Positions 1 through 64,000 of a stretch of DNA of 64,000 bases are shown one piece after another. Numbering within the stretch: position 1 is the stretch's first letter; every line of letters starts with the position of its first letter. The stretch covers positions 1,640,456 to 1,704,455 of the forward strand of contig NZ_JACHNP010000001.1 of NCBI RefSeq assembly GCF_014206815.1, in the 5' to 3' direction. The notes beneath the pieces were generated by a model. It searched no databases. It saw only the letters and a list, made by a program, of their open reading frames with translations, and was not told the origin of the DNA. This stretch comes from Xanthomonas sp. F10 (lineage in GTDB: Bacteria > Pseudomonadota > Gammaproteobacteria > Xanthomonadales > Xanthomonadaceae). The translations under genes were made by a program, and so were the position numbers.

Positions 1-125
1 CCGGCCGGCATGAACGACACCGACACCATCCACAACAGCGGCGCCAGGCTGATCACGGCGAGCAGCAGCAGCCCGCCGTTGACCAGCAGCGTGTTCCAGC
101 GCGAGGCGCCGATCTCCCGGCTCAT
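1..125 (-). CDS. Carbohydrate ABC transporter permease, MalG type (partial, N-terminus only)
   Basis: This is the first ~41 codons of the second inner-membrane permease of a sugar ABC importer; the rest lies outside the window. The visible protein has a short polar N-terminus followed by one hydrophobic segment (about residues 13-36, ending near SFMPAG), the usual start of a MalG-like permease. Its ATG overlaps the stop of the upstream permease in an ATGA arrangement, so the two are translationally coupled. Function is inferred from position after a MalF-like permease and a binding lipoprotein as much as from the short sequence. Confidence 0.8.
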   Translation of the reverse strand, partial: MSREIGASRWNTLLVNGGLLLLAVISLAPLLWMVSVSFMPA

Positions 126-1003
126 ACCAGGTCCCTCTTGCGGCCGAAGCGCAGCATCACCGTCGTCACTCCCAGGATGATCAGGAACAGCAGGAACGCC
201 ACCGCCGAGGCGCGGCCGAGGTTCCACCACTTGAAGCCTTCCTCGAACATGTAATACAGCACGCTCACCGTGCTCTGCAGGGGGTCGCCACGGGTCATCA
301 CGTAGGGTTCGGCGAACAGCTGGAAGTAGCCGGACACGGTAATCACCCCGACCACCAGCAGCACCGGCCCCAGCATCGGCAGGGTGATGTGCAGGAACTG
401 CCGCCACTTGGAGGCGCCGTCGATGCGCGCGGCCTCGTACAGGTCCTGCGGGATGGCCTGCAGGCCGGCGAGGAAGATCACCATGTTGTAGCCGAAGTTC
501 TTCCACACCGCGAACAGCATGATGGTCGGCATCGCCCAGTGCGGGTCGCCGAGCCAGTCGATCGGGCCGATGCCCAGGTGCGCCAGGCCGTAGTTGACCA
601 GGCCGTAGCTGGTGTGGAACAGGTAGCGCCAGATCACCGCCACCGCCACCAGCGTGGTCACCACCGGCGCGAACAGCGCGGTGCGGAACAGCGCCTTGAA
701 GCGTGCCACCGGTGCGTTCAGCAGCAGCGCCGCGCCCAGCGAGGCGCCGATGGACAGCGGCACGCCGACGATCACGAAATACGTGGTGTTCCACAGCGAC
801 TTCCAGAACATCGGCGTCTGCAGCAACTCGATGTAGTTGCCGAAGCCGACGAAGCGCAGGTTGTGGCGGTCGGCCAGCGCATACAGGTCGAAGTCGGTGA
901 CGCTCAGCGCCAGCGCCGACAGCACCGGCAGGCCGAAGAACACGCCGATCACGATCAGCGCCGGGCCGGCGAACAGCCAGCCGATCAGGGAACCGCGCTT
1001 CAT
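122..1003 (-). CDS. Carbohydrate ABC transporter permease, MalF/UgpA type
   Basis: Inner-membrane permease of 293 residues with six predicted membrane spans, the usual size for a MalF-like subunit without a long periplasmic loop. The cytoplasmic EAA loop that contacts the ATPase is visible at YEAARIDGASKWRQFLHITL (about residues 189-208). It pairs with the MalG-like permease that follows it (ATGA overlap) and with the solute-binding lipoprotein upstream (4-base overlap). No ATP-binding subunit is present in this part of the locus, so an ATPase must lie beyond the window or be shared, as in many sugar importers. The substrate is inferred from the neighbouring GH144-like enzyme. Confidence 0.92.
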   Translation of the reverse strand: MKRGSLIGWLFAGPALIVIGVFFGLPVLSALALSVTDFDLYALADRHNLRFVGFGNYIELLQTPMFWKSLWNTTYFVIVGVPLSIGASLGAALLLNAPVARFKALFRTALFAPVVTTLVAVAVIWRYLFHTSYGLVNYGLAHLGIGPIDWLGDPHWAMPTIMLFAVWKNFGYNMVIFLAGLQAIPQDLYEAARIDGASKWRQFLHITLPMLGPVLLVVGVITVSGYFQLFAEPYVMTRGDPLQSTVSVLYYMFEEGFKWWNLGRASAVAFLLFLIILGVTTVMLRFGRKRDLV

Positions 1004-2310
1004 GGCGTGGCTCCCGCGGCCGGCGCCGCCGTGGCCTCGCGGTGCTGCTGATGGATCCAGCGGCGTTTCTCCAGGATCTCGTCGACCCGCTTGTCCAGTT
1101 CCCGCATTGCCTTCTCCTGCGGCTCACCGCCGCGCACCACCCGCTCGGTGGCCAGCCGCATCTCCTGCACGATGCGCTCCCACTCCAACACCTTCGGTGC
1201 CGGCTTGACCCGCTCCAGCTGATCGCGGAACGCATGCGCCAGCGGATCGTCGGCCAGCGACGGATACGCCCAGGTGCTGCGCCGCGGCGGCATGTCGCCG
1301 ATCAGCGCGTGGAAGCGCGCCTGGATCTGCGGCCGCGACAGGAACTCGATCAGCTTCCAGGCCGCGTCCTTGTGCTCGGACTTGCGGAAGATCACCAGGC
1401 TGGTGCCGCCGGCGATGCCGGCGCCGGGGCCGTCCGGACCGGGCAGCGGCATGGTGCCCCACTGGTCCTTCAACGCCGGCGGCTGCACCTTGCGGAACTC
1501 GCGGATGTTCCACGGGCCGGAGATGTAGAAGGCGTAGAAGCCGTTGAAGAACTCGTCCCAGACGTTGGAGATCTGCGTCTCCGACATCTTCGGCGCCCAG
1601 CCCTGGTCGAACATGTTGGCGTAGAACGCCAGCGCCTTGCGGAAACCGGGGCTTTCGAAGTTGCCGTAGTTGTTGTGGTCGCGCAGCAGCGGATCGGGCA
1701 GTTGCAGGCCCAGCGACAGCTGCTGCTCGAACTCGTTGAGCGGCATCAGGATGGCGTAGCGCTTCGGGCCCACGTGCTTCTTCACCGCCGCCATCGCCTG
1801 CTCCCACTCGGCCCAGGTCTGCGGCAGCTTGGTCACCCCGGCGTCGCGCAGCATGTCCTTGCGGTAGAACAGCAGGCGCGTGTCCACGTACCAGGGGATG
1901 CCATAGAGCTGGCCGTCGATGACGCTGGTGTCCCAGATGCCGGGGAAGTAGTCCTTCGGGTCGACCACCTTGGAGCGGTCGACGTAGGGCTGCAGTGGCT
2001 GCAGCGTGCCCAGCTCGGCGAATTCCGGAATCCAGGTGTTGCCCAACTGGCACACGTCCGGCAGGCCGTCGGCCGCGAACGCGGTCAGCAGCTTCTCGTG
2101 CGCGGCGGTCCAGGGGATGTTCTGGATGTCCACGTGGATGCCGGGATTTTCCTTCTCGAACTCCGGGATCAGCTCGGCCACCACCTCGGCCTCGCGGCCC
2201 ATCGCCCAGAACCGCACCACCTCGCCCTGCGGCGCGCGTGCGCAGCCGCACACCGCCAATACAACCAGACCCAGCGAAACCCAACGACCGATCATGCGTG
2301 CTGTGCTCAT
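1000..2310 (-). CDS. Extracellular sugar-binding lipoprotein of an ABC importer
   Basis: A 436-residue family 1 solute-binding protein. The N-terminus is a lipoprotein signal peptide with lipobox VCGC, which predicts lipidation at Cys23. The mature part shows the typical start VVRFWAMGREAEVVAELIPE and the usual two-lobe binding-protein pattern, including FYISGPWNI and GTSLVIFRKSEHKDAAWKLI segments. It should capture an oligosaccharide in the periplasm and deliver it to the two permeases encoded next. It starts inside the stop of the GH144-like gene (ATGA) and ends overlapping the first permease, so the four genes form one tightly coupled operon. Confidence 0.92.
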   Translation of the reverse strand: MSTARMIGRWVSLGLVVLAVCGCARAPQGEVVRFWAMGREAEVVAELIPEFEKENPGIHVDIQNIPWTAAHEKLLTAFAADGLPDVCQLGNTWIPEFAELGTLQPLQPYVDRSKVVDPKDYFPGIWDTSVIDGQLYGIPWYVDTRLLFYRKDMLRDAGVTKLPQTWAEWEQAMAAVKKHVGPKRYAILMPLNEFEQQLSLGLQLPDPLLRDHNNYGNFESPGFRKALAFYANMFDQGWAPKMSETQISNVWDEFFNGFYAFYISGPWNIREFRKVQPPALKDQWGTMPLPGPDGPGAGIAGGTSLVIFRKSEHKDAAWKLIEFLSRPQIQARFHALIGDMPPRRSTWAYPSLADDPLAHAFRDQLERVKPAPKVLEWERIVQEMRLATERVVRGGEPQEKAMRELDKRVDEILEKRRWIHQQHREATAAPAAGATP

Positions 2311-3929
2311 TCCGGTTGCTGCGGCTGGCGCTGTGGAGGGGTGGACTGCGCCTCGGCGGCGGCGGCGCGCGACTCGGCGATGCCCAGCGCACGCGCATTG
2401 GCCGCCTGCTCGTCCTTCTTGGGCAGCGGCTGGGCCTCGCCCTCCGGGGTCAGCCAGCCGCCGGTGAAGCCGGCGCGCTCCAGGCCGGTGCGGATGTACT
2501 TGTTCTTCTTCATCACGTTCCAGACGAACTCATTGCGGTAATTGGCGATCATGGTGACGATCGCGCCCTGGTCGATGCCGATGTAGTCGCTGGCCACCCA
2601 GCCGCGGTTGGGGATCATGCGGCCGGTCTTGAGCGGGATATCGTAATTGAAGCTGGGATTGAACGAATCCAGGAAGCCGTAGCTCGAATACAGGAAGTCG
2701 CCGAAGCGCTTGTGCATTTCCTGGGTCGCCGGAATCACCACCTCAGGTGCGAACACGATCGAGGACACCGCCGCGGTCGGCGCGATGGTGCCGTCGTCGA
2801 ACGCCTCGAACAGGCCGGCGCCGCGGGTGCGGTAGTGGAAGAACTGGCGCTGCTCGCCGCGGTACTCCTGGGTGGTGTTCTGCGGACCGTCGCTGGCGGT
2901 CAGGCCCCACACGTTCTCGCCGTACTCCTTCCACTTCATCGGGTTGTCGATGGCGTACTCGCGCTGCGCCAGGGTGGCGCGGCGGCTGTTGAGGAAATAG
3001 TCGATGCCATGCTCGCGCATGTACTGGTCCTGGATGTCGCGGAAATCGATCCAGACGTGGTTGTACTGGTGCGCGAACAGCGGGCCGAACGCCAGGTATT
3101 CCTGGCCGTAGTACACGCCCCAGTCCTTGTTGTAGGTGCGGGTCCACTCCTGCCACGCGTCCGGTTCCACCGGATGGGTCGGCGAGCCCAGCGCCAGCAG
3201 GTACACCATCATGCCTTCGTTGTAGCCCATCCAGTCGTGCTGGATGAAGCCGCGCTCGGGATACCAGCCCATCGAGATCAGCGGCTTGCGCTGCTGCATC
3301 CACGGCCAGTCCACGCGCCGGTACAGCGTGTCGGCGATCTGGCGGATCTCCTTCTCGTCGGCCGTGTCGCCTTCGTAGTAGGACTGGGCGAACAGCACAC
3401 CCATCATCAGCAGCGCGGTGTCCACGCTCGACAGTTCCACCCACTGGTCGTAGCGCAGCCCTTTTTGCATGTCCAGGAAGTGGTAGTAGAAGCCCTTGTA
3501 GCCGGCGCGCCCGGTGCGCTGCGGGCCGACCGGCACGTCGCGCAGGAAGCGCAGCGTGGTCAGGGTGCGTTGCACGGCCTGCTCACGGCTGATCCAGCCG
3601 TTCTCGTAGCCGATGGGATAGACGGTGAGCGCGAAGCCGACCGACGCGATCGACGCGAACGGCCGCGACGGATAGCGGTCCACCGCCATGCCGTTCTGCT
3701 CGTTGGTGGTGTCCCAGAAGAACTGGAAGGTGCGGCGTTCGATGTCCTCGAACAGGGGCGGCAGCTCCGGCTTCAGCAGTTTCGGCGGCAGTTCGGCCTC
3801 GACCAGGATGACCTTGACCGGCTTCTTCTCCACCGCCTTCGGCTCCTCGGTCTTCTTGCAGGCCGTCAGCAGCACCCCTGCTGCCATCAGCATCAACGAA
3901 AACCTGATGAAACTGCGCTGCTTCTTCAT
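2307..3929 (-). CDS. Glucoamylase-like lipoprotein (PF10091 / GH144-like)
   Basis: A 540-residue lipoprotein. The chosen start is preceded by a G-rich Shine-Dalgarno stretch; an in-frame ATG 18 codons upstream would put the signal peptide too far inside. Lipobox LTAC gives lipidation at Cys24, followed by KK rather than Asp, which fits outer-membrane sorting. The catalytic domain runs from about residue 60 (FFWDTTNEQNGMAVDRYPSR) to about 480 and matches the putative glucoamylase family PF10091, which contains the GH144 beta-1,2-glucanases. I infer that it cuts a glucan or oligosaccharide in the periplasm. The exact linkage is not visible. It is the first gene of the importer operon and has a LacI-type operator just upstream. 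Confidence 0.8.
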   Translation of the reverse strand: MKKQRSFIRFSLMLMAAGVLLTACKKTEEPKAVEKKPVKVILVEAELPPKLLKPELPPLFEDIERRTFQFFWDTTNEQNGMAVDRYPSRPFASIASVGFALTVYPIGYENGWISREQAVQRTLTTLRFLRDVPVGPQRTGRAGYKGFYYHFLDMQKGLRYDQWVELSSVDTALLMMGVLFAQSYYEGDTADEKEIRQIADTLYRRVDWPWMQQRKPLISMGWYPERGFIQHDWMGYNEGMMVYLLALGSPTHPVEPDAWQEWTRTYNKDWGVYYGQEYLAFGPLFAHQYNHVWIDFRDIQDQYMREHGIDYFLNSRRATLAQREYAIDNPMKWKEYGENVWGLTASDGPQNTTQEYRGEQRQFFHYRTRGAGLFEAFDDGTIAPTAAVSSIVFAPEVVIPATQEMHKRFGDFLYSSYGFLDSFNPSFNYDIPLKTGRMIPNRGWVASDYIGIDQGAIVTMIANYRNEFVWNVMKKNKYIRTGLERAGFTGGWLTPEGEAQPLPKKDEQAANARALGIAESRAAAAEAQSTPPQRQPQQPE

Positions 3930-3940
3930 CGTGCCCCCCG

Positions 3941-3954
3941 TGAAATCGTTTACA
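3941..3954. promoter_or_regulatory. LacI-type operator before the GH144-like/importer operon
   Basis: The 14 bases TGAAATCGTTTACA match the general LacI-family operator TGNAANCGNTTNCA at every fixed position. It ends 12 bases upstream (on the minus strand) of the lipoprotein start codon, inside the 93-base gap after the TonB receptor gene, where a bound repressor would block transcription. An equally perfect site precedes the lacI gene of this locus. Confidence 0.75.
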
Positions 3955-4022
3955 CGCACGCAAAAAATACCCCACTTCCGCATCGCCGCGGCCCCCGTGC
4001 GAGGGAGCCGCGGCGACCTTGC

Positions 4023-6995
4023 TTACCAGTTCAAGCCAAACGACAGCTTGAACGTCCGCATCGGCGAGGCGAGCACGCCGTTCGGCGTGCCGAACGCCGT
4101 GTTCAGGTCGGCATAGGTGCCGGTATCGGTGCTGTAGTCCGCGTAGTTGGTCCAGTTGAACAGGTTGATGACATCGGCGCGGACGTTGAACTTGATGCCC
4201 GAGCCGGTATCCCATTCCTTGTTCGCCGCCAGGCTGAATTCCTTGTAGCCCAGCGTCGCATCCGGCTTGTACTGGATGATATAGCACTGGTCGTTGCCCG
4301 CCAGGCAGTTGGTGCCGTAGCGCGGGGTCTGGCTGGCCAGCGACAGCTTGGCCGACAGGGTGATGTCGTACGGCAGGTCGTAGATGCCGGTGACCACCAG
4401 GCGGTTCTTCGGGATGCCGCCGGCCTCACGCCAGCCGTAGCCGGCCATCGACGGCTGGTCCAGCGCGTAGTGCTCGCCGTACTGACGGTTCTCCTTGGCA
4501 TCGGAGAAGGTATAGGCCACGGTCAGGCCCCAGCCGGACTCCTTGTCGTAGGGCTTGTCCAGCTTCAGCGCCAGTTGGTTGTTGCGCGTCTTCAGGCCGT
4601 TGGTGCCGAGCACGATCGCGCTGTAGCCATTGGGCGAGTCGGTGGGCACGCCGGAGGTGGTGCCGGGCAGGAAGAACGAGCCGTCGGCACGACGGTTGCC
4701 GCGCAGGAACACGAAGCCGTCCTCGCTGACGATGCGGCTCAGGGTCACGTCCGTGTACCAGTCGTTGCCCCAGAAATGCACCATGTTGCGCATGCCCAGG
4801 CTGAACTGGTCGGAGTACGGCACCTTGATGTTGTTGTCGATCAGGTACACCTCGCGGCCACCGCCGGTGCCGGCGGTGGTGGAGGCGGCCAGCCCGTTCA
4901 GGCCGGCCTGGGTCGCATAGCTCGGATCCCATGCCACGCACGGCTGGCCGAGGCACGGCGTGTTGGCGCTGTTGAAGTAGTAGCTGTAGGAGCGGAAGTT
5001 GTTGTTCAGCTGCTCCAGCGCCAGGTAGTCGAACAGGTTGCGGTCGTAGGCACGGCCGGCACCGCCGTAGATCACGTGCGCCTGGTCGCCGAACAGGTCG
5101 TAGGAGAAGCCCAGACGCGGCTGCCAGGCATCCTTGAATGCCTTGCGGTTGTTGCCGGTGCTGATGTAGTTGGCGATGTCGTAGTTGGCGTTGTCCAGGT
5201 TGCGCCAGTTCAGCAGCGCGCTGGCGACGTCGGCCGGGGTGACGAAGTCGAGGAACGAGGGGGTCTTCTCGTAGTCGTAGCGCACGCCCAGGTTCAGGGT
5301 CAGGTGCTCGTTGACCTCCCAGTCGTCCTGCAGGTAGATGCCGTACTGCTTGTTCTGCGACTGCACCGAACCGCCGTCGCCGGTGTCGCCGAAGCGCACC
5401 CGGTACGGCGTGCCGACATCGCTGAGGATGTTGTAGTAGTACTGCGGATTGGCCGGATTGATCTGGGTCGAATCGAGCTGGATGTCCTTGTACTTCAGAC
5501 CCATCTTGATGGTGTGGCTGCCGTGCCAGTCGAGGCTGTTGAGGGTCAGGTCGTCCTGCAGGGTCCAGCCCTTCTGGCCCTTGTTCTGGAAGCTGCTGCC
5601 GGCGCCGGCGCTGAGGATGGTGGTCTCGTTGCCGGCCTGCGGCACGTAGGACAGCACGTAGCCGCTGCCGTCGGTGAGCGGGGTCTGGGTCCAGAACGCG
5701 CTCTCGTAGCTCAGGTTCAGGTCGTTGAGGAAGGTCTCGCCGCTGTACTGCCAGCGCAGGTTGGCGCGCTTTTCCTTCTGCCCGTTGGTGCTGCCGTGCT
5801 GGTAGGTGGTGGTTTCGCCGATGTCCGACAGCTCGTCTTCCTTGCGGTACTTGCCGGTCAGCTCGAACAGGTTGTTGTCGCCCAGGGTCCAGTCGATCTT
5901 GCCGAAATACAGGTCTTCCTTGAACGGCGTGCTGTAGGTGGCAACCAGCGGCTGCAGCTGCGCCGGCAACTGGTCGACGCGGTCGGCGTAGATGCCGCCG
6001 GGGATCACCGTGTTGGGCGTGGTGTATTCCTTGGCCTCGTAGGCCACGAAGAAGTGCGCGCGGTCCTTGAGGATCGGGCCGCTGAAGGTGGCGCCGTACT
6101 GGGTCTCGGAGAAGTCGTCGCGCTGGCCGGCCTTGCGCTCCAGCGGGCTTTCGGCGCGCCAGTCGTCGTTGGTCGTATCCCAGAAGAAGCTGCCGTGGAA
6201 ATCGTTGGTGCCGGACTTGGTCGAGGCCACGATCGCCGCACTGCTGACCTGGTCGAACTCGGCCTTGTAGTTGGAGGTGATGACCTTGTACTCGCCGATC
6301 GCCGATTGCGGGAACGGATTGCCGCGGCTGGAATCCTGGCCGCTGACGCCGCCGGTCAGCACGTAGTTCTTCTGGCTGATGCCGTCGATGTAGACGTTGG
6401 TGCCGTTGGCCGAGGTCGCGCCGGAGCGCACCGTGGTGTTGCCCTTGGCGTCGCGCTGGAACTGCACGCTCGGCACGCTGTCGGCCAGTTCGAGGAAGTT
6501 GCGCGTGGCCTGCGGCAGCTTCTCGATCTGTACGTTGGAGATGTAGGTGGCGTTCTCCGAGGTGCGGGTTTCCACCAGCACCGGCGGCGCCTGCACCTGC
6601 ACCGCGTCGAGCGTGGTCGCGCCCTGCCCGTTGGCAGTGGCCGCTTCGCCGCCCACGCCCAGGTCCAGGGTGGCGGTCTGGCCGACCTGCACGGTGACGT
6701 TCTGCGAGGTGGTCTTGCCGTCGGCGGTGACGTCGATGCGGTAGGAACCCGGCGGCAGGCCGCCGACCGAGTAGGTGCCGTTGCTGGTCTGCACGCTGCG
6801 GCTCAGACCGGTGGCGAGGTTGGTGGCGGTGACCTGCGCGGACGCGGCCGGCGCCGAATCGACCTTGACCTGGCCACGAATGGTGGCGCCGGTGCTTTGC
6901 GCGAATGCCGGCGCGGCGCCCAGCAGCAGGCAACTGGCGAGGGCGCAGCTCAACAGCTTGCGCGTGGGCCGGGCGGAGTGCGGGGTGTGTTGCAT
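4023..6995 (-). CDS. TonB-dependent receptor, Oar-like, with N-terminal carboxypeptidase-regulatory-like domain
   Basis: An outer-membrane receptor of 990 residues. The start was set at MQHTPHSARP, which has GGAGGG upstream and is followed by a normal signal peptide ending LLGAAPAFAQ; an in-frame ATG 32 codons earlier has no signal-peptide context. After the signal come a carboxypeptidase-regulatory-like beta-sandwich (about residues 35-120), a possible TonB box (TLDAVQVQA), a plug domain (NVYIDGISQKN) and a long beta-barrel ending in an aromatic residue (FKLSFGLNW). It lies between lacI and the GH144-like operon, so it probably brings the same oligosaccharide across the outer membrane using TonB energy. 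The substrate is inferred from context only. Confidence 0.9.
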   Translation of the reverse strand: MQHTPHSARPTRKLLSCALASCLLLGAAPAFAQSTGATIRGQVKVDSAPAASAQVTATNLATGLSRSVQTSNGTYSVGGLPPGSYRIDVTADGKTTSQNVTVQVGQTATLDLGVGGEAATANGQGATTLDAVQVQAPPVLVETRTSENATYISNVQIEKLPQATRNFLELADSVPSVQFQRDAKGNTTVRSGATSANGTNVYIDGISQKNYVLTGGVSGQDSSRGNPFPQSAIGEYKVITSNYKAEFDQVSSAAIVASTKSGTNDFHGSFFWDTTNDDWRAESPLERKAGQRDDFSETQYGATFSGPILKDRAHFFVAYEAKEYTTPNTVIPGGIYADRVDQLPAQLQPLVATYSTPFKEDLYFGKIDWTLGDNNLFELTGKYRKEDELSDIGETTTYQHGSTNGQKEKRANLRWQYSGETFLNDLNLSYESAFWTQTPLTDGSGYVLSYVPQAGNETTILSAGAGSSFQNKGQKGWTLQDDLTLNSLDWHGSHTIKMGLKYKDIQLDSTQINPANPQYYYNILSDVGTPYRVRFGDTGDGGSVQSQNKQYGIYLQDDWEVNEHLTLNLGVRYDYEKTPSFLDFVTPADVASALLNWRNLDNANYDIANYISTGNNRKAFKDAWQPRLGFSYDLFGDQAHVIYGGAGRAYDRNLFDYLALEQLNNNFRSYSYYFNSANTPCLGQPCVAWDPSYATQAGLNGLAASTTAGTGGGREVYLIDNNIKVPYSDQFSLGMRNMVHFWGNDWYTDVTLSRIVSEDGFVFLRGNRRADGSFFLPGTTSGVPTDSPNGYSAIVLGTNGLKTRNNQLALKLDKPYDKESGWGLTVAYTFSDAKENRQYGEHYALDQPSMAGYGWREAGGIPKNRLVVTGIYDLPYDITLSAKLSLASQTPRYGTNCLAGNDQCYIIQYKPDATLGYKEFSLAANKEWDTGSGIKFNVRADVINLFNWTNYADYSTDTGTYADLNTAFGTPNGVLASPMRTFKLSFGLNW

Positions 6996-7100
6996 GTGGG
7001 GTTTTCCCTCCAGGAAGACGTGAAGCTCGTTATGGGTGGTGCGTGGTGCTTCGATCAAACGAAGTGGAACAAGCGATGCGGCGCGAAACACCGCGTCGCA

Positions 7101-8114
7101 TCAGGAACGGGCCGTGCTGGAATCGCGCACGACCAACGTAGGAACCAGGGTCTGTCGCCGTCCATCGTCCGCGTCGGGACGATCGATCAGTTGCAGTAGG
7201 CGATGCATCGCCTGCTCACCAAGCCCGGCGATGCTGACGCGCATGGTGGTGAGAGACGGGTGAACGAAACGCGCCAGCGGAATGTCGTCGAAGCCGGCCA
7301 ACGCGATGTCGTTGGGCACGCGCACGCCGTTCTGGGTGAAGGCGTAGAGGCAGCCGAGCGCGGTCATGTCGTTGGCGGCGAACACCGCATCGGGCAGCGT
7401 GCCAGCCTGCAGCATCGCCTGCCCAGCGCGATACCCGGAGGCTTCGTCGAAGTCGCCCGGGAACTCCTGGCCGTGCGCGTCGCCGGGATGACGCGCGATG
7501 GCGTCGCGAAAACCGCGCAGGCGTTCGCGCGCGTCGAAGTTCAGTTCCGGGCCACCGATGAAGGCGATGCGGCAATGCCCCATCGCCAGCAGGTGCTCGG
7601 TCATCGCCACCGCACCGGCATGGTCGTCGATGCTCAGTACCGGGTACTCGGTGCCCGGCAGGTGGGTGTTGATCAGCACCGTCGGCAGCGCCTGCGGCAG
7701 GTTGTCGGTGAGGAAGCCCGGGCGCTCGGCATACGGCGACAGCACCAGCAGACCGTCGACGCGACCGCGCATCGCGCGCAGCGCCCGTCCCTGCTCTTCC
7801 GGGTCGCCGTGGTAGCTGGACACCAGCAGGTGCTGGCGGCGCGCGCGGGCGGCGCCGTCGATGCCGCGGATCAATTCGGAGAAGAACTCGCCGTACAGGT
7901 CGGGCAGCACCACCCCCAGGGTCTGGGTGCGGCGGCTGCTGAGGCTGCGCGCCGCCGCGTGCGGGCTGTAGCGCAGGCGCTCGGCCACTTCCAGGACCAG
8001 GGTCCGGACTGGCGCGGCCACGTTCTCGTGGCCGTTGAGCGCACGCGACACGGTGGCCACGGAAACCCGGGCCTCGCGTGCAACGTCTTTGATGGTGACC
8101 GCGCTCTTCGCCAT
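7101..8114 (-). CDS. LacI-family transcriptional regulator
   Basis: A 337-residue repressor. The N-terminal helix-turn-helix is plain (TIKDVAREARVSVATVSRAL, residues 7-26), followed by the hinge region (SSRRTQTLGVVLPD) and a periplasmic-binding-like sensor domain with NDMTALGCLYAF and AGFDDIPLARF, typical of GalR/LacI proteins. It is the first gene of the carbohydrate locus on this strand and is followed after 105 bases by the TonB receptor. Perfect LacI-type operators are found 45 bases before its own start and before the GH144-like gene, so autoregulation and control of the importer are both likely. The inducer is probably a sugar released by the pathway. Confidence 0.93.
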   Translation of the reverse strand: MAKSAVTIKDVAREARVSVATVSRALNGHENVAAPVRTLVLEVAERLRYSPHAAARSLSSRRTQTLGVVLPDLYGEFFSELIRGIDGAARARRQHLLVSSYHGDPEEQGRALRAMRGRVDGLLVLSPYAERPGFLTDNLPQALPTVLINTHLPGTEYPVLSIDDHAGAVAMTEHLLAMGHCRIAFIGGPELNFDARERLRGFRDAIARHPGDAHGQEFPGDFDEASGYRAGQAMLQAGTLPDAVFAANDMTALGCLYAFTQNGVRVPNDIALAGFDDIPLARFVHPSLTTMRVSIAGLGEQAMHRLLQLIDRPDADDGRRQTLVPTLVVRDSSTARS

Positions 8115-8158
8115 CGTGCCGCCCTCCGCGGCAGAGACCTTGAGAAACTGGCGCGGAC

Positions 8159-8172
8159 TGTAATCGTTTTCA
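8159..8172. promoter_or_regulatory. LacI-type operator before lacI
   Basis: TGTAATCGTTTTCA matches TGNAANCGNTTNCA at every fixed position and lies 45 bases upstream of the lacI start. The region immediately beyond it (8,185-8,240) is unusually A+T-rich for this genome, consistent with a promoter. No third site was found in the gap before the TonB receptor, which suggests that receptor expression is driven from this site through lacI. Confidence 0.72.
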
Positions 8173-8360
8173 GCGCGAGGCAGAAGCCCTTTGTTATTTT
8201 TCCAATAAAACTCTTATTTTTCAGTTACTTGAATAATGCGACACCAGTCGAAATCGTGCCGCAATGCAACATAATCCAGGTGCAGATTCCGCTTTTCCGC
8301 GGGATCCACACTCCTGTTTGGACCTGCTTTGGACCTGCGGCACCCCTTCGCCGCAGCGCG

Positions 8361-8645
8361 TCAGCGGGCGGCGCCCGGCACCTCGGCGCGGATCGACAGC
8401 GCATGGATGTCGGTTTGCATCATCTCGCCCAGCGCCGCGTAGACCGCGCGGTGCCGGGCCAACGGCGCCATCCCGGCGAAGGCCGCACTGACGACCCTTA
8501 CATTGAAATGTCCACGGCCATCGCGCGCGCCGGCATGGCCGGCATGGCGATGGCTGTCGTCCTCCACCTCCAGCGCCTGCGGCGCGAACGCCGCCTCCAG
8601 CGCAGCGCGGATCCGCGCCACCCGCTCGGCGCCGACCTGGCTCAT
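8361..8645 (-). CDS. bolA: BolA family protein
   Basis: A 94-residue BolA-like protein. The start [20 protein letters not shown] overlaps the end of the upstream yciI gene by 4 bases. The family core is visible: [13 protein letters not shown] (with the invariant His residues), then [14 protein letters not shown] and the helix [20 protein letters not shown]. BolA proteins partner with monothiol glutaredoxins in iron-sulfur trafficking and affect cell shape and stress responses. Pairing with a YciI-like gene is common in Xanthomonadaceae. Confidence 0.93.
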
Positions 8646-8941
8646 GGCAGCACCTTGCGGAACGGCCGCACCTCGACCCGCGCGTAGACCCCGGCCTCGA
8701 CATACGGGTCGGCCTCGGCCCAGGCCTGCGCCTCGGCCAGCGAGTCGAACGCGGCCACCACCAGGCTGCCGCTGAAGCCGGCCGGGCCCGGATCCTCGGC
8801 GTCGATCGCCGGGCACGGCCCGGCCAGCAGCAGCCGTCCGGCCTCCTGCAGCTGGGTCAGCCGCTGCAGATGCGCCGGTCGCGCCACCGCCCGCCGCGGC
8901 AGCGCATCGGCCACGTCATACCCCTCGATCACGTACCACAT
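8642..8941 (-). CDS. YciI family protein
   Basis: A 99-residue single-domain YciI-like protein starting [20 protein letters not shown]. The fold is a ferredoxin-like alpha/beta domain with the conserved R-P-A-H-L segment after the first helix (ARPAHLQRL) and the [18 protein letters not shown]-terminal strand. YciI proteins are small putative enzymes of unclear activity. It is the upstream gene of a two-gene unit with bolA. A second, more distant paralogue lies in the arg/pro cluster at 51,912-52,169. Confidence 0.9.
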
Positions 8942-9314
8942 CGCGTATCCGCCCTCGTTCCATCGTCAGAGACGCGCCATTGTAGGACCTGCCCCGGTGC
9001 GGCGGCGCTGGACACCGACCCCGCCGGCGCATTACCCTTGGTTCCATTGCACGCGGCCGGATGCAGCGGCCCGTCGGTGATCGGCGACCCCAAGCCCCTT
9101 CCGACGACCGATTCGCTGCCTGACACCGCCCGCGCAGACGTCCTCCTCTGCAGTTCCCGCCGCCACGACACGCGTGGCGTGCGTCGTGTGTCTTGTTGAA
9201 GTACCGAGCGCGTTGCGGGGACGACGTGCCATTGAACCGCAGCACTGCCGGCAAGGAGCCGCGCCGGGTCGCGCCTGCCCGGCCCTTCGCTACCGCAACA
9301 CCGATGTCCAACCG
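8942..9314. other. Divergent intergenic region between yciI and scpA
   Basis: This 373-base gap separates the minus-strand yciI-bolA unit from the plus-strand scpA unit and should hold both promoters. A TACAAT -10-like hexamer for the minus strand is at 8,979-8,984, about 38 bases before yciI. I see no clear promoter for scpA, no conserved small gene and no RNA motif. Confidence 0.5.
8979..8984 (-). promoter_or_regulatory. Candidate -10 element for yciI-bolA
   Basis: Read on the minus strand this is TACAAT followed by GGCGCG, 38 bases upstream of the yciI start. No good -35 match is visible, so this is a weak prediction. Confidence 0.35.
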
Positions 9315-10256
9315 ATGACCTCCGAACTCGCGCTCGACGCGAACCCGCCAACCCAGACGAGCCCGCCACAGCAGCAGGAAATGCCGCTGGCGGTCGTGCA
9401 TGGGCAGCCGGTGCTGCAGATCCCGCAGGATCTGTACATCCCGCCGGACGCGCTGGAAGTGATCCTGGACGCGTTCGAAGGCCCGCTGGACCTGCTGCTG
9501 TACCTGATCCGCCGGCAGAACCTGGACATCCTGGACATCCCCGTCGCCGAGATCACCCGGCAATACGTGGACTACATCAACGTGATGCAGGAGCTGCGCT
9601 TCGAACTGGCGGCCGAGTACCTGGTGATGGCCGCGATCCTGGCCGAGATCAAGTCGCGGATGCTGCTGCCGCGGCCGCCGGCCGAAGACGGCGAGGAAGT
9701 GGACCCGCGCGCCGAACTGGTCCGCCGCTTGCAGGAGTACGAACGCTTCAAGCAGGCGGCCGAGGACATCGACGCGCTGCCGCGACAGGACCGCGACACC
9801 ACCCCGGCGCACGCCCACGTGCCGGACCGCGCCGCGGTCAAGCTGCCGCCGCCGGTGGAGTTGAAGGAAATGCTGCTGGCGCTGTACGACGTGCTCAAGC
9901 GCGCCGAACTGTTCAGCGGCCACGCGATCAAGCGCGAGGCGCTGAGCGTGCGCCAGCGCATGGGCGACGTGCTGGGCCGTCTGGACGACGGCAAGTTCCA
10001 CCGTTTCGAATCGCTGTTCAGTGCCGAGGAAGGCAAGCTCGGCGTGCTGGTCACCTTCCTGGCGCTGCTGGAACTGGCCAAGGAGCAGTTGCTGGACATC
10101 GTCCAGGAGCCGCTGGCGCACGTCCCCGCCGAGGCCACCGAGCGGCCGCCGATGCCACCGATCTACGTCAAGTCGCTGGCGCTGGGCAACACCAACGCGC
10201 CGCTGCAGTTCAACAGCGAGTTCGACGACAGCGACGCCGCCGACGCCACCACCTGA
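9315..10256 (+). CDS. scpA: Segregation and condensation protein A
   Basis: A 313-residue kleisin subunit of the bacterial condensin complex, working with SMC and ScpB in chromosome compaction and segregation. The start MTSELALDANPP was chosen because the region before it has no ScpA similarity; the in-frame upstream extension is probably untranslated. The N-terminal domain that grips SMC begins at about residue 50 (ILDAFEGPLDLLLYLIRRQN), and the C-terminal winged-helix region includes FESLFSAEEGKLGVLVTFLA. scpB follows after 22 bases. Confidence 0.95.
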   Translation: MTSELALDANPPTQTSPPQQQEMPLAVVHGQPVLQIPQDLYIPPDALEVILDAFEGPLDLLLYLIRRQNLDILDIPVAEITRQYVDYINVMQELRFELAAEYLVMAAILAEIKSRMLLPRPPAEDGEEVDPRAELVRRLQEYERFKQAAEDIDALPRQDRDTTPAHAHVPDRAAVKLPPPVELKEMLLALYDVLKRAELFSGHAIKREALSVRQRMGDVLGRLDDGKFHRFESLFSAEEGKLGVLVTFLALLELAKEQLLDIVQEPLAHVPAEATERPPMPPIYVKSLALGNTNAPLQFNSEFDDSDAADATT

Positions 10257-10278
10257 GTCCCCGAGAACCCGCCCCCGC

Positions 10279-11256
10279 ATGGATCAAGCGCTGATCAACC
10301 GCATCGTCGAGGCCGCCCTGCTCGCCGCCAACCAGCCGTTGCCGCTGGCGCAGTTGCACGGCCTGTTCCCGGAGGAGGAGCCCGCGCCGCCGGGCAGCAT
10401 CGAGCGCGCGCTGGAACTGCTGCGCGAGGCCTGCGAGGGCCGCGGCGTGGAGCTGGTCGAAGTGGCCTCCGGGTTCCGCTACCAGGTGCGCAGCGACGTG
10501 CATGCCTGGGTGGCGCGGCTGTGGACCGAGCGCAAGACCCGCTACACCCGCGCCACGCTGGAGACCCTGGCGCTGATCGCCTACCGGCAGCCGATCACCC
10601 GCGGCGAGATCGAGCAGGTGCGCGGCGTGGCGGTCAGCAGCAACATCATCCAGGCGCTGGAAGAGCGCGAGTGGATCCGCGTGGTCGGGCACCGCGACGT
10701 GCCGGGCAAGCCGGCGCTGTTCGGCACCACCAAGACCTTCCTGGACTATTTCGGGCTCAAGCGCCTGGACGAACTGCCGCCGCTGTCCGAACTCAAGGAC
10801 ATCGGCGAGCTGGAACCGCAGCTGCCGCTGGACCGCGACGCGCTGCCGGTCGGCGACATGGCCCAGGCCGGCGCCGCGCCGGGCGAGGACGCCGGCCAGG
10901 GCGACCAGGGCACCCAGGGCGACACCACGGCGCAGGCCGCGGCCGCCAACGAATCCGCCGCGCCTGCCGCGACGGCGCAGGCAGACGCGGCCGTGGCCGC
11001 AGACGCCACGGACACCGACACCAGCGACACCGCAGTACCCCACACCCCCGCGACCGACGACGCCGACGCGCCGACGGCCACGGATTCCACGACCGCCCCG
11101 ACGGGCGAACCCGAAGCCGCGCCGGGAGAGCGCGCGGCGGATGCGAACGAAGCCGAAGACAACGCCGTCGCGACGACGACCGTGGCTGTTGACGATGCCG
11201 ATTCCGAACCACAGGCCGACGCGCAACGCGCCGGCCGGAGCCAAGTAAATGAGTGA
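10279..11256 (+). CDS. scpB: Segregation and condensation protein B with acidic Ala/Thr/Asp-rich tail
   Basis: ScpB dimerises through two winged-helix domains and binds ScpA within the SMC complex. The conserved core covers about residues 1-190, with TRATLETLALIAYRQPITRG and VSSNIIQALEEREWIRVVGH as clear family segments and GKPALFGTTKTFLDYFGL near its end. The remaining ~130 residues are a low-complexity tail dominated by Ala, Asp, Thr and Glu, giving 325 residues where many ScpB proteins are near 200. The gene overlaps rluB by 8 bases. Tails of this kind occur in Xanthomonas ScpB proteins and are probably disordered. Confidence 0.95.
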   Translation: MDQALINRIVEAALLAANQPLPLAQLHGLFPEEEPAPPGSIERALELLREACEGRGVELVEVASGFRYQVRSDVHAWVARLWTERKTRYTRATLETLALIAYRQPITRGEIEQVRGVAVSSNIIQALEEREWIRVVGHRDVPGKPALFGTTKTFLDYFGLKRLDELPPLSELKDIGELEPQLPLDRDALPVGDMAQAGAAPGEDAGQGDQGTQGDTTAQAAAANESAAPAATAQADAAVAADATDTDTSDTAVPHTPATDDADAPTATDSTTAPTGEPEAAPGERAADANEAEDNAVATTTVAVDDADSEPQADAQRAGRSQVNE

Positions 11257-12796
11257 CACCTCCCGCAAGCTGTCGTTGAACAAGCTCTCGCTCAAGCGCG
11301 ACGCCGCTGCCGCCGAGCAGCCGAAACTGGAAGAACGCCTGCACAAGGTCCTGGCCCAGGCCGGGCTGGGGTCGCGCCGGGCGCTGGAACAGCGCATCGC
11401 CGACGGCCTGGTCAAGGTCAATGGCGAGGTCGCGCAGACCGGCATGTCGATCCGCAGCGGCGACAAGATCGAGCTGGACGGCCGCAGCTTCGTCGCCAGC
11501 GCACTGACCGAGCCCTCGCGCGTGCTGATCTACAACAAGCCCGAAGGCGAAGTGACCACGCGCGAAGATCCCGAAGGCCGCCCGACCATCTTCGAGGCGC
11601 TGCCGGCGCTGAAGGGCGCGCGCTGGATCGCGATCGGCCGCCTGGACATCAACACCACCGGCCTGCTGCTGCTCACCACCGACGGCGAGCTGGCCAACGC
11701 GATGATGCACCCCTCCTACGAAATTGAGCGCGAGTACGTGGTGCGCGTGCGCGCCCCGGAAGGCGAAGAGACCGTGCCCGACAGCATGATCGAGCGGCTC
11801 TCGCGCGGCGTGCTGCTGGAGGACGGCGGCGCCAAGTTCGACGAGATCGAACGCATCGGCGGCACCGACTCGCACGACTGGTTCCGGGTGGTGGTCAAGG
11901 AAGGCCGCAACCGCGAAGTGCGGCGCCTGTGGGAATCGCAGGGCTGCCAGGTCAGCCGGCTCAAGCGCACCCGCTATGGCAAGATCGCGCTGCCGCGCGA
12001 ACTGCTGCGCGGGCACTCGATGGAGCTGGCGCAGGACAAGGTCGAGGCGCTGCGCGCCGAACTGAAGCTGGAGGAAGGCACCCCGTCGGCGCTGACCCTG
12101 CAGCCGGTGATCGGCCAGCGCAAGGCCGCCAAGGCCACCGTGCAGGTCGGCCGCGGCGGCAACGCCTACGTCAACGGCCACAACACCGCCGACGAAGGCC
12201 GCGAGCTGCGCCGCTTCGACACCTTCCGCGAGGACCGCGGCCGCGGCCGCGGCGGCAAGAAGCCGCACGGCGGCCTGACCGTCAGCGGCGAAATGGCCGC
12301 CAAGCAATCGCAGAAGCCGTTCAAGCAGCGCACGCCGAAGGGCCCCAAGCCGCTGCCGGACGGCAACCCGGCGGCGTTCCGCACCTGGTACGTGCCGGAC
12401 GGCGTCAGCACCGGTCCGACCGGCCACCGCAACGCCGGTCCCGGCGGCCGCGGCGGCCAGGGTCAGGGCCAGGGGCGTCCTTATGCCAATGCCAAGCCGC
12501 GTCCGGCCGGCGCCGGTGCGGGCGCTGGCGGCCAGGGTCGCGGCCAGGGCCAGCAGCGCAAGGCGCATCCCTACGGGCATCCGGGCAACGCGCCGAGCTT
12601 CCCGTCCGATCACGCCACCCCCGGCTTCAACCCCTACGGCGCCGCGCCACGCGCCGCGCGCCCGGCCGGCGGCCAGAAGCGCGGCCCGGGTCCGGGCGGG
12701 CGCCCCGGCGGCGGCAACCGCCCGGCCGGTGGGCGTCCGGGCGGCGGCGGCCGTCCTGGTGGCGGCGGCAACCGTGGCGGCAACCGCGGCGGCTGA
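11249..12796 (+). CDS. rluB: 23S rRNA pseudouridine synthase RluB with Gly/Arg/Pro-rich tail
   Basis: Modifies a uridine in 23S rRNA (U2605 in E. coli) to pseudouridine. An S4 RNA-binding domain lies at about residues 28-75 (LEERLHKVLAQAGLGSRRAL), followed by the catalytic domain with the active-site Asp in GRLDINTTGLLLLTTDGELA (about residues 131-150) and the RluB/E-type segment GRNREVRRLWESQGCQVSRL. From about residue 300 the protein becomes a basic Gly/Arg/Pro-rich tail with many GGRPGGG and NRGG units, nearly doubling the normal size. The tail is probably disordered and may bind RNA. Function is certain for the core; the tail's role is inferred. Confidence 0.93.
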   Translation: MSDTSRKLSLNKLSLKRDAAAAEQPKLEERLHKVLAQAGLGSRRALEQRIADGLVKVNGEVAQTGMSIRSGDKIELDGRSFVASALTEPSRVLIYNKPEGEVTTREDPEGRPTIFEALPALKGARWIAIGRLDINTTGLLLLTTDGELANAMMHPSYEIEREYVVRVRAPEGEETVPDSMIERLSRGVLLEDGGAKFDEIERIGGTDSHDWFRVVVKEGRNREVRRLWESQGCQVSRLKRTRYGKIALPRELLRGHSMELAQDKVEALRAELKLEEGTPSALTLQPVIGQRKAAKATVQVGRGGNAYVNGHNTADEGRELRRFDTFREDRGRGRGGKKPHGGLTVSGEMAAKQSQKPFKQRTPKGPKPLPDGNPAAFRTWYVPDGVSTGPTGHRNAGPGGRGGQGQGQGRPYANAKPRPAGAGAGAGGQGRGQGQQRKAHPYGHPGNAPSFPSDHATPGFNPYGAAPRAARPAGGQKRGPGPGGRPGGGNRPAGGRPGGGGRPGGGGNRGGNRGG

Positions 12797-12840
12797 GTGA
12801 CGGCGCCGACGCGGCCTGCGTCGGCCAGCCCGCTCCCGAC

Positions 12841-12870
12841 AAGGGCGTCTGCGCAAGCGGCGCCCTTTTT
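12841..12870 (+). terminator. Intrinsic terminator after rluB
   Basis: AAGGGCG (12,841-12,847) pairs with CGCCCTT (12,861-12,867) across a 13-base loop, followed directly by more T residues. It lies 44 bases after the rluB stop and probably ends the scpA-scpB-rluB transcript. Confidence 0.75.
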
Positions 12871-12966
12871 CGTGGGCGCTACCGCTAGCCGGAATGGAGC
12901 GCGCCGCTGGACGCCAGCGTCCGCGCCATGGACGCGAGACGGTCCGCATCGCGGCCGCCTGCTCGC

Positions 12967-13413
12967 TCACGCATCGACAGGATCGTTCTTGCAGTCCGCA
13001 AACCCCGCGGAGACCTGCCTGGCGGTCCAGTTGCCATGGGAAGATTTCGAGACCAGCAACGCCGAGGTCGCGTTGTAGCTGGGGGCGCGTGTCTCGCCGG
13101 GCCTGGCCAATCCCGTGTCATGGAAGCACAAGCGCACGGACGTGGCGTCGGCCGACAGCACCTCGAAGCGCATCATCCAGCCCTTGTCAGTCTGGAGCAG
13201 ACGCGCACCATCGGCGGTTTTCGTGACATCCACGAAACCATAGTCCGCGAACGTCGTCTTCCCCGGCAGGCGGCGCGGGCCGACCGAATTGGGGAACGAG
13301 GTCAGGTCCAGATGCTGGATGACCGCGTCCGCGATGCCCGCCTGCGGCGGCGCGGCCGGGGACGAAGCGCTGACCCCAAGCGCGACAAAGCCAACCAGCA
13401 TTCCGGGGTTCAT
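12967..13413 (-). CDS. Hypothetical exported protein
   Basis: A 148-residue protein that I do not recognise. The start MNPGMLVGFVALGVSASSPA begins a short signal peptide. The mature part contains two Cys residues (LCFHDTGLA and FADCKNDP) that could form a disulfide, and a mid-region with alternating hydrophobic residues that suggests beta structure (GWMMRFEVLSADATSVRL). It faces the rluB terminator on the opposite strand and stands alone. It is probably a periplasmic or secreted protein; nothing supports a specific function. Confidence 0.65.
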   Translation of the reverse strand: MNPGMLVGFVALGVSASSPAAPPQAGIADAVIQHLDLTSFPNSVGPRRLPGKTTFADYGFVDVTKTADGARLLQTDKGWMMRFEVLSADATSVRLCFHDTGLARPGETRAPSYNATSALLVSKSSHGNWTARQVSAGFADCKNDPVDA

Positions 13414-13659
13414 GCGGACGATCTCGCGTGCAGAGGCAGGATCGGATGATAGGCGCCGGGAAAGCCGGCATTCAATGGTGAGGGCCGTGACGGCTGCAGC
13501 CGAAGCGGCCCCGATGGCATCCCCGCCATTGCATGACATCCGTGTGGCGATACCAGGGCGCCCGACCATTGCGCCGTTCGCCCTGCGCGAACGAAGCCGA
13601 TATCCTGGCGCATCTGGCGGCCGCCGCGGGTGGCCGCCCCTCACCGACCAGGAATCCCG

Positions 13660-14367
13660 ATGACACGGAAGATGAAGATCGCCCTGCCGCTGCTGATCGC
13701 CGGCGTGCTGAGCCTCGGCGCCTGCCAGAAGGCGCAGCAGAAGGCCCAGGAAGAGATCGCCGCGGCGCAGAACCCCTACCCCAAGGATTCGCCGCTGCAC
13801 GCGCCGTTCGATCGCATGTTGCGCAAGCTGGCCAGCGATCCGCGCTATGTGGCGCTGCTCAAGCAGAGCGGTCCGCAGGCGCAGCAGGCCGGCTTCCAGC
13901 TGGCGCAGAACGGCATCGCGCGGCTGGATCACGCCACGCTGGAACAGCGCCTGGAGATCCTGTCCCAGGTGAGCGAAAAGGTCGATGTGCCGCAGTGCGC
14001 GGTGCTGGCCCGCGGCGGCAATCCCAACGATGCGCAGGCGCTGAGCGCGGCGATGCTGTCGGGGCTGGAAAAGCTGCCGCAGGCGCAGATCGACCGCTGG
14101 TTCGATGCCTCCCTGAAGGCCACCGACGCGGAGTTGAACAAGACCCCGCCGCAGACGGTGGCGCCGGCGCAGATCCAGGCGGCGATGAGCACCCTGGTCA
14201 AATCGCTGCCTGCCGATCAGCAGCAACGTCTGATGCGGGTGTTGCCGCAGATCACCAAGGCCAGCGACGAGGATGCCTGCTGGACGGCGCGCACCCTGTA
14301 CCGCCAGGCGCTGGCCACCCCGGAGCCGGTGCGCGGCCAGTTGGCCTGGGTGTTCGCGCAGCAGTAA
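13660..14367 (+). CDS. Hypothetical lipoprotein
   Basis: A 235-residue lipoprotein of unknown function. The chosen start MTRKMKIALPLLIAGVLSLG has AGGA 8 bases upstream and yields a clean signal with lipobox LGAC; an earlier in-frame ATG lacks this spacing. After the lipidated Cys come Lys/Gln/Ala-rich residues, then a mainly helical protein with two further Cys residues (VPQCAVLARGG and EDACWTARTLY). It may be anchored in the outer membrane. The gene stands alone, convergent with the next gene. Confidence 0.75.
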   Translation: MTRKMKIALPLLIAGVLSLGACQKAQQKAQEEIAAAQNPYPKDSPLHAPFDRMLRKLASDPRYVALLKQSGPQAQQAGFQLAQNGIARLDHATLEQRLEILSQVSEKVDVPQCAVLARGGNPNDAQALSAAMLSGLEKLPQAQIDRWFDASLKATDAELNKTPPQTVAPAQIQAAMSTLVKSLPADQQQRLMRVLPQITKASDEDACWTARTLYRQALATPEPVRGQLAWVFAQQ

Positions 14368-14479
14368 GCGCGCCGTAAGCGCGACGCGCGTCCTCGTGCG
14401 GGGGCGCGTCGCCGGGTCGCATTGCACGCCAGACACGTGGTCGGCTTACGGTTGGCAACCACAAAAAACCCTTGACGCA

Positions 14480-14510
14480 AAAAAGAATCCAGGCGCACTG
14501 CGCCTGGATT
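14480..14510 (-). terminator. Intrinsic terminator of the 14,570-15,007 gene
   Basis: A perfect 11-base-pair stem (14,486-14,496 with 14,500-14,510) with a 3-base loop. On the minus strand it is followed by CTTTTTT, so it ends the transcript of the exported-protein gene at 14,570-15,007. The plus-strand side has no T run. Confidence 0.85.
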
Positions 14511-14569
14511 CGATCAGTTCTCTTTGTGTCCGCCTGGCTGCGACACGACTGCAGCCAGCGCGCGGCGCC

Positions 14570-15007
14570 TTACTTGCGGCGCTCGATCACGAAGTTGCCG
14601 ACGTTGACGCCCAGATCGACGCCTTCGCCGGTGCCGGCCAGGGCAAGCGAGATGTCACCCTTGGTGACGACCTGCGCGGTGCTGGACTTCACCACGCCGG
14701 CATGGGCTTCGGCGGCGGCATAGGTGCCGAACAGATCGTTGAGGCTGTAGGCGCCGCTGAAGGTGCCGCGGCCGCCGACGATCTTCGACTTGCCGACGGT
14801 CAGGCCACCGCCCTTGCTGCTGATCTTGACCGGAATCACCGCGCCGTCGTTGCAGGTGATGGTGCCGGTGCCCTTGGCGGTCTTGTAGAACACCGACCAG
14901 CCCGACAGGTTGAAGGACAGCTTGCAATCGATGTTGCCGGCGGCCTGGGCCTGCGGCGCCAGGGCGGCCGCGCCCAGCAATGCGAGCAGGGAAAGCGACT
15001 TGATCAT
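14570..15007 (-). CDS. Hypothetical exported beta-rich protein
   Basis: A 145-residue protein. MIKSLSLLALLGAAALAPQA is a textbook signal peptide, cleaved after AQA-A. The mature protein is Gly-rich with alternating hydrophobic residues, which suggests a beta-sandwich or small barrel, and has two Cys residues (NIDCKLSF and TITCNDGA) placed to form a disulfide. I do not recognise the family. The gene has its own strong terminator and no operon partners, so it is probably a monocistronic periplasmic or envelope protein. Confidence 0.75.
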   Translation of the reverse strand: MIKSLSLLALLGAAALAPQAQAAGNIDCKLSFNLSGWSVFYKTAKGTGTITCNDGAVIPVKISSKGGGLTVGKSKIVGGRGTFSGAYSLNDLFGTYAAAEAHAGVVKSSTAQVVTKGDISLALAGTGEGVDLGVNVGNFVIERRK

Positions 15008-15162
15008 GGGGGCATTCCGGTGAGTGGACCAAGCGCGAGCGTAGCAATGGGATTGTCGCGGCCGCGACAAGGTTGCCGGGGCGCGGCGCATGCGTTCAGC
15101 AGGCATTTCCACTCGCGGCAGGCAGGACCGGTTCCGGCCCGGCCGGAGTACATGCAGGACCC

Positions 15163-15186
15163 GACGCCGACGCCGACGCCGACGCC
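15163..15186. repeat. Hexamer tandem repeat (GACGCC x4)
   Basis: Four perfect copies of GACGCC in an intergenic region. Such short arrays can change length by slippage; here no gene reads through it. Confidence 0.8.
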
Positions 15187-15417
15187 AAGCATCTCCAAAA
15201 ACGCGTTTTCTGCGCCTCGGCCGGGTTGCCTCGTTGTTTTGTTGGGTCAACCGTCATGCAGCCGCGACACGCGAAGCGGCGTGCTTTCCGATGGCGCAAT
15301 GCGTCGGGACTGAAGTTCCTCCCACAATGAACCCGCCAAACTTGCCGCAGCATGGTGCGGGCCGGGCTATTGCCGCGTTTTCGAAATCAGTCGCGACAGG
15401 CGTTGCAGGGAGAGCCC

Positions 15418-15440
15418 GTCGCGGCTGAAGCCGCTCCTAC
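15418..15440. repeat. REP-like element, single arm
   Basis: A 23-base arm ending GCCGCTCCTAC, identical to the right arms of the paired elements at 25,203-25,267 and 26,718-26,788. Only one arm is present here. It lies downstream of the minus-strand omega-amidase gene. Confidence 0.75.
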
Positions 15441-15497
15441 AAGGAGGGCCTTCAGGGATAGCAAAGGTGAGCTCTCCGGCGTCACTGGAGCCGCAGG

Positions 15498-16325
15498 CTA
15501 ATCGTCCAGGCTGAAAGCGTCGGCATCGAGCATGGCCGGGAAACGCGCGCGGTGCGCGGCCAGCGCGGCGGCGGAGATGGTGGTGGTGGCCACCTGCTCG
15601 CGCTCGCGGATTTCCAGTTGCGGCTGGCCGAGGAAATCGATCACCGCGCTGTCGCCGGCATAGTGCAGGTCGTTGCCGTCCACGCCGACGCGGTTGACCG
15701 CGGCCACGAAGCACAGGTTCTCGATCGCACGCGCGCGCAGCAGCGTACGCCAGGCGTAAGCCCGCGCCGACGGCCAGTTGGCGACGAACAATTGCAGATC
15801 GAAATCCAGCTGGCCAGGGCGCTCGACGTCGTAGCGGTTGCGGCAGAACACCGGGAAGCGCAGGTCGTAGCAGACCTGCGGATTGATCCGCCAGCCCTTC
15901 CACTCCACGCACAGGCGTGCGTGCCCGGCGGCGTAGCGCAGGTGTTCGTTGCCGTAGCGGAACAGATGGCGCTTGTCGTAATGCTGCAACGTGCCATCGG
16001 GCGTGGCCCACAGCAGGCGGTTGAACACCTTGGCCTGGTCATCGGCGCCGGGCACGCGCAACTGAACGCTACCGGTCACCGCGGCCCCCAGCCGCGCCGC
16101 CTGCTCGCGGATCCAGGCCACGGTCGGCCCGTCCATGTCCTCGGCCTGCGCCAGCGCATCGTTGGAGAAACCGCTGGTGAAGGTCTCCGGCAGGACCACC
16201 ACATCGGTGATGCCGGCCAGCGGCGCCAGCAGTTCGGCGTAATGCGCGCGGTTGCCGGCGGGGTCGTGCCAGCGGGTATCGCCCTGGACCAATGAGATCC
16301 TCAGATCCTGTGCTACCTGTGTCAT
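15498..16325 (-). CDS. yafV: Omega-amidase, YafV/Nit2-like nitrilase-superfamily protein
   Basis: A 275-residue carbon-nitrogen hydrolase. The catalytic Glu is in VVLPETFTSGFS, the Lys in HYDKRHLFRYG and the nucleophilic Cys in PQVCYDLRFPVF, the complete nitrilase triad. This subfamily hydrolyses alpha-ketoglutaramate or 2-oxosuccinamate to the keto acid and ammonia. The start MTQVAQDLRISLVQGDTRW was preferred because the strand that begins the fold follows at once; an in-frame ATG 22 codons earlier overlaps the next gene. A YbdL-type aminotransferase lies close by, and together they can salvage keto acids such as the methionine precursor. Confidence 0.9.
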   Translation of the reverse strand: MTQVAQDLRISLVQGDTRWHDPAGNRAHYAELLAPLAGITDVVVLPETFTSGFSNDALAQAEDMDGPTVAWIREQAARLGAAVTGSVQLRVPGADDQAKVFNRLLWATPDGTLQHYDKRHLFRYGNEHLRYAAGHARLCVEWKGWRINPQVCYDLRFPVFCRNRYDVERPGQLDFDLQLFVANWPSARAYAWRTLLRARAIENLCFVAAVNRVGVDGNDLHYAGDSAVIDFLGQPQLEIREREQVATTTISAAALAAHRARFPAMLDADAFSLDD

Positions 16326-16630
16326 CCCCAACGTACTCCGATGCAGATCGTGCCGACCAGGCACAGCAGGCCCAGTGTAGGCGTTACCCATGGCAGGTGG
16401 CGCACCAGTCGGTTGGCCAGCGTGCCCCGCTCCTGCGGCGTCAGCAGCGCAAGGTAGCGATCCACATAGGCCTGGCGCCGGAACGGCACCACCCAGAAAT
16501 CCATCCCGACACGCTGACCGCGATCAGCCAATCCAGTCAGCACATGCCCGTAGAACAGCGCGCCATCGACCACCGCACAGACCGCCGCCAGCCCAAACGT
16601 CACGCCGAAATAGATGCCTGTCACCGACAT
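16322..16630 (-). CDS. Small inner-membrane protein of unknown function
   Basis: A 102-residue protein with two predicted membrane spans, at about residues 6-30 (GVTFGLAAVCAVVDGALFYG) and 79-100 (WVTPTLGLLCLVGTICIGV), joined by a basic cytoplasmic-type loop. Its end overlaps the omega-amidase start by 4 bases, so the two are co-translated. I do not recognise the family. Confidence 0.65.
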   Translation of the reverse strand: MSVTGIYFGVTFGLAAVCAVVDGALFYGHVLTGLADRGQRVGMDFWVVPFRRQAYVDRYLALLTPQERGTLANRLVRHLPWVTPTLGLLCLVGTICIGVRWG

Positions 16631-16660
16631 GTTCCACCCCGCCCCAGGAACCCGCTTCTA

Positions 16661-16692
16661 CGAATCACGAATCCCCATTCCCGAATCCCGGC
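16661..16692. repeat. Heptamer-type repeat array (GAATCCC class), single orientation
   Basis: Successive imperfect units of CGAATCC/ATTCCCG type fill the gap between the aminotransferase and the small membrane protein gene. It resembles the arrays at 59,735-59,859 but no inverted partner is evident. Confidence 0.6.
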
Positions 16693-16703
16693 GGCTCCGC
16701 GCG

Positions 16704-17852
16704 CTACAGCGCGCGAAGTCGTTCGATCGCCGCATCCAGCGTCGCCTCGTTCTTGGCGAAGCACAGCCGCGCCAGGCGCTGGGCGGGCGGCGGGTCCTGG
16801 TAGAACGGCGACAGCGGGATCGCCGCCACGCCCTTCTCGACGGTCAGCCACTTCACGAACTCGGTGTCGGGCAGGTCGCTGACCGCCGAATAGTCCACCA
16901 GCTGGAAGTAGCCGCCGGGCACCGGCAGCGGCTTCAATCGGGTGCCCAGCAGCTGCTCGCGGAAACGGTCGCGCTTGGCCTGGTAGAACGCGCCGAGCTG
17001 CTCGTCGTGCTCGGGCTGCTCGCGGATCATTGCGGCGAAGGCGTGCTGGGCCGGGCCGAAGCTGGTGAAGGTGTTGTACTGGTGGACCTTGCGGAACTCG
17101 GCGCTAAGTGCCGGCGGCGCGATCGCGTAGCCGATCTTCCAACCGGTGCAGTGATAGGTCTTGCCGAAGCTGGAGACGACGAAGGCGCGCTCGCGCAGTT
17201 CCGGCCAGCGCAGCACCGACTCGTGGCGGCGGCCGTCGAACACGATGTGCTCGTAGACCTCGTCGGAGACCAGGAAGATGTCATTGCCGCGCAGCAGCTC
17301 GGCCACCGCCTGCAGGTCGTCGGCGCCGAACATCGCCCCGGACGGGTTGTGCGGGCTGTTGAGCATCAGCACGCGGGTGCGCGGGGTGATCGCCGCGCGC
17401 ACGCGCTCCCAGTCCACGGCGAAGCTCTGCGGGTCCAGCGGCACGTGCACCGCCCGCGCGCCGGCCAGGTCGATCGCCGGCTCGTAGCTGTCGTAGGCCG
17501 GATCCAGCACGATCACTTCCTCGCCCGGGCGCACCACGGCGTGGATGGCGTTGAACAGCGCCTCGGTGGCGCCACTAGTGACGGTGACCTCGGTGTCGGC
17601 ATCGACCTGGGCGCCGTAGCAGCGCAGCGCCTTCTCGGCGATCGCCTGGCGCAGCGCCGGCACGCCGGTCATCGGCGGGTACTGGTTGTGGCCGTCGCGC
17701 ATGGCCTGGTCCAGCGCCTCGATCAGCCGCAGCGGCACCGGGAAGTCGGGAAAACCCTGGCCCAGGTTGACCGCGCCATGCTCGGCGGCCAGTTGCGACA
17801 TCACGGTGAAGATGGTGGTGCCCACCTTGGGCAGCTTGGTCTGCGGATGCAT
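16704..17852 (-). CDS. ybdL: PLP-dependent aminotransferase, methionine/glutamine transaminase type (YbdL-like)
   Basis: A 382-residue fold-type I aminotransferase. Family landmarks are [10 protein letters not shown] near the N-terminus, [24 protein letters not shown] and the PLP-binding Lys in [16 protein letters not shown]. It matches E. coli YbdL and kynurenine/glutamine transaminases, which use methionine, glutamine, His or Phe as amino donors. Upstream in-frame codons lack similarity, so the start [15 protein letters not shown] was chosen. With the nearby omega-amidase it fits the glutamine transaminase-omega-amidase pathway, in which the amidase pulls an otherwise reversible transamination forward. 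Confidence 0.88.
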
Positions 17853-18000
17853 GCGGGGGATCTGCGGGCAGCGGGAAAACGCCGAGTGTACGCAAAGCCG
17901 CTTGCCGGCGATGCGCCATGCCCCGCCGCTCGCCTGCAACAGCGCACGCGCATCGCCGCGTGTGGCCGCCGCCGGCATCCGCCGGACGCCCGCATGCCGA

Positions 18001-18006
18001 TACAAT
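18001..18006 (+). promoter_or_regulatory. Candidate -10 element for the ccm operon
   Basis: TACAAT followed by GCGCGCC, 52 bases before the ccmA start. No convincing -35 is seen, so confidence is low. Confidence 0.4.
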
Positions 18007-18058
18007 GCGCGCCTTCCCTTGCCGCCCACCGCCGCGCCATCCGCCGCGGCCTTCGCCG

Positions 18059-18706
18059 ATGACCGATCCGCTGTACACCCCGCCGCCGCTGCTGGCCGCG
18101 CACGGGCTCACGTTCGCCCGCGACGACGCGGCGGTGTTCGGTCCGCTGGATTTCCACCTGGATGCCGGCGAGGCGTTGCTGGTGCAGGGCGACAACGGCG
18201 CCGGCAAGACCACCCTGCTGCGGGTGCTGGTCGGCCTGCTGCGCGCCGAGGCCGGGCGCATCGAGATCGACGGCCATCCGGTGCGGCGCGGCGACCGCGC
18301 CCGCTTCATGGCCTACCTGGGCCACCTGGGCGCGCTGAAGGCCGACCTGAGCACCCTGGAGAACCTGCACTACCTGTGCGGCCTGCAGGGGCGCCGGGCC
18401 AAGCAGATGCCCGGCAGCGCGCTGGCCATCGTCGGCCTGGCCGGCTACGAGGACACCCTGGTGCGGCAGTTGTCGGCCGGGCAGAAGAAGCGCCTGGCGC
18501 TGGCGCGGATGTGGCTGTCGCCGGCGCCGCTGTGGCTGCTCGACGAGCCCTACGCCAACCTCGACCTGGACGGTATCACCCTGGTCAACCGCATGATCGC
18601 CGCACACCTGCGCAGCGGCGGCGCGGCCCTGGTCACCACCCATGGCGCCTATGCCGCGCCGCCGGTGCGCACCCGCATGCTGACCTTGAGCGGAGTCACC
18701 GCATGA
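18059..18706 (+). CDS. ccmA: Heme exporter ATP-binding protein CcmA
   Basis: ATPase of the CcmABCD complex that frees holo-CcmE during cytochrome c maturation. At 215 residues it is the normal length. Walker A is [14 protein letters not shown] (about residues 44-57), the ABC signature is [14 protein letters not shown] and Walker B is [12 protein letters not shown]. The start [10 protein letters not shown] follows a GC-rich leader that does not look coded. It is the first gene of ccmABCDEFGHI and overlaps ccmB by an ATGA. Confidence 0.96.
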
Positions 18707-19398
18707 GCCTGGCCACGCCGGTTCCTTCCCTCTGGCAGGCCACCCGTGCGCTGCTGGTGCGCGACCTGCGGCTGCTGTGGCGGCGCCGCGGCGACGCGTT
18801 GCAGCCGGCGCTGTTCGCCCTGCTGATCGTGGCCCTGTTCGCGCTGGCGCTGGGCAACCAGCCGCGCCTGCTCGGCGAGGTGGCCGGTGCCGCGCTGTGG
18901 CTGGCGGTGCTGCTGGCCGGCCTGCTGGCGCTGGACAGCCTGTTCCGCAGCGATGCCGAGGACGGTTCGCTGGAGCAATGGCTGCTGGCGCCGGTGCCGC
19001 TGGCCTGGCTGGTGCTGGTAAGAGTGCTGCTGCACTGGGTCACCACCGCCTTGCCGCTGATCGTGGCCGCGCCGCTGCTCGGCGAATTGCTGCACCTGCC
19101 GCATGACCGCATGCCGGTGCTGCTGGCATCGTTGGCGCTGGGGACCCCGCTGCTGAGCCTGCTCGGTGCGGTGGTCGCGGCGCTGACGGTGGGCATGAAG
19201 CGCGCCGGCATCCTGGTCGCGCTGTTGGCCTTGCCGCTGTACGTGCCGGTGCTGGTGTTCGGCGCCGGCAGCGTGGCGGCGGCAGCGCAAGGCCTGGACC
19301 CGGCCGGCGGCCTGCTGTTGCTGGCCGCGGGCCTGGTGGCGGGCCTGGTGCTGGCACCGCTGGCGGCGGCCGCGGCGATCCGCATCTCGCTGAGCTGA
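18703..19398 (+). CDS. ccmB: Heme exporter membrane protein CcmB
   Basis: Integral membrane subunit of the CcmABCD complex, 231 residues with six predicted spans and the polar [18 protein letters not shown]-terminus typical of CcmB. The family segment [17 protein letters not shown] is present at about residues 83-99. It overlaps ccmA and is followed by 105 bases before ccmC, the only sizeable gap in the first half of the operon. Confidence 0.95.
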
Positions 19399-19490
19399 GC
19401 CGTTGGCGCAGCGGCTCCCGTCGCACCCTGCAAGCACAGTACTCCATCGCCGTTCCGTCGTTGTCGCATCGAAGCCCGCCTCTCGCCAGC

Positions 19491-19496
19491 TAGAAT
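19491..19496 (+). promoter_or_regulatory. Candidate -10 element placing ccmC transcription at its start codon
   Basis: TAGAAT ends 7 bases before the ccmC ATG, so a transcript from it would start at or next to the start codon and be leaderless. The same arrangement is seen before the MetX-family gene. Confidence 0.4.
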
Positions 19497-19503
19497 CGTC
19501 CGC

Positions 19504-20253
19504 ATGGCCTCTCTCGTCCGCTGGTTCCACCAACTCGGTTCGCCGCCGACCTTCGATCGCTTCGCGGCGCGCTGGACCCCGTGGTGCTACCTGGCGGCGC
19601 TGCTGCTGGCCGGCGTGGGCATCTGGCAGGCGCTGTTCGTGGTGCCGGCCGACCGCCTGCAGAGTGACGCCTTCCGCATCCTCTACATCCACGTGCCCAG
19701 CGCCTGGATGAGCCTGTTCGTGTTCGGCCTGATGGCCGTGTATGCGGCCATCGCCCAGGTCTGGCGGATCAAGCTGTGCGAGATCCTGGCGATGGCCTGC
19801 GCGCCGATCGGCGCCGCCTTCACCCTCATCACCCTGCTGACCGGCAGCATCTGGGGCAAGCCGATGTGGGGCGCCTGGTGGGACTGGGACCCGCGCCTGA
19901 CCACCGAACTGATCCTGCTGTTCCTGTACATCGGCGTGATGGGCCTGTACCTGGCCATCGAGGACCGGCGCACCGCGGCGCGCGCGGCCGGGTTGCTGGC
20001 CATCGTCGGCGTGGTGCTGCTGCCGGTGATCCGCTATTCGGTGGTGTGGTGGAACTCGCTGCACCAGGGCCAGACCATCCGCCTGTTCGGCCAGTCCAGC
20101 ATGGACCCGAGCATGCTGCCGCCGCTGTGGTTGATGGTGGCCGCGACCAAGTTCTGGTTCGCCGGCTCGCTGCTGGCGCGCGCACGCGCCGACAACCTGC
20201 GCCGCGAGGCGGGCAAGGACTGGGTGACGCAGCTGGCGGAGGCGCGCGGATGA
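19504..20253 (+). CDS. ccmC: Heme handling protein CcmC
   Basis: A 249-residue membrane protein that loads heme onto CcmE. Six spans are predicted, and the periplasmic tryptophan-rich heme-handling signature appears as [15 protein letters not shown] (about residues 122-136), flanked by the conserved His ligands in YIHVPSAWM and WNSLHQGQT. No Shine-Dalgarno sequence stands out before the ATG, in line with a possible leaderless start. It overlaps ccmD by 4 bases. Confidence 0.96.
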
Positions 20254-20426
20254 ACTACCTGCCGTATGTGGCCGGGGCCTATGCGGTGTTCGCCGGGGTG
20301 CTGCTGGCCGATTTCGTGCTGGCGCGGCTGCAGGTGCGCAACGCCTTGCGCGCGGCGCGGCTGCGCGCGCAGCGCAAGCGCCAGGCCAAGGCCGAACCAG
20401 CGCCGCCGCTGGAGTTGAGCCGATGA
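20250..20426 (+). CDS. ccmD: Heme exporter accessory protein CcmD
   Basis: A 58-residue protein with one membrane span ([20 protein letters not shown]) followed by a strongly basic cytoplasmic tail, exactly the CcmD pattern. CcmD stabilises the CcmABC-CcmE complex. Its start overlaps the ccmC stop and its stop overlaps the ccmE start, both as ATGA. Confidence 0.92.
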
Positions 20427-20872
20427 ACCCGCAGCGCAAGCGCCGCCTGCTGTGGCTGATGCTGCTGGTGCTGGCCGCCGGCCTCACCACCACGCTGGTG
20501 GCGATGGCGCTGCAGCGCAATACCGCGTACCTGTACACCCCGGCCGAGGTGCTGTCCGGCAAGACCGGCGCGCACGCGCGTTTCCGCCTCGGCGGCATGG
20601 TCGAGAAAGGCTCGTTCCAGCGTGCGCCCGGCGCGCTGCAGTCGCACTTCCGCGTCACCGACGGCGACGCGCAACTGACCGTGCGCTACGACCGCATCCT
20701 GCCCGACCTGTTCCGCGAGGGCCAGGCGGTGGTGGCCACCGGCAGCATGCACGACGGCGTGTTCGTCGCCGAGGACGTGTTGGCCAAGCACGACGAGACC
20801 TACATGCCGAAGGAACTGGCGGACAAGATGGGGGAAGCGCACGGGAAGCATCGGGTGGGGGGCATGCAGTGA
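20423..20872 (+). CDS. ccmE: Periplasmic heme chaperone CcmE
   Basis: Membrane-anchored heme chaperone of 149 residues. After the N-terminal anchor ([20 protein letters not shown]) the OB-fold domain carries the heme-attaching His123 in [13 protein letters not shown], with the conserved Tyr127. It passes heme from CcmC to the CcmFH lyase. A 210-base gap with an inverted repeat array separates it from ccmF, breaking the otherwise gap-free operon. Confidence 0.96.
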
Positions 20873-20885
20873 TGCGATCGCATCT

Positions 20886-21075
20886 GGACCCGGGACCCGG
20901 GACCCGGGACCCGGGAAAGCGGTTGCACGGCGTCTGCAATTTGTCGGCGCGTCCATGCATCGGAACTGGCATCGTTCGTTTCTGCTTTGTCCGGAGACCG
21001 CTCCGCTCCGCGCTTAACCTAAAGACCTCGCATCTGCGCTCTTCCGGGCCCCGGGCCCCGGGTGCCGGGTCCCGG
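20886..21075. repeat. Inverted pair of heptamer arrays (GGGACCC class) between ccmE and ccmF
   Basis: The left array (20,886-20,916) holds four tandem GGGACCC-type heptamers. The right array (21,044-21,075) carries the complementary-strand type, GGGCCCC/GGGTCCC. About 127 bases separate them. The arms could fold into a long GC-rich hairpin inside the ccm transcript. The same design recurs at 50,610-50,755, 53,642-53,731 and 59,735-59,859. Confidence 0.85.
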
Positions 21076-21082
21076 CCACACC

Positions 21083-23017
21083 ATGCTTCCTGAGCTCGGC
21101 CAACTCCTGCTCATCCTGGCGCTGCTCACCGCGACGCTGCAGGCGGCGCTGCCGCTGGCCGGTGCGCAGCGCGGCGATGCACGCTGGATGGGCGTGGCGC
21201 GGCCGGCGGCGTTCGCGCAACTGGCGCTGGTCGCCGGCGCCTTCGCGATCCTCACGCATGCCTTCGTGACCCAGGATTTCTCGGTGGCCTACGTGGCCGA
21301 GAACTCCAACTCCTTGCTGCCGCTGGTGTACCGCTACTCCGCGGTGTGGGGCGCGCACGAGGGCTCGCTGCTGCTGTGGACGCTGATCCTGGCGCTGTGG
21401 ACCGGCGCGGTGGCGCTGTACTCGCGGCGCCTGCCGGCCCCGGTGGTGGCGCGGGTGATCGGCACCCTGGCGATGGTCAGCGTGGGCTTCCTGGCGTTCC
21501 TGCTGTTCACTTCCAACCCGTTCGCGCGGCTGCTGCCGGCGCCGCTGGAAGGGCGCGATCTCAATCCGCTGCTGCAGGATCCCGGCCTGGTGATCCATCC
21601 GCCGCTGCTGTACGCCGGCTACGTCGGCTTCGCGGTGCCGTTCGCGTTCGCGGTGGCGGCGTTGCTGGACGGCCAGGTGGACGCGCGCTGGCTGCGCTGG
21701 ACGCGGCCATGGACCAACGTGGCCTGGGGCTTTCTGACCATCGGCATCGCCCTCGGCAGCTGGTGGGCGTACTACGAACTGGGCTGGGGCGGCTGGTGGT
21801 TCTGGGACCCGGTGGAGAACGCCAGCTTCATGCCGTGGCTGGCCGGTGCGGCGCTGCTGCATTCGCAGGCGGTCACCGAGAAGCGCGGCAGCTTCGGCGC
21901 CTGGACCCTGCTGCTGGCGATCGCCGCGTTCTCGCTGTCGCTGCTGGGCACCTTCCTGGTCCGCTCGGGCGTGCTGACCAGCGTGCACTCCTTCGCCGCC
22001 GATCCTGCCCGCGGCCTGTTCATCCTGGTGTTCCTGAGCCTGCTGTGCGGCGGCGCACTGCTGCTGTACGCGCTGCGCGGCGGCCGCGTGGCGGCTGCGG
22101 CCGACGAGGCGCGGCAGCGCTTCGCCCCGGCCTCCCGCGAGACCCTGCTGCTGGCCAACAACCTGCTGCTGACCTGCGCCTGCGCCATGGTGCTGCTGGG
22201 CACGCTGTATCCGCTGCTGGCCGATGCGCTGGACCTGGGCAAGCTGTCGGTGGGGCCGCCCTATTTCGGCACCTTGTTCATCGTGCTGATGGCGCCGCTG
22301 GTCGCGCTGTTGCCGTTCGGGCCGCTGACCCGCTGGCAGCGCGAACAGGCATCGCGGCCGCTGGCCCTGCTGGCGCCCTGGGCCGGCTTGGCCCTGATGG
22401 CCGGCGCGATCGGTTTCTTCCTGGCACCGCAGGGCGCGTGGAAGACCGCCGCCGGCGTCGCCGCCGCCACCTGGGTGCTGCTGGGCACCGCGCGTTTCGT
22501 GTGGAGCCGGCGCCAGCTAAAGGGCAGCCGCTTCACCGCCGAAATGCTGGGCATGACCCTGGCCCACACCGGCATCGCGGTGTTCCTGGCCGGCGCGCTG
22601 CTGGTCGAGGCGCTGGAGCAGCAGCGCGAGGTGGCGCTGGCGCCCGGGCAGCACCTTGACCTGGGCCGCTACCGTTTCGAGCTGCAGGGCCTGGACCAGC
22701 GCAAGGGCCCCAACTACGTGGCCGAACGCGCACACGTGCAGGTGCTGCGCGACGATCGCCCGCTGGCGCTGCTGCACCCGGAAAAGCGCCTGTACGCCAG
22801 CGGCGGCCAGAACATGACCGAGGCCGGCATCCACCCCGGCCTGTTCGGCGACGTCTACGTCGCCCTCGGCGAGCCGCTGGGCGGCAATGCCTGGGCGATG
22901 CGCGTGCACGTCAAACCTTTCGTGCGCTGGATCTGGCTTGGCGCGGCGCTGATGGCGCTGGGCGGTTTCGTCACCGCCGCCGACCGGCGCTTCCGTCGTT
23001 CTCCGGAGACCCCCTGA
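21083..23017 (+). CDS. ccmF: Cytochrome c heme lyase subunit CcmF
   Basis: A 644-residue polytopic membrane protein that joins heme to apocytochrome c together with CcmH and CcmI. The tryptophan-rich heme signature is GWGGWWFWDPVENASFMPWL (about residues 233-252), and many spans cover residues 1-500, with a periplasmic domain before the last span. The start MLPELGQLLLILALL was chosen; an ATG 7 codons upstream reads the heptamer repeat and has no family similarity. The stop overlaps ccmG by one base. Confidence 0.96.
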   Translation: MLPELGQLLLILALLTATLQAALPLAGAQRGDARWMGVARPAAFAQLALVAGAFAILTHAFVTQDFSVAYVAENSNSLLPLVYRYSAVWGAHEGSLLLWTLILALWTGAVALYSRRLPAPVVARVIGTLAMVSVGFLAFLLFTSNPFARLLPAPLEGRDLNPLLQDPGLVIHPPLLYAGYVGFAVPFAFAVAALLDGQVDARWLRWTRPWTNVAWGFLTIGIALGSWWAYYELGWGGWWFWDPVENASFMPWLAGAALLHSQAVTEKRGSFGAWTLLLAIAAFSLSLLGTFLVRSGVLTSVHSFAADPARGLFILVFLSLLCGGALLLYALRGGRVAAAADEARQRFAPASRETLLLANNLLLTCACAMVLLGTLYPLLADALDLGKLSVGPPYFGTLFIVLMAPLVALLPFGPLTRWQREQASRPLALLAPWAGLALMAGAIGFFLAPQGAWKTAAGVAAATWVLLGTARFVWSRRQLKGSRFTAEMLGMTLAHTGIAVFLAGALLVEALEQQREVALAPGQHLDLGRYRFELQGLDQRKGPNYVAERAHVQVLRDDRPLALLHPEKRLYASGGQNMTEAGIHPGLFGDVYVALGEPLGGNAWAMRVHVKPFVRWIWLGAALMALGGFVTAADRRFRRSPETP

Positions 23018-23622
23018 TGTCCGCTCCCGCTCCACGTCGCCTGCCGCTGCCCGCCATCCTGCTGGGCGCCCTGTTCTTCCTCGGCCTGCTGGCGTTGATG
23101 GTGTATGCGGTGCAGCGCTCCGGCAGTGCCGACCGCGACGCGCTGCCGTCGGCGCTGATCGGCAAGCCGGCACCGGCGTTCGAACTGCCGCTGCTGCACG
23201 ATGCCTCGATCCGCGTGCGCAGCAGCGAATTGCTCGGCGCGCCGTACGTGCTCAACGTGTGGGGCAGCTGGTGCCCGGCCTGCCGCGAGGAACACCCGGT
23301 GCTGACCCGCTTCGCGCTGAGCAAGCGCGTGCGGGTGATCGGCTACGACTGGAAGGACAACCGCGAGGACGCGCTGCGCTGGCTGGAACAGCTCGGCAAT
23401 CCGTTCCTGGCGGTGCTGTTCGATCCCGAGGGGCGCACCGCGATCGACTGGGGAGTGGCCGCGGCGCCGGAGACCTTCCTGGTCGATGCGCGCGGCGTGG
23501 TGCGCTGGAAGCATGCCGGCCCGCTGACCGACCAGATCATCCGCGACGACCTGCTGCCGGCCTTGCAGCAAGCCGAGCGCGACGCCCCGCCGACGCGGGC
23601 GCAGGGCAAGGCCACGCCATGA
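23017..23622 (+). CDS. ccmG: Thiol:disulfide interchange protein CcmG/DsbE
   Basis: A membrane-tethered thioredoxin of 201 residues that reduces apocytochrome c or CcmH. One N-terminal anchor (ILLGALFFLGLLALMVYAV) is followed by the thioredoxin fold with active-site WCPAC (Cys86 and Cys89). The acidic and GVxxxPETF region expected of CcmG is present as DWGVAAAPETFLVD. It overlaps ccmH by 4 bases. Confidence 0.96.
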   Translation: MSAPAPRRLPLPAILLGALFFLGLLALMVYAVQRSGSADRDALPSALIGKPAPAFELPLLHDASIRVRSSELLGAPYVLNVWGSWCPACREEHPVLTRFALSKRVRVIGYDWKDNREDALRWLEQLGNPFLAVLFDPEGRTAIDWGVAAAPETFLVDARGVVRWKHAGPLTDQIIRDDLLPALQQAERDAPPTRAQGKATP

Positions 23623-24074
23623 GCCGCGGCCGGCGCGCGCTGCGGCTGGGCTTGCTGGCGCTGCTGGCGTGGTCCACGCTGGCCGGCGCCGAGCCGGTGT
23701 CCGATCCGACGCCGCTGGCCTACCGCTCCACCGCCGAGGAAGCGCGCTTCCATGCGCTGACCGCGGAATTGCGTTGCGTGCAATGCCAGAACCAGTCGCT
23801 GGCCGACTCGCACGCGCAGATCGCCATGGACCTGCGCCGCGAAGTGCTGGAGCTCATGCACCAAGGCAAGTCGGATGCGCAGATCAAGCAGTTCCTGGTC
23901 GATCGCTACGGCGAGTTCGTGCTGTACCGGCCGCAGCTGGAAGCACGGACCTGGCTGCTGTGGTTCGGCCCCTTGCTGCTGCTGGCCGGCGGCGCCGTGC
24001 TGCTGATCCGGATGGTGCGGCGGCGCGCACCGGCGGCCACCGCGCTGCCGCTGCAGGACGAACAGGAATGGTGA
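23619..24074 (+). CDS. ccmH: Cytochrome c maturation protein CcmH (N-terminal type)
   Basis: A 151-residue protein with a signal peptide, the redox motif LRCVQCQNQS (Cys53 and Cys56) and one C-terminal membrane span (LLLLAGGAVLLIRMV). It is the short CcmH/CycL that reduces the apocytochrome cysteines; the TPR part found fused in E. coli is a separate gene (ccmI) here. Confidence 0.95.
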   Translation: MSRGRRALRLGLLALLAWSTLAGAEPVSDPTPLAYRSTAEEARFHALTAELRCVQCQNQSLADSHAQIAMDLRREVLELMHQGKSDAQIKQFLVDRYGEFVLYRPQLEARTWLLWFGPLLLLAGGAVLLIRMVRRRAPAATALPLQDEQEW

Positions 24075-24078
24075 GGCG

Positions 24079-25113
24079 ATGCTGAGTTGGGGCATGTCGG
24101 CCGCGGCGGTGGCGCTGGCGGCGCTGGTGTTCGCGGTGGTGTTGTGGCCGCTGCGCAGCCGTGGCCGCAACGGCGCGCTGCTGGCGGTCGCGGTGCTGGC
24201 GCTGGGCGTGGCCACGGCGGCGCTGTACGCCCTGGTCGGCACCCCGCGCGCCCTGCAGGCGCAGAACCGCGAGGCGCCACGCACGCTGGAGGACGGGGTC
24301 AAGCAACTGCAGGCAGCGCTGGCCAAGGATCCGAATCGCGCAGACGGCTGGGCCTTGCTCGGCCGCAGCCAGTTGTCGCTAGGGCACAACGCCGAGGCCG
24401 CGGCCGCGTTCGCGCGTGCGGTGCGCCTGGCGCCGGAGCAGGCGCCGCTGCTGATCGAAGCCGCCGAGGCGCGTGCGTTGGCCAACCCGCAACGGCAATT
24501 CGACGAGCAGGCGCTGGCCTGGCTGCAGCATGCCCTGCAACTGGCGCCAGGCAGCGAACGCGGCGCCTGGTTCCTGGGCATCGCCCAGCGCCAACGCGGC
24601 CAGGACGCCGCCGCGGCCGCCACCTGGGAAGCCCTGTTGCCGCGCGTGGACGCGGCCACCGCCGCGGCGCTGCGGCCGCAGATCGACGCCGCCCGTCTGG
24701 CGGCTGGCCTACCCGCCCTGCCCGCTGCGGCGGCCACCACGGCGCAGGATGCAAAGGCACCGGCGAGCACCGGCCTGACCGTGGCGGTGTCGCTGGATCC
24801 GGCGTTCGCCGCCCGTGTGCGCCTGCGCGGCGACGCCAGCGTGTTCGTGATCGCGCGCGTCCCGGGCGGTCCACCAATGCCGGTGGCGGTGCAGAAGCAT
24901 CCGCTGCAGGCCCTGCCGTTGCGGGTGACGCTGAGCGACGCGGACAGCCCGATGCCCACGCAGAAACTCTCGCAACTGCAGCAGGTGCAGGTGGTCGCCC
25001 GACTGTCGACCAGCGGCAATGCGATGCGCCAGGAGGGCGATTTGGAGTCGGCACCGGTGACGGTGAGCCTGCCGGCGACTGGGCCGGTGGAATTGGTGAT
25101 CGGGAAGCCGTAG
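24079..25113 (+). CDS. ccmI: Cytochrome c biogenesis protein CcmI
   Basis: A 344-residue apocytochrome chaperone. Two N-terminal membrane spans enclose a short cytoplasmic loop (about residues 5-24 and 34-54). A TPR domain follows (WALLGRSQLSLGHNAEAAAA and neighbours, about residues 90-200) and then a C-terminal beta-rich domain (AARVRLRGDASVFVIARVPG onwards). CcmI binds the C-terminal helix of apocytochrome c and hands it to CcmF/H. It is the last gene of the operon and is followed by a REP-like pair. Confidence 0.93.
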   Translation: MLSWGMSAAAVALAALVFAVVLWPLRSRGRNGALLAVAVLALGVATAALYALVGTPRALQAQNREAPRTLEDGVKQLQAALAKDPNRADGWALLGRSQLSLGHNAEAAAAFARAVRLAPEQAPLLIEAAEARALANPQRQFDEQALAWLQHALQLAPGSERGAWFLGIAQRQRGQDAAAAATWEALLPRVDAATAAALRPQIDAARLAAGLPALPAAAATTAQDAKAPASTGLTVAVSLDPAFAARVRLRGDASVFVIARVPGGPPMPVAVQKHPLQALPLRVTLSDADSPMPTQKLSQLQQVQVVARLSTSGNAMRQEGDLESAPVTVSLPATGPVELVIGKP

Positions 25114-25202
25114 CGAACGCATGCGTGCAGGAGCGACCGTGCCTGATCGGGAACGCCCGGTCGCAACTAGGCAAGACGCCAGCAAGAATGCGAAACGTCG
25201 GT

Positions 25203-25267
25203 GTAGGAGCGGCTTCAGCCGCGACGCGCTTTACCAGGAGGCTTGTCGCGGCTGAAGCCGCTCCTAC
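25203..25267. repeat. REP-like inverted pair
   Basis: Two 23-base arms (25,203-25,225 and 25,245-25,267), beginning GTAGGAGCGGCTTC and perfectly complementary, enclose 19 unrelated bases. The same arms occur at 26,718-26,788, with one arm at 15,418. Position just past the ccm operon is typical of REP elements, which fold in RNA and slow 3' decay. Confidence 0.9.
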
Positions 25268-25414
25268 GCGGCAACAGCATGTCGGACTGGATCGCTGCGG
25301 GAAGCGAATGACCAGACGGGCAGTAGATTCGTCCCTGCGTCACTAACGGACGCCATTGCGGCCCGACACGCGCCATCTCGCACCACGCATACGCCGGATG
25401 CGCGATGGCGCAGC

Positions 25415-25420
25415 TAGAAT
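25415..25420 (+). promoter_or_regulatory. Candidate -10 element giving a leaderless MetX-family mRNA
   Basis: TAGAAT ends 6 bases before the ATG of the MetX-family gene, so transcription would begin at or beside the start codon. There is no Shine-Dalgarno sequence in the gap. No good -35 is visible. Confidence 0.45.
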
Positions 25421-25426
25421 CGACGC

Positions 25427-26539
25427 ATGACCGAATTCATCCCGCCCGGCAGCCGCTTCCTCGCCCTGCCCTCGCCGTTCCCGATGAAGCGTGGCGGCCA
25501 ATTGCACGGCGCGCGGGTCGCCTACGAGACCTGGGGCACGCTGTCGGCCGCACGCGACAACGCGATCCTGATCGTCACCGGACTCTCGCCCGATGCACAT
25601 GCCGCCGCGAATGCCGACGATCCCACGCCCGGCTGGTGGGAAGGCATGCTCGGCCCGGGCAAGCCGATCGACACGCAGCGCTGGTTCGTGATCTGCGTGA
25701 ACTCGCTGGGCAGTTGCAAGGGCTCGACCGGTCCCGCCTCGCCGCACCCGGACGATGGCCAGCCGTATCGCCTGCGCTTCCCGGAGCTGTCGATCGAGGA
25801 CGGCGCCGATGCCGCCGCGCAGGTGGTGCACGCGCTGGGCATCGCGCAGTTGGCCTGCGTGATCGGCAACTCGATGGGCGGCATGACCGCCCTGGCGCTG
25901 CTGCACCGGCATCCCGGCCTGGCGCGCAGCCACATCAACATTTCCGGCAGCGCGCAGGCGCTGCCGTTCTCGATCGCGATCCGCTCGCTGCAGCGCGAGG
26001 CGATCCGGCTGGATCCGAACTGGAACGGCGGCGACTACGACGAAGCCACCTATCCCGAGTCCGGCATGCGCATGGCACGCAAGCTTGGCGTGATCACCTA
26101 CCGTTCGGCGCTGGAATGGGACGGCCGCTTCGGCCGCGTGCGGCTGGATTCGGACCAGACCGACGACGATCCGTTCGGCCTGGAGTTCCAGGTCGAGAGC
26201 TACCTGGAAGGCCACGCCCGGCGCTTCGTGCGCCGCTTCGACCCGAACTGCTATCTTTACCTCAGCCGCTCGATGGACTGGTTCGACCTGGCCGAGCCTG
26301 CCGGCGGCGACGTGCTCGCCGGCATCGCCACGATCCGCATCGAACGTGCCCTGGCGATCGGCGCCAACACCGACATCCTGTTCCCGGTGCAGCAGCAGCA
26401 ACAGATCGCCGACGGCCTGCGCGCCGGCGGCGCACAGGCGCAGTTCCTGGGACTGGATTCACCGCAGGGCCACGATGCCTTCCTGGTCGATTTCGCGCGG
26501 TTCGGGCCGGCGGTGCGGGCGTTTCTGGACGCGCTGTAG
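25427..26539 (+). CDS. metX: MetX-family acyltransferase (homoserine or, more likely, serine O-succinyltransferase)
   Basis: A 370-residue alpha/beta-hydrolase acyltransferase. The nucleophile is Ser149 in CVIGNSMGGMTAL, and the substrate-loop motif reads NSLGSCKGSTGPAS (residues 92-105). The His of the triad is in SPQGHDAFLVDF near the C-terminus, with the Asp in the preceding ATIRIERALAIGANTDILF region. MetX enzymes acylate homoserine in methionine synthesis, but the SLGS variant of the loop is a feature I associate with the Xanthomonas serine O-succinyltransferases that feed cysteine synthesis. Sequence alone does not settle the substrate. The gene stands alone. Confidence 0.85.
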   Translation: MTEFIPPGSRFLALPSPFPMKRGGQLHGARVAYETWGTLSAARDNAILIVTGLSPDAHAAANADDPTPGWWEGMLGPGKPIDTQRWFVICVNSLGSCKGSTGPASPHPDDGQPYRLRFPELSIEDGADAAAQVVHALGIAQLACVIGNSMGGMTALALLHRHPGLARSHINISGSAQALPFSIAIRSLQREAIRLDPNWNGGDYDEATYPESGMRMARKLGVITYRSALEWDGRFGRVRLDSDQTDDDPFGLEFQVESYLEGHARRFVRRFDPNCYLYLSRSMDWFDLAEPAGGDVLAGIATIRIERALAIGANTDILFPVQQQQQIADGLRAGGAQAQFLGLDSPQGHDAFLVDFARFGPAVRAFLDAL

Positions 26540-26717
26540 CGGCTGCGCGCAATTGCACGTCCGCCATGTCGCGAGGGTGATGATGCACTTCGCTCGTTGT
26601 GGCTGATCCCACGCAAGGCAACACGCTCCGCTCCTGCAAGCGCAATGGTGCGAAAAGCCAGGGGGCGTGCATCCCTGATTCCATCTCAGACCTCGGCCTG
26701 AAAGGCACCAGATGGCG

Positions 26718-26788
26718 CTGTAGGAGCGGCTTCAGCCGCGACCGGCGTTCCCGGTCAGGTCGGGTCGCGGCTGAAGCCGCTCCTACAG
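26718..26788. repeat. REP-like inverted pair between convergent genes
   Basis: Arms of 23-25 bases, the outer ends reading CTGTAGGAGCGG and its complement, enclose about 21 bases. It sits between the 3' ends of the MetX-family gene and cydC, where it may serve both transcripts. Confidence 0.9.
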
Positions 26789-26805
26789 AGCGCTGCGCAG
26801 TAGCG

Positions 26806-28478
26806 CTAGGCCTCGACCTGCAGCCGCCCCTCCTGCAACCGATAGCGCACATGCACCACGCCCTCGGGCAGCACGTCGTGGCTGATCAGCAGCAGGCTGC
26901 GCTGGCCCAGCGCCTGCGCCAGGTCGCGCAGCAGCGCCTGTGCGGTGTCCACATCCAGGCCTTCGGTGGGTTCGTCCAGCACCAGCAGCGGTGCTTCGCG
27001 CAGCAGCGCACGGGCCAGGGCCAGGCGCCGGGCCTGGCCGGCGGACATGGTGGCGCCGTTTTCGCCGAGCCAGGCATCGAGGCCACCGACTTCGTGCAGC
27101 CAGGCATCCAGCCGCACGTCGGCCAGCACCTGCTGCAGGCGCGCATCGTCGGCCACGGGATCGCCCAGGCGCAGGTTGTCGCGCACGCTGCCGGCGAACA
27201 CCGGTGCGCCCTGCGGCAGCCAGGCGATGCGGCGATGCCACTGCGCCTCGGCCACCTCGCGCAGGTCCAGGCCGGCGTAGCGGACGCTGCCCTGTTGCGG
27301 ATCCCACAAACGCAGCAGCAACGCCGACAGGGTGGTCTTGCCGCTGCCGCTGTCGCCGGAGAGGGCGATGCGCTCGCCCGGCGCGATGCGTAGTGTCACA
27401 CCGTCGAGCACGCGCCGGGTCTCGCCCGGCCAGGCGAACGCCACGTCGTCGAACTGCACCTCGCCACTGGCTGGCAGCGCCTGCGGGTGCGCCGGGTTGG
27501 CGACCGGCGGCGCCTGCCCGGCGATCGCCTGCAAACGCCGCGCGGCGACCCGGCCGGACTGCAGCGCCTGCCAGGCCAGGCCGGCGCCGGCCCAGACCTC
27601 GAGTAGGGCCACGGTCAGGAACACCAGGCCGGCGGCCTGTTCGGCGCCGATCGCATCGGCGCGCGCCGCCCCCAGCGCCACCCACAGCATCGCCAGCAGG
27701 CCCGCCGCGGCGCACAGCGCATGCAAGGCGTTGCCGCCGATCAGCCGCTGGCGTTGGCGCCGGTCCTCGGCGCGCAGCGCCTGCGCGCTGGCGTCCACGC
27801 GCGCGATCCAGGCGGCCTGCGCCTCGAGCGCGGCCAGGTCGGCGGCGCCCTCCAGGCCTTCGTAGGCCAGCGTGCGCAAGGCTTCGCGCTGCTGCGCGCG
27901 TGCGCGTTCGCGGGCCTCGCCGCCACGTGCCACCACCCAGGGCACGCCGAGTCCGATCGCCAACGCCAGCGCGGTCAGCACCAGCGCCGCCGGCCAGTGG
28001 ATCGCCGCCGCCGCGGCGATGCCGATCGCGCCGACCCCGAGCAGTGCCGCCAGCGGCGCCAGTGCGCGCACCACCAGGCCGTCGACCTCGCCGATGTCCG
28101 ACATCAGCCGTGCCAGCAGTTCGCCGGTGCGGCTGGCGCCGAGCCGTGCCGGTGCCAGCGGCAGCGCGCGACGGAAGAACCACACGCGCAGGTCGCGGGC
28201 GATGCGCAAGGTGGCATCGTGCCCGACCAGCTTTTCGCCGTAGCGCGAGGCGATGCGGGCGAAGGTCAGTGCGCGGATGCCGGCCGATGGCGAAAAGAAA
28301 TTGAAGCCGCTGCCCATGCCGACCGCACCGGCCAGCGCCGCGGCGGTGAGGAAGCCGCCGGACAGGCCGAGCAACCCGACCCCGGCCAGCATCGTGCACA
28401 GCACCAGCAGCGCGGTCAGCAGCAGCCGGCCGAGATGGCGGCCGAACACGCCGCGCAGGGTGTCGCGCTTGGTGCGGC

Positions 28479-28482
<4 letters not shown>
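26806..28482 (-). CDS. cydC: Thiol reductant ABC exporter subunit CydC
   Basis: A 558-residue half-transporter: six membrane spans (about residues 15-310) fused to an ATPase with Walker A ALSGDSGSGKTTLSALLL and Walker B PLLVLDEPTEGLD. The ABC signature reads MSAGQ instead of LSGGQ, a mild variation. CydDC exports glutathione and cysteine, which the periplasm needs for cytochrome bd assembly. It overlaps cydD by 4 bases and forms the heterodimer partner. Confidence 0.93.
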
Positions 28483-30275
<1,793 letters not shown>

Positions 30276-30379
30276 AACGGGCTCGGCGCGGCGAACGAAG
30301 CCGCCAGTTTAGCGGGGAAGGCGGTTCCGGGCTGGAACCGCCGTGGCCGCCACGATGCCGCGCACCCCCATTGCACACA

Positions 30380-30393
30380 TTGATCTGGATCAA
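30380..30393. promoter_or_regulatory. FNR/Anr box between cydDC and cydABX
   Basis: TTGATCTGGATCAA is a perfect TTGAT-N4-ATCAA anaerobox. It lies 90 bases before cydA and 105 before cydD, so it could activate cydABX, cydDC or both when oxygen falls. An FNR/Anr-type (Clp-family) regulator gene is not in the window. Confidence 0.85.
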
Positions 30394-30482
30394 GGTCGAA
30401 CGCGCCGGGGCGGCGGAAGATCGCCTCCAATCTCCCGCCACTCGGCCACCCAGATGCACATTTTCCACGAGGTAGCACAGCC

Positions 30483-32072
30483 ATGATCGACACCACTGTC
30501 GTAGAGCTGTCGCGGCTGCAGTTCGCCATGACCGCCATGTACCACTTCCTGTTCGTCCCGCTCACCCTGGGCTTGTCCTTCATGATCGCGATCATGGAGA
30601 GCGTGTACGTCATGACCCGCAAGGACGTGTGGCGGCGCATGACCCTGTTCTGGGGCGTGCTGTTCGGCATCAACTTCGCGATGGGCGTGGCCACCGGCAT
30701 CGTGATGGAGTTCCAGTTCGGCATGAACTGGTCCTACTACAGCCACTACGTCGGCGACATCTTCGGCGCGCCCTTGGCGATCGAAGGGCTGATGGCGTTC
30801 TTCCTGGAGGCGACCTTCATCGGCCTGTTCTTCTTCGGCTGGAGCAAGCTCACGCCGGTCAAGCACCTGATGGTGACCTGGCTGATGGCGCTGGGCACCA
30901 ACCTGTCGGCGGTGTGGATCCTGATCGCCAACGGCTGGATGCAGAATCCGACCGGCGCGGTGTTCAACCCGGACACCATGCGCATGGAAGTGGTCGACTT
31001 CATGGCGGTGGTGTTCAACCCGGTGGCGCAGGCCAAGTTCGTGCATACGGTCAGCGCCGGCTATGTGACCGGCGCGGTGTTCGTGATGTCGATCAGCGCG
31101 CTGTACCTGCTGCGCGGCAAGCACCGCGACATCGCCCGGCGCTCGTTCGCGGTGGCCGCCGCGTTCGGCATGGCGTCCTCGCTGTCGGTGGTGGTGCTGG
31201 GCGACGAGAGCGGCTACGCCGCCAACGAACACCAGAAGATGAAGCTGGCCGCGATCGAAGCGATGTGGGAAACCGAGCAAGCGCCGGCCGACTTCACCGC
31301 CTTCGGCATCCCCAACCAGGCCACCGGCAAGAACGACTACGCGATCAAGGTGCCGTACCTGATGGGCCTGATCGCCACGCGCTCGTTGAACACGCCGGTG
31401 CCGGGCATCCTGGAGCTGGTCAAGCGCGCCGAGCACCGCGTGCGCGGCGGGCAGATCGCCTACGGCGCGCTGCAGCGGCTCAAGGCCAACCGTAACGATG
31501 CCGAGGCGCGGGCGGTGTTCGATCGCCACTGGCAGGACCTGGGGCACGGCCTGCTGCTCAAGCGCTACCGCGAGGACATCCTCAACGCCACCCCGGAGGA
31601 GATCGCCAAGGCCGCGCTGGACACGGTGCCGCGCGTGCTGCCGCTGTTCTGGACGTTCCGGGTGATGGCCGGCCTGGGCTTCTACCTGATCGCCTTCTTC
31701 GCCGCCGCGCTGTGGTTCTCGTGCAAGCACAATTTCGAGGACAAGCGCTGGTTCCTGAAGCTGGCGCTGTGGACCCTGCCGGCGCCGTGGATCGCGATCG
31801 AGTGCGGCTGGTTCGTGGCCGAGTACGGCCGCCAGCCGTGGGCGGTGGAAGGCGTGCTGCCGACCTTCTATGCCGCCTCCGGCCTGGCCCTGCACGACAT
31901 CCTGATCACCCTCGCCGGCTTCGTGGCGATCTACACCACGCTGCTGATCATCGAGATCAAGCTGATGCTCAAGGCGATCCGCAAGGGGCCGGACGCGCTG
32001 CCCGCCCTGCTGCAACCCGCCCCGCGCCCCGTTCCCCCGATCGCCGCACCTGCGGCCGCCGGCCACCTCTGA
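30483..32072 (+). CDS. cydA: Cytochrome bd ubiquinol oxidase subunit I
   Basis: A 529-residue heme-bearing subunit of a high-affinity terminal oxidase. Family landmarks are the N-terminal heme-ligand region ([15 protein letters not shown]), the quinol-binding Q-loop with [18 protein letters not shown], and [19 protein letters not shown] near the C-terminus. The Q-loop is of the long, E. coli-like type. It is transcribed with cydB and cydX and diverges from cydDC. Confidence 0.97.
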
Positions 32073-32091
32073 CCCCGGCAGGAGACACACC

Positions 32092-33243
32092 ATGGACTTC
32101 ATTGCATTGGACTACACCACGCTGCGCGTGATCTGGTGGCTGCTGCTGGGCATCCTGCTGATCGGCTTCGCGGTGATGGACGGATTCGACCTGGGCGTCG
32201 GCGCGCTGCTGCCGTTCGTGGCCAAGACCGACGCCGAACGCCGGCTGGTGGTGAACACCATCGGCCCGGTCTGGGAGGGCAACCAGGTCTGGCTGGTGCT
32301 CGGCGGCGGCGCGATCTTCGCCGCCTGGCCGCCGCTGTACGCGGTCAGCTTCTCCGGCTTCTACCTGGCGATGTTCGTGATCCTGTTCGCGCTGATCCTG
32401 CGGCCGGTCGGGTTCAAATTCCGCGGCAAGCTGCCCGGCCAGCGCTGGCGCAACGGCTGGGACTGGGCGCTGTTCCTCGGCGGCTTCATCCCGGCGCTGA
32501 TCATGGGCGTGGCGGTGGGCAACGTGCTGCTGGGCGTGCCGTTCCACTTCGACGACACCCTGCGGGTGTTCTACACCGGCAGCTTCTTCGGCCTGCTCAT
32601 GCCGTTCGCCCTGCTCGCCGGCCTGCTCAGCGTGAGCATGCTGGTGGCGCACGGCGCGGCGATGCTGGTGCTGAAGACCGACGGCCCGGTGGCCGAGCGC
32701 GCGGCGCGCTACGGCAGCGTCGCCGCCCTGGCGGCCTGCGCGCTGTTCGCCGGGGCCGGGGTGTGGGTGGCCACCGGCCTGCCTGGCTACGCGGTCACCT
32801 CGCAGGTGGTCACCGACGGCGCCACCAACCCGCTGCTGAAGACCGCCGTGCTCGGCGAGGTCGGCGGCTGGATGCACAACTACCAGAGCATGCCGCTGAC
32901 CGCGCTGGCCCCGGCCGCGGGCCTGCTCGGCCTGTTGCTCAGCGCGGTACTGCTGCGCAAGCGTCGCGGGGGCCTGGCGTTCATCGCCTCCGGCGCGGCC
33001 ATCGCCGGCATCATCCTCACCGTGGGCTTTGCGATCTTCCCGTTCCTGTTGCCCTCCTCCAGCCAGCCGGGCTCCAGCCTGACCGTGTGGGACGCCTCCA
33101 GCAGCCACCTGACCCTGTGGATCATGCTGCTGGCCACCGTGGTGTTCCTGCCGATCATCCTCGGCTACACCACCTGGGTGTACCGCGTGCTGAAGGGCAA
33201 GGTCACCGCCGCCTCCCTGGACGACAACCCCAACGCGTACTGA
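32092..33243 (+). CDS. cydB: Cytochrome bd ubiquinol oxidase subunit II
   Basis: A 383-residue membrane subunit with about nine spans. The start [20 protein letters not shown] and the segment [20 protein letters not shown] are characteristic, as are the conserved [20 protein letters not shown] and the loop [15 protein letters not shown]. Its ATG follows cydA after 19 bases with AGGAG upstream. Confidence 0.97.
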
Positions 33244-33266
33244 CGCACCCGCAAGGAGAAACGATC

Positions 33267-33398
33267 ATGTGGTACTTCGCCTGGATTCTCGGTGTCGGCC
33301 TGGCCTCCACCGCCGCCATCCTCAACGGCATGTGGTTCGAGGCGCGCGAGCGCAACGCGGCGGATGCCGCCGCCGACACCACCGGCGCGACGGACTGA
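33267..33398 (+). CDS. cydX: Cytochrome bd small subunit CydX
   Basis: A 43-residue single-span protein, MWYFAWILGVGLASTAAILN onward, with the conserved WYFAWILG start and the acidic residue after the span (GMWFEARE). AAGGAG lies 9 bases upstream of the ATG. CydX stabilises the hemes of CydAB. It completes the cydABX operon and is easily missed because of its size. Confidence 0.92.
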   Translation: MWYFAWILGVGLASTAAILNGMWFEARERNAADAAADTTGATD

Positions 33399-33417
33399 AA
33401 TTTTTTTGCAAAGGCGC

Positions 33418-33446
33418 TTGCCGAATGCGGAAGACCTCCGTATCAT
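33418..33446 (+). promoter_or_regulatory. Promoter of tRNA-Pro
   Basis: TTGCCG (33,418-33,423) and TATCAT (33,441-33,446) are separated by 17 bases and end 12 bases before the mature tRNA, a well-spaced sigma-70 promoter. Confidence 0.6.
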
Positions 33447-33458
33447 GTGCGGCTCCTT

Positions 33459-33535
<77 letters not shown>

Positions 33536-33554
33536 GTTTCAAGGTCACAAGAAG

Positions 33555-33585
33555 CCTGGAAAACCACCGTTTTCCGGGTTTTTTT
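33555..33585 (+). terminator. Intrinsic terminator of tRNA-Pro
   Basis: CCTGGAAAAC (33,555-33,564) pairs with GTTTTCCGGG (33,569-33,578) with one G-U pair and a 4-base loop, followed by seven T residues. Confidence 0.9.
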
Positions 33586-33822
33586 GTGCCCGCAATCCGG
33601 CACTGGCCGCGCATCGCGGCAACCGGCTGTCCGCGCCCGCCTGCCCCGATCCTCTCGCGGCAGCCGGGCCTTGACGCCGGAGCCTGGCGTCTCGCCACAA
33701 TGGCGACGGGGGAACCGGCGCATTCATCACGCCCTGCGTCTTCGGCGACGCCACGCGCCGGAAGCGAGGCGGCGGGCATGTCCGTTTCGACGCTAACGAC
33801 TCAGACAAACGGACACGACACC

Positions 33823-34152
33823 ATGAAACTGCAAGCGACGCTCTGCCTCTCACTGATCGCGCTCTACTGCGCACCCGCAGCCGCGGTAACCGAAACCGAC
33901 AAGCTGGTGGACCGCCTCGGCGTACAGGGCGTACAGGGCGGCACGACTGCCTACTTCAGCGTCAAGGATGCGCTCTCCACCACCTGCAAGTTCGACATCG
34001 TCTACTTCAACATCGGCGACGAGTTCGGCAAGGCCGCCTATGCGAGCCTGCTTGCCGCGCAGACCTCGGGCAAGAAGCTCTCGCGCTTCGAGTATTGGCA
34101 ATCCGCTCCAGGCGAAACCTGCACCCTCTCGCTGGTCGAATCGCGCAGCTGA
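33823..34152 (+). CDS. Hypothetical exported protein
   Basis: A 109-residue protein with a clear signal peptide (MKLQATLCLSLIALYCAPAA). Two Cys residues in the mature part (TTCKFDIVYF and GETCTLSLVE) could form a disulfide. A direct 9-base duplication in its gene gives the GVQGVQGG stretch. Earlier in-frame ATGs exist but do not give a better signal peptide. I recognise it only as a small secreted protein of a kind seen in Xanthomonadaceae, with no known function. It is convergent with the secretion operon. Confidence 0.7.
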   Translation: MKLQATLCLSLIALYCAPAAAVTETDKLVDRLGVQGVQGGTTAYFSVKDALSTTCKFDIVYFNIGDEFGKAAYASLLAAQTSGKKLSRFEYWQSAPGETCTLSLVESRS

Positions 34153-34175
34153 GCGGTGCGGACTGCGGTTGCTCC

Positions 34176-35360
34176 TCAGCGCAACCGCGCCTTCAACAAC
34201 GGCCGCAGCAGGTAGTTCAGCACGCTGCGCTTGCCGGTGAGGATATCGACCTCGGCAACCATGCCGGGAATGATCGGCAGCGTGTCGCCGTCGCGACGCA
34301 ACTGGCTGCCGTCGGTGCGGATCAGCACCTGGTAGAACGACTCCTTGCCGTGCGCGGTCTGCTCCTCGATGGTGTCGGCGCTGATCTGCTCGACGGTGCC
34401 GTTCAACTCGCCGTAGATGGTGTAGTCGTAGGCGGTGATCTTGACCCGGGCCTGCATGCCCGGCACCAGGAACGCCACGTCGCGTGGCTTGATCCGCGCC
34501 TCCACCAGCAACCGCTCCTCCACCGGGATGATCTCCATGATCGGCTCGCCCGGCGGGATCACCCCGCCGCGGGTATTGATCAGCACCGTGTTCACCCGTC
34601 CGCGCACCGGCGACAGGATCTCGGTGCGGCGCAGCTGGTCGTGGCGCTGTTGCACGATCGGCTCCAGCGCGCTGAGATCGGCCTTGCGCTTGGCCAACTC
34701 GGTGTAGGCCTCCTGGAAATAGCTGTTGCGCAGCTCGCCGAGACGCCCGCGCAGGGTGGCGATGTCCTGGCTGAGCTTGAGCGCCTCGACCTGGCTGACC
34801 GCCCCCTTGGCCACCAGCGGGCGCACGATGTTCAACTGGTCCTGGGCCAGGGCGATCTGGTGCTGGATCGCCTGGGTGCCTTCGGCCAGCTTGCTGCGCC
34901 GCGACTCGAACAGGTCGCGCTCGGACCGCAGCAGGGCGCTCTCGCCGGCGATCTGCGCCGGGAAGGCGATGCTGGTCTTGCCCAGCACTTCCGCCTCCAG
35001 CCGCGCGATCGCCGCATGCAGCACCTGCGCCTGGTTGACCGATTCCTGGTAGTTGGTCAGGAAGTGGGTGCGCTCCAGCCGCACCAGCGGCTGCCCCGGC
35101 TTGACCAGTTCGCCCTCCTGCACCAGCAACCGATCGAGGATGCCGCCCTCCAGGCTCTGGATCTTCTGGATGCGGCTGTACGGCACCACCCGGCCGTCGC
35201 CGCGGGTGACTTCGTCCAGCTCGGCCCAGGCCGCCCAGCCCAGGAACAGCGCCACCGTCGCCAGCACCGTCCACAGCAGCGGCCGGTACCAGGGATGCGT
35301 GGATGCCAGCAGCGGGTCGCCCAGCCGCCGCCGCACCGCCACCGCCGCGCGCTCAGCCAT
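34176..35360 (-). CDS. Type I secretion membrane fusion protein, HlyD/LapC type
   Basis: A 394-residue periplasmic adaptor. One inner-membrane span at about residues 28-47 (LWTVLATVALFLGWAAWAEL) precedes a lipoyl-like half (LEGGILDRLLVQEGELVKPG), long coiled-coil arms (about residues 100-240) and a beta-barrel domain. The HlyD family C-terminal signature ends PGMVAEVDILTGKRSVLNYL. It connects the ABC transporter to the TolC-like protein to export the adjacent giant adhesin in one step. Its start overlaps the ABC gene by 8 bases. Confidence 0.94.
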   Translation of the reverse strand: MAERAAVAVRRRLGDPLLASTHPWYRPLLWTVLATVALFLGWAAWAELDEVTRGDGRVVPYSRIQKIQSLEGGILDRLLVQEGELVKPGQPLVRLERTHFLTNYQESVNQAQVLHAAIARLEAEVLGKTSIAFPAQIAGESALLRSERDLFESRRSKLAEGTQAIQHQIALAQDQLNIVRPLVAKGAVSQVEALKLSQDIATLRGRLGELRNSYFQEAYTELAKRKADLSALEPIVQQRHDQLRRTEILSPVRGRVNTVLINTRGGVIPPGEPIMEIIPVEERLLVEARIKPRDVAFLVPGMQARVKITAYDYTIYGELNGTVEQISADTIEEQTAHGKESFYQVLIRTDGSQLRRDGDTLPIIPGMVAEVDILTGKRSVLNYLLRPLLKARLR

Positions 35361-37521
35361 GGCTGCCCGCCAATGCCGTCGCCGGCACCTGCACCCGGTT
35401 GCCCTGCAGCACCTGCTCCACCGGCCCGTCCACCACCACCCGCCCCTGCCGCAGCACCACGGCGCGTTGCGCCAGCTCCAGCATGCTGCGCTTGTGCGTG
35501 CTGACGATCAGCGTGCGCGTGCCCAGCCAGCGCTGCAGGTAGGCGATGAACACGTGTTCGCTGTGCTGATCAAAGGCCGCGGTGGGCTCGTCGAGCAGCA
35601 CCACGCTGGGGTCCTGCAGCAACAGCCGCGCCAGTCCCAGCGCCTGCCGCTGCCCGCCGGACAGGCTGGCATTGCCCTGGATCGGCAGGTCCAGCCCGAA
35701 CGGATGCGCGCGCACGAACGTGCCCAACCCGACCCCGTCCAGCGCCGCATACAGTTCCTCGTCGCCGAGCGCGGACCCGTGCAGGTTGAGGTTGTCGCGC
35801 AGGCTGCCATGGAACAGCGCCACGTCCTGCGGCAGGTAGCCGATGTTGCGCATGCGGTCGGCCGGGTCGATCTGCGCGATCGCCACGTCGTCCAGCAACA
35901 GCCGCCCCGCGTGCGGATCCAGCAGGCCGGCCAGCACCCGCAGCAGCGTGGACTTGCCGGCGCCGTTGCCGCCCAGCAGCGCCACGCGCTCGCCGGCGCC
36001 GATGCGCAGCGCCTGCACGTCCAGCACCGGCGGCTGCTCGCCGTAGCGCAGGCTCACCGCCTCCAGGCGGTAGTCGCCGCGCACGCGCAGCTTGTGCACG
36101 AAGCGCTTGCCCGGCGGCCGCTCCTGTTCGGCCCCCAGCAACTGGTCCAGCCCCTCCATGGCCACGCGTGTGTGCTGCCAGCGCCCCAGCACCGCCGCGG
36201 CCTGCCCCAGCGGCGCGATGGCGCGCGAGGCCAGCAGCGAACAGGCCACCAGCGCACCCACGCTCATCTCGCCCTGCTGGATGCGGTAGACGCCGAACAC
36301 CACCACCCCGACGTAGGCCAGTTGCTGCACCACCGATGCGGCATAGCTGAGCGCGGTGGTCAGCGCGTACGTCCGCATCGCCGAGGCGGACAGCTGCGCG
36401 GTCAGCGCTTCCCACAGTCCCTGGCAGCGGCCTTCGCCGCGTGCGGCCTTGATCGACTCCAGATGCTCGAATGCCTCCAGCAGCAGGCCGTTCTTCATCG
36501 CCCCCTCGCGCAGGTTCTGCCGCGACAGCTCGCCGAGCAGGCGCTGCGCCAGCAGCCCGGGCAGCACCATCAGCACGCAGGCGACCAGCGGCACCCAGAC
36601 CACGTGGCCGCCGATCAGGGCGATGATCCCCAGGAAGATCGCCACGAACGGCAGGTCGCTGATCAGCGCCGCGCTGGAACTGGTGAAGAACTCGCGCACC
36701 GATTCGAACTCACGCACCTGGGTGCTGAACGCGCCCATCGACGCCGGCTTGGCGGCCATGCGCATGGCCAGCACGCGCGAGAACAGCAGCGTGGACAATT
36801 GCAGGTCCAGGCGCTTGCCCAGCACCGCCAGCAACTGCCCGCGCAGGGTGCGCAGCACGCCTTCCATCACGATCGCCAGGACCACGCCGCTGGCCAGGAT
36901 CCACAGCGTGTCGAAGGCCGCGTTGGGCACCACGCGGTCGTAGACCTGCATGGCGAACAGCGCGGTGGCGATGGCCAGCAGGTTGGCGACCATCGCCGCC
37001 AGCGCCACTTCCGCATAGGAGCGCCACAGCTTCTTCAGCGGCCCGTAGAACCAATGCTCCGACGCGCTGCCGGCGTACCCGCCGATGCGCCCGTCGTCGC
37101 GGAAGCGCGGTTTGGCGAAGACCGCCGACCCGCTGTACAGCGCCTCCAGTTCCGCCACCGGCACCGCCTGCTCGCCACCGCCGGCATGCGGCAGCAGCAG
37201 CCGTGCCTGTCCCGCCTCGACCGCCTCCAGCAGCACCGTGCGCCCATCGTGCAACAGCAGCAGCGCCGGCAGCAGGTAGCGGTCCATGCCGTCCAGCGGA
37301 TACGCCAGCACCTCGGCCGTGAGCTCGGCACGGCGCAGCGCGCGCGGCACCAGGTGCAGCGGCAGGCGTCCCTGCACCAGGGCGATGCCGTCCACCAGTT
37401 CGGCATCGCTCAACGGCCGTCCCAGGCGCTGGCACAACAGCAGCAGGCCTTCGCGCAGTCCGTCCGCGGCGCCGGCCCGCGGCGTCGCCACGGATGCTTC
37501 GATCCCCCCTTCACCCTGCAT
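35353..37521 (-). CDS. Type I secretion ABC transporter/ATPase, LapB type
   Basis: A 722-residue inner-membrane exporter. The N-terminal ~130 residues form a peptidase C39-like domain that lacks the catalytic pattern, as expected for RTX-type exporters that only dock substrate. Membrane spans cover about residues 170-440, and the ATPase shows Walker A LLGGNGAGKSTLLRVLAG, signature LSGGQRQALGLARLLL and Walker B VVLLDEPTAAFD. The gene overlaps the TolC-like gene by 11 bases and the adaptor by 8, in one operon with the adhesin. Confidence 0.94.
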   Translation of the reverse strand: MQGEGGIEASVATPRAGAADGLREGLLLLCQRLGRPLSDAELVDGIALVQGRLPLHLVPRALRRAELTAEVLAYPLDGMDRYLLPALLLLHDGRTVLLEAVEAGQARLLLPHAGGGEQAVPVAELEALYSGSAVFAKPRFRDDGRIGGYAGSASEHWFYGPLKKLWRSYAEVALAAMVANLLAIATALFAMQVYDRVVPNAAFDTLWILASGVVLAIVMEGVLRTLRGQLLAVLGKRLDLQLSTLLFSRVLAMRMAAKPASMGAFSTQVREFESVREFFTSSSAALISDLPFVAIFLGIIALIGGHVVWVPLVACVLMVLPGLLAQRLLGELSRQNLREGAMKNGLLLEAFEHLESIKAARGEGRCQGLWEALTAQLSASAMRTYALTTALSYAASVVQQLAYVGVVVFGVYRIQQGEMSVGALVACSLLASRAIAPLGQAAAVLGRWQHTRVAMEGLDQLLGAEQERPPGKRFVHKLRVRGDYRLEAVSLRYGEQPPVLDVQALRIGAGERVALLGGNGAGKSTLLRVLAGLLDPHAGRLLLDDVAIAQIDPADRMRNIGYLPQDVALFHGSLRDNLNLHGSALGDEELYAALDGVGLGTFVRAHPFGLDLPIQGNASLSGGQRQALGLARLLLQDPSVVLLDEPTAAFDQHSEHVFIAYLQRWLGTRTLIVSTHKRSMLELAQRAVVLRQGRVVVDGPVEQVLQGNRVQVPATALAGSHG

Positions 37522-38779
37522 GCTTCGTCTCCTGGAACAGCGCGTGCAATGCGCCGATCTGTGCCGCCGCGCGGTAGCGCAGGCGCTTGCGTTCGATCCG
37601 CAGGCTGATCAATTGCCGCTCGGCTTCCAGGCGTTCGCGCTGCACGTTCAGCAGCTCGATCACCTCGCGCCGGCCCACGCTCAACTGCTCGCGGTACAAC
37701 TCGGCCACTTCCACCGCCTGCTGCGCCTGCCGCAGCAGCGCCTGCTCGCGCCCGCGCAAGGCCTCGCCGCTGTCGGCGAGGGTCTGTACGGTGCGCCGCA
37801 CCTCGCGGCGCATCGCCTCCAGGTTCCACTGCGCCGCTTCCAGGCGCTGGCGCGCGGCCTGCGGGCGCAGGAACGTGGACATGCCCTGGAACACGTCCAT
37901 GCTCAGCCGCAGCGAAATGGTCGAATCGTTCTGCAGGCGGCCGCCGACGTCGCGACGCAGCGCGGCGGCCTCCAGATTGAGTTGCGGCTTCATCGCCGCG
38001 CGCGCTTCGCGTACTTCGGCCTCGGCCGCGCGTACCTGTTCGCCGGCCTTGCGCAGCAGCGGCGAGGCGTCCACCGCCTGCGCCAGCAACGGCGGCGCCA
38101 ATTGCGGCAATTCCAGCGTCTCCGGTTCGACCAGATCCTCGGCCTCGGCCCCGACCAGCAGCAGGAACTGGTTGCGCAACTCCTGCAGCGCACCCTGCTC
38201 GGTCGCCAACTGGTCCTGGCCGCGGGCCAGTTCCAGCCGCGTACGCTCCAGTTCGCTGCGATCGGCATAGCCGCCGCTGCGCGCCTCGCTGAGGTCGGCG
38301 ATCACCTGCAGGCGTTGCAGATGCGCTTGCACCGCCTGCAGCCGCTGCTGCGCCGCCAACACGTCCAGATACACCTCCACGATCTGCAGCGCAGCGTCGT
38401 CGGCGGCCACCTCCACCGCCGCGTCCTGCCCGCGCTGCTGCGCGCGTGCATTCGCCACCCGGCTCGACACGCGCCCCCAGTCGTACAGCATCTGCGAGAG
38501 ATTGACGTCGTAGACCATCTCGCCCGGGTCCAGCGCCTTGGGCCCGGCGGCGACCGACAACGCCGGGTAGTAGCCGCTGCGGGCGATGCGCACGTCGGTG
38601 GCGGCGCGCGCCGCGTCCGCCATCGCCGCGCGCAACTGCGGCTCGATCGCCAAGCCGCGCTGCACGGCCTGCGTCAGCGACATCGCGCAGGCGCACGCCG
38701 GCAGCGCCAACCACAGCCCGACGGCCAGCGCCGGGCCGGACCGGCGCGTGCGCCGGTCCCCATCCCCCTTCCTCGCCAT
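37511..38779 (-). CDS. TolC-like outer-membrane protein of the type I secretion system
   Basis: A 422-residue outer-membrane efflux protein. A signal peptide (WLALPACACAMSLTQAVQRG) is followed by two alpha-helical TolC repeats, with the typical YPALSV and DVNLSQMLYDWGRV segments in the first half and LRLSMDVFQGMSTFLRPQAA in the second, ending in a heptad-rich helix. Its start codon overlaps the adhesin stop by one base (TGATG). It forms the outer-membrane duct of the secretion complex. Confidence 0.93.
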   Translation of the reverse strand: MARKGDGDRRTRRSGPALAVGLWLALPACACAMSLTQAVQRGLAIEPQLRAAMADAARAATDVRIARSGYYPALSVAAGPKALDPGEMVYDVNLSQMLYDWGRVSSRVANARAQQRGQDAAVEVAADDAALQIVEVYLDVLAAQQRLQAVQAHLQRLQVIADLSEARSGGYADRSELERTRLELARGQDQLATEQGALQELRNQFLLLVGAEAEDLVEPETLELPQLAPPLLAQAVDASPLLRKAGEQVRAAEAEVREARAAMKPQLNLEAAALRRDVGGRLQNDSTISLRLSMDVFQGMSTFLRPQAARQRLEAAQWNLEAMRREVRRTVQTLADSGEALRGREQALLRQAQQAVEVAELYREQLSVGRREVIELLNVQRERLEAERQLISLRIERKRLRYRAAAQIGALHALFQETKHAG

Positions 38780-41700
38780 CAGGCCGTCACCACCGCGAGC
38801 GTGTTGTCCTCCACCAGCAAGGTCGCGGTGCCGAAGCTGTAGACGTGATAGGTGATGCCGTCGATCGCCTGGGTGGTGCCGCTGTCCACCGCGCCGATCA
38901 CGTTGAGCACATCCGCCCCGTCGCCGGTGATCTGCAGGGTGTCGTTGCTGTCGGTGATCGCCAGCACTTCCGACGCGGTCAAGGTCAGCGTGCTGCCGGA
39001 ATCGCCCTTGCCCAGGTCCAAGCGCTCGATGTTGCTCAGGGTGCCGATGCCCGCGGCGTTGTAGTCCAGATCGATGCCGTTGGCGAACAGCAGCGTGTCG
39101 AAGCCGGCGCCACCGTCGATGCTGACGAACGTGTTGCCGGTGATCTGGATGGTGTCGTCGCCGTTGCCGGCCAACACCTGATCGCCGCTGCCGACGTTGA
39201 AGATCAGGTCGCTGCCGTCGCCGGCGAGGATGCGTTCGCTGCTGCCGTCGGCACCGGACAGGATGTCGATGCCGCCGGTGCCATTCACGCTGATCGTGCC
39301 GATGCCCAGGCTGGCGCCGTTGTTGGCCAGGGTGATGCCGTAGCGGGCGCTGTCGTTGCCCTGCGTATCGGTGCCCACCACTTCGAACGACACCTGGGTT
39401 CCCAGGTTGAGCAGGCCCGAGGCGGTGAGCCCGAGTTGGTTCAGCACGCTGGAGCTGAGCAGGTTCAGGGCGAAGTCGCCGCTGGCATCGGCCTGGATCG
39501 GCGTGAGTTCGACATTGAGCGTGGGCGTGATGACCCGGATCGCCAGGCTCGCGTTCGGCTCGGCCTGCCCGCTGAAGCCGAACGTCGCCGGCAGCAGCGC
39601 GAAGTTCACGCCGAAGTCGCCGAGCGTCAGCGGCTGCGCGATGTTGGTGCCCACGCCCAGCGAGACGACCGGGCTGGGATTGCCGGCCGGGTCGGCACCG
39701 ACCACCGAGACCTGCGCGTTCAACAGCTGCGCCCAGCTCAGGTCGATGTCCAGGCCGGTCAGCAGGTCCAGCGAGGCCAGGCCGCTGTTGTCGGCGGCGA
39801 GCGTGGCGGTGGCCTGCACGCCGCCGACGTTGACGTTGACCGTCAGCGCCAGGCCCGGCTCGCCGGAAATCGTCAGCAGGCTGCCGACCAGCGACAGCAC
39901 CGGCGTCGCCGGCGCGACCGTGTCGATGGTGAAGCCGACCGAGGACGACAGCGGGCCGCCGTTGAGGTCGACCGTGACCGTCGCCGCCCCTTGCGGCAAT
40001 GCCGCGCCGCCGCTCGGCGGCAGCACCGATACCAGCACGTTGCCGGCGCTCAGGTCGGCGCTGGTCAGGGTGTGGCTGACGTCGACCTCGTAGCCGTTCT
40101 GACCGGCGAAGTGCACGGTGACCACCTGCCCGACCAGCATGTTCGGCCGCAGCTGCACCGCCACCTGGATGCCGTTGCCGATCTCCGCAGCGTTGATCCA
40201 GGTATCGCCCGCCTCCGCCACGCTGAGCAGTGGCGGCGACAGGTCCGGCGCAGTGAGCAGCGCCGGCGCGCTGACGTTGCCGGCGGCGTCGACCGCCACC
40301 ACCGACAGCGCCTGACCGATCACCAGCGGTGGCGACAGCGGCAGGCTGAAGCTGCCGTTGCCATCCACCTGGATCAGCAGCGGATTGGCGGTATCGCCGT
40401 TCACCACCACGCGCAGTTGCGCATTGGCCTCGGCGGTGCCGCTGAGCAGGCTGCCATCCAGGCTGATCGACACCACCGGCGCCGCTGGCGCCAGCGCATC
40501 GATGGTCAGCGTCGCCGGCGGGCTGGCATTGCCGGCCGCGTCGGTGGCGATGGCGCTGATCACCGTGCCGTTCGGCAATGCAGCCCCCGGCGTCACACTC
40601 CAGTTGCCGGACGCGTCGGCCGTGGCCTGACCGACCATCGTACCGTTGCCGTCGGTGACGGTAATGGTGGCACCGGCTTCGGCGCTGCCGACGATGGCCA
40701 CGCCATTGCTCGCCTGCAGGATCGGGGCGGCGGGCGCCACTGCATCCACGATCAACGTCGCCGGCGCACTGGCGTTGCCCGCGACATCGGTGGCGATGGC
40801 GGTCACCACCGTGCCGTTCGGCAATGCGGTGCCCGGCGTCACGCTCCAATTGCCGGACGCGTCGGCGGTGACCTGGCCGATGAGCGTGCCGTTGCCATCG
40901 GTGACGGTGATCGTCGCCCCCGCTTCCGCGCTGCCGACGATGGCGACGCCATTGCTCGCCTGCAGGATCGGCGCCGCCGGCGCCAGCGCATCCACGGTCA
41001 ACGTTGCCGGTGCACTGGCGTTGCCGGCCGCATCGGTGGCGATGACGGTCACCACGGTGCCGTTCGGCAACGCCGCGCCCGGCGTCACACTCCAGTTGCC
41101 GGACGCGTCGGCCGTAGCCTGGCCGATCAGCGTGCCGTTGCCGTCGGTCACGGTGATCGTCGCGCCGGCTTCGGCGGTGCCGACGATCGCCAGGCCATTG
41201 CTGACCTGCAGGATCGGGGCGGCCGGGGCCACGGCATCGATGGTCAGCGTCGCCGGCGGGCTGGCATTGCCGGCCGCGTCGGTGGCGATGGCGCTGATCA
41301 CGGTGCCGTCGGGCAAGGCGGCCCCCGGGGTCACGCTCCAGTTGCCGGACGCATCGGCGGTGGCCTGCCCGATCAGCGTGCCGTTGCCGTCGGTGACGGT
41401 GATCGTCGCACCCGCTTCCGCGCTGCCGACGATGACCAGGCCATTGCTCGCCTGCAGGATCGGGGCGGCCGGCGCCAGTGCATCCACGGTCAACGTCGCC
41501 GGCGCACTGACATTGCCGGCCGCATCGGTCGCGATGGCGGTCACCACGGTGCCGTTCGGCAATGCGACGCCCGGCGTCACGCTCCAGTTGCCGGCCGCAT
41601 CGGCGGCGACCTGGCCGATCAGCGTGCCGTTGCCGTCGGTCACGGTGACCGTCGCACCCGCTTCCGCGGTGCCGACGATGGCGATGCCATTGCTCGCCTG

Positions 41701-44700
41701 CAGGATCGGCGCCGCCGGCGCCAGCGCATCCACGATCAACGTTGCCGGTGCACTGGCATTGCCGGCCGCATCGGTGGCGATGGCCGTCACCACGGTGCCG
41801 TCGGGCAACGCCGTCCCCGGCGTGACGCTCCAGTTGCCGGAGGCATCGGCGGTGGCCTGCCCGATCAGCGTGCCGTTGCCGTCGGTCACGGTGACCGTCG
41901 CGCCGGCTTCGGCGGTGCCGACGATCGCCAGGCCATTGCTGACCTGCAGGATCGGGGCGGCCGGGGCTACGGCATCGACGATCAGTGTCGCCGGCGCACT
42001 GGCGTTGCCAGCGGCATCGGTGGCGACGGCCGTCACCACGGTGCCGTCGGGCAACGTCGCCCCCGGCGTGACGCTCCAGTTACCGGACGCATCGGCGGTG
42101 GTCTGGCCGATCAGCGTGCCGTTACCATCGGTGACGGTGACCGTCGCGCCGGCTTCGGCGGTGCCGACGATCGCACTGCCGTTGCTCGGCTGCAGCACCG
42201 GGGCGGCCGGCGCCACGGCATCCACCGTGGTCGTCGCCGGCGCGCTGGCGTTGCCGGCCGCGTCGGTGGCGATGGCGCTCAGCACGGTGCCGTCGGGCAA
42301 TGCCGCCCCCGGGGTGATGCTCCAGTTGCCGGAGGCATCGGCCGTGGCCTGGCCGATCAGCGTGCCGTTGCCGTCGGTCACGGTGACCGTCGCGCCGGCT
42401 TCGGCCGACCCGACGATCGTCAGGCCGTTGCTCGGCTGCAGGATCGGCGCCGATGGTGCCGTCGTATCTACGGTGGTCGTACCCGGCGCGCTGACGTTGC
42501 CGGTCGCATCGGTGGCCACGGCGTTGATCACCGTGCCATCGGGCAGCGGGGCTCCGGGGGTCACGCTCCAGTTGCCGGACGCATCGGCCGTGGTCTGGCC
42601 GATCAGCGTGCCGTTGCCGTCGGTGACGGTGACCGTCGCCCCGGCTTCGGCGGTGCCGACGATCGCGGTACCGTTGCTCGGCTGCAGCACCGGGGCGGCC
42701 GGCGCCACGGCATCGACGGTCAGCGTGGCCGGCGCGCTGGCGTTGCCCGCCGCGTCGGTGACCACGGCGTTGACCACTGTGCCGTCGGGCAGCGCCGTGC
42801 CGGGCGTGATGCTCCAGTTGCCGGACGCATCGGCGGTGACCTGGCCGATTAGCGTGCCGTTGCCGTCGGTGACGGTGACCGTCGCCCCGGCTTCGGCGGT
42901 GCCGACGATCGCACTGCCGTTGCTCGGCTGCAGCACCGGCGTCGCCGGCGCCACGGCATCCACCGTGGTCGTCGCCGGCGCGCTGGCATTGCCGGCTGCG
43001 TCGGTGGCGATGGCGCTCAGCACGGTGCCGTCGGGCAATGCCGCCCCCGGGGTGATGCTCCAGTTGCCGGAGGCATCGGCCGTGGCCTGGCCGATCAGCG
43101 TGCCGTTGCCGTCGGTCACGGTGACCGTCGCGCCGGCTTCGGCCGACCCGACGATCGTCAGGCCGTTGCTCGGCTGCAGGATCGGCGCCGACGGTGCCGT
43201 CGTATCTACGGTGGTCGTGCCCGGCGCGCTGACGTTGCCGGTCGCATCGGTGGCCACGGCGTTGATCACCGTGCCATCGGGCAGCGGGGCTCCCGGGGTC
43301 ACGCTCCAGTTGCCGGACGCATCGGCGGTGGTCTGGCCGATCAGCGTGCCGTTGCCATCGGTGACGGTGACCGTCGCCCCGGCTTCGGCGGTGCCGACGA
43401 TCGCGGTACCGTTGCTCGGCTGCAGCACCGGGGCGGCCGGCGCCACGGCATCGACGGTCAGCGTGGCCGGCGCGCTGGCGTTGCCCGCCGCGTCGGTGAC
43501 CACGGCGTTGACCACTGTGCCGTCGGGCAGCGGGGCTCCCGGGGTCACGCTCCAGTTGCCGGACGCATCGGCGGTGGTCTGGCCGATCAGCGTGCCGTTG
43601 CCGTCGGTCACGGTGACCGTCGCGCCGGCTTCGGCGGTGCCGACGATCGCACTGCCGTTGCTCGGCTGCAGCACCGGGGCGGCCGGCGCCACGGCATCCA
43701 CCGTGGTCGTCGCCGGCGCGCTGGCGTTGCCGGCCGCGTCGGTGGCGATGGCGCTCAACACGGTGCCGTCGGGCAACGGGGTAGCCGGGGTCAGGCTCCA
43801 GGTGCCGGAGGCATCGGCGGTCGCCTGGCCGATCAACGTGCCGTTGGCGTCGGTGACGGTGACCGTCGCGCCGGCCTCGGCGCTCCCGGCGACGACGCTG
43901 CCGTTGCTCGGTTGCAGCACCGGCGCCGCCGGCGCCACCGCATCCACGGTGGTGGTCGCCGGCGGACTGACCGTGCCTGCGGCATTGCTGGCGACGGCGG
44001 TGATCACCGTGCCGTCCGGCAGCGGCGTGGCCGGGGTGAAGCTCCAGTTGCCCGCGGCATCGACGACGGCCTGGCCGATCGGCGCGCCATTGCCGTCGCT
44101 CAGCGTGATGGTGGCGCCCGCTTCGGAGGTGCCGGCGATCACGCTGCCGTTGGTCGCCTGGATGATCGGTGCCGCCAGCAGATCCGGCGCCTGCACGCTG
44201 GTCGGGGGGCTGTTGTTGCCGGCCGGATCAGTCACCACCACGGTCAGCGTCTGGCCGTCGGTCAGCGGCGGCTGCAACGGCAGGCTGAAGCTGCCGTCGC
44301 CGCCCACCACGACGGTGAAGTCGGGAACGCCGTCGCCATTCGCATCGACGCCCACCGTCGCGCCCGCCTCGGCGGTGCCGGTCAAGGTACCGCCATCGGC
44401 CGAGACCTGCAGATTCCCGGCCGCCGCCGGCGGCGTAGTGTCGGGCGCATTGACGCTGGCGCCGGGGCCGGTGTTGCCGGCCGTATCGGTCACCACCACG
44501 GTCACGGTCTCGCCGTTGGTCAGCGGCGGCTGCAACGGCACGCTGAAACTGCCGTCGCTGCCGACCACGGCGGTCACGTCCGGCACGCCATCGCCATTGG
44601 TGTCCACACCCACCGTTGCACCCGCCTCCGCGGTACCGGTGAGGCTGCTGCCATCCGCCGCGACCTGCAGGTTGGCGGCCGCAGCAGGCGGGGTGACGTC

Positions 44701-45468
44701 CGGTGCCTGCACCATCGCCGGCGGGCTGGAGGCCCCATCCGGGCTGGTGACCACCACGGCCACCATCTGGCCACCGACCACCGGCGCCGGCAGCGTCACG
44801 GTGAAGCTGCCGTCGGTGCCGACCACGACCACCGTGTCCACCTGTCCGTCGCCATCGGCATCGACGCCGACCGAGTGGCCGGGAGGCGCGTTGCCGCTGA
44901 TCTGGGTGCCGTCCGGGGAGATCTGCAGATTGGTCGCCACGGCTGGTGCCGACGGCTGCGGTTGCGGCTGGGGCTGTGGCTGCACGATCTCGTTGCGGTC
45001 GTCCTCGCTGCCCATGCTGGCCAGCGCGCCCGCGCCGAGTGCGACGCCGCCCGCCATCAGCCAGGGCGCAGCCAGCCCACCGGCCGCGCCGCCCGCGCCG
45101 GCCACGCCGGCCGCGGTCAAGGATTCGAACCCGGCATCGCCGCCCACCGGCGCATAGCTGGCCAGCAACACGGCCCCTTCGCCGCCGGCGAACTGCACCG
45201 CCAGCAGATCCTGCTCCTGCGTCAGGAACAACGCGCTCGGCTCGGACGCAGGGTCGAAGAAGTGAACGATGCGGACCGTCTCGCCGTTCTTCATCCGCAC
45301 CAGAAGATCGTCGCCTTCGCGGCTGTAGGCGGCGACCCTGTCGGGCGACACATCCAGTACCACCTGGCTGGCCTGGGTCAGTCGCACCACGCCGTCGGCC
45401 GGCAGCGGGACGGCGTGGGCGCGGGCGATGTCGGCACCGTGCGGGACAACCTTGACCTGGATACTCAT
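38779..45468 (-). CDS. BapA-type giant repetitive adhesin, type I secreted
   Basis: A 2,229-residue surface adhesin, probably for biofilm formation. The start MSIQVKVVPHGADIARAHAV was chosen because GGAGTG lies 6 bases upstream; an in-frame ATG 17 codons earlier has no such context. Domains in order: a BapA prefix domain (about residues 1-105), a Gly/Ala-rich hydrophobic stretch (120-155), three Ig-like units with Asp-rich DTNGDGVPD motifs (about 185-430), fifteen 82-residue Ig-like repeats (430-1,659), several divergent Ig-like domains, and a C-terminal type I secretion target with GDGSDLIFN, GNGDDTIQ and GGAGFDTLLF calcium-binding-like units. It heads the secretion operon. No cleavable signal peptide is present, consistent with type I export. 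Confidence 0.92.
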   Translation of the reverse strand: MSIQVKVVPHGADIARAHAVPLPADGVVRLTQASQVVLDVSPDRVAAYSREGDDLLVRMKNGETVRIVHFFDPASEPSALFLTQEQDLLAVQFAGGEGAVLLASYAPVGGDAGFESLTAAGVAGAGGAAGGLAAPWLMAGGVALGAGALASMGSEDDRNEIVQPQPQPQPQPSAPAVATNLQISPDGTQISGNAPPGHSVGVDADGDGQVDTVVVVGTDGSFTVTLPAPVVGGQMVAVVVTSPDGASSPPAMVQAPDVTPPAAAANLQVAADGSSLTGTAEAGATVGVDTNGDGVPDVTAVVGSDGSFSVPLQPPLTNGETVTVVVTDTAGNTGPGASVNAPDTTPPAAAGNLQVSADGGTLTGTAEAGATVGVDANGDGVPDFTVVVGGDGSFSLPLQPPLTDGQTLTVVVTDPAGNNSPPTSVQAPDLLAAPIIQATNGSVIAGTSEAGATITLSDGNGAPIGQAVVDAAGNWSFTPATPLPDGTVITAVASNAAGTVSPPATTTVDAVAPAAPVLQPSNGSVVAGSAEAGATVTVTDANGTLIGQATADASGTWSLTPATPLPDGTVLSAIATDAAGNASAPATTTVDAVAPAAPVLQPSNGSAIVGTAEAGATVTVTDGNGTLIGQTTADASGNWSVTPGAPLPDGTVVNAVVTDAAGNASAPATLTVDAVAPAAPVLQPSNGTAIVGTAEAGATVTVTDGNGTLIGQTTADASGNWSVTPGAPLPDGTVINAVATDATGNVSAPGTTTVDTTAPSAPILQPSNGLTIVGSAEAGATVTVTDGNGTLIGQATADASGNWSITPGAALPDGTVLSAIATDAAGNASAPATTTVDAVAPATPVLQPSNGSAIVGTAEAGATVTVTDGNGTLIGQVTADASGNWSITPGTALPDGTVVNAVVTDAAGNASAPATLTVDAVAPAAPVLQPSNGTAIVGTAEAGATVTVTDGNGTLIGQTTADASGNWSVTPGAPLPDGTVINAVATDATGNVSAPGTTTVDTTAPSAPILQPSNGLTIVGSAEAGATVTVTDGNGTLIGQATADASGNWSITPGAALPDGTVLSAIATDAAGNASAPATTTVDAVAPAAPVLQPSNGSAIVGTAEAGATVTVTDGNGTLIGQTTADASGNWSVTPGATLPDGTVVTAVATDAAGNASAPATLIVDAVAPAAPILQVSNGLAIVGTAEAGATVTVTDGNGTLIGQATADASGNWSVTPGTALPDGTVVTAIATDAAGNASAPATLIVDALAPAAPILQASNGIAIVGTAEAGATVTVTDGNGTLIGQVAADAAGNWSVTPGVALPNGTVVTAIATDAAGNVSAPATLTVDALAPAAPILQASNGLVIVGSAEAGATITVTDGNGTLIGQATADASGNWSVTPGAALPDGTVISAIATDAAGNASPPATLTIDAVAPAAPILQVSNGLAIVGTAEAGATITVTDGNGTLIGQATADASGNWSVTPGAALPNGTVVTVIATDAAGNASAPATLTVDALAPAAPILQASNGVAIVGSAEAGATITVTDGNGTLIGQVTADASGNWSVTPGTALPNGTVVTAIATDVAGNASAPATLIVDAVAPAAPILQASNGVAIVGSAEAGATITVTDGNGTMVGQATADASGNWSVTPGAALPNGTVISAIATDAAGNASPPATLTIDALAPAAPVVSISLDGSLLSGTAEANAQLRVVVNGDTANPLLIQVDGNGSFSLPLSPPLVIGQALSVVAVDAAGNVSAPALLTAPDLSPPLLSVAEAGDTWINAAEIGNGIQVAVQLRPNMLVGQVVTVHFAGQNGYEVDVSHTLTSADLSAGNVLVSVLPPSGGAALPQGAATVTVDLNGGPLSSSVGFTIDTVAPATPVLSLVGSLLTISGEPGLALTVNVNVGGVQATATLAADNSGLASLDLLTGLDIDLSWAQLLNAQVSVVGADPAGNPSPVVSLGVGTNIAQPLTLGDFGVNFALLPATFGFSGQAEPNASLAIRVITPTLNVELTPIQADASGDFALNLLSSSVLNQLGLTASGLLNLGTQVSFEVVGTDTQGNDSARYGITLANNGASLGIGTISVNGTGGIDILSGADGSSERILAGDGSDLIFNVGSGDQVLAGNGDDTIQITGNTFVSIDGGAGFDTLLFANGIDLDYNAAGIGTLSNIERLDLGKGDSGSTLTLTASEVLAITDSNDTLQITGDGADVLNVIGAVDSGTTQAIDGITYHVYSFGTATLLVEDNTLAVVTA
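40492..44181 (-). repeat. Fifteen tandem 246-bp repeats (82-residue Ig-like units) in the adhesin gene
   Basis: Each unit encodes about 82 residues with the core GTAEAGATVTVTDGNGTLIG and ends TDAAGNASAPATLTVDAV or close to it. The period is 246 bases throughout with no frame loss. Units near the middle are almost identical and units at the ends diverge, a pattern of unequal exchange. Confidence 0.92.
42183..43658 (-). repeat. Tandem duplication of a three-repeat block (2 x 738 bp) in the adhesin gene
   Basis: Segments 42,921-43,658 and 42,183-42,920 are near-identical copies of the same three 246-bp units, including the rare variant units ending TTTVDTTAPSAPILQ. The same landmark strings recur exactly 738 bases apart (for instance at 42,691 and 43,429). 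This is a recent event on top of the older repeat array. Confidence 0.88.
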
Positions 45469-47185
45469 GGCGAACACTCCTATCGCGAAATGGGACGGCA
45501 GCGTGCGAGCGCAAGCCAAAGGTGTTGGGCGGTCGGCGCGACAGCACGCCGTGCCGGCCGCTGCGCAGGCAAGACCTCACCTGCGCGGCCCGATTGGTCC
45601 ACGACAAGCATTGGGATTGACGATCAGGCGACGCGGAAGGCGACGAACGCGCTACCGCGGCACGTCTACGGGCAGAACGCGCCTAGCGTCGACAGCGTGG
45701 GGATGCCCGATCGGGCGGGCGGCGGCAGCGGAACGCGAGGCACGGCGAACGGGACACACCGGCGGTATCGATAGACATCACGGACCCTCCTTCCTTGAGT
45801 CGCTCACAGTTCGAAAGCGGTGCAGCAAACACGCGTGCAGACGCAGTGCGCTTAGCTCCCCCCGGGCCGCCCCGACGGAACCGCCAATGGTGCCGGCCCG
45901 CCTTTCACTACTGAAGCGATCACGCAAATATGGATGCTGGCAACAGCGCCGACGTCGTATGCAATGCACCTCCGTCTGCACGCGGCGATCTTTGCCAACG
46001 ACGCCACGCGATGGCAATAAAGCGTCACTCACCGTTTCTGAAAATGTGTTGAGCACCAACAAAAGATGACGGTTTTTTCACCATGTCATCTACCTAATTT
46101 AAGGCGTGTTTGCGCAAGACCGCGCGGCGGTGCGCGGCGTGGACGACAATGACGACGCGCGCCGGTGCGCTCTGCAAGCGATTGCAAACATGTCGAAGCA
46201 GCGCCGTACCTGTGCGTACGCAAACCATGCATACACGCGCACCGTGGGCACACACGCTGGAGCGCAGCTGCGCACCATGGAGCGATCGCGCGCGATGGCG
46301 TGGTCAAGCGACGACCAGGCCGGATCTGTACGCCAGCGCATGGCGGGACGCGCAGCCTGGAAGGCATGGCGCAGTCGTGCGGAAGCAGCCGGTTTTTAGC
46401 GCTTTTTTGCAGACAATGTCTGCTGCCACGTTCGTATCCCGCGGCAAGACTGCGCGACCAGCACCGATACGGCCACGGGCAACTCGGGTTGCATAGCGCG
46501 TAGCGACCTCCCTTGTTGATGCCTTGGCGCTCGGCGAGATCGGTGATGCCGGCGATGACCCATCGCCCTTTGTCGAACAGATGACCAGACATGCGATGAG
46601 GTCGCGCCGGCGACACCATGGCAGTGACATCCATGCACCTGGCTTCCATCGTCGGCATGATCCCTTCGTCGCTGGCGAAGGCGACCGGGCTGGTGGCGGA
46701 GAACCTGCTGTGGCTCTTCCGCAGCACCGTCTTCGATCCGATGGAGACGATCGCACTCGACGCGCTCGCGCCGAGCAGCCGCATCATGATCTCGGCTCTC
46801 CCAGTCCGACCGACAATGACCAGCACGCCCGCGTCGTGCAGACGCTCCTCGCCGGCGCCAGCGGACCGATCGCTGCGGATGGACGCGAAAGCAGTGCGAA
46901 GGGGTGCATCGCCTGTTCGCGCCCGGCAGCCAACTCCTGCAGTTCGCGGGGTCGGCCATCGTCGACACCCTGAACACGCGCTTCGCTGCCATCCCGACGA
47001 TCGCCCGCCGTTTCGGCCACGGCCAGGCGCCACCGGGCGCGCGCGCATTGCTGCGAGGACCTGCACGCGTCCGCACCGCCAGTGACCCATGCATCGCGCC
47101 CCGAGCCAGGCGGCGGCGCCGGCAGCGCCGCCATCTGGCCATCAACATCCCCGCCGCGACGGCGCAGGCGGCAACCGCCGCGCGT
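45469..47185. other. Gene-poor region upstream of the adhesin operon
   Basis: About 1.7 kb with no credible gene on either strand. The part next to the adhesin (45,469-45,780) is GC-rich leader; 45,900-46,110 is distinctly A+T-rich and includes a hairpin-forming stretch at 46,064-46,091; 46,110-47,185 holds open frames on several strands but none with a recognisable domain, a ribosome-binding site and neighbours that fit. A short HTH-like string is noted at 46,510-46,553. The adhesin promoter must lie here. Confidence 0.6.
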
Positions 47186-49102
47186 TCAGTCCACCGGCAA
47201 TGCGATGTAGCTCGCCTGCTGCGGCGTATGCCAGATCCGCTGCGTCGCCTTCTGGTAATCGCCCGGCTTGGCGAAGTAGATGTTCGGCACGTAGGTCTGC
47301 GGGTTGCGGTCGTACAGCGGGAACAGCGTGGACTGCACCTGCACCATGATCCGGTGGCCGCGCTCGAAGGTGTGGTTGGCGGTGGGCAGGCCGAAGCGGT
47401 AGGCCAGCGGCTGGTTCGGGGTCAGCGGCGCCGGATGCTCGAAGCTCTCGCGGTAGCGGCCGCGGAAGATCGCCAGCGACACCGGCAGCTCGTAGCCGCC
47501 CAGCTTCGGCTCGGAGGCCATCTGGTCCGGATAGACGTCGATCAGCTTCACCACCCAGTCGCTGTCGCTGCCGCTGGTGGACGCCTGCAGGTGCACTTCC
47601 GGCGCGCCGGCGATGCGCAGCGGCGCCTGCAGCGGCTCGCTGACGAAGGTCAGCACGTCCGGGCGGCCGTCGACGAAGCGCTGGTCGTGCACCAGCCAGG
47701 TGGTCCACATGTCGCGGTCACCGAACACCACCGGGCGCGGCACGAACGGCACCGGCTTGGCCGGGTCGGACACGTACTCGGTGTACTCGCCCTGCCCGGC
47801 CTTGGGCGCCTCGAACGAGACGCGGCCGCCAGCCTGCAGGTACAGCGGCTTGCTCTGCGCCGGGCAGCCCTGCGCGCAACTCAGCGGCCAGCGCTGCAGG
47901 CGGTCCCAGTGGTTGGCACCGGTGTCGTAGATCAGCACCGGCGGCGTGTCGGCCTTGGGCGCACCATCGACCAGGTACTGGTCGAAGAACGGCTTGAGCA
48001 CGTCGCGACGGAACTGCAGCGCGGTGTCGCCGTCGAACTGCAGCGCGCCCAGCGAGGCGCCCTCGTAGTTGACCTGGCTATGCCGCCACGGCCCCATCAC
48101 CAGGTAGTTCTTGTCGTTGCCGGTGTCGCGCGGCTCCATCGCCTCGTAGCTGTGGATCGCGCCCCACATGTCTTCCTGGTCCCACAGCCCCTGCAACCAC
48201 ATCGTCGGCACCTTCAGCGGGGTACGCGCCATCACCCTGTCCAGCGCCTGCTCCTGCCAGAACGCATCGTAGGCCGGGTGCTCGGTGAGTTTTCGCCACC
48301 ACGGCAACTGCTCCAGCCCGGCGGCCTTGGCGTAGTCGCCGGCCGAGCCGGCGCGCAGGAAGTTGCTGTAGTCGTCGTAGCCCTGGCGCGGGATGCCCTC
48401 GCCCTTGCCGCGCCGGGTCGTCTGCCCGGTGAAGTAATCCAGGTTGACCTGGCGGAAGGCGCCGTAGTTGAGCCAGTCGTCGCCCATCCAGCCATCGATC
48501 ATCGGGCTTTCCGGCGCGGCCACCTTCAGCGCCGGATGCGGATCGGCCAGCGCCATCACCACGGTGAAGCCCTCGTAGGACGAGCCGATCATGCCGACCT
48601 TGCCGTTGGATTCGGGCACGTGCTTGACCAGCCAGTCGATGGTGTCCCAGGCATCGGTGGCGTGGTCCACCTTGGTCGGATTGAGCGGCCCGCGCAGCGG
48701 CCGGGTCACCACGTAGTCGCCCTCGGAACCGTACTTGCCGCGGATGTCCTGGAACACGCGGATATAGCCGCCATCGACGAACACCTCGTCGCCCTGCGGC
48801 AGCAGATCGCGCATGTGCGGCGAGGCCAGCCGGCTGGCGCGGCCGCTAGCGTCGTAGGGCGTGCGCGTCAGCAGGATCGGCGCGCCGTGCGCGCCCTTGG
48901 GCAGCACGATCACCGTGTGCAGCTTGACCCCGTCGCGCATCGGGATCATCACCTCGCGCTTGATGTAGTCGTTGGCCGCGGTCGGCGCGACGAACGGCTT
49001 GCCGGTGATGTCCGGGGTCATCGGCGCGGTCTGGGCGAACGCGGTGCCGGTGGTGGCGAAGGCGACGGCAGCGGCGAGCAGGCAGGGAGCGAGGCGGCGC
49101 AT
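47186..49102 (-). CDS. Alpha-amino acid ester hydrolase (CocE/NonD family)
   Basis: A 638-residue secreted serine hydrolase. The signal peptide ends TTGTAFAQ. The nucleophile motif GSSYEG places Ser175 as catalytic; the alpha/beta-hydrolase part is followed by a jellyroll domain, as in the Xanthomonas alpha-amino acid ester hydrolase of known structure, which matches it in size and motif. Such enzymes hydrolyse, and can transfer, alpha-amino acyl esters and beta-lactam side chains; the natural substrate is unknown. YGSEGDYVVTRPLRGPLNP is a strong family segment. The gene stands alone between the gene-poor region and proA. Confidence 0.88.
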   Translation of the reverse strand: MRRLAPCLLAAAVAFATTGTAFAQTAPMTPDITGKPFVAPTAANDYIKREVMIPMRDGVKLHTVIVLPKGAHGAPILLTRTPYDASGRASRLASPHMRDLLPQGDEVFVDGGYIRVFQDIRGKYGSEGDYVVTRPLRGPLNPTKVDHATDAWDTIDWLVKHVPESNGKVGMIGSSYEGFTVVMALADPHPALKVAAPESPMIDGWMGDDWLNYGAFRQVNLDYFTGQTTRRGKGEGIPRQGYDDYSNFLRAGSAGDYAKAAGLEQLPWWRKLTEHPAYDAFWQEQALDRVMARTPLKVPTMWLQGLWDQEDMWGAIHSYEAMEPRDTGNDKNYLVMGPWRHSQVNYEGASLGALQFDGDTALQFRRDVLKPFFDQYLVDGAPKADTPPVLIYDTGANHWDRLQRWPLSCAQGCPAQSKPLYLQAGGRVSFEAPKAGQGEYTEYVSDPAKPVPFVPRPVVFGDRDMWTTWLVHDQRFVDGRPDVLTFVSEPLQAPLRIAGAPEVHLQASTSGSDSDWVVKLIDVYPDQMASEPKLGGYELPVSLAIFRGRYRESFEHPAPLTPNQPLAYRFGLPTANHTFERGHRIMVQVQSTLFPLYDRNPQTYVPNIYFAKPGDYQKATQRIWHTPQQASYIALPVD

Positions 49103-49326
49103 GGGCGTTGGATCCCGAAAGGAGGCGAACCGGCGACGCTAGGCGACGGCGCCTCGCTCGGCAAGTGACAAAGGCTGGGCCGTCGGTCGCGCCTGGCCGC
49201 CGCCACGCCATGCAGGGGCGCCGCGCTTGAGTCCAGGTCGCTCAGCCCAGACCGACGCCCGGCCCCATCGCCGCCACGAACAGGACGCTGGCCACGTGGC
49301 TGGTCGCCACGTGACCACACCCCATG

Positions 49327-50574
<1,248 letters not shown>

Positions 50575-50609
50575 TGGGGAAGTTCCAAAGTAGTTGGTGG
50601 TTTTGGGGG

Positions 50610-50755
50610 CGGGACCCGGGACCCGGGACCCGCAAGGCTGGGCGGCTGCCGAGTGCCGCCAAGCCAACACATCGCAAAAGCACGGCCAGCGCGACGGCAA
50701 CACCCCGCCGCTAGGTCGTCGTTCCGGGCCCCGGGTCCCGGGCCCCGGGTCCCGG
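50610..50755. repeat. Inverted pair of heptamer arrays (GGGACCC class) between proB and proA
   Basis: Left array 50,610-50,632 has three GGGACCC-type units; right array 50,724-50,755 carries GGGCCCC/GGGTCCC units. About 91 bases lie between. The right array falls inside the proB reading frame and encodes its last residues. Confidence 0.85.
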
Positions 50756-51907
50756 CTTCTCCAGCACCACCAGATCGTCCCGATGAATCACGTTCTCGCC
50801 GTAGTTGTAGCCCAGGATCGCCTCGATGTCGCGCGAGTGGCGGCCGGCGATGCGGCGGATGTCCACCGCCGCGTACTGGCTAACCCCGCGCGCCAGGCAG
50901 CGCTCGCCGGCGGCGTCGCGCAGGCGCACCTCGACCATGTCGCCGCGGCGGAACTCGCCCACGGCGCCGGCGACGCCGCCCGGCAGCAGCGAGGCGCCCT
51001 TGTCGAGCAGCGCGGCCGCAGCGCCGGCATCGACCAGGATCGCCCCGGGCTCGACCGGCACATGGCGCAGCCAGTACTTGCGCGCGGCGATGCGGGTGCG
51101 CGCGGCATGGATGCGGGTGCCGCGCAGGCGGTCCTGGGCCAGACCGCGCACCACCTCGGCGCTGCGGCCGTTGAACAGATAGGTCTCGATGCCGGCGGCG
51201 CCGGCCTTGGCCGCGGCCTCCAGCTTGGTGCGCATACCGCCGGTGCCCACGCCGCTGCCGCTGCCGCCGGCCATCGCCAGCACCGCCGCGCTCAGTTCCT
51301 GCACCTCGTGCAGCGGCTGCGCCTGCGGGTCACGGCGCGGGTCGGCGGTGTACAGGCCGTCGATATCGGTGGCGATGAACAGCGCATCGGCATCGACCAG
51401 AGCGGCGACGATCGCGGCCAGGTTGTCGTTGTCGCCGAGCTTGAGTTCGTCCACCGAGACGGTGTCGTTCTCGTTGACCACCGGCAGCGCGCCCAGCCGC
51501 AACAGTTCGCCCAGGGTGGCGCGCGCGTTGAGATAGCGGCGGCGGTTGCGCAGGTCGTCGTGGGTCAGCAGCACCTGCGCCACCGGCCGCTCGAAGAAGC
51601 GCTGCCACAGCGCGATCAGCTGCGCCTGGCCGAGCGCGGCCAGCGCCTGCCGCGCGGCCAGTGCCGCGCCGGCCTCGGCGGCCTTGGGCACGATGGCGCG
51701 CCCGGCGGCGACCGCGCCGGAGGACACGATCACCAGTTCGCGCCCGGCCGCCAGGTTGGCCGAGACGAACTGCGCCAGGCCCAGCGCGAAGCGTGGCGTG
51801 AGCCCGCCGCCGTCGGCGGCCAGCAGGCTGCTGCCGACCTTGAGCACCGCACGCCGCCACGGCGGCAGCGCTTGCTCGACGAAGGACGATGGGGTCTGCG
51901 AGGTCAT
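50711..51907 (-). CDS. proB: Glutamate 5-kinase with PUA domain
   Basis: First enzyme of proline synthesis, the usual site of proline feedback. The 398-residue protein has an amino-acid kinase domain ([53 protein letters not shown]) followed by a C-terminal PUA domain from about residue 290. The last ~15 residues ([15 protein letters not shown]) are read from the heptamer repeat and are not part of the family; the normal end is near RDDLVVLE. It overlaps no neighbour and precedes proA in the cluster. Confidence 0.96.
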
Positions 51908-51911
51908 GGGA

Positions 51912-52169
51912 TCAGCGCGTGTTCCATTCGTGCACGGTGAGGTCGGAGCAGCCCTGGATCGCCAGCGGATCGGCGGCGACGATCGCCTGCGCCTGCGCCA
52001 GGTCGTCCACGCCTTGCAGCAGGTAGGCGCCGCCGCTGCGGTCGCTGAAGCCGCCGGTCAGCGCCAGCAGGCCGCGTGCGCGCAGGTCGTCGAGGAAGGC
52101 CAGGTGCGGGGCGACCACGCTCTCGTCGAAGTTGGGGTTGCGCATCGCCAGGACCAGGTAGTACTTCAT
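51912..52169 (-). CDS. YciI family protein
   Basis: An 85-residue YciI-like domain starting MKYYLVLAMRNPNFDESVVA with GGAAG 9 bases upstream; an ATG 7 codons earlier is a weaker choice. The conserved His (VAPHLAFLDDL) and the DPLAIQGCSDLTVHEWNT end are present. Activity is unknown. It sits between argH and proB, 4 bases from proB, in the same operon. Confidence 0.88.
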   Translation of the reverse strand: MKYYLVLAMRNPNFDESVVAPHLAFLDDLRARGLLALTGGFSDRSGGAYLLQGVDDLAQAQAIVAADPLAIQGCSDLTVHEWNTR

Positions 52170-52225
52170 CGTACGGTCTTCCTTCTGCAATCGGTTTGAA
52201 TGTTCGGCGTCACAGCGAATCCTGT

Positions 52226-52291
52226 CTGTGGGAGGGGCTTCAGCCCCGACGCGTTAGCGCTGGGGCGTCGGGGCTGAAGCCCCTCCCACAG
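52226..52291. repeat. REP-like inverted pair, GGGGC variant
   Basis: Arms of about 27 bases (52,226-52,252 and 52,265-52,291), beginning CTGTGGGAGGGGCTTC, enclose 12 bases. It follows the REP plan of 25,203-25,267 but with GGGG/CCCC in place of the CGGC/GCCG core. It lies between argH and yciI in the operon. Confidence 0.88.
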
Positions 52292-52325
52292 GATCAAGGC
52301 GCGGGACCGAAGCCTCTCCCACGCA

Positions 52326-53624
52326 TCAGCCGCCCAGCGCCTGCCAACGCGCCTGCAGCGCGTCCAGGCGCAGATCCGCCGCCGCCCCTGGCGAGACCCG
52401 CGCGGCCAGGCTGCCTTCCGGCGTGCGCCCCTGCCCCGCGCTGTCGGCCGACGCGGCGGCGGCCTGGTAGGCCTCGCGGAACGGCACGCCGGCCACCGCG
52501 GCTTCCACCGCCACGTCGGTGGCGTACATGCCCGAATCGATCGCCGCGCGCAGCTTGTCCTCGCGCCACTCCAGGTTGGCCAGCAGCGCCGGCAGCAGTT
52601 CCAGCGCGGCCAGGCCGCGGCCGAAGCCGTGGAAGATCGCGCCCTTGCTGCTCTGCAGGTCGCGGTGATAGCCCGACGGCAGCGACAGCAACTGCTCGAT
52701 CTCGGTGCGCGCGGCAGCCACGCTGGCGTGGGTGGCGCGCATCAGCTCGATCACGTCGGGGTTGCGCTTGTTAGGCATGATCGAGCTGCCGGTGGTGTAC
52801 TGCGCCGGCAGCGCGACGAAGCCGAACTCGCCGCTGGTGAACAGCGACAGGTCCCAGGCCAGGCGGCGCAGGTCCAGGGTAGCGCTGCCCAGCGCTTCCA
52901 GCGCGGCCATCTCGAACTTGCCGCGCGACAGTTGCGCGTAGATCGGGCTGACCTGCAGGCGCGCGAAGCCCAGCGCGGCGGTGGTGTGGGCGCGGTCCAG
53001 CGGCAGGTTGACGCCGTAGCCGGCGGCGGTGCCCAGCGGATTGCAGTCGACCAGGCGCAGGGTGTCGCGGGCGCGCACGGCATCGTCGATGAAGGCCTCG
53101 GCCCAGCCCGCCCACCACATGCCGGCCGAGGACACCACGGCGCGCTGGATGTGGGTGTAGCCGGGCACCGGCAGGTCGCGCTCGGCCTGGGCGCGGTCCA
53201 GCGCCACCTTGGCGATCTCGGCGCTCAGTTGCGCCAGGCGCGCCAGCTTGTCCTTCAGCCACAGCCGGGTGGCGACCAGGATCTGGTCGTTGCGGCTGCG
53301 CCCGGTGTGGATCTTGCGCCCGGCATCGCCCAGGCGCTCGGTCAGCCGCGCCTCGATCGCCGAGTGGCCGTCCTCGAAGCGCGCATCCAGCACGAACGCG
53401 CCGCTGCGGAAATCCTCGGCCAGCACCGCCAGCTCGCGCTGCAGCCCGGCCAGTTCGTCCGCGGACAGGATGCCGATGCGCTGCAGGCCTTCGGCGTGCG
53501 CGCCGCTGGCGGCGATGTCGTGCAGGAAGAACTCGCGGTCCAGGAGCACGTCGTCGCCGGCCAGGAACGCCTGGATCTGCGTGTCGACGGCGACGCCGGG
53601 TTTCTGCCAGAGCAGATTAGTCAT
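52326..53624 (-). CDS. argH: Argininosuccinate lyase
   Basis: Last step of arginine synthesis: splits argininosuccinate into arginine and fumarate. The 432-residue protein has the family signature [18 protein letters not shown], with the catalytic Ser in that loop, plus [18 protein letters not shown] near residue 115 and the His in [13 protein letters not shown]. It is of the shorter Xanthomonas type. Downstream is a REP-like pair and then yciI; upstream a heptamer array separates it from argC. Confidence 0.96.
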
Positions 53625-53641
53625 TAGGGGTCCTTTTTTTG

Positions 53642-53731
53642 CGGGACCCGGGACTCGGGACCCGGGACCTGGAAGAGCAAAAGCATTGGCTCTTGCTTCT
53701 TCGGGTCCCGGGCCCCGGGTCCCGGGTCCCG
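53642..53731. repeat. Inverted pair of heptamer arrays (GGGACCC class) between argC and argH
   Basis: Left array 53,642-53,672 and right array 53,702-53,731 are close together, and the ~29 bases between them are themselves partly self-complementary (AAGAGC with GCTCTT). The whole forms one long GC-rich hairpin of about 90 bases, the most compact of the four elements. Confidence 0.87.
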
Positions 53732-53737
53732 ATGAAT

Positions 53738-54703
53738 TCACACGGGAATCGACGTCAGTTCGTCCACGCCCAGCGCCAGGTTGAGGTTCTGCATCGCCTG
53801 CGTCGCCGCGCCCTTGAGCAGGTTGTCCAGCGTCGCCACCAGCACCAGGCGTTTGTTGCCCGGGGCCAGGGTGAAGCCGCCGAGCTGCACGCCGTGGCGG
53901 CCGGCGATGCGGCTGACCCACGGCGCCTCGTCGATCACCTCGATCAGCGGCTCATCCGCATAGCGGGCGCGATACAGCTGCTGCACCGCCTCCCGCTTCA
54001 GCGGCTGCTGCAGCCACAGGTTCACAGTCATGGTGATGCCGCGGAAATGCGGCGCCACATGCGGCATGAATTCCACCGGCACGCCGAGCTGCGCGGACAC
54101 CTCGCGCTCGTGCATGTGGTCGGTCAGCGCGTACGGCATCAGGTTGTCGTGCAGCAGCGCGGGGTTGTTCTTGTCCGACGGCGTGGTGCCGGCGCCGGAA
54201 TAGCCGGACACGCCGAAGCACTGCGGCGGCCCGGCGAGCTGCTCGCGCAGCGGCGCGATCGCCAGCTGCATCGCGGTGGCGTAGCAGCCAGGATTGCTGA
54301 TGCGGCGCTGCCCGGCATAGCGCGCGCGGGTCAGTTCCGGCAGGCCGTAGTACCAGGCCGGGTCGAAGCGGTAGTCGGCGGACAGGTCGACCACTATCGG
54401 ATCGGCCGCACCGGCGGCGACCGCCGCGTCCAGCGCCGCCACGTAGGGCGCGGCCTTGCCGTTGGGCAGCGCCAGCACCACCACGTCGGCGCGCTTGGCC
54501 GCCACCGCCTCGGGATCGAGGTTCTCGTAGCGCAGTTCGCCCTGGTAGGCGTCGTGGTGCGCATCGACGCGCTGCCCGTCCAGCTCGCGCGAGGACAGGA
54601 ACGCCAGGCGCAACTGCGGATGCGCGGCGATCAGGCGGATCAGTTCTGCGCCGGTGTGGCCGCGGGCGCCGACGATGCCGATGGAATAAACGGGAATGCT
54701 CAT
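53738..54703 (-). CDS. argC: N-acetyl-gamma-glutamyl-phosphate reductase
   Basis: Reduces N-acetylglutamyl phosphate to the semialdehyde with NADPH. At 321 residues it has the usual length. The Rossmann motif is [18 protein letters not shown], the catalytic Cys is in [13 protein letters not shown] and the His in HFRGITMTV. The stop lies 7 bases from the inverted array. Its start overlaps the upstream GNAT gene by 4 bases. Confidence 0.96.
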
Positions 54704-55317
54704 GCGTGCGAATCCAGGCGGAACTGCAGGTGGCGTTTCACCCCGGCCCATTCCGTATCGATGATGGAGAAGATGACGGTGTCGCGCGGCGTGCCGTCGG
54801 CGTGGCGCTTGTGGTTGCGCAGCACGCCGTCCTGCTTGGCCCCCAGCCGTGCGATCGCGGTGCGCGAGGCGTGGTTGAACCAACTGGTCTCGAACACCAC
54901 GCTGAGGCAGCCGAGCGTGTCGAAGGCATGCCCGAGCAGCAGCAGCTTGGCCTCGGTGTTCAGGCCGCTGCGCTGCACCCGCGGCGCATACCAGGTGTAG
55001 CCGATCGACAGCGTCGGCACCTGCGGATCCAGGCCGTAGAAGCGCGTGCTGCCGACGATCTCGCCCTGCGCATCGCGCACCACGAACGGCAGCACCCGGC
55101 CCAGCGCCTGCACCTCCAGCGCGGCGGCGACATAGGCGTCCACCCGCTCCGGCGCCGGCACGTTGGTGTACCACAGCGCCTCCAGGCCGCTGCCGCGTAC
55201 GGCGTTGCGCAGGCCCTCGGCGTGCGCCGCCTGCAACGGCTCCAGGCTGACGTGGCGGCCGCGCAGCGTCGGCACCTGGCGCCAGGCGTCGGGAAGCTCG
55301 GGATCGATGCTGGACAT
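54700..55317 (-). CDS. GNAT family N-acetyltransferase (RimJ/RimL type)
   Basis: A 205-residue acetyltransferase of the Acetyltransf_3 class. The acetyl-CoA region is visible in [20 protein letters not shown] and [20 protein letters not shown], with [19 protein letters not shown] after it. The acceptor is unknown. The gene lies between argA/B and argC and overlaps argC by 4 bases, so it is co-expressed with the arginine genes. Confidence 0.85.
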
Positions 55318-55343
55318 GGGGTCGGTCCTAGGCGAAAAGTCGC

Positions 55344-56660
55344 TCAACCCTGCAGGGTCGGCGTGCGCGTGGCGCAATGCGCCACGCAGTGCTGGATCTG
55401 CTCGAAGGTCTCCAGGCCGTACCAGAACACCTTCCACTTCTCCTGCTTGAAGCAGCCGTCGGACTCGGCGTAGTAGAAAATGTTGACCTGGTTGTTGTGA
55501 CGCGAGCGCCAGAACAGCTGCGGCGTCTCCTCGCGCATCACGTTCCACACCGCCCGCCCCAGGCCCTCGCCCTGCGCGTCGTCGAGCACGGCGAACTTGT
55601 CCAGGTAGGTGTAGCCGCCCTCGTCGGTCAGGATCACCGCGGTGCGGTAGTTCTCGCTGACGTAGGCGCGCAGCAGCCTGGTGGTGTCGAAGTAGTCCGG
55701 CACCAGGGTGCGGCCGAAACTGGATTCGATCAGGGTCTTCAGCCGCGGCAGGTCCAGCTCGCTCCACGCCGTGGCGCGCAGCACCTTCTCGCCGCGCCGC
55801 ACCAGGGTGCCCGAACCCTTGTGGGTGAACAGTTCCTTGGCCAGGTCGGCCGGGCGCGTGATCGACACCGACGACTCCAGCGGCAGCCGGTCCAGCAGAT
55901 CCTTGATCTGCTCGATCTTCACCTTCATGCCGCCATGGATCCACGGCTGCGCGATCAGGTGGTCGTACTCGGTGGACAGGTTGATCGAATCGATCACCGT
56001 GCCGCGCTCGTCGAGCAGGCCGCCGGTGCCGGTGAGGAAGATGATCTTGTACGGCTGCAGCTCCTGCACCAGTTCGTTGGCGGCGAAATCGGCATTGATG
56101 TTGAGGATCTGCCCGCTGGGGGTTTCGCCCAGGCTGGTGATCACCGGGATCGAGCCGGCCTGCAGGCTGGCCTCGATCGGCGCCAGGTTCACCGCGGTGA
56201 CCTCGCCGACCAGCCCGTAGGTGTCGCGGTCCAGGTACTGCGCCTCGAACACCCCACCGGTGATCGAGGTGGCGCGCGCGCCGTTCTGCTGCAGCGCCTC
56301 GACCAGCTTGAGGTTGGAGGCCTGGAACACCCGGCGCACGATCGCCAGCGCTTCCGGCGAGGTCACCCGCAGGCCGTTGACGGTCTGCTTCTCGATGCCG
56401 GCGGCGGACAGCTCCGCATCCAGTTGCGGGCCGGCACCGTGCAGCACGATCGGGGTCAAGCCCACTTCCTGCAGGAACGACAGCGAGGAGGTCAGCGCTT
56501 CCAGGTCGTCGCGCAGCACCGCGCCGCCGACCTTGACCACGGCGAAGCGCTTGGCGTCCAGTTGCGAGAAGCGCTTGAGGTACTGGCTGATCTCCTTCGC
56601 GCTGGCCATGCTCGAGAGCAGGCGCACGATGGTCTGGCGGGTTTGGCGGTTGGCGTGCAT
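55344..56660 (-). CDS. argB: Bifunctional N-acetylglutamate synthase/kinase
   Basis: A 438-residue fusion: an amino-acid kinase domain (about residues 37-280, with [10 protein letters not shown] and [17 protein letters not shown]) and a C-terminal DUF619/NAT acetyltransferase domain (about 290-430, [19 protein letters not shown] and [17 protein letters not shown]). It makes N-acetylglutamate and phosphorylates it, steps 1 and 2 of arginine synthesis, as described for the Xanthomonas campestris enzyme. Kinase and synthase active sites both look intact. Arginine feedback on the synthase half is expected from the family. The first ~17 codons may be untranslated, as [14 protein letters not shown] is an alternative start. 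Confidence 0.93.
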
Positions 56661-56739
56661 GGCGTGGGGCGGTGTCCGAAGGAATCCAGGGTGGACGCGA
56701 TCGCGGGATCGGTCCGGGCGACGTGGGAAGGCGCGCGGC

Positions 56740-57837
56740 TCAGCGCGCGCCGTTGATGATGCGGTGCACCGAGACGGCGTAGCGCTGCAGTTGCTCCAGC
56801 GTCACGAACTCATCGGCAGTGTGCGCCTGGGCGATGTCGCCCGGGCCATAGACCAGCGCGGTGTAGCCGCCGGCGGAGAACAGCGAGGCCTCGGTCCAGA
56901 AGTCCACCGCGTTGCCGATCGGCAACTCCAGCGCATCGGCGACATCGCGCGCGGCCAGGCGCTTGTCTTCGGCGCGGGCGACGTCGCCGGAGGGCAGACT
57001 CGGCCCGCGGAAGGTCTCCTCGAAGTGCGCCGCGGCCGGCTCGGCGAAGCCGGCGAAGGTCGCCAGCAGCGCGTCCACGTCCATCGACGGCAGCGGGCGG
57101 AAGCCGAAGCGCAGCTCCGCCGCCGGCGCGATCATGTTGGCCTTGATCCCGCCTTCGACCCGGCCGATGTTGAAGCGCAGCCCGGTCAGCCCGCCGAAGC
57201 GCGCATGCGCAAGCGACTCCACGTGGTCCAGCGCACGGCCGCCCCAGCGCATCGCCTGGTGCAGCGCACTGGCCGCGGCGTCCTGCTTGCCCGAGGCGTG
57301 GCCGGCGCGGCCGGCGAAGCGCATCAGCACCGAACTGATGCCGCGGTGCGCCAGCACCGCCTCGCTCATGGTCGGCTCGGCCACCAGCACCGCCTCGTAG
57401 GCGATATCGCGGGCCAGGAACGCGGCGATGCAGCGCGGGTCGTTGGCTTCCTCGTCGCTGGAGAACAGGAACGCGGCATCGCCGTCGCCGGCATTGGCCG
57501 CGGCCAGCAGCGCCGCCGCCGCGCCCTTGATGTCGCACACGCCCAGGCCGACCACGCGGTCGTCCAGGCGCCGCATCACGTGCGGATCAGCGCTCCAGTG
57601 CGGCGAATCCGGCACCGTGTCCAGGTGCACGTTGAACAGGTACTTCGGCGTGCCGCGCACCGCATACAGGCTGACCGCGCCGGCGCCGTGGTCGATCACC
57701 TCCACGGTGAAGCCGGGCAGTTGCGCGCGGATGTAGTCGAAGATGCCATCGGTCCCGATCGCCCGCGGCGGATTGCGGGTGTCGAAGGACACCAGTTCTT
57801 TCAGGTGGGTCAGGGTGGATTCGAGCAGGTCTGTCAT
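56740..57837 (-). CDS. argE': N-acetylcitrulline deacetylase (ArgE')
   Basis: A 365-residue M20-family metallohydrolase that removes acetate from N-acetylcitrulline, the step that completes the acetylated pathway used in Xanthomonas. Metal-site motifs are visible: FNVHLDTVP (His and Asp), [18 protein letters not shown] (Glu) and VAEPTMSE, with the C-terminal AHTADEFV His. It lies between argA/B and the GNAT-argG pair, and argF' (acetylornithine carbamoyltransferase) supplies its substrate. A generic acetylornithine deacetylase is the alternative but is less likely in this setting. Confidence 0.9.
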
Positions 57838-57848
57838 GGCGGATCGGA

Positions 57849-58298
57849 TCAGGCGGCCGTCGCCGCGGCCTGGTAGATGTCGGGACGCAGCACTTCCATC
57901 AGCGTCTGCGGCCGCGCCGGCGCGGCGAAGCCGTACTGCGCATACAGCGCATGCGCATCGGAGGTGGCGAGCATGAAGCGACGCAGGCCTTGCAGCTGCG
58001 GGTGGGCCATCACCGCCACCAGCTGCTTGGCGTAGCCGCGGCCGCGGTAGGCGTCGAGCACGAACACGTCGGCGAGATAGCCGAACGTCGCCCCGTCGGT
58101 GATCGCCCGCGCGAACGCCACCTGCCCCACGCCATCGAGATAGCCGCCGAAGCACAGCGAGCCGGCGATCGCCCGCTGCACCGTGTCCAGCGGGATGCCC
58201 AGGCTCCAATAGGCCTGCTCGCTGAGGAAGCGATGGATCAACGGCAGATCCAGTTCCTGCTTGTCGGTGCTGATGCGCAGTGCGTGCATGGGTTCCAT
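57849..58298 (-). CDS. GNAT family N-acetyltransferase
   Basis: A 149-residue acetyltransferase with the acetyl-CoA binding motif RGRGYAKQLVAVMAHP preceded by TFGYLADVFVLDAY and ending YAQYGFAAPARP. The start could also be the ATG three codons further in (58,289). The substrate is unknown. It sits 11 bases from argE' and 245 bases from argG, with a stem-loop repeat element in that gap. Confidence 0.85.
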   Translation of the reverse strand: MEPMHALRISTDKQELDLPLIHRFLSEQAYWSLGIPLDTVQRAIAGSLCFGGYLDGVGQVAFARAITDGATFGYLADVFVLDAYRGRGYAKQLVAVMAHPQLQGLRRFMLATSDAHALYAQYGFAAPARPQTLMEVLRPDIYQAAATAA

Positions 58299-58306
58299 CG
58301 CAGTGG

Positions 58307-58537
58307 CCCCCTTCTCCCACTGGGAGAAGGTGCCCCCGAAGGGGGCGGATGAGGGGCGCCTCGCGACACTTCGAGAAGCGCCCAGGCCGAACGCGTCGCC
58401 ACGCGCCCGGATGGCGAACGATGGGAGCAAATGCTGCAGCAGTTCCCCATGGCTGGCGCGTGGCGACGCGTTCGTCATGTCGGTTCCGAAGGCTTCCTGC
58501 GGCGCCCCCAACCCCTCTCCCAAAGGGAGGGGGGCTC
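58307..58537. repeat. Stem-loop repeat element (CCTTCTCCC ... GGGAGAAGG class)
   Basis: The left end (58,307-58,356) has the stem CTTCTCCC-ACT-GGGAGAAG followed by CCCCCGAAGGGGG; the right end (58,500-58,537) has CCCCTCTCCC-AAA-GGGAGGGG. The two ends are roughly complementary. The same components are seen at 63,539-63,688. It lies between argG and the GNAT gene. Confidence 0.82.
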
Positions 58538-58543
58538 TAAGCG

Positions 58544-59779
58544 TCAGCGGTTGACCTGCGCGTACAGCGTCGAGCTCATCCCGAACAGCTTGATGAAGCC
58601 CTCGGCCTCGGCCACGCCCCAGTCCGCCGACTGCGCGTAGGTGGCGCCCTTGGCGTTGAGCAGGTGCGGCGACTTCACCGCCACCGCGTCGACGCGGCCG
58701 CCGCGGGTCTCCAGCGTCACTTCGCCGTTGACCATCGCCTGCGACGACTTCAGGAAGGCTTCCAGGTCAGTCTTCAGCGGATCGTGGTAGAAGCCTTCGT
58801 AGACCAGCTCCACCCACTTGCGCGCCACGTCCGGCTTGAAACGGTTCTGCTGCTTGGTCAGCACCGCGTCCTCCAGCGCGCGGTGCGCGGCCAGCAGCGC
58901 CACCAGGCCCGGCGCCTCGAACACGATGCGGCCCTTCAGGCCGATCACGGTGTCGCCGGTGTACACGCCACGGCCCACGCCGTACGGCGCGAACAGCTTG
59001 TTGAGCTTGGCCAGGATCTGTTCGCCCGGCAGCGCCTTGCCGTCGAGCTCGACCGCCTCGCCCTGCACGAACTTCAGCTTCACCGTCAGCGGCTCGGTCG
59101 GCCACGCGCTGCGCGGCGCGCACCAGCCGCGGGCGCCCTCGCCCGGCGCTTCCCAGCGGTCGATCTCGCCGCCGGACATGGTCAGGCCGAGCAGGTTCTC
59201 GTTGATGGTGTAGGCCTGCTGCTTGGCGCGCACACCGAAGCCGCGCTCTTCCAGGTACTTCTGCTCGTAGGCGCGGGTCTGGGTGTGTTCCTTCTGGATC
59301 TCGCGGATCGGCGCGACGATCTCGTAGTCGCCCAGCGCCTTGACCGCCAGGTCGAAGCGCACCTGGTCGTTGCCCATGCCGGTGCAGCCGTGCGCGATGG
59401 TCTTGGTGCCCAGTTCCTCGGCGCGCTTGAGCGCGGCATCGACGATCAGGTAGCGGTCGGACACCAGCAGCGGATACTGGCCCTGGTAGCCCTCGCCGGC
59501 CCACACGAACGGCTTGACGAAGCCGGCCCAGATCGCCGGGCCGCCATCGACGGTGACGTGGCTGGCCGCGCCCAGTTCCGCCGCGCGCTTCTCGATGAAG
59601 TCGCGCTCCTCGGCATCCACGCCGCCGGTATCGGCGAACACCGTGTGCACGGCATAGCCCTTGGCCTGCAGGTAGGGAATGCAGAAGCTGGTGTCGAGGC
59701 CGCCGGAGAAGGCGAGGACGATGTCCTTGAGGCCGGGAGTGGGGAGTGGGGAATCGGGAATGGTAGAAGCGGTGCTCAT
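58544..59779 (-). CDS. argG: Argininosuccinate synthase with repeat-derived N-terminal insertion
   Basis: Joins citrulline and aspartate with ATP. The P-loop-like motif [16 protein letters not shown] is at about residues 22-37, with [12 protein letters not shown] and [16 protein letters not shown] as further family segments. The protein has 411 residues. Residues 6-17 ([12 protein letters not shown]) come from the heptamer repeat array and separate the normal start from [10 protein letters not shown], where other ArgG proteins begin within 3-4 residues. The insertion is in frame and outside the catalytic core. Confidence 0.95.
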
Positions 59780-59859
59780 GGTTGTTTCCTTATCACGCGT
59801 AAAAGTGGGGGCTAACGCTGTTGCTGTACCGATTCTCTATTCCCGATTCCCGATTCCCG
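59735..59859. repeat. Inverted pair of heptamer arrays (GGGAATC class) at the argG/argF' junction
   Basis: Left array (59,735-59,763) has GGGAGTG/GGGAATC units and lies within the 5' end of argG; right array (59,831-59,859) has the complementary ATTCCCG units and lies around the end of argF'. About 67 bases separate them. It is an A+T-richer version of the arrays at ccmE/ccmF, proB/proA and argC/argH. Confidence 0.82.
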
Positions 59860-60868
59860 CTTGCGAAGCAAGCGCCGCCATGATCGCCTTCTGCACATGC
59901 AGGCGGTTCTCGGCCTCGTCGATGGCGATGCAGTTGGGCGAATCCATCACCGCGTCGGTGGCCTTGACGTTGCGGCGCAGCGGCAGGCAGTGCGAGAACA
60001 CACCGTTGTTGGTCAGCGCCATCTTGCGTTCGTCGACGATGAAGTGTTGGTACTGGTCGCGAATCGGCTTCTCCGGGCCCCAGTTGCCGAAGAACGGCAG
60101 CGCGCCCCAGCTCTTGGCGTAGACCACGTCGGCGCTGGCGTAGGCGCTGTCGATGTCGTAGCTGACGGTCAGCGAGCCGCCGCTCTCTTCCACGTTCTGC
60201 GCGGCCCAGCCCATGTAGCGCTCGTCGAGCACGTAGTCCGGGGTCGGGCACAGCAGGGTCACGTCCATCCCCAGGCGGGTGGCGATGGTCAGTGCAGAAT
60301 TGGCCACCGCGGTGTTCAGCGGCTTGGGATGGTAGGTCCAGGTCAGCACGTACTTCTTGCCGCGCAGGTCGCGGGTGCCGAAGTGCTCCTGCAGCGCCAG
60401 CGCGTGCGCCAGCTCCTGGCACGGGTGGGTGATGGTCTCCATGTTGATCACCGGCACCGGCGAGTACTTGGCGAAGCTCTTCAGCACCAGGTCCTCGCGG
60501 TCCTTGGCCCAGTCGACGAACTTCGGGAACGCGCGCACGCCGATCAGGTCGACGTAGCGGCCCAGCACCCTCGCCACTTCGGCGATGTGCTCTTCGGTGT
60601 CGCCGTCCATCACCGTGCCCAGGTCGAACTCGATCGGCCACGCGTCCTTGCCCGGCTGCAGCACCACCGCGTGGCCGCCCAACTGGAACGCGCCCAGCTC
60701 GAAGCTGGTGCGGGTGCGCATGGACGGGTTGAAGAACACCAGCGCGATCGACTTGCCCTTCAGCTCGCTGCCGAGACGGTTGCGCTTGAACAGCGCCGCC
60801 TGGGTCAGCAGCGCGTCCAGTTCGGCGCGGCTCCAGTCCTGGGTGTTCAAGAAGTGCTTCAGAGACAT
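59837..60868 (-). CDS. argF': N-acetylornithine carbamoyltransferase
   Basis: Carbamoylates N-acetylornithine to N-acetylcitrulline, the hallmark of the Xanthomonas arginine pathway. The 343-residue protein shows the carbamoyl phosphate motif SMRTRTSFELGAFQLGG (about residues 49-65), the acetyl-binding loop with Glu in TVMDGDTEEHIAEV, and SHCLPLRRNVKATDAVMDSP, which separates this family from ornithine carbamoyltransferases. The last residues (GIGNRE) are read from the heptamer array, a short non-homologous tail. It is the first gene of the arg cluster. Confidence 0.95.
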   Translation of the reverse strand: MSLKHFLNTQDWSRAELDALLTQAALFKRNRLGSELKGKSIALVFFNPSMRTRTSFELGAFQLGGHAVVLQPGKDAWPIEFDLGTVMDGDTEEHIAEVARVLGRYVDLIGVRAFPKFVDWAKDREDLVLKSFAKYSPVPVINMETITHPCQELAHALALQEHFGTRDLRGKKYVLTWTYHPKPLNTAVANSALTIATRLGMDVTLLCPTPDYVLDERYMGWAAQNVEESGGSLTVSYDIDSAYASADVVYAKSWGALPFFGNWGPEKPIRDQYQHFIVDERKMALTNNGVFSHCLPLRRNVKATDAVMDSPNCIAIDEAENRLHVQKAIMAALASQAGIGNRE

Positions 60869-60911
60869 CGATCGATCCTTTGCAGCGGTGGGGACGCGGG
60901 ACGCGCGGGAG

Positions 60912-60941
60912 GTTCTACAGCCTGGTTCTTTACGGGTGAAA
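60912..60941 (-). promoter_or_regulatory. Candidate promoter of argF'
   Basis: On the minus strand TTTCAC (60,941-60,936) and TAGAAC (60,917-60,912) are separated by 18 bases, about 45 bases before the argF' start. The hexamers are only partial matches, so this is tentative. Confidence 0.35.
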
Positions 60942-60964
60942 CTTTTCCGGGCGATGAAAACGAA

Positions 60965-60989
60965 AAAACCCAGCCTCGGGCTGGGTTTT
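60965..60989 (-). terminator. Intrinsic terminator hairpin upstream of argF'
   Basis: AAAACCCAGCC pairs with GGCTGGGTTTT around a 3-base loop, and on the minus strand it is followed by a run of six T residues. It most simply ends the transcript of the frameshifted gene at 61,167-61,698. An attenuator role for argF' cannot be excluded because it lies about 97 bases before its start. Confidence 0.75.
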
Positions 60990-61166
60990 CAGAACGAACG
61001 GCACGACGCTCCGGTTACCCAGCGAGAATGTGGGATTCCGGTCGACGCGCGCGCGACGTCATGCCCGAGGCCATGCGTGCGGCGCTGAGATCGTGCTGGG
61101 GCAGGTTCGCTTTCATCGGCGCGCATCCTCGCACGCGCACGCCACAGGCGCAAGCGCACGCGGCGC

Positions 61167-61698
61167 TCAGCGTGGCGGCACCACCACCGCATCGGGCACG
61201 TACGGCGCCACCGAGACGCGGATGCGCAGCCGGTTGCCCGGATCTTCCGGCAGCCGCGAGCGGTACTTGGTGCCCTTGTAGACATAGTCCACGTCGTAGG
61301 CGATGGGCCGACGGAACTCGCGGCCGACCTCGACCATCCGGCAATTGCGTCCGCCCGCCGGCGCCGTGGTCGGCGTGGCCGCCGGGGCCGGCTCCTCGTG
61401 GCGGCGGCTGAAGATGTCCTTCACCGAATCCATCAGCCGGTTGAAGCGGCTGTCGTCCTCGGCCGGTTTGGGCGCCGGGGCCGCCGGGGCCGGCGCGGGG
61501 GGCCGGATCGCATTGCTGCTCGGTCCGGGTGGCGCGCAGGGTCTGGTAGACCGGCTCCACGTTCAGCACCTGGGCGTAATCCAGCTTGACGTTCTCGATC
61601 ACCACCACCCGGTTGCGCGCCTCGGAGTCCTGCGCCCAGGCCGGCGCGACGGCGCAGGCAAGGATGCCGACCAGCGGCAACAACAGGTTCGGACGCAT
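61167..61698 (-). pseudogene. Exported protein gene broken by a one-base frameshift
   Basis: The frame begins MRPNLLLPLVGILACAVAPA, a signal peptide, and runs well for 67 codons (VVVIENVKLDYAQVLNVEPV). At a run of six C on the coding strand (61,497-61,502) the frame is lost. Shifting by one base restores an Ala/Pro linker, RFNRLMDSVKDIFSRRHEEP and a C-terminal domain with AYDVDYVYKGTKYRSRLPED, ending at 61,167. With one C fewer the protein would have 176 residues. It is either a real mutation or a homopolymer sequencing error. The family is small, exported and of unknown function. Confidence 0.75.
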
Positions 61699-62081
61699 CG
61701 GCAGCAGGCTTCGCAAGGGCAGACCAGTGAGTGTAGGCATGCCGCCTTGCGTCGGGCTGAACGCGAGCCGACAACCGCGCCCACCTGGCCAGAACGCGTC
61801 CCGCATCCCGGGCACCCGCGTCGGATCCGCCAGGCGCACGGCCCTCGCGTGGCGCAGCGCCCGACCGGCCGTCGGTCAAACCGTGCGGCCTGCGTGCCAG
61901 CCCACCCCGACGGACATGAGTGAGGCGCCCGTGGCGGCGGCGTCGCTCCGGCATGAAGACACGGCCTCCTCCTCGCGCGTTCTCGCCGACAGGCACGCGC
62001 AACGGCGGCGCGGCGCGCTCGGGCATGGATGGCCCGTCCTGGGGCGGCTGCCGGTAGAATCGGGCGGTTTCCCCACCGCCG
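61699..62081. other. Divergent intergenic region before cysS
   Basis: A 383-base gap between the frameshifted gene (minus) and cysS (plus). Apart from the TAGAAT element at 62,055-62,060 nothing structured is seen; in-frame extensions here have no domain similarity. Confidence 0.5.
62055..62060 (+). promoter_or_regulatory. Candidate -10 element for cysS
   Basis: TAGAAT lies 21 bases before the first ATG of cysS, predicting a leader of only about 15 bases. No clear -35 is seen. Confidence 0.4.
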
Positions 62082-63503
62082 ATGCCGATGAGCCTGCGCC
62101 TGCACAACAACCTGACCCGCCGGGTCGACGCCTTCGAACCGCTCGATCCGGTGGCCGGCCCGACGCTCTACGTCTGCGGCCCCACCGTCTACAACTACGC
62201 GCACATCGGCAACGCCCGCGGCCCGGTGGTGTTCGACGTGCTGGCGGCGCTGCTGCGGCGCCGCTACGGCAAGCTGCGCTACGCCCGCAACATCACCGAC
62301 GTGGACGACAAGATCAACGCCGCCGCGCAGGCGCAGGGCGTGCCGATCTCGGCCATCACCGACCGCTTCGCCGCCATCTACCGCCAGGACATGGCCGCGC
62401 TGGGCGTGACCCCGCCCGATATCGAGCCGGCGGCCACCGCGCACATCCCGCACATCGTGGCGATGATCGAGCGGCTGATCGCCAGCGGCCACGCCTACGC
62501 CGCCGAGGGCCACGTGCTGTTCGCGGTGGCCAGCTTCGCCGACTACGGCAAGCTGTCGCGGCGCGACCCGGAGGAGATGCTGGCCGGCGCCCGCGTCGAG
62601 GTGGCCCCGTACAAGCGCGACCCGGGCGACTTCGTGTTGTGGAAGCCCTCCAGCGACGACCTCCCCGGCTGGGATTCGCCGTGGGGCCGCGGCCGCCCCG
62701 GCTGGCACATCGAGTGCTCGGCGATGGCCGCCGCGCACCTGGGCGAGACCATCGACATCCATGCCGGCGGCGTCGACCTGCAGTTCCCGCACCACGAGAA
62801 CGAGATCGCGCAGAGCGAATGCGCCCACGGCGGCGCCCCCTTCGCCCGCGTCTGGCTGCACAACGGCATGCTGACCTTCAGCGGCGCCAAGATGAGCAAG
62901 TCGCTGGGCAACATCGAGACCGTGCACGACCTGATCGAGCGGCATCGGCCGGAGGCCCTGCGCTGCGCGCTGCTCAGCGCGCACTACCGGCAACCGCTGG
63001 ACTGGTCCGACGCCCTGATCCAGGCCCAGGTCGCCCGGCTCGACGGCCTGTACGGAACGCTGCGCGATCTGCAGGGCATCGACGCCGCGCCGGTCATTCC
63101 GGCGGAGATCGAAGAAGCGCTGGACGACGACCTCAATACGCCGCTGGCGCTGTCGGTGCTGTCGAGCCTGGCGACACAGGCACGACAGGCGCTGCGCGAG
63201 CTGGCACCGGCCGGCGGCCCCGCCCCTGCCGATGCCGCGCAACGTGCCGACGCGCTGCGCCAGGCCAAGAGCCACCTGCTCGGCGCCGGCCTGGCCCTCG
63301 GCCTGTTGCAGCAGGATCCGCAGGTCTGGTTCCAGGGCGCCGGCAGCGACGACGACGCCCACATCCAGGCGCTGATCGACGCCCGCAGCGACGCCAAGAA
63401 GGCCCGCGACTTCGCCCGCGCCGACGCCATCCGCCAGGAACTGGCCGAGGCCGGCATTGTCTTGGAGGACACGCCGCAAGGCGTACGCTGGAAGCGTGGG
63501 TGA
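62082..63503 (+). CDS. cysS: Cysteinyl-tRNA synthetase
   Basis: Charges tRNA-Cys. The 473-residue class I synthetase has a HIGH-type motif in [12 protein letters not shown] (about residues 37-48), the zinc ligands starting at [11 protein letters not shown], and the KMSKS loop in [34 protein letters not shown] and [18 protein letters not shown] are strong family segments. The start may instead be the second ATG (62,088), two codons in. It is transcribed alone, with a stem-loop repeat element after it. Confidence 0.96.
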
Positions 63504-63538
63504 ACACCACACGCGCAGTCAGAAGAAGCGAGGCTGTT

Positions 63539-63688
63539 CCCTTCTCCCCTCGGGAGAAGGTGCCCCGAAGGGGCGGATGAGGGTACGGGCGCCGGATGAG
63601 GGTACGGCGCGAAGCAACTCGCATGGACAGTTCGCGAGGCGACGCTCGGACCCTCACCCCAACCCCTCTCCCGGGGGAGAGGGGCTTT
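63539..63688. repeat. Stem-loop repeat element (CCTTCTCCC ... GGGAGAGGG class) after cysS
   Basis: Left end: CCTTCTCCC-CTC-GGGAGAAGG and GCCCCGAAGGGGC, then GGATGAGGGTACGG twice. Right end: CCCTCACCCCAACCCC and CTCTCCC-GGG-GGAGAG. About 150 bases in all, with the outer parts complementary. It shares all parts with the element at 58,307-58,537 and lies between cysS and sufE. Confidence 0.85.
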
Positions 63689-63712
63689 ACATCGCTTAAT
63701 TCTGGATTACTG

Positions 63713-64000
63713 ATGACCGACACCGACTTTCCGCTCGAACCCACGCCTGCCGACGCCCAGGCCGCCATCGCCGAGGAATTCGGCTTCTTCGGCGACTGGT
63801 CCGAGCGTTACCAGTACCTGATCGACCTGGGCCGCAAGCTGCCCGTTTTCCCCGAACACTGGAAGACCGAGGAGCATCGCCTGCACGGCTGCCAGTCGAT
63901 GGTGTGGATCGTGCCGGAGGGCAATGCCGAGCGCCTGGTGTTCCATGCGATCAGCGACTCGGCGATCGTCTCCGGGTTGATCTACCTGGCGCTGCGGGTC
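63713..64000 (+). CDS. sufE: Cysteine desulfuration protein SufE (partial, C-terminus cut)
   Basis: The first 96 codons of a SufE-family sulfur acceptor, which takes persulfide sulfur from the cysteine desulfurase SufS for iron-sulfur assembly. The active-site Cys is in RLHGCQSMVWIV, in the family position, preceded by YQYLIDLGRKLPVFPEHW and followed by FHAISDSAIVSGLIYLAL. The gene runs off the window end. Confidence 0.93.
   Translation, partial: MTDTDFPLEPTPADAQAAIAEEFGFFGDWSERYQYLIDLGRKLPVFPEHWKTEEHRLHGCQSMVWIVPEGNAERLVFHAISDSAIVSGLIYLALRV

Follow-up and report, generated by a model that had tools for sequence, protein, structure and literature searches.

Anatomy of the heptamer pairs in the window

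The window, meaning the whole 64-kb stretch of DNA analysed here, comes from a plant-associated Xanthomonas and contains four sites at which a tandem heptamer array on the plus strand (the G-arm) is followed by a loop and then by an array on the minus strand (the C-arm). Site 1 lies between the genes for CcmE and for a member of the CcmF/NrfE family. Its G-arm (20886..20919) is of the (GGGACCC)4 type and stands 13 nt 3' of the ccmE stop codon, its loop (20920..21043) is like that of the C-type variant of genome G003 at ccmE/ccmF, and its C-arm (21044..21075) consists of GGGGCCC/GGGTCCC units 7 nt 5' of the ccmF ATG (21083). At site 2 a (GGGACCC)3 G-arm (50610..50632) stands upstream of the minus-strand gene proA, the loop (50633..50723) contains the proB stop codon (50711-50713), and the C-arm (50724..50755) is in frame and supplies the final codons of proB. 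Site 3 occupies the argC/argH junction with a G-arm (53642..53669) of GGGACCC/GGGACTC units, a loop (53670..53701) that is itself an imperfect inverted repeat and extends the stem, and a C-arm at 53702..53731. The G-arm of site 4 (59735..59763), built from GGGAGTG/GGGAATC units, falls within the N-terminal codons of the minus-strand gene argG; the loop (59764..59828) holds the argG start codon (59777-59779) and the argG upstream region, and the C-arm (59829..59859) covers the stop and final codons of a minus-strand N-acetylornithine carbamoyltransferase gene, labelled argF' here. The original prediction placed all four pairs between genes, a description that needs amending for two of them: the arms of site 4 overlap the start of the argG coding sequence and the end of argF', and one arm of site 2 codes for the ProB tail. 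A fifth site, missing from that prediction, is a lone C-arm of GGGATTC/GGGAATG units (16661..16692, minus strand) without a partner array.

Three of the four sites carry GGGACCC units and one carries GGGAATC units, and each array faces a largely reverse-complementary partner (4/4 sites). The window arrays are not a chance product. Our detector returned seven arrays of at least three units in the window, as compared with five summed over 50 block shuffles, and the same detector returned no array of at least three units in the reversed window. The four facing pairs lie at the predicted places and are type-matched. Over the whole genome, a 3-unit pattern gave 73 forward and 74 reverse matches versus none for a reversed-pattern control. 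All four sites also folded as RNA better than shuffles (z of -3.75, -4.06, -12.03 and -3.75 for sites 1 to 4; at site 1, 1 of 200 shuffles was equally good), which supports the earlier description of a structured element. Rfam matches within the window at the gathering threshold were one tRNA and the Xoo5 sRNA.

Polarity, period and matching of the arms

The sample of the genome itself comprised two blocks totalling 800 kb plus the 64-kb window (864 kb out of 4.78 Mb). Adjacent arrays of at least three units within 300 bp of each other were arranged G-then-C in 29 cases, C-then-G in none and G-G in three. When arrays of two units were allowed, the counts were 44 G-then-C versus 2 C-then-G. G-then-C pairs numbered 27 in G000 and 29 in G060 (800 kb each), and 17 in G003 and 21 in G018 (400 kb each); summed over these four genomes, which have sites in common, there were no C-then-G, seven G-G and seven C-C arrangements. 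In G057, a genome of another family, 12 pairs of AGGGCYN heptamers stood plus-then-minus within 400 bp; the reverse order did not occur at the 100 of 197 places listed.

Facing pairs are specific to the 7-nt period and have the G-strand first. Period 7 yielded 56 facing same-unit pairs and 6 direct ones, versus 2 facing and 1 direct for eight other periods pooled. The G-richer arm came first in 38 of the 56, a further 18 were GGGACCC-like with the A strand first, and none was C-first. Four of the 56 were without GGG, and arms of this kind occur in relatives. One set of relatives was made up of the best 80 of 195, one locus each and non-independent. Arms with four G-tracts could form a G-quadruplex; the heptamer pairs without GGG nevertheless mean that quadruplexes cannot be the shared constraint, and this candidate was rejected, so a quadruplex role cannot explain everything. 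The heptamers GTGATTS, AGCGGTG, GAGAAAC and AGGGCYN show the same paired architecture in other lineages. Because other heptamers do so, the constraint may be the 7-nt period and the facing geometry rather than the sequence or a G-quadruplex.

Arm types were assigned by majority vote over units. All 27 pairs of the own genome had both arms of one type, as compared with a mean of 13.2 and a maximum of 23 over 10000 shuffles, and in a wider pair set the types agreed in 69 of 75 and disagreed in 6. Partner arms resembled each other (0.789, n=42) more than they did arms from different junctions in their own genome (0.583, n=116) or the same arm across other genomes (0.586, n=918). In the own genome no unit-by-unit register match of partner arms was found (39/104 versus 0.41 expected), and on this test exact copying between partner arms was rejected there. 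Relatives displayed within-type composition matching at position 7 for the T-type and at positions 6 and 7 for the C-type, weaker at position 5 and absent in the A-type (n=9); no such matching was found in the own genome.

The original prediction also held that the spacers are unrelated while the arms are alike, and this was confirmed by an all-versus-all comparison of 38 loops, in which the strong matches were nested GTAG-type REPs only. Weak matches were mostly a short edge motif next to the arms (GCAAAAGC / GCTTTTGC, by eye), and the array edges, also by eye, read GCC...GCAAAAGC. The shared interior expected of a MITE of an insertion sequence was not seen in the 38 loops. When 30 loops from 15 selected sites were compared with the sequences analysed, off-site matches were orthologous places in G003/G018, loops that contain REPs (B2) and a single stretch of 29 nt, and a search of these loops on both strands revealed no inverted copies. 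Two loops were complete in the own genome only (one in 1 of 149 family genomes, the other in 1 of 20 genus genomes), one loop searched in phages gave no match, and another gave none in plasmids.

Type turnover between conspecific genomes

Two conspecific strains differ at many sites in both arms and mostly in the loop too, with nearly identical neighbour genes. For 60 of 63 own clusters the orthologous place in a conspecific genome was located, giving the type pairs TT (30), TA (12), CA (9), CT (3), AA (3) and C-none (3). Type was switched at 24 of 57 sites between these two genomes (flank identity about 97%), and not one of 15 C-type sites remained C-type in the conspecific genome. Matches to the C-pattern numbered 93 in one conspecific genome versus none in the other (G060). 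Loop identity was at least 0.83 at 6 of 9 same-type sites, and the mean loop identity at 13 switched sites was no better than that of mismatched loops (permutation 617/2000), with the qualification that 3 of the 13, at loop identities of 0.65-0.68, may represent divergence from a common loop and not replacement.

Flanks at switched sites were intact beyond 20-40 nt. Identity at 80-320 nt out was 0.97-0.98 for switched and 0.93-0.95 for same-type sites, at 40-80 nt from switched arms it was 0.93, and within 20 nt of the arms it was 0.67 for switched versus 0.85 for same-type sites. The drop within 20 nt therefore indicates that the edges of the change lie near, not exactly at, the arms. By eye, there was no consistent target-site duplication.

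Individual junctions illustrate how variants are distributed, direct comparison being made at sites where both arms passed the detector (26, 11, 20 and 9 rows). At ccmE/ccmF, resolved in 17 of 20 genus genomes (G009, G002 and G016 were left out), genomes whose 44-51 nt loops are nearly the same carry different unit subtypes, and do so in both arms. In 20 Xanthomonas loci of argF'/argG, the variant present shows no linkage to gene sequence more than 30 nt away; the window has an A-type variant similar to the one in X. euvesicatoria, and the close relative L031 is T-type. Arms also occur inside coding sequence, in MurF, IcmF and ValRS. In MurF, G000 but not G060 has 21 nt extra on each side of a segment that is identical between them at 52 of 54 positions. 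In IcmF, arms stand on either side of a coding segment in G000, not in G060; its loop is identical at 99 of 117 positions and its flanks at 97-98%.

Origin of the repeat and its relation to known families

On balance we lean towards a single joint reading, in which all four sites belong to a genome-wide short inverted-pair repeat family of Xanthomonadaceae and this family is a foldback/REPIN-like paired hairpin repeat with in-place turnover, probably not a dedicated operon regulator. Its unit would be a G-arm of about four 7-bp units, a site-specific loop of about 20-280 bp and a facing complementary C-arm, with paired arms able to form a long hairpin in DNA or RNA; solitary arms look like remnants. 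Resident members would be replaced in place by another type, lineage-specifically. It may be the hairpin, or breakage of a strand there, that permits an arm to be copied onto its partner and a new loop to be taken up, and polarity may be set by the edge motif lying on the G-strand's 3' side. The family behaves like the small mobile repeat proposed originally, in that its members are dispersed and type-matched, keep one polarity and turn over from strain to strain. A classical mobile element carries its interior, and the loops, which are not shared between sites, count against our preferred reading, as do the missing unit-by-unit match of partner arms, the two C-then-G pairs seen with two-unit arrays and the six pairs of disagreeing type; a search with a single transposase family, Y1_Tnp/RAYT, found no enzyme for the repeat. 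A more tentative possibility is that a trans-acting system rewrites hairpin repeats genome-wide, the lineage adopting one type and the arms and loop being replaced with flanking genes untouched. If true, such an agent would be a new route for exchange of non-coding DNA between bacteria, including ribosome-binding sites and start codons.

Other explanations account for part of these data. Imperfect inverted repeats might have grown in situ by 7-nt slippage and been matched via template switching across the hairpin, with no mobile unit, as the 21 nt extra on each side of the preserved MurF segment and the near-identical ccmE/ccmF loops with differing subtypes on both arms would suggest; both the homogenisation of inverted-repeat arms (PMC8604942) and the formation of hairpins (PMC8794818) are reported outcomes of template switching. 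We consider this unlikely, as it does not explain genome-wide types (the C-pattern counts of the two conspecific genomes), the change of most loops, the shared edge motif or the strict polarity, and the lack of a unit-by-unit match between partner arms and of inverted copies among the 30 loops also speaks against it. Slippage alone, to which the original prediction ascribed arm expansion, leaves matched arms, fixed polarity and the joint change of arms and loop unexplained. Less likely again is that ordinary homologous recombination in flanking genes has carried old junction alleles from strain to strain and from one species to another. Arm-plus-loop variants common to several species, such as the argF'/argG A-type, fit this explanation, as do A-type loops common to G060 and G018 at 5 of 10 switched region-A sites searched and the IcmF loop with its more conserved flanks. 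Against it, the flanks carry no donor signal at 40-80 or 80-320 nt, the argF'/argG variant is unlinked from its genes, and random exchange would give mixed types per genome, whereas G060 is devoid of C-pattern matches.

That the pairs are functional mRNA hairpins, setting differential expression or protecting mRNA ends in operons, seems to us highly improbable, despite predicted stable RNA hairpins at all four window sites and junctions between co-directional genes. Rehm et al. (2015; PMC4692102) report in the main sections of their paper that Xac transcripts contain most such repeats and that quadruplex-capable repeats have more transcript starts and stops than control repeats, but these authors were unable to assign the repeats a gene-regulatory role. 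For the processing or decay of RNA, a role suggested in the original prediction, conservation of such a function is unsupported, given that orthologous junctions in relatives are often without an array, have overlapping genes or carry other repeats, and that arms also lie within proteins. At none of the four window sites is the stem followed by a T run in the direction of transcription, a feature expected of an intrinsic terminator. Should the pairs affect operon mRNA, this is more probably a side effect that is tolerated than the reason for the repeat.

The main sections of PMC4692102 describe GGGAATC arrays in Xanthomonas, with 70 (Xcc) and 75 (Xac) convergent facing pairs, and define them as at least two tandem GGGANTN heptamers including at least one GGGAATC. 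Those GGGNATC repeats resemble ours in genus, 7-nt G-rich arrays, four-unit preference, intergenic sites near ORF ends and facing pairs, and convergent facing pairs near ORF ends as described there are present at all four window sites (29 pairs in 864 kb). Site 4 fits the definition through its GGGAATC units. Sites 1-3 fall outside it, since GGGACCC has C at position 6 and no GGGAATC is present, and are a variant, not members; the GGGACCC, GGGACCG and GGGACGC classes likewise lie outside. Polarity against other periods, arm type matching, non-GGG heptamers, within-species type turnover and paired arms around coding segments are unreported in those main sections, which leave open the function of repeats abundant in an important genus. 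The same sections mention tandem G-rich heptamers in many intergenic places of the cyanobacteria Calothrix and Nostoc, differing in that only few facing pairs are reported for Nostoc. The family is largely known already; what is new, judged from the literature searched and those main sections, is the period-7 polarity, the arm matching, the type turnover and the arms bracketing coding segments. As types change from strain to strain while flanks stay intact, ideas on the origin can be tested by resequencing close relatives.

REPINs are inverted REP doublets mobilised by RAYT transposases, the REP arm being palindromic with a GTAG foot. The heptamer pairs share with them two inverted arms, a variable loop, solitary-arm remnants and intergenic dispersal, but their arms are direct 7-nt arrays without a GTAG foot or palindromic arm. 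Drosophila foldback elements have inverted arms of short tandem repeats around unrelated middles, as the heptamer pairs do; the latter differ in being bacterial, with 7-nt units, loops of 20-280 nt and no known transposase. Y1_Tnp matches were obtained in the own genome and 16 of 18 same-genus relatives, the two without, G002 and G016, having 6 and 3 array matches. A further difference from REPINs is that no array of at least three units lay within 500 bp of the picked frame in 18 of 20 fetched RAYT neighbourhoods (L225 and L226 excluded; at L222 the picked frame has 919 codons, so the downstream flank is not the gene's own), and RAYT was rejected as the driver. As arrays are lacking beside the RAYT genes and G002 and G016 are small genomes, shared gene loss would better explain the correlation. 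REP-like sequences were visible by eye beside 14 of the 18 RAYT neighbourhoods.

Heptamer arrays in the genome and the published family

The four pairs of facing heptamer arrays in the window (G000:C1:1640456-1704455 within the 4.78-Mb genome) are real, and their arrays and partners lie where the original prediction placed them, at 20886-21075, 50610-50755, 53642-53731 and 59735-59859 (sites 1-4). A fifth array site (16661-16692) is a single C-arm of GGGATTC/GGGAATG units without a partner array. The three-unit pattern CGGGANYCGGGANYCGGGA has 147 matches in the genome and its reversed control none. The pattern is present in 32 of 60 relatives and in all 18 same-genus relatives, two small genomes among these holding just 6 and 3 matches. 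Among the named relatives fetched (the best 80 of 195), Xanthomonas sp. NCPPB 1128 is nearest by ArgC (97%).

The repeat family is already known. In Rehm et al. 2015 (PMC4692102), two Xanthomonas genomes hold 186 and 183 GGGAATC/GGGANTN arrays, chiefly intergenic and favouring four units, and convergent pairs number 70 and 75; G-quadruplexes form in vitro, and the majority of arrays are transcribed, with no gene regulation role found. Under the definition given there, site 4 (GGGAATC) belongs to the family, whereas sites 1-3 (GGGACCC) fall outside as a variant. What is new is the GGGACCC class, together with heptamers that lack GGG and the dynamics of type switching.

Polarity, period and matching of the arms

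By eye, the consensus is GCC-[GGGANNS]about 4-GCAAAAGC-loop-GCTTTTGC-[SNNTCCC]about 4-GGC. Across 38 elements the loop has a median length of 70.5 bp, and the loops are unrelated to one another, the exceptions being the edge motif and nested REPs of GTAG type. The sole Y1_Tnp (RAYT-like) match of the genome, locus L211 (C3:164681-171001), has a GTAG-type REP pair directly downstream.

In the 864 kb examined, 100 arrays of at least 3 units were found, and neighbours at most 300 bp apart ran G-then-C in 29 cases, G-G in 3 and C-then-G in none; with 2-unit arrays added, the counts became 44 G-then-C, 6 G-G, 3 C-C and 2 C-then-G. A scan of lags 5-13 in our DNA and 80 relatives (the best 80 of 195) returned 56 facing and 6 direct same-unit pairs at lag 7, the eight remaining lags together giving 2 and 1. 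None of the 56 was C-first; 18 were GGGACCC-like, in which G and C are balanced and the A strand comes first, and four lacked GGG ([Pseudomonas] boreopolis, Pseudoxanthomonas wuyuanensis, Luteimonas marina and Rudaea). A genome from another family of the order carries AGGGCYN-type heptamers (78 and 119 matches), with 12 facing pairs of the same polarity among 100 places listed of 197.

Arms were typed as C (GGGAC..), T (GGGATT.) or A (GGGAAT.). Partners agreed in type in 27/27 pairs of the genome and in 69/75 of a wider, non-independent set. An arm resembles its partner more than arms elsewhere in the genome, and more than the same arm in other genomes; no finer register match of partner arms was seen in our genome.

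Change of type in place

Orthologous places in the conspecific G060 were found for 60 of our 63 clusters, with a mean flank identity of 97.4% (first block). Both strains carry arrays at 57 sites, and the type differs at 24 of them. Our C-type sites (n=15) are A in nine cases in G060, T in three and without an array in three. Whole-genome C/A/T pattern matches are 93/16/229 in our strain versus 0/115/205 in G060, and range from 718/3/19 to 1/224/88 in further genus members. Four-genome patterns in one 400-kb block (order G000, G060, G003, G018; TTTT 8, TTTA 7, CATA 4 and TATT 3 of 39 sites) suggest that in many cases type T came first.

Between the two strains, loop identity is at least 0.83 at 6/9 same-type sites; at 13 switched sites mean loop likeness is no higher than for mismatched loops, three reaching 0.65-0.68. 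One T-type loop is 96% identical among G000, G003 and G018; no match to it was found in G060, where the element at this site is A-type.

The carbamoyltransferase/argG junction, where the argG start codon lies inside the loop, has A- and T-type variants in close relatives (the window versus L031; L063 versus L073). Directly upstream of the N-acetylornithine carbamoyltransferase gene is a match to the Xanthomonadaceae sRNA Xoo5 (RF02242) (60995-61118, minus strand, 103.7 bits).

The facing pair is an element of fixed polarity, matched in type between its arms and changed in place. A foldback or REPIN-like reading of the pairs appears modestly probable to us: a hairpin, or a break at one, would seed copying from one arm to the other, and the polarity may be set by the edge motif, which is asymmetric and lies on the 3' side of the G-strand. 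Plain allele exchange is a live rival; flanks of switched sites show no sign of imported DNA more than 40 nt out, and at carbamoyltransferase/argG the variant is unlinked from gene sequence more than 30 nt away. Growth in situ with template switching is a live rival too. Our strain, unlike G060, has arms on both sides of two protein segments, one in an IcmF-like protein (99/117 identical across the two strains) and one close to the MurF end (52/54 identical), so an arm pair is able to enclose pre-existing sequence. The MurF segment has 21 extra nt on either side relative to G060, and C-type units also occur there in G003, with none in G018. In our strain ValRS holds one single arm. MurF scores above its family cut-off; the partial IcmF and ValRS frames fall under full-length cut-offs. 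Elsewhere in the window, a 246-bp unit stands in fifteen tandem copies (40487-44176) inside a 2246-codon open frame (minus strand, 38779-45519).

Junctions without the pair

The proposed empty-site comparison was run at argC/argH, and arrays were missing at many relatives' junctions. The genes overlap by 4 nt in 7/19 Pseudoxanthomonas and lie 12-75 nt apart in 15/17 Stenotrophomonas; arrays of at least 3 units occur in 2/19 and 0/17, respectively. Another dispersed repeat (TGCGAGTCCCTCGCAAGAGCCCGCACATCC...) fills the junction in relatives' loci L049, L051, L063, L072, L073 and others, versus the heptamer pair in other Xanthomonas. It follows that the operon can do without the pair. The original prediction of a structured element with a function in RNA, or a small mobile repeat, holds in part, as to structure and mobility: a long hairpin is predicted for the facing pair and the change occurs in place.

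A separate dispersed repeat of up to ~340 bp was seen in our genome at L121:1-346 (C1:200001-200346). With a 1200-base query that includes this repeat, three relatives each showed 71-88 matches, and almost all of those listed fell within the query's first 350 bases.
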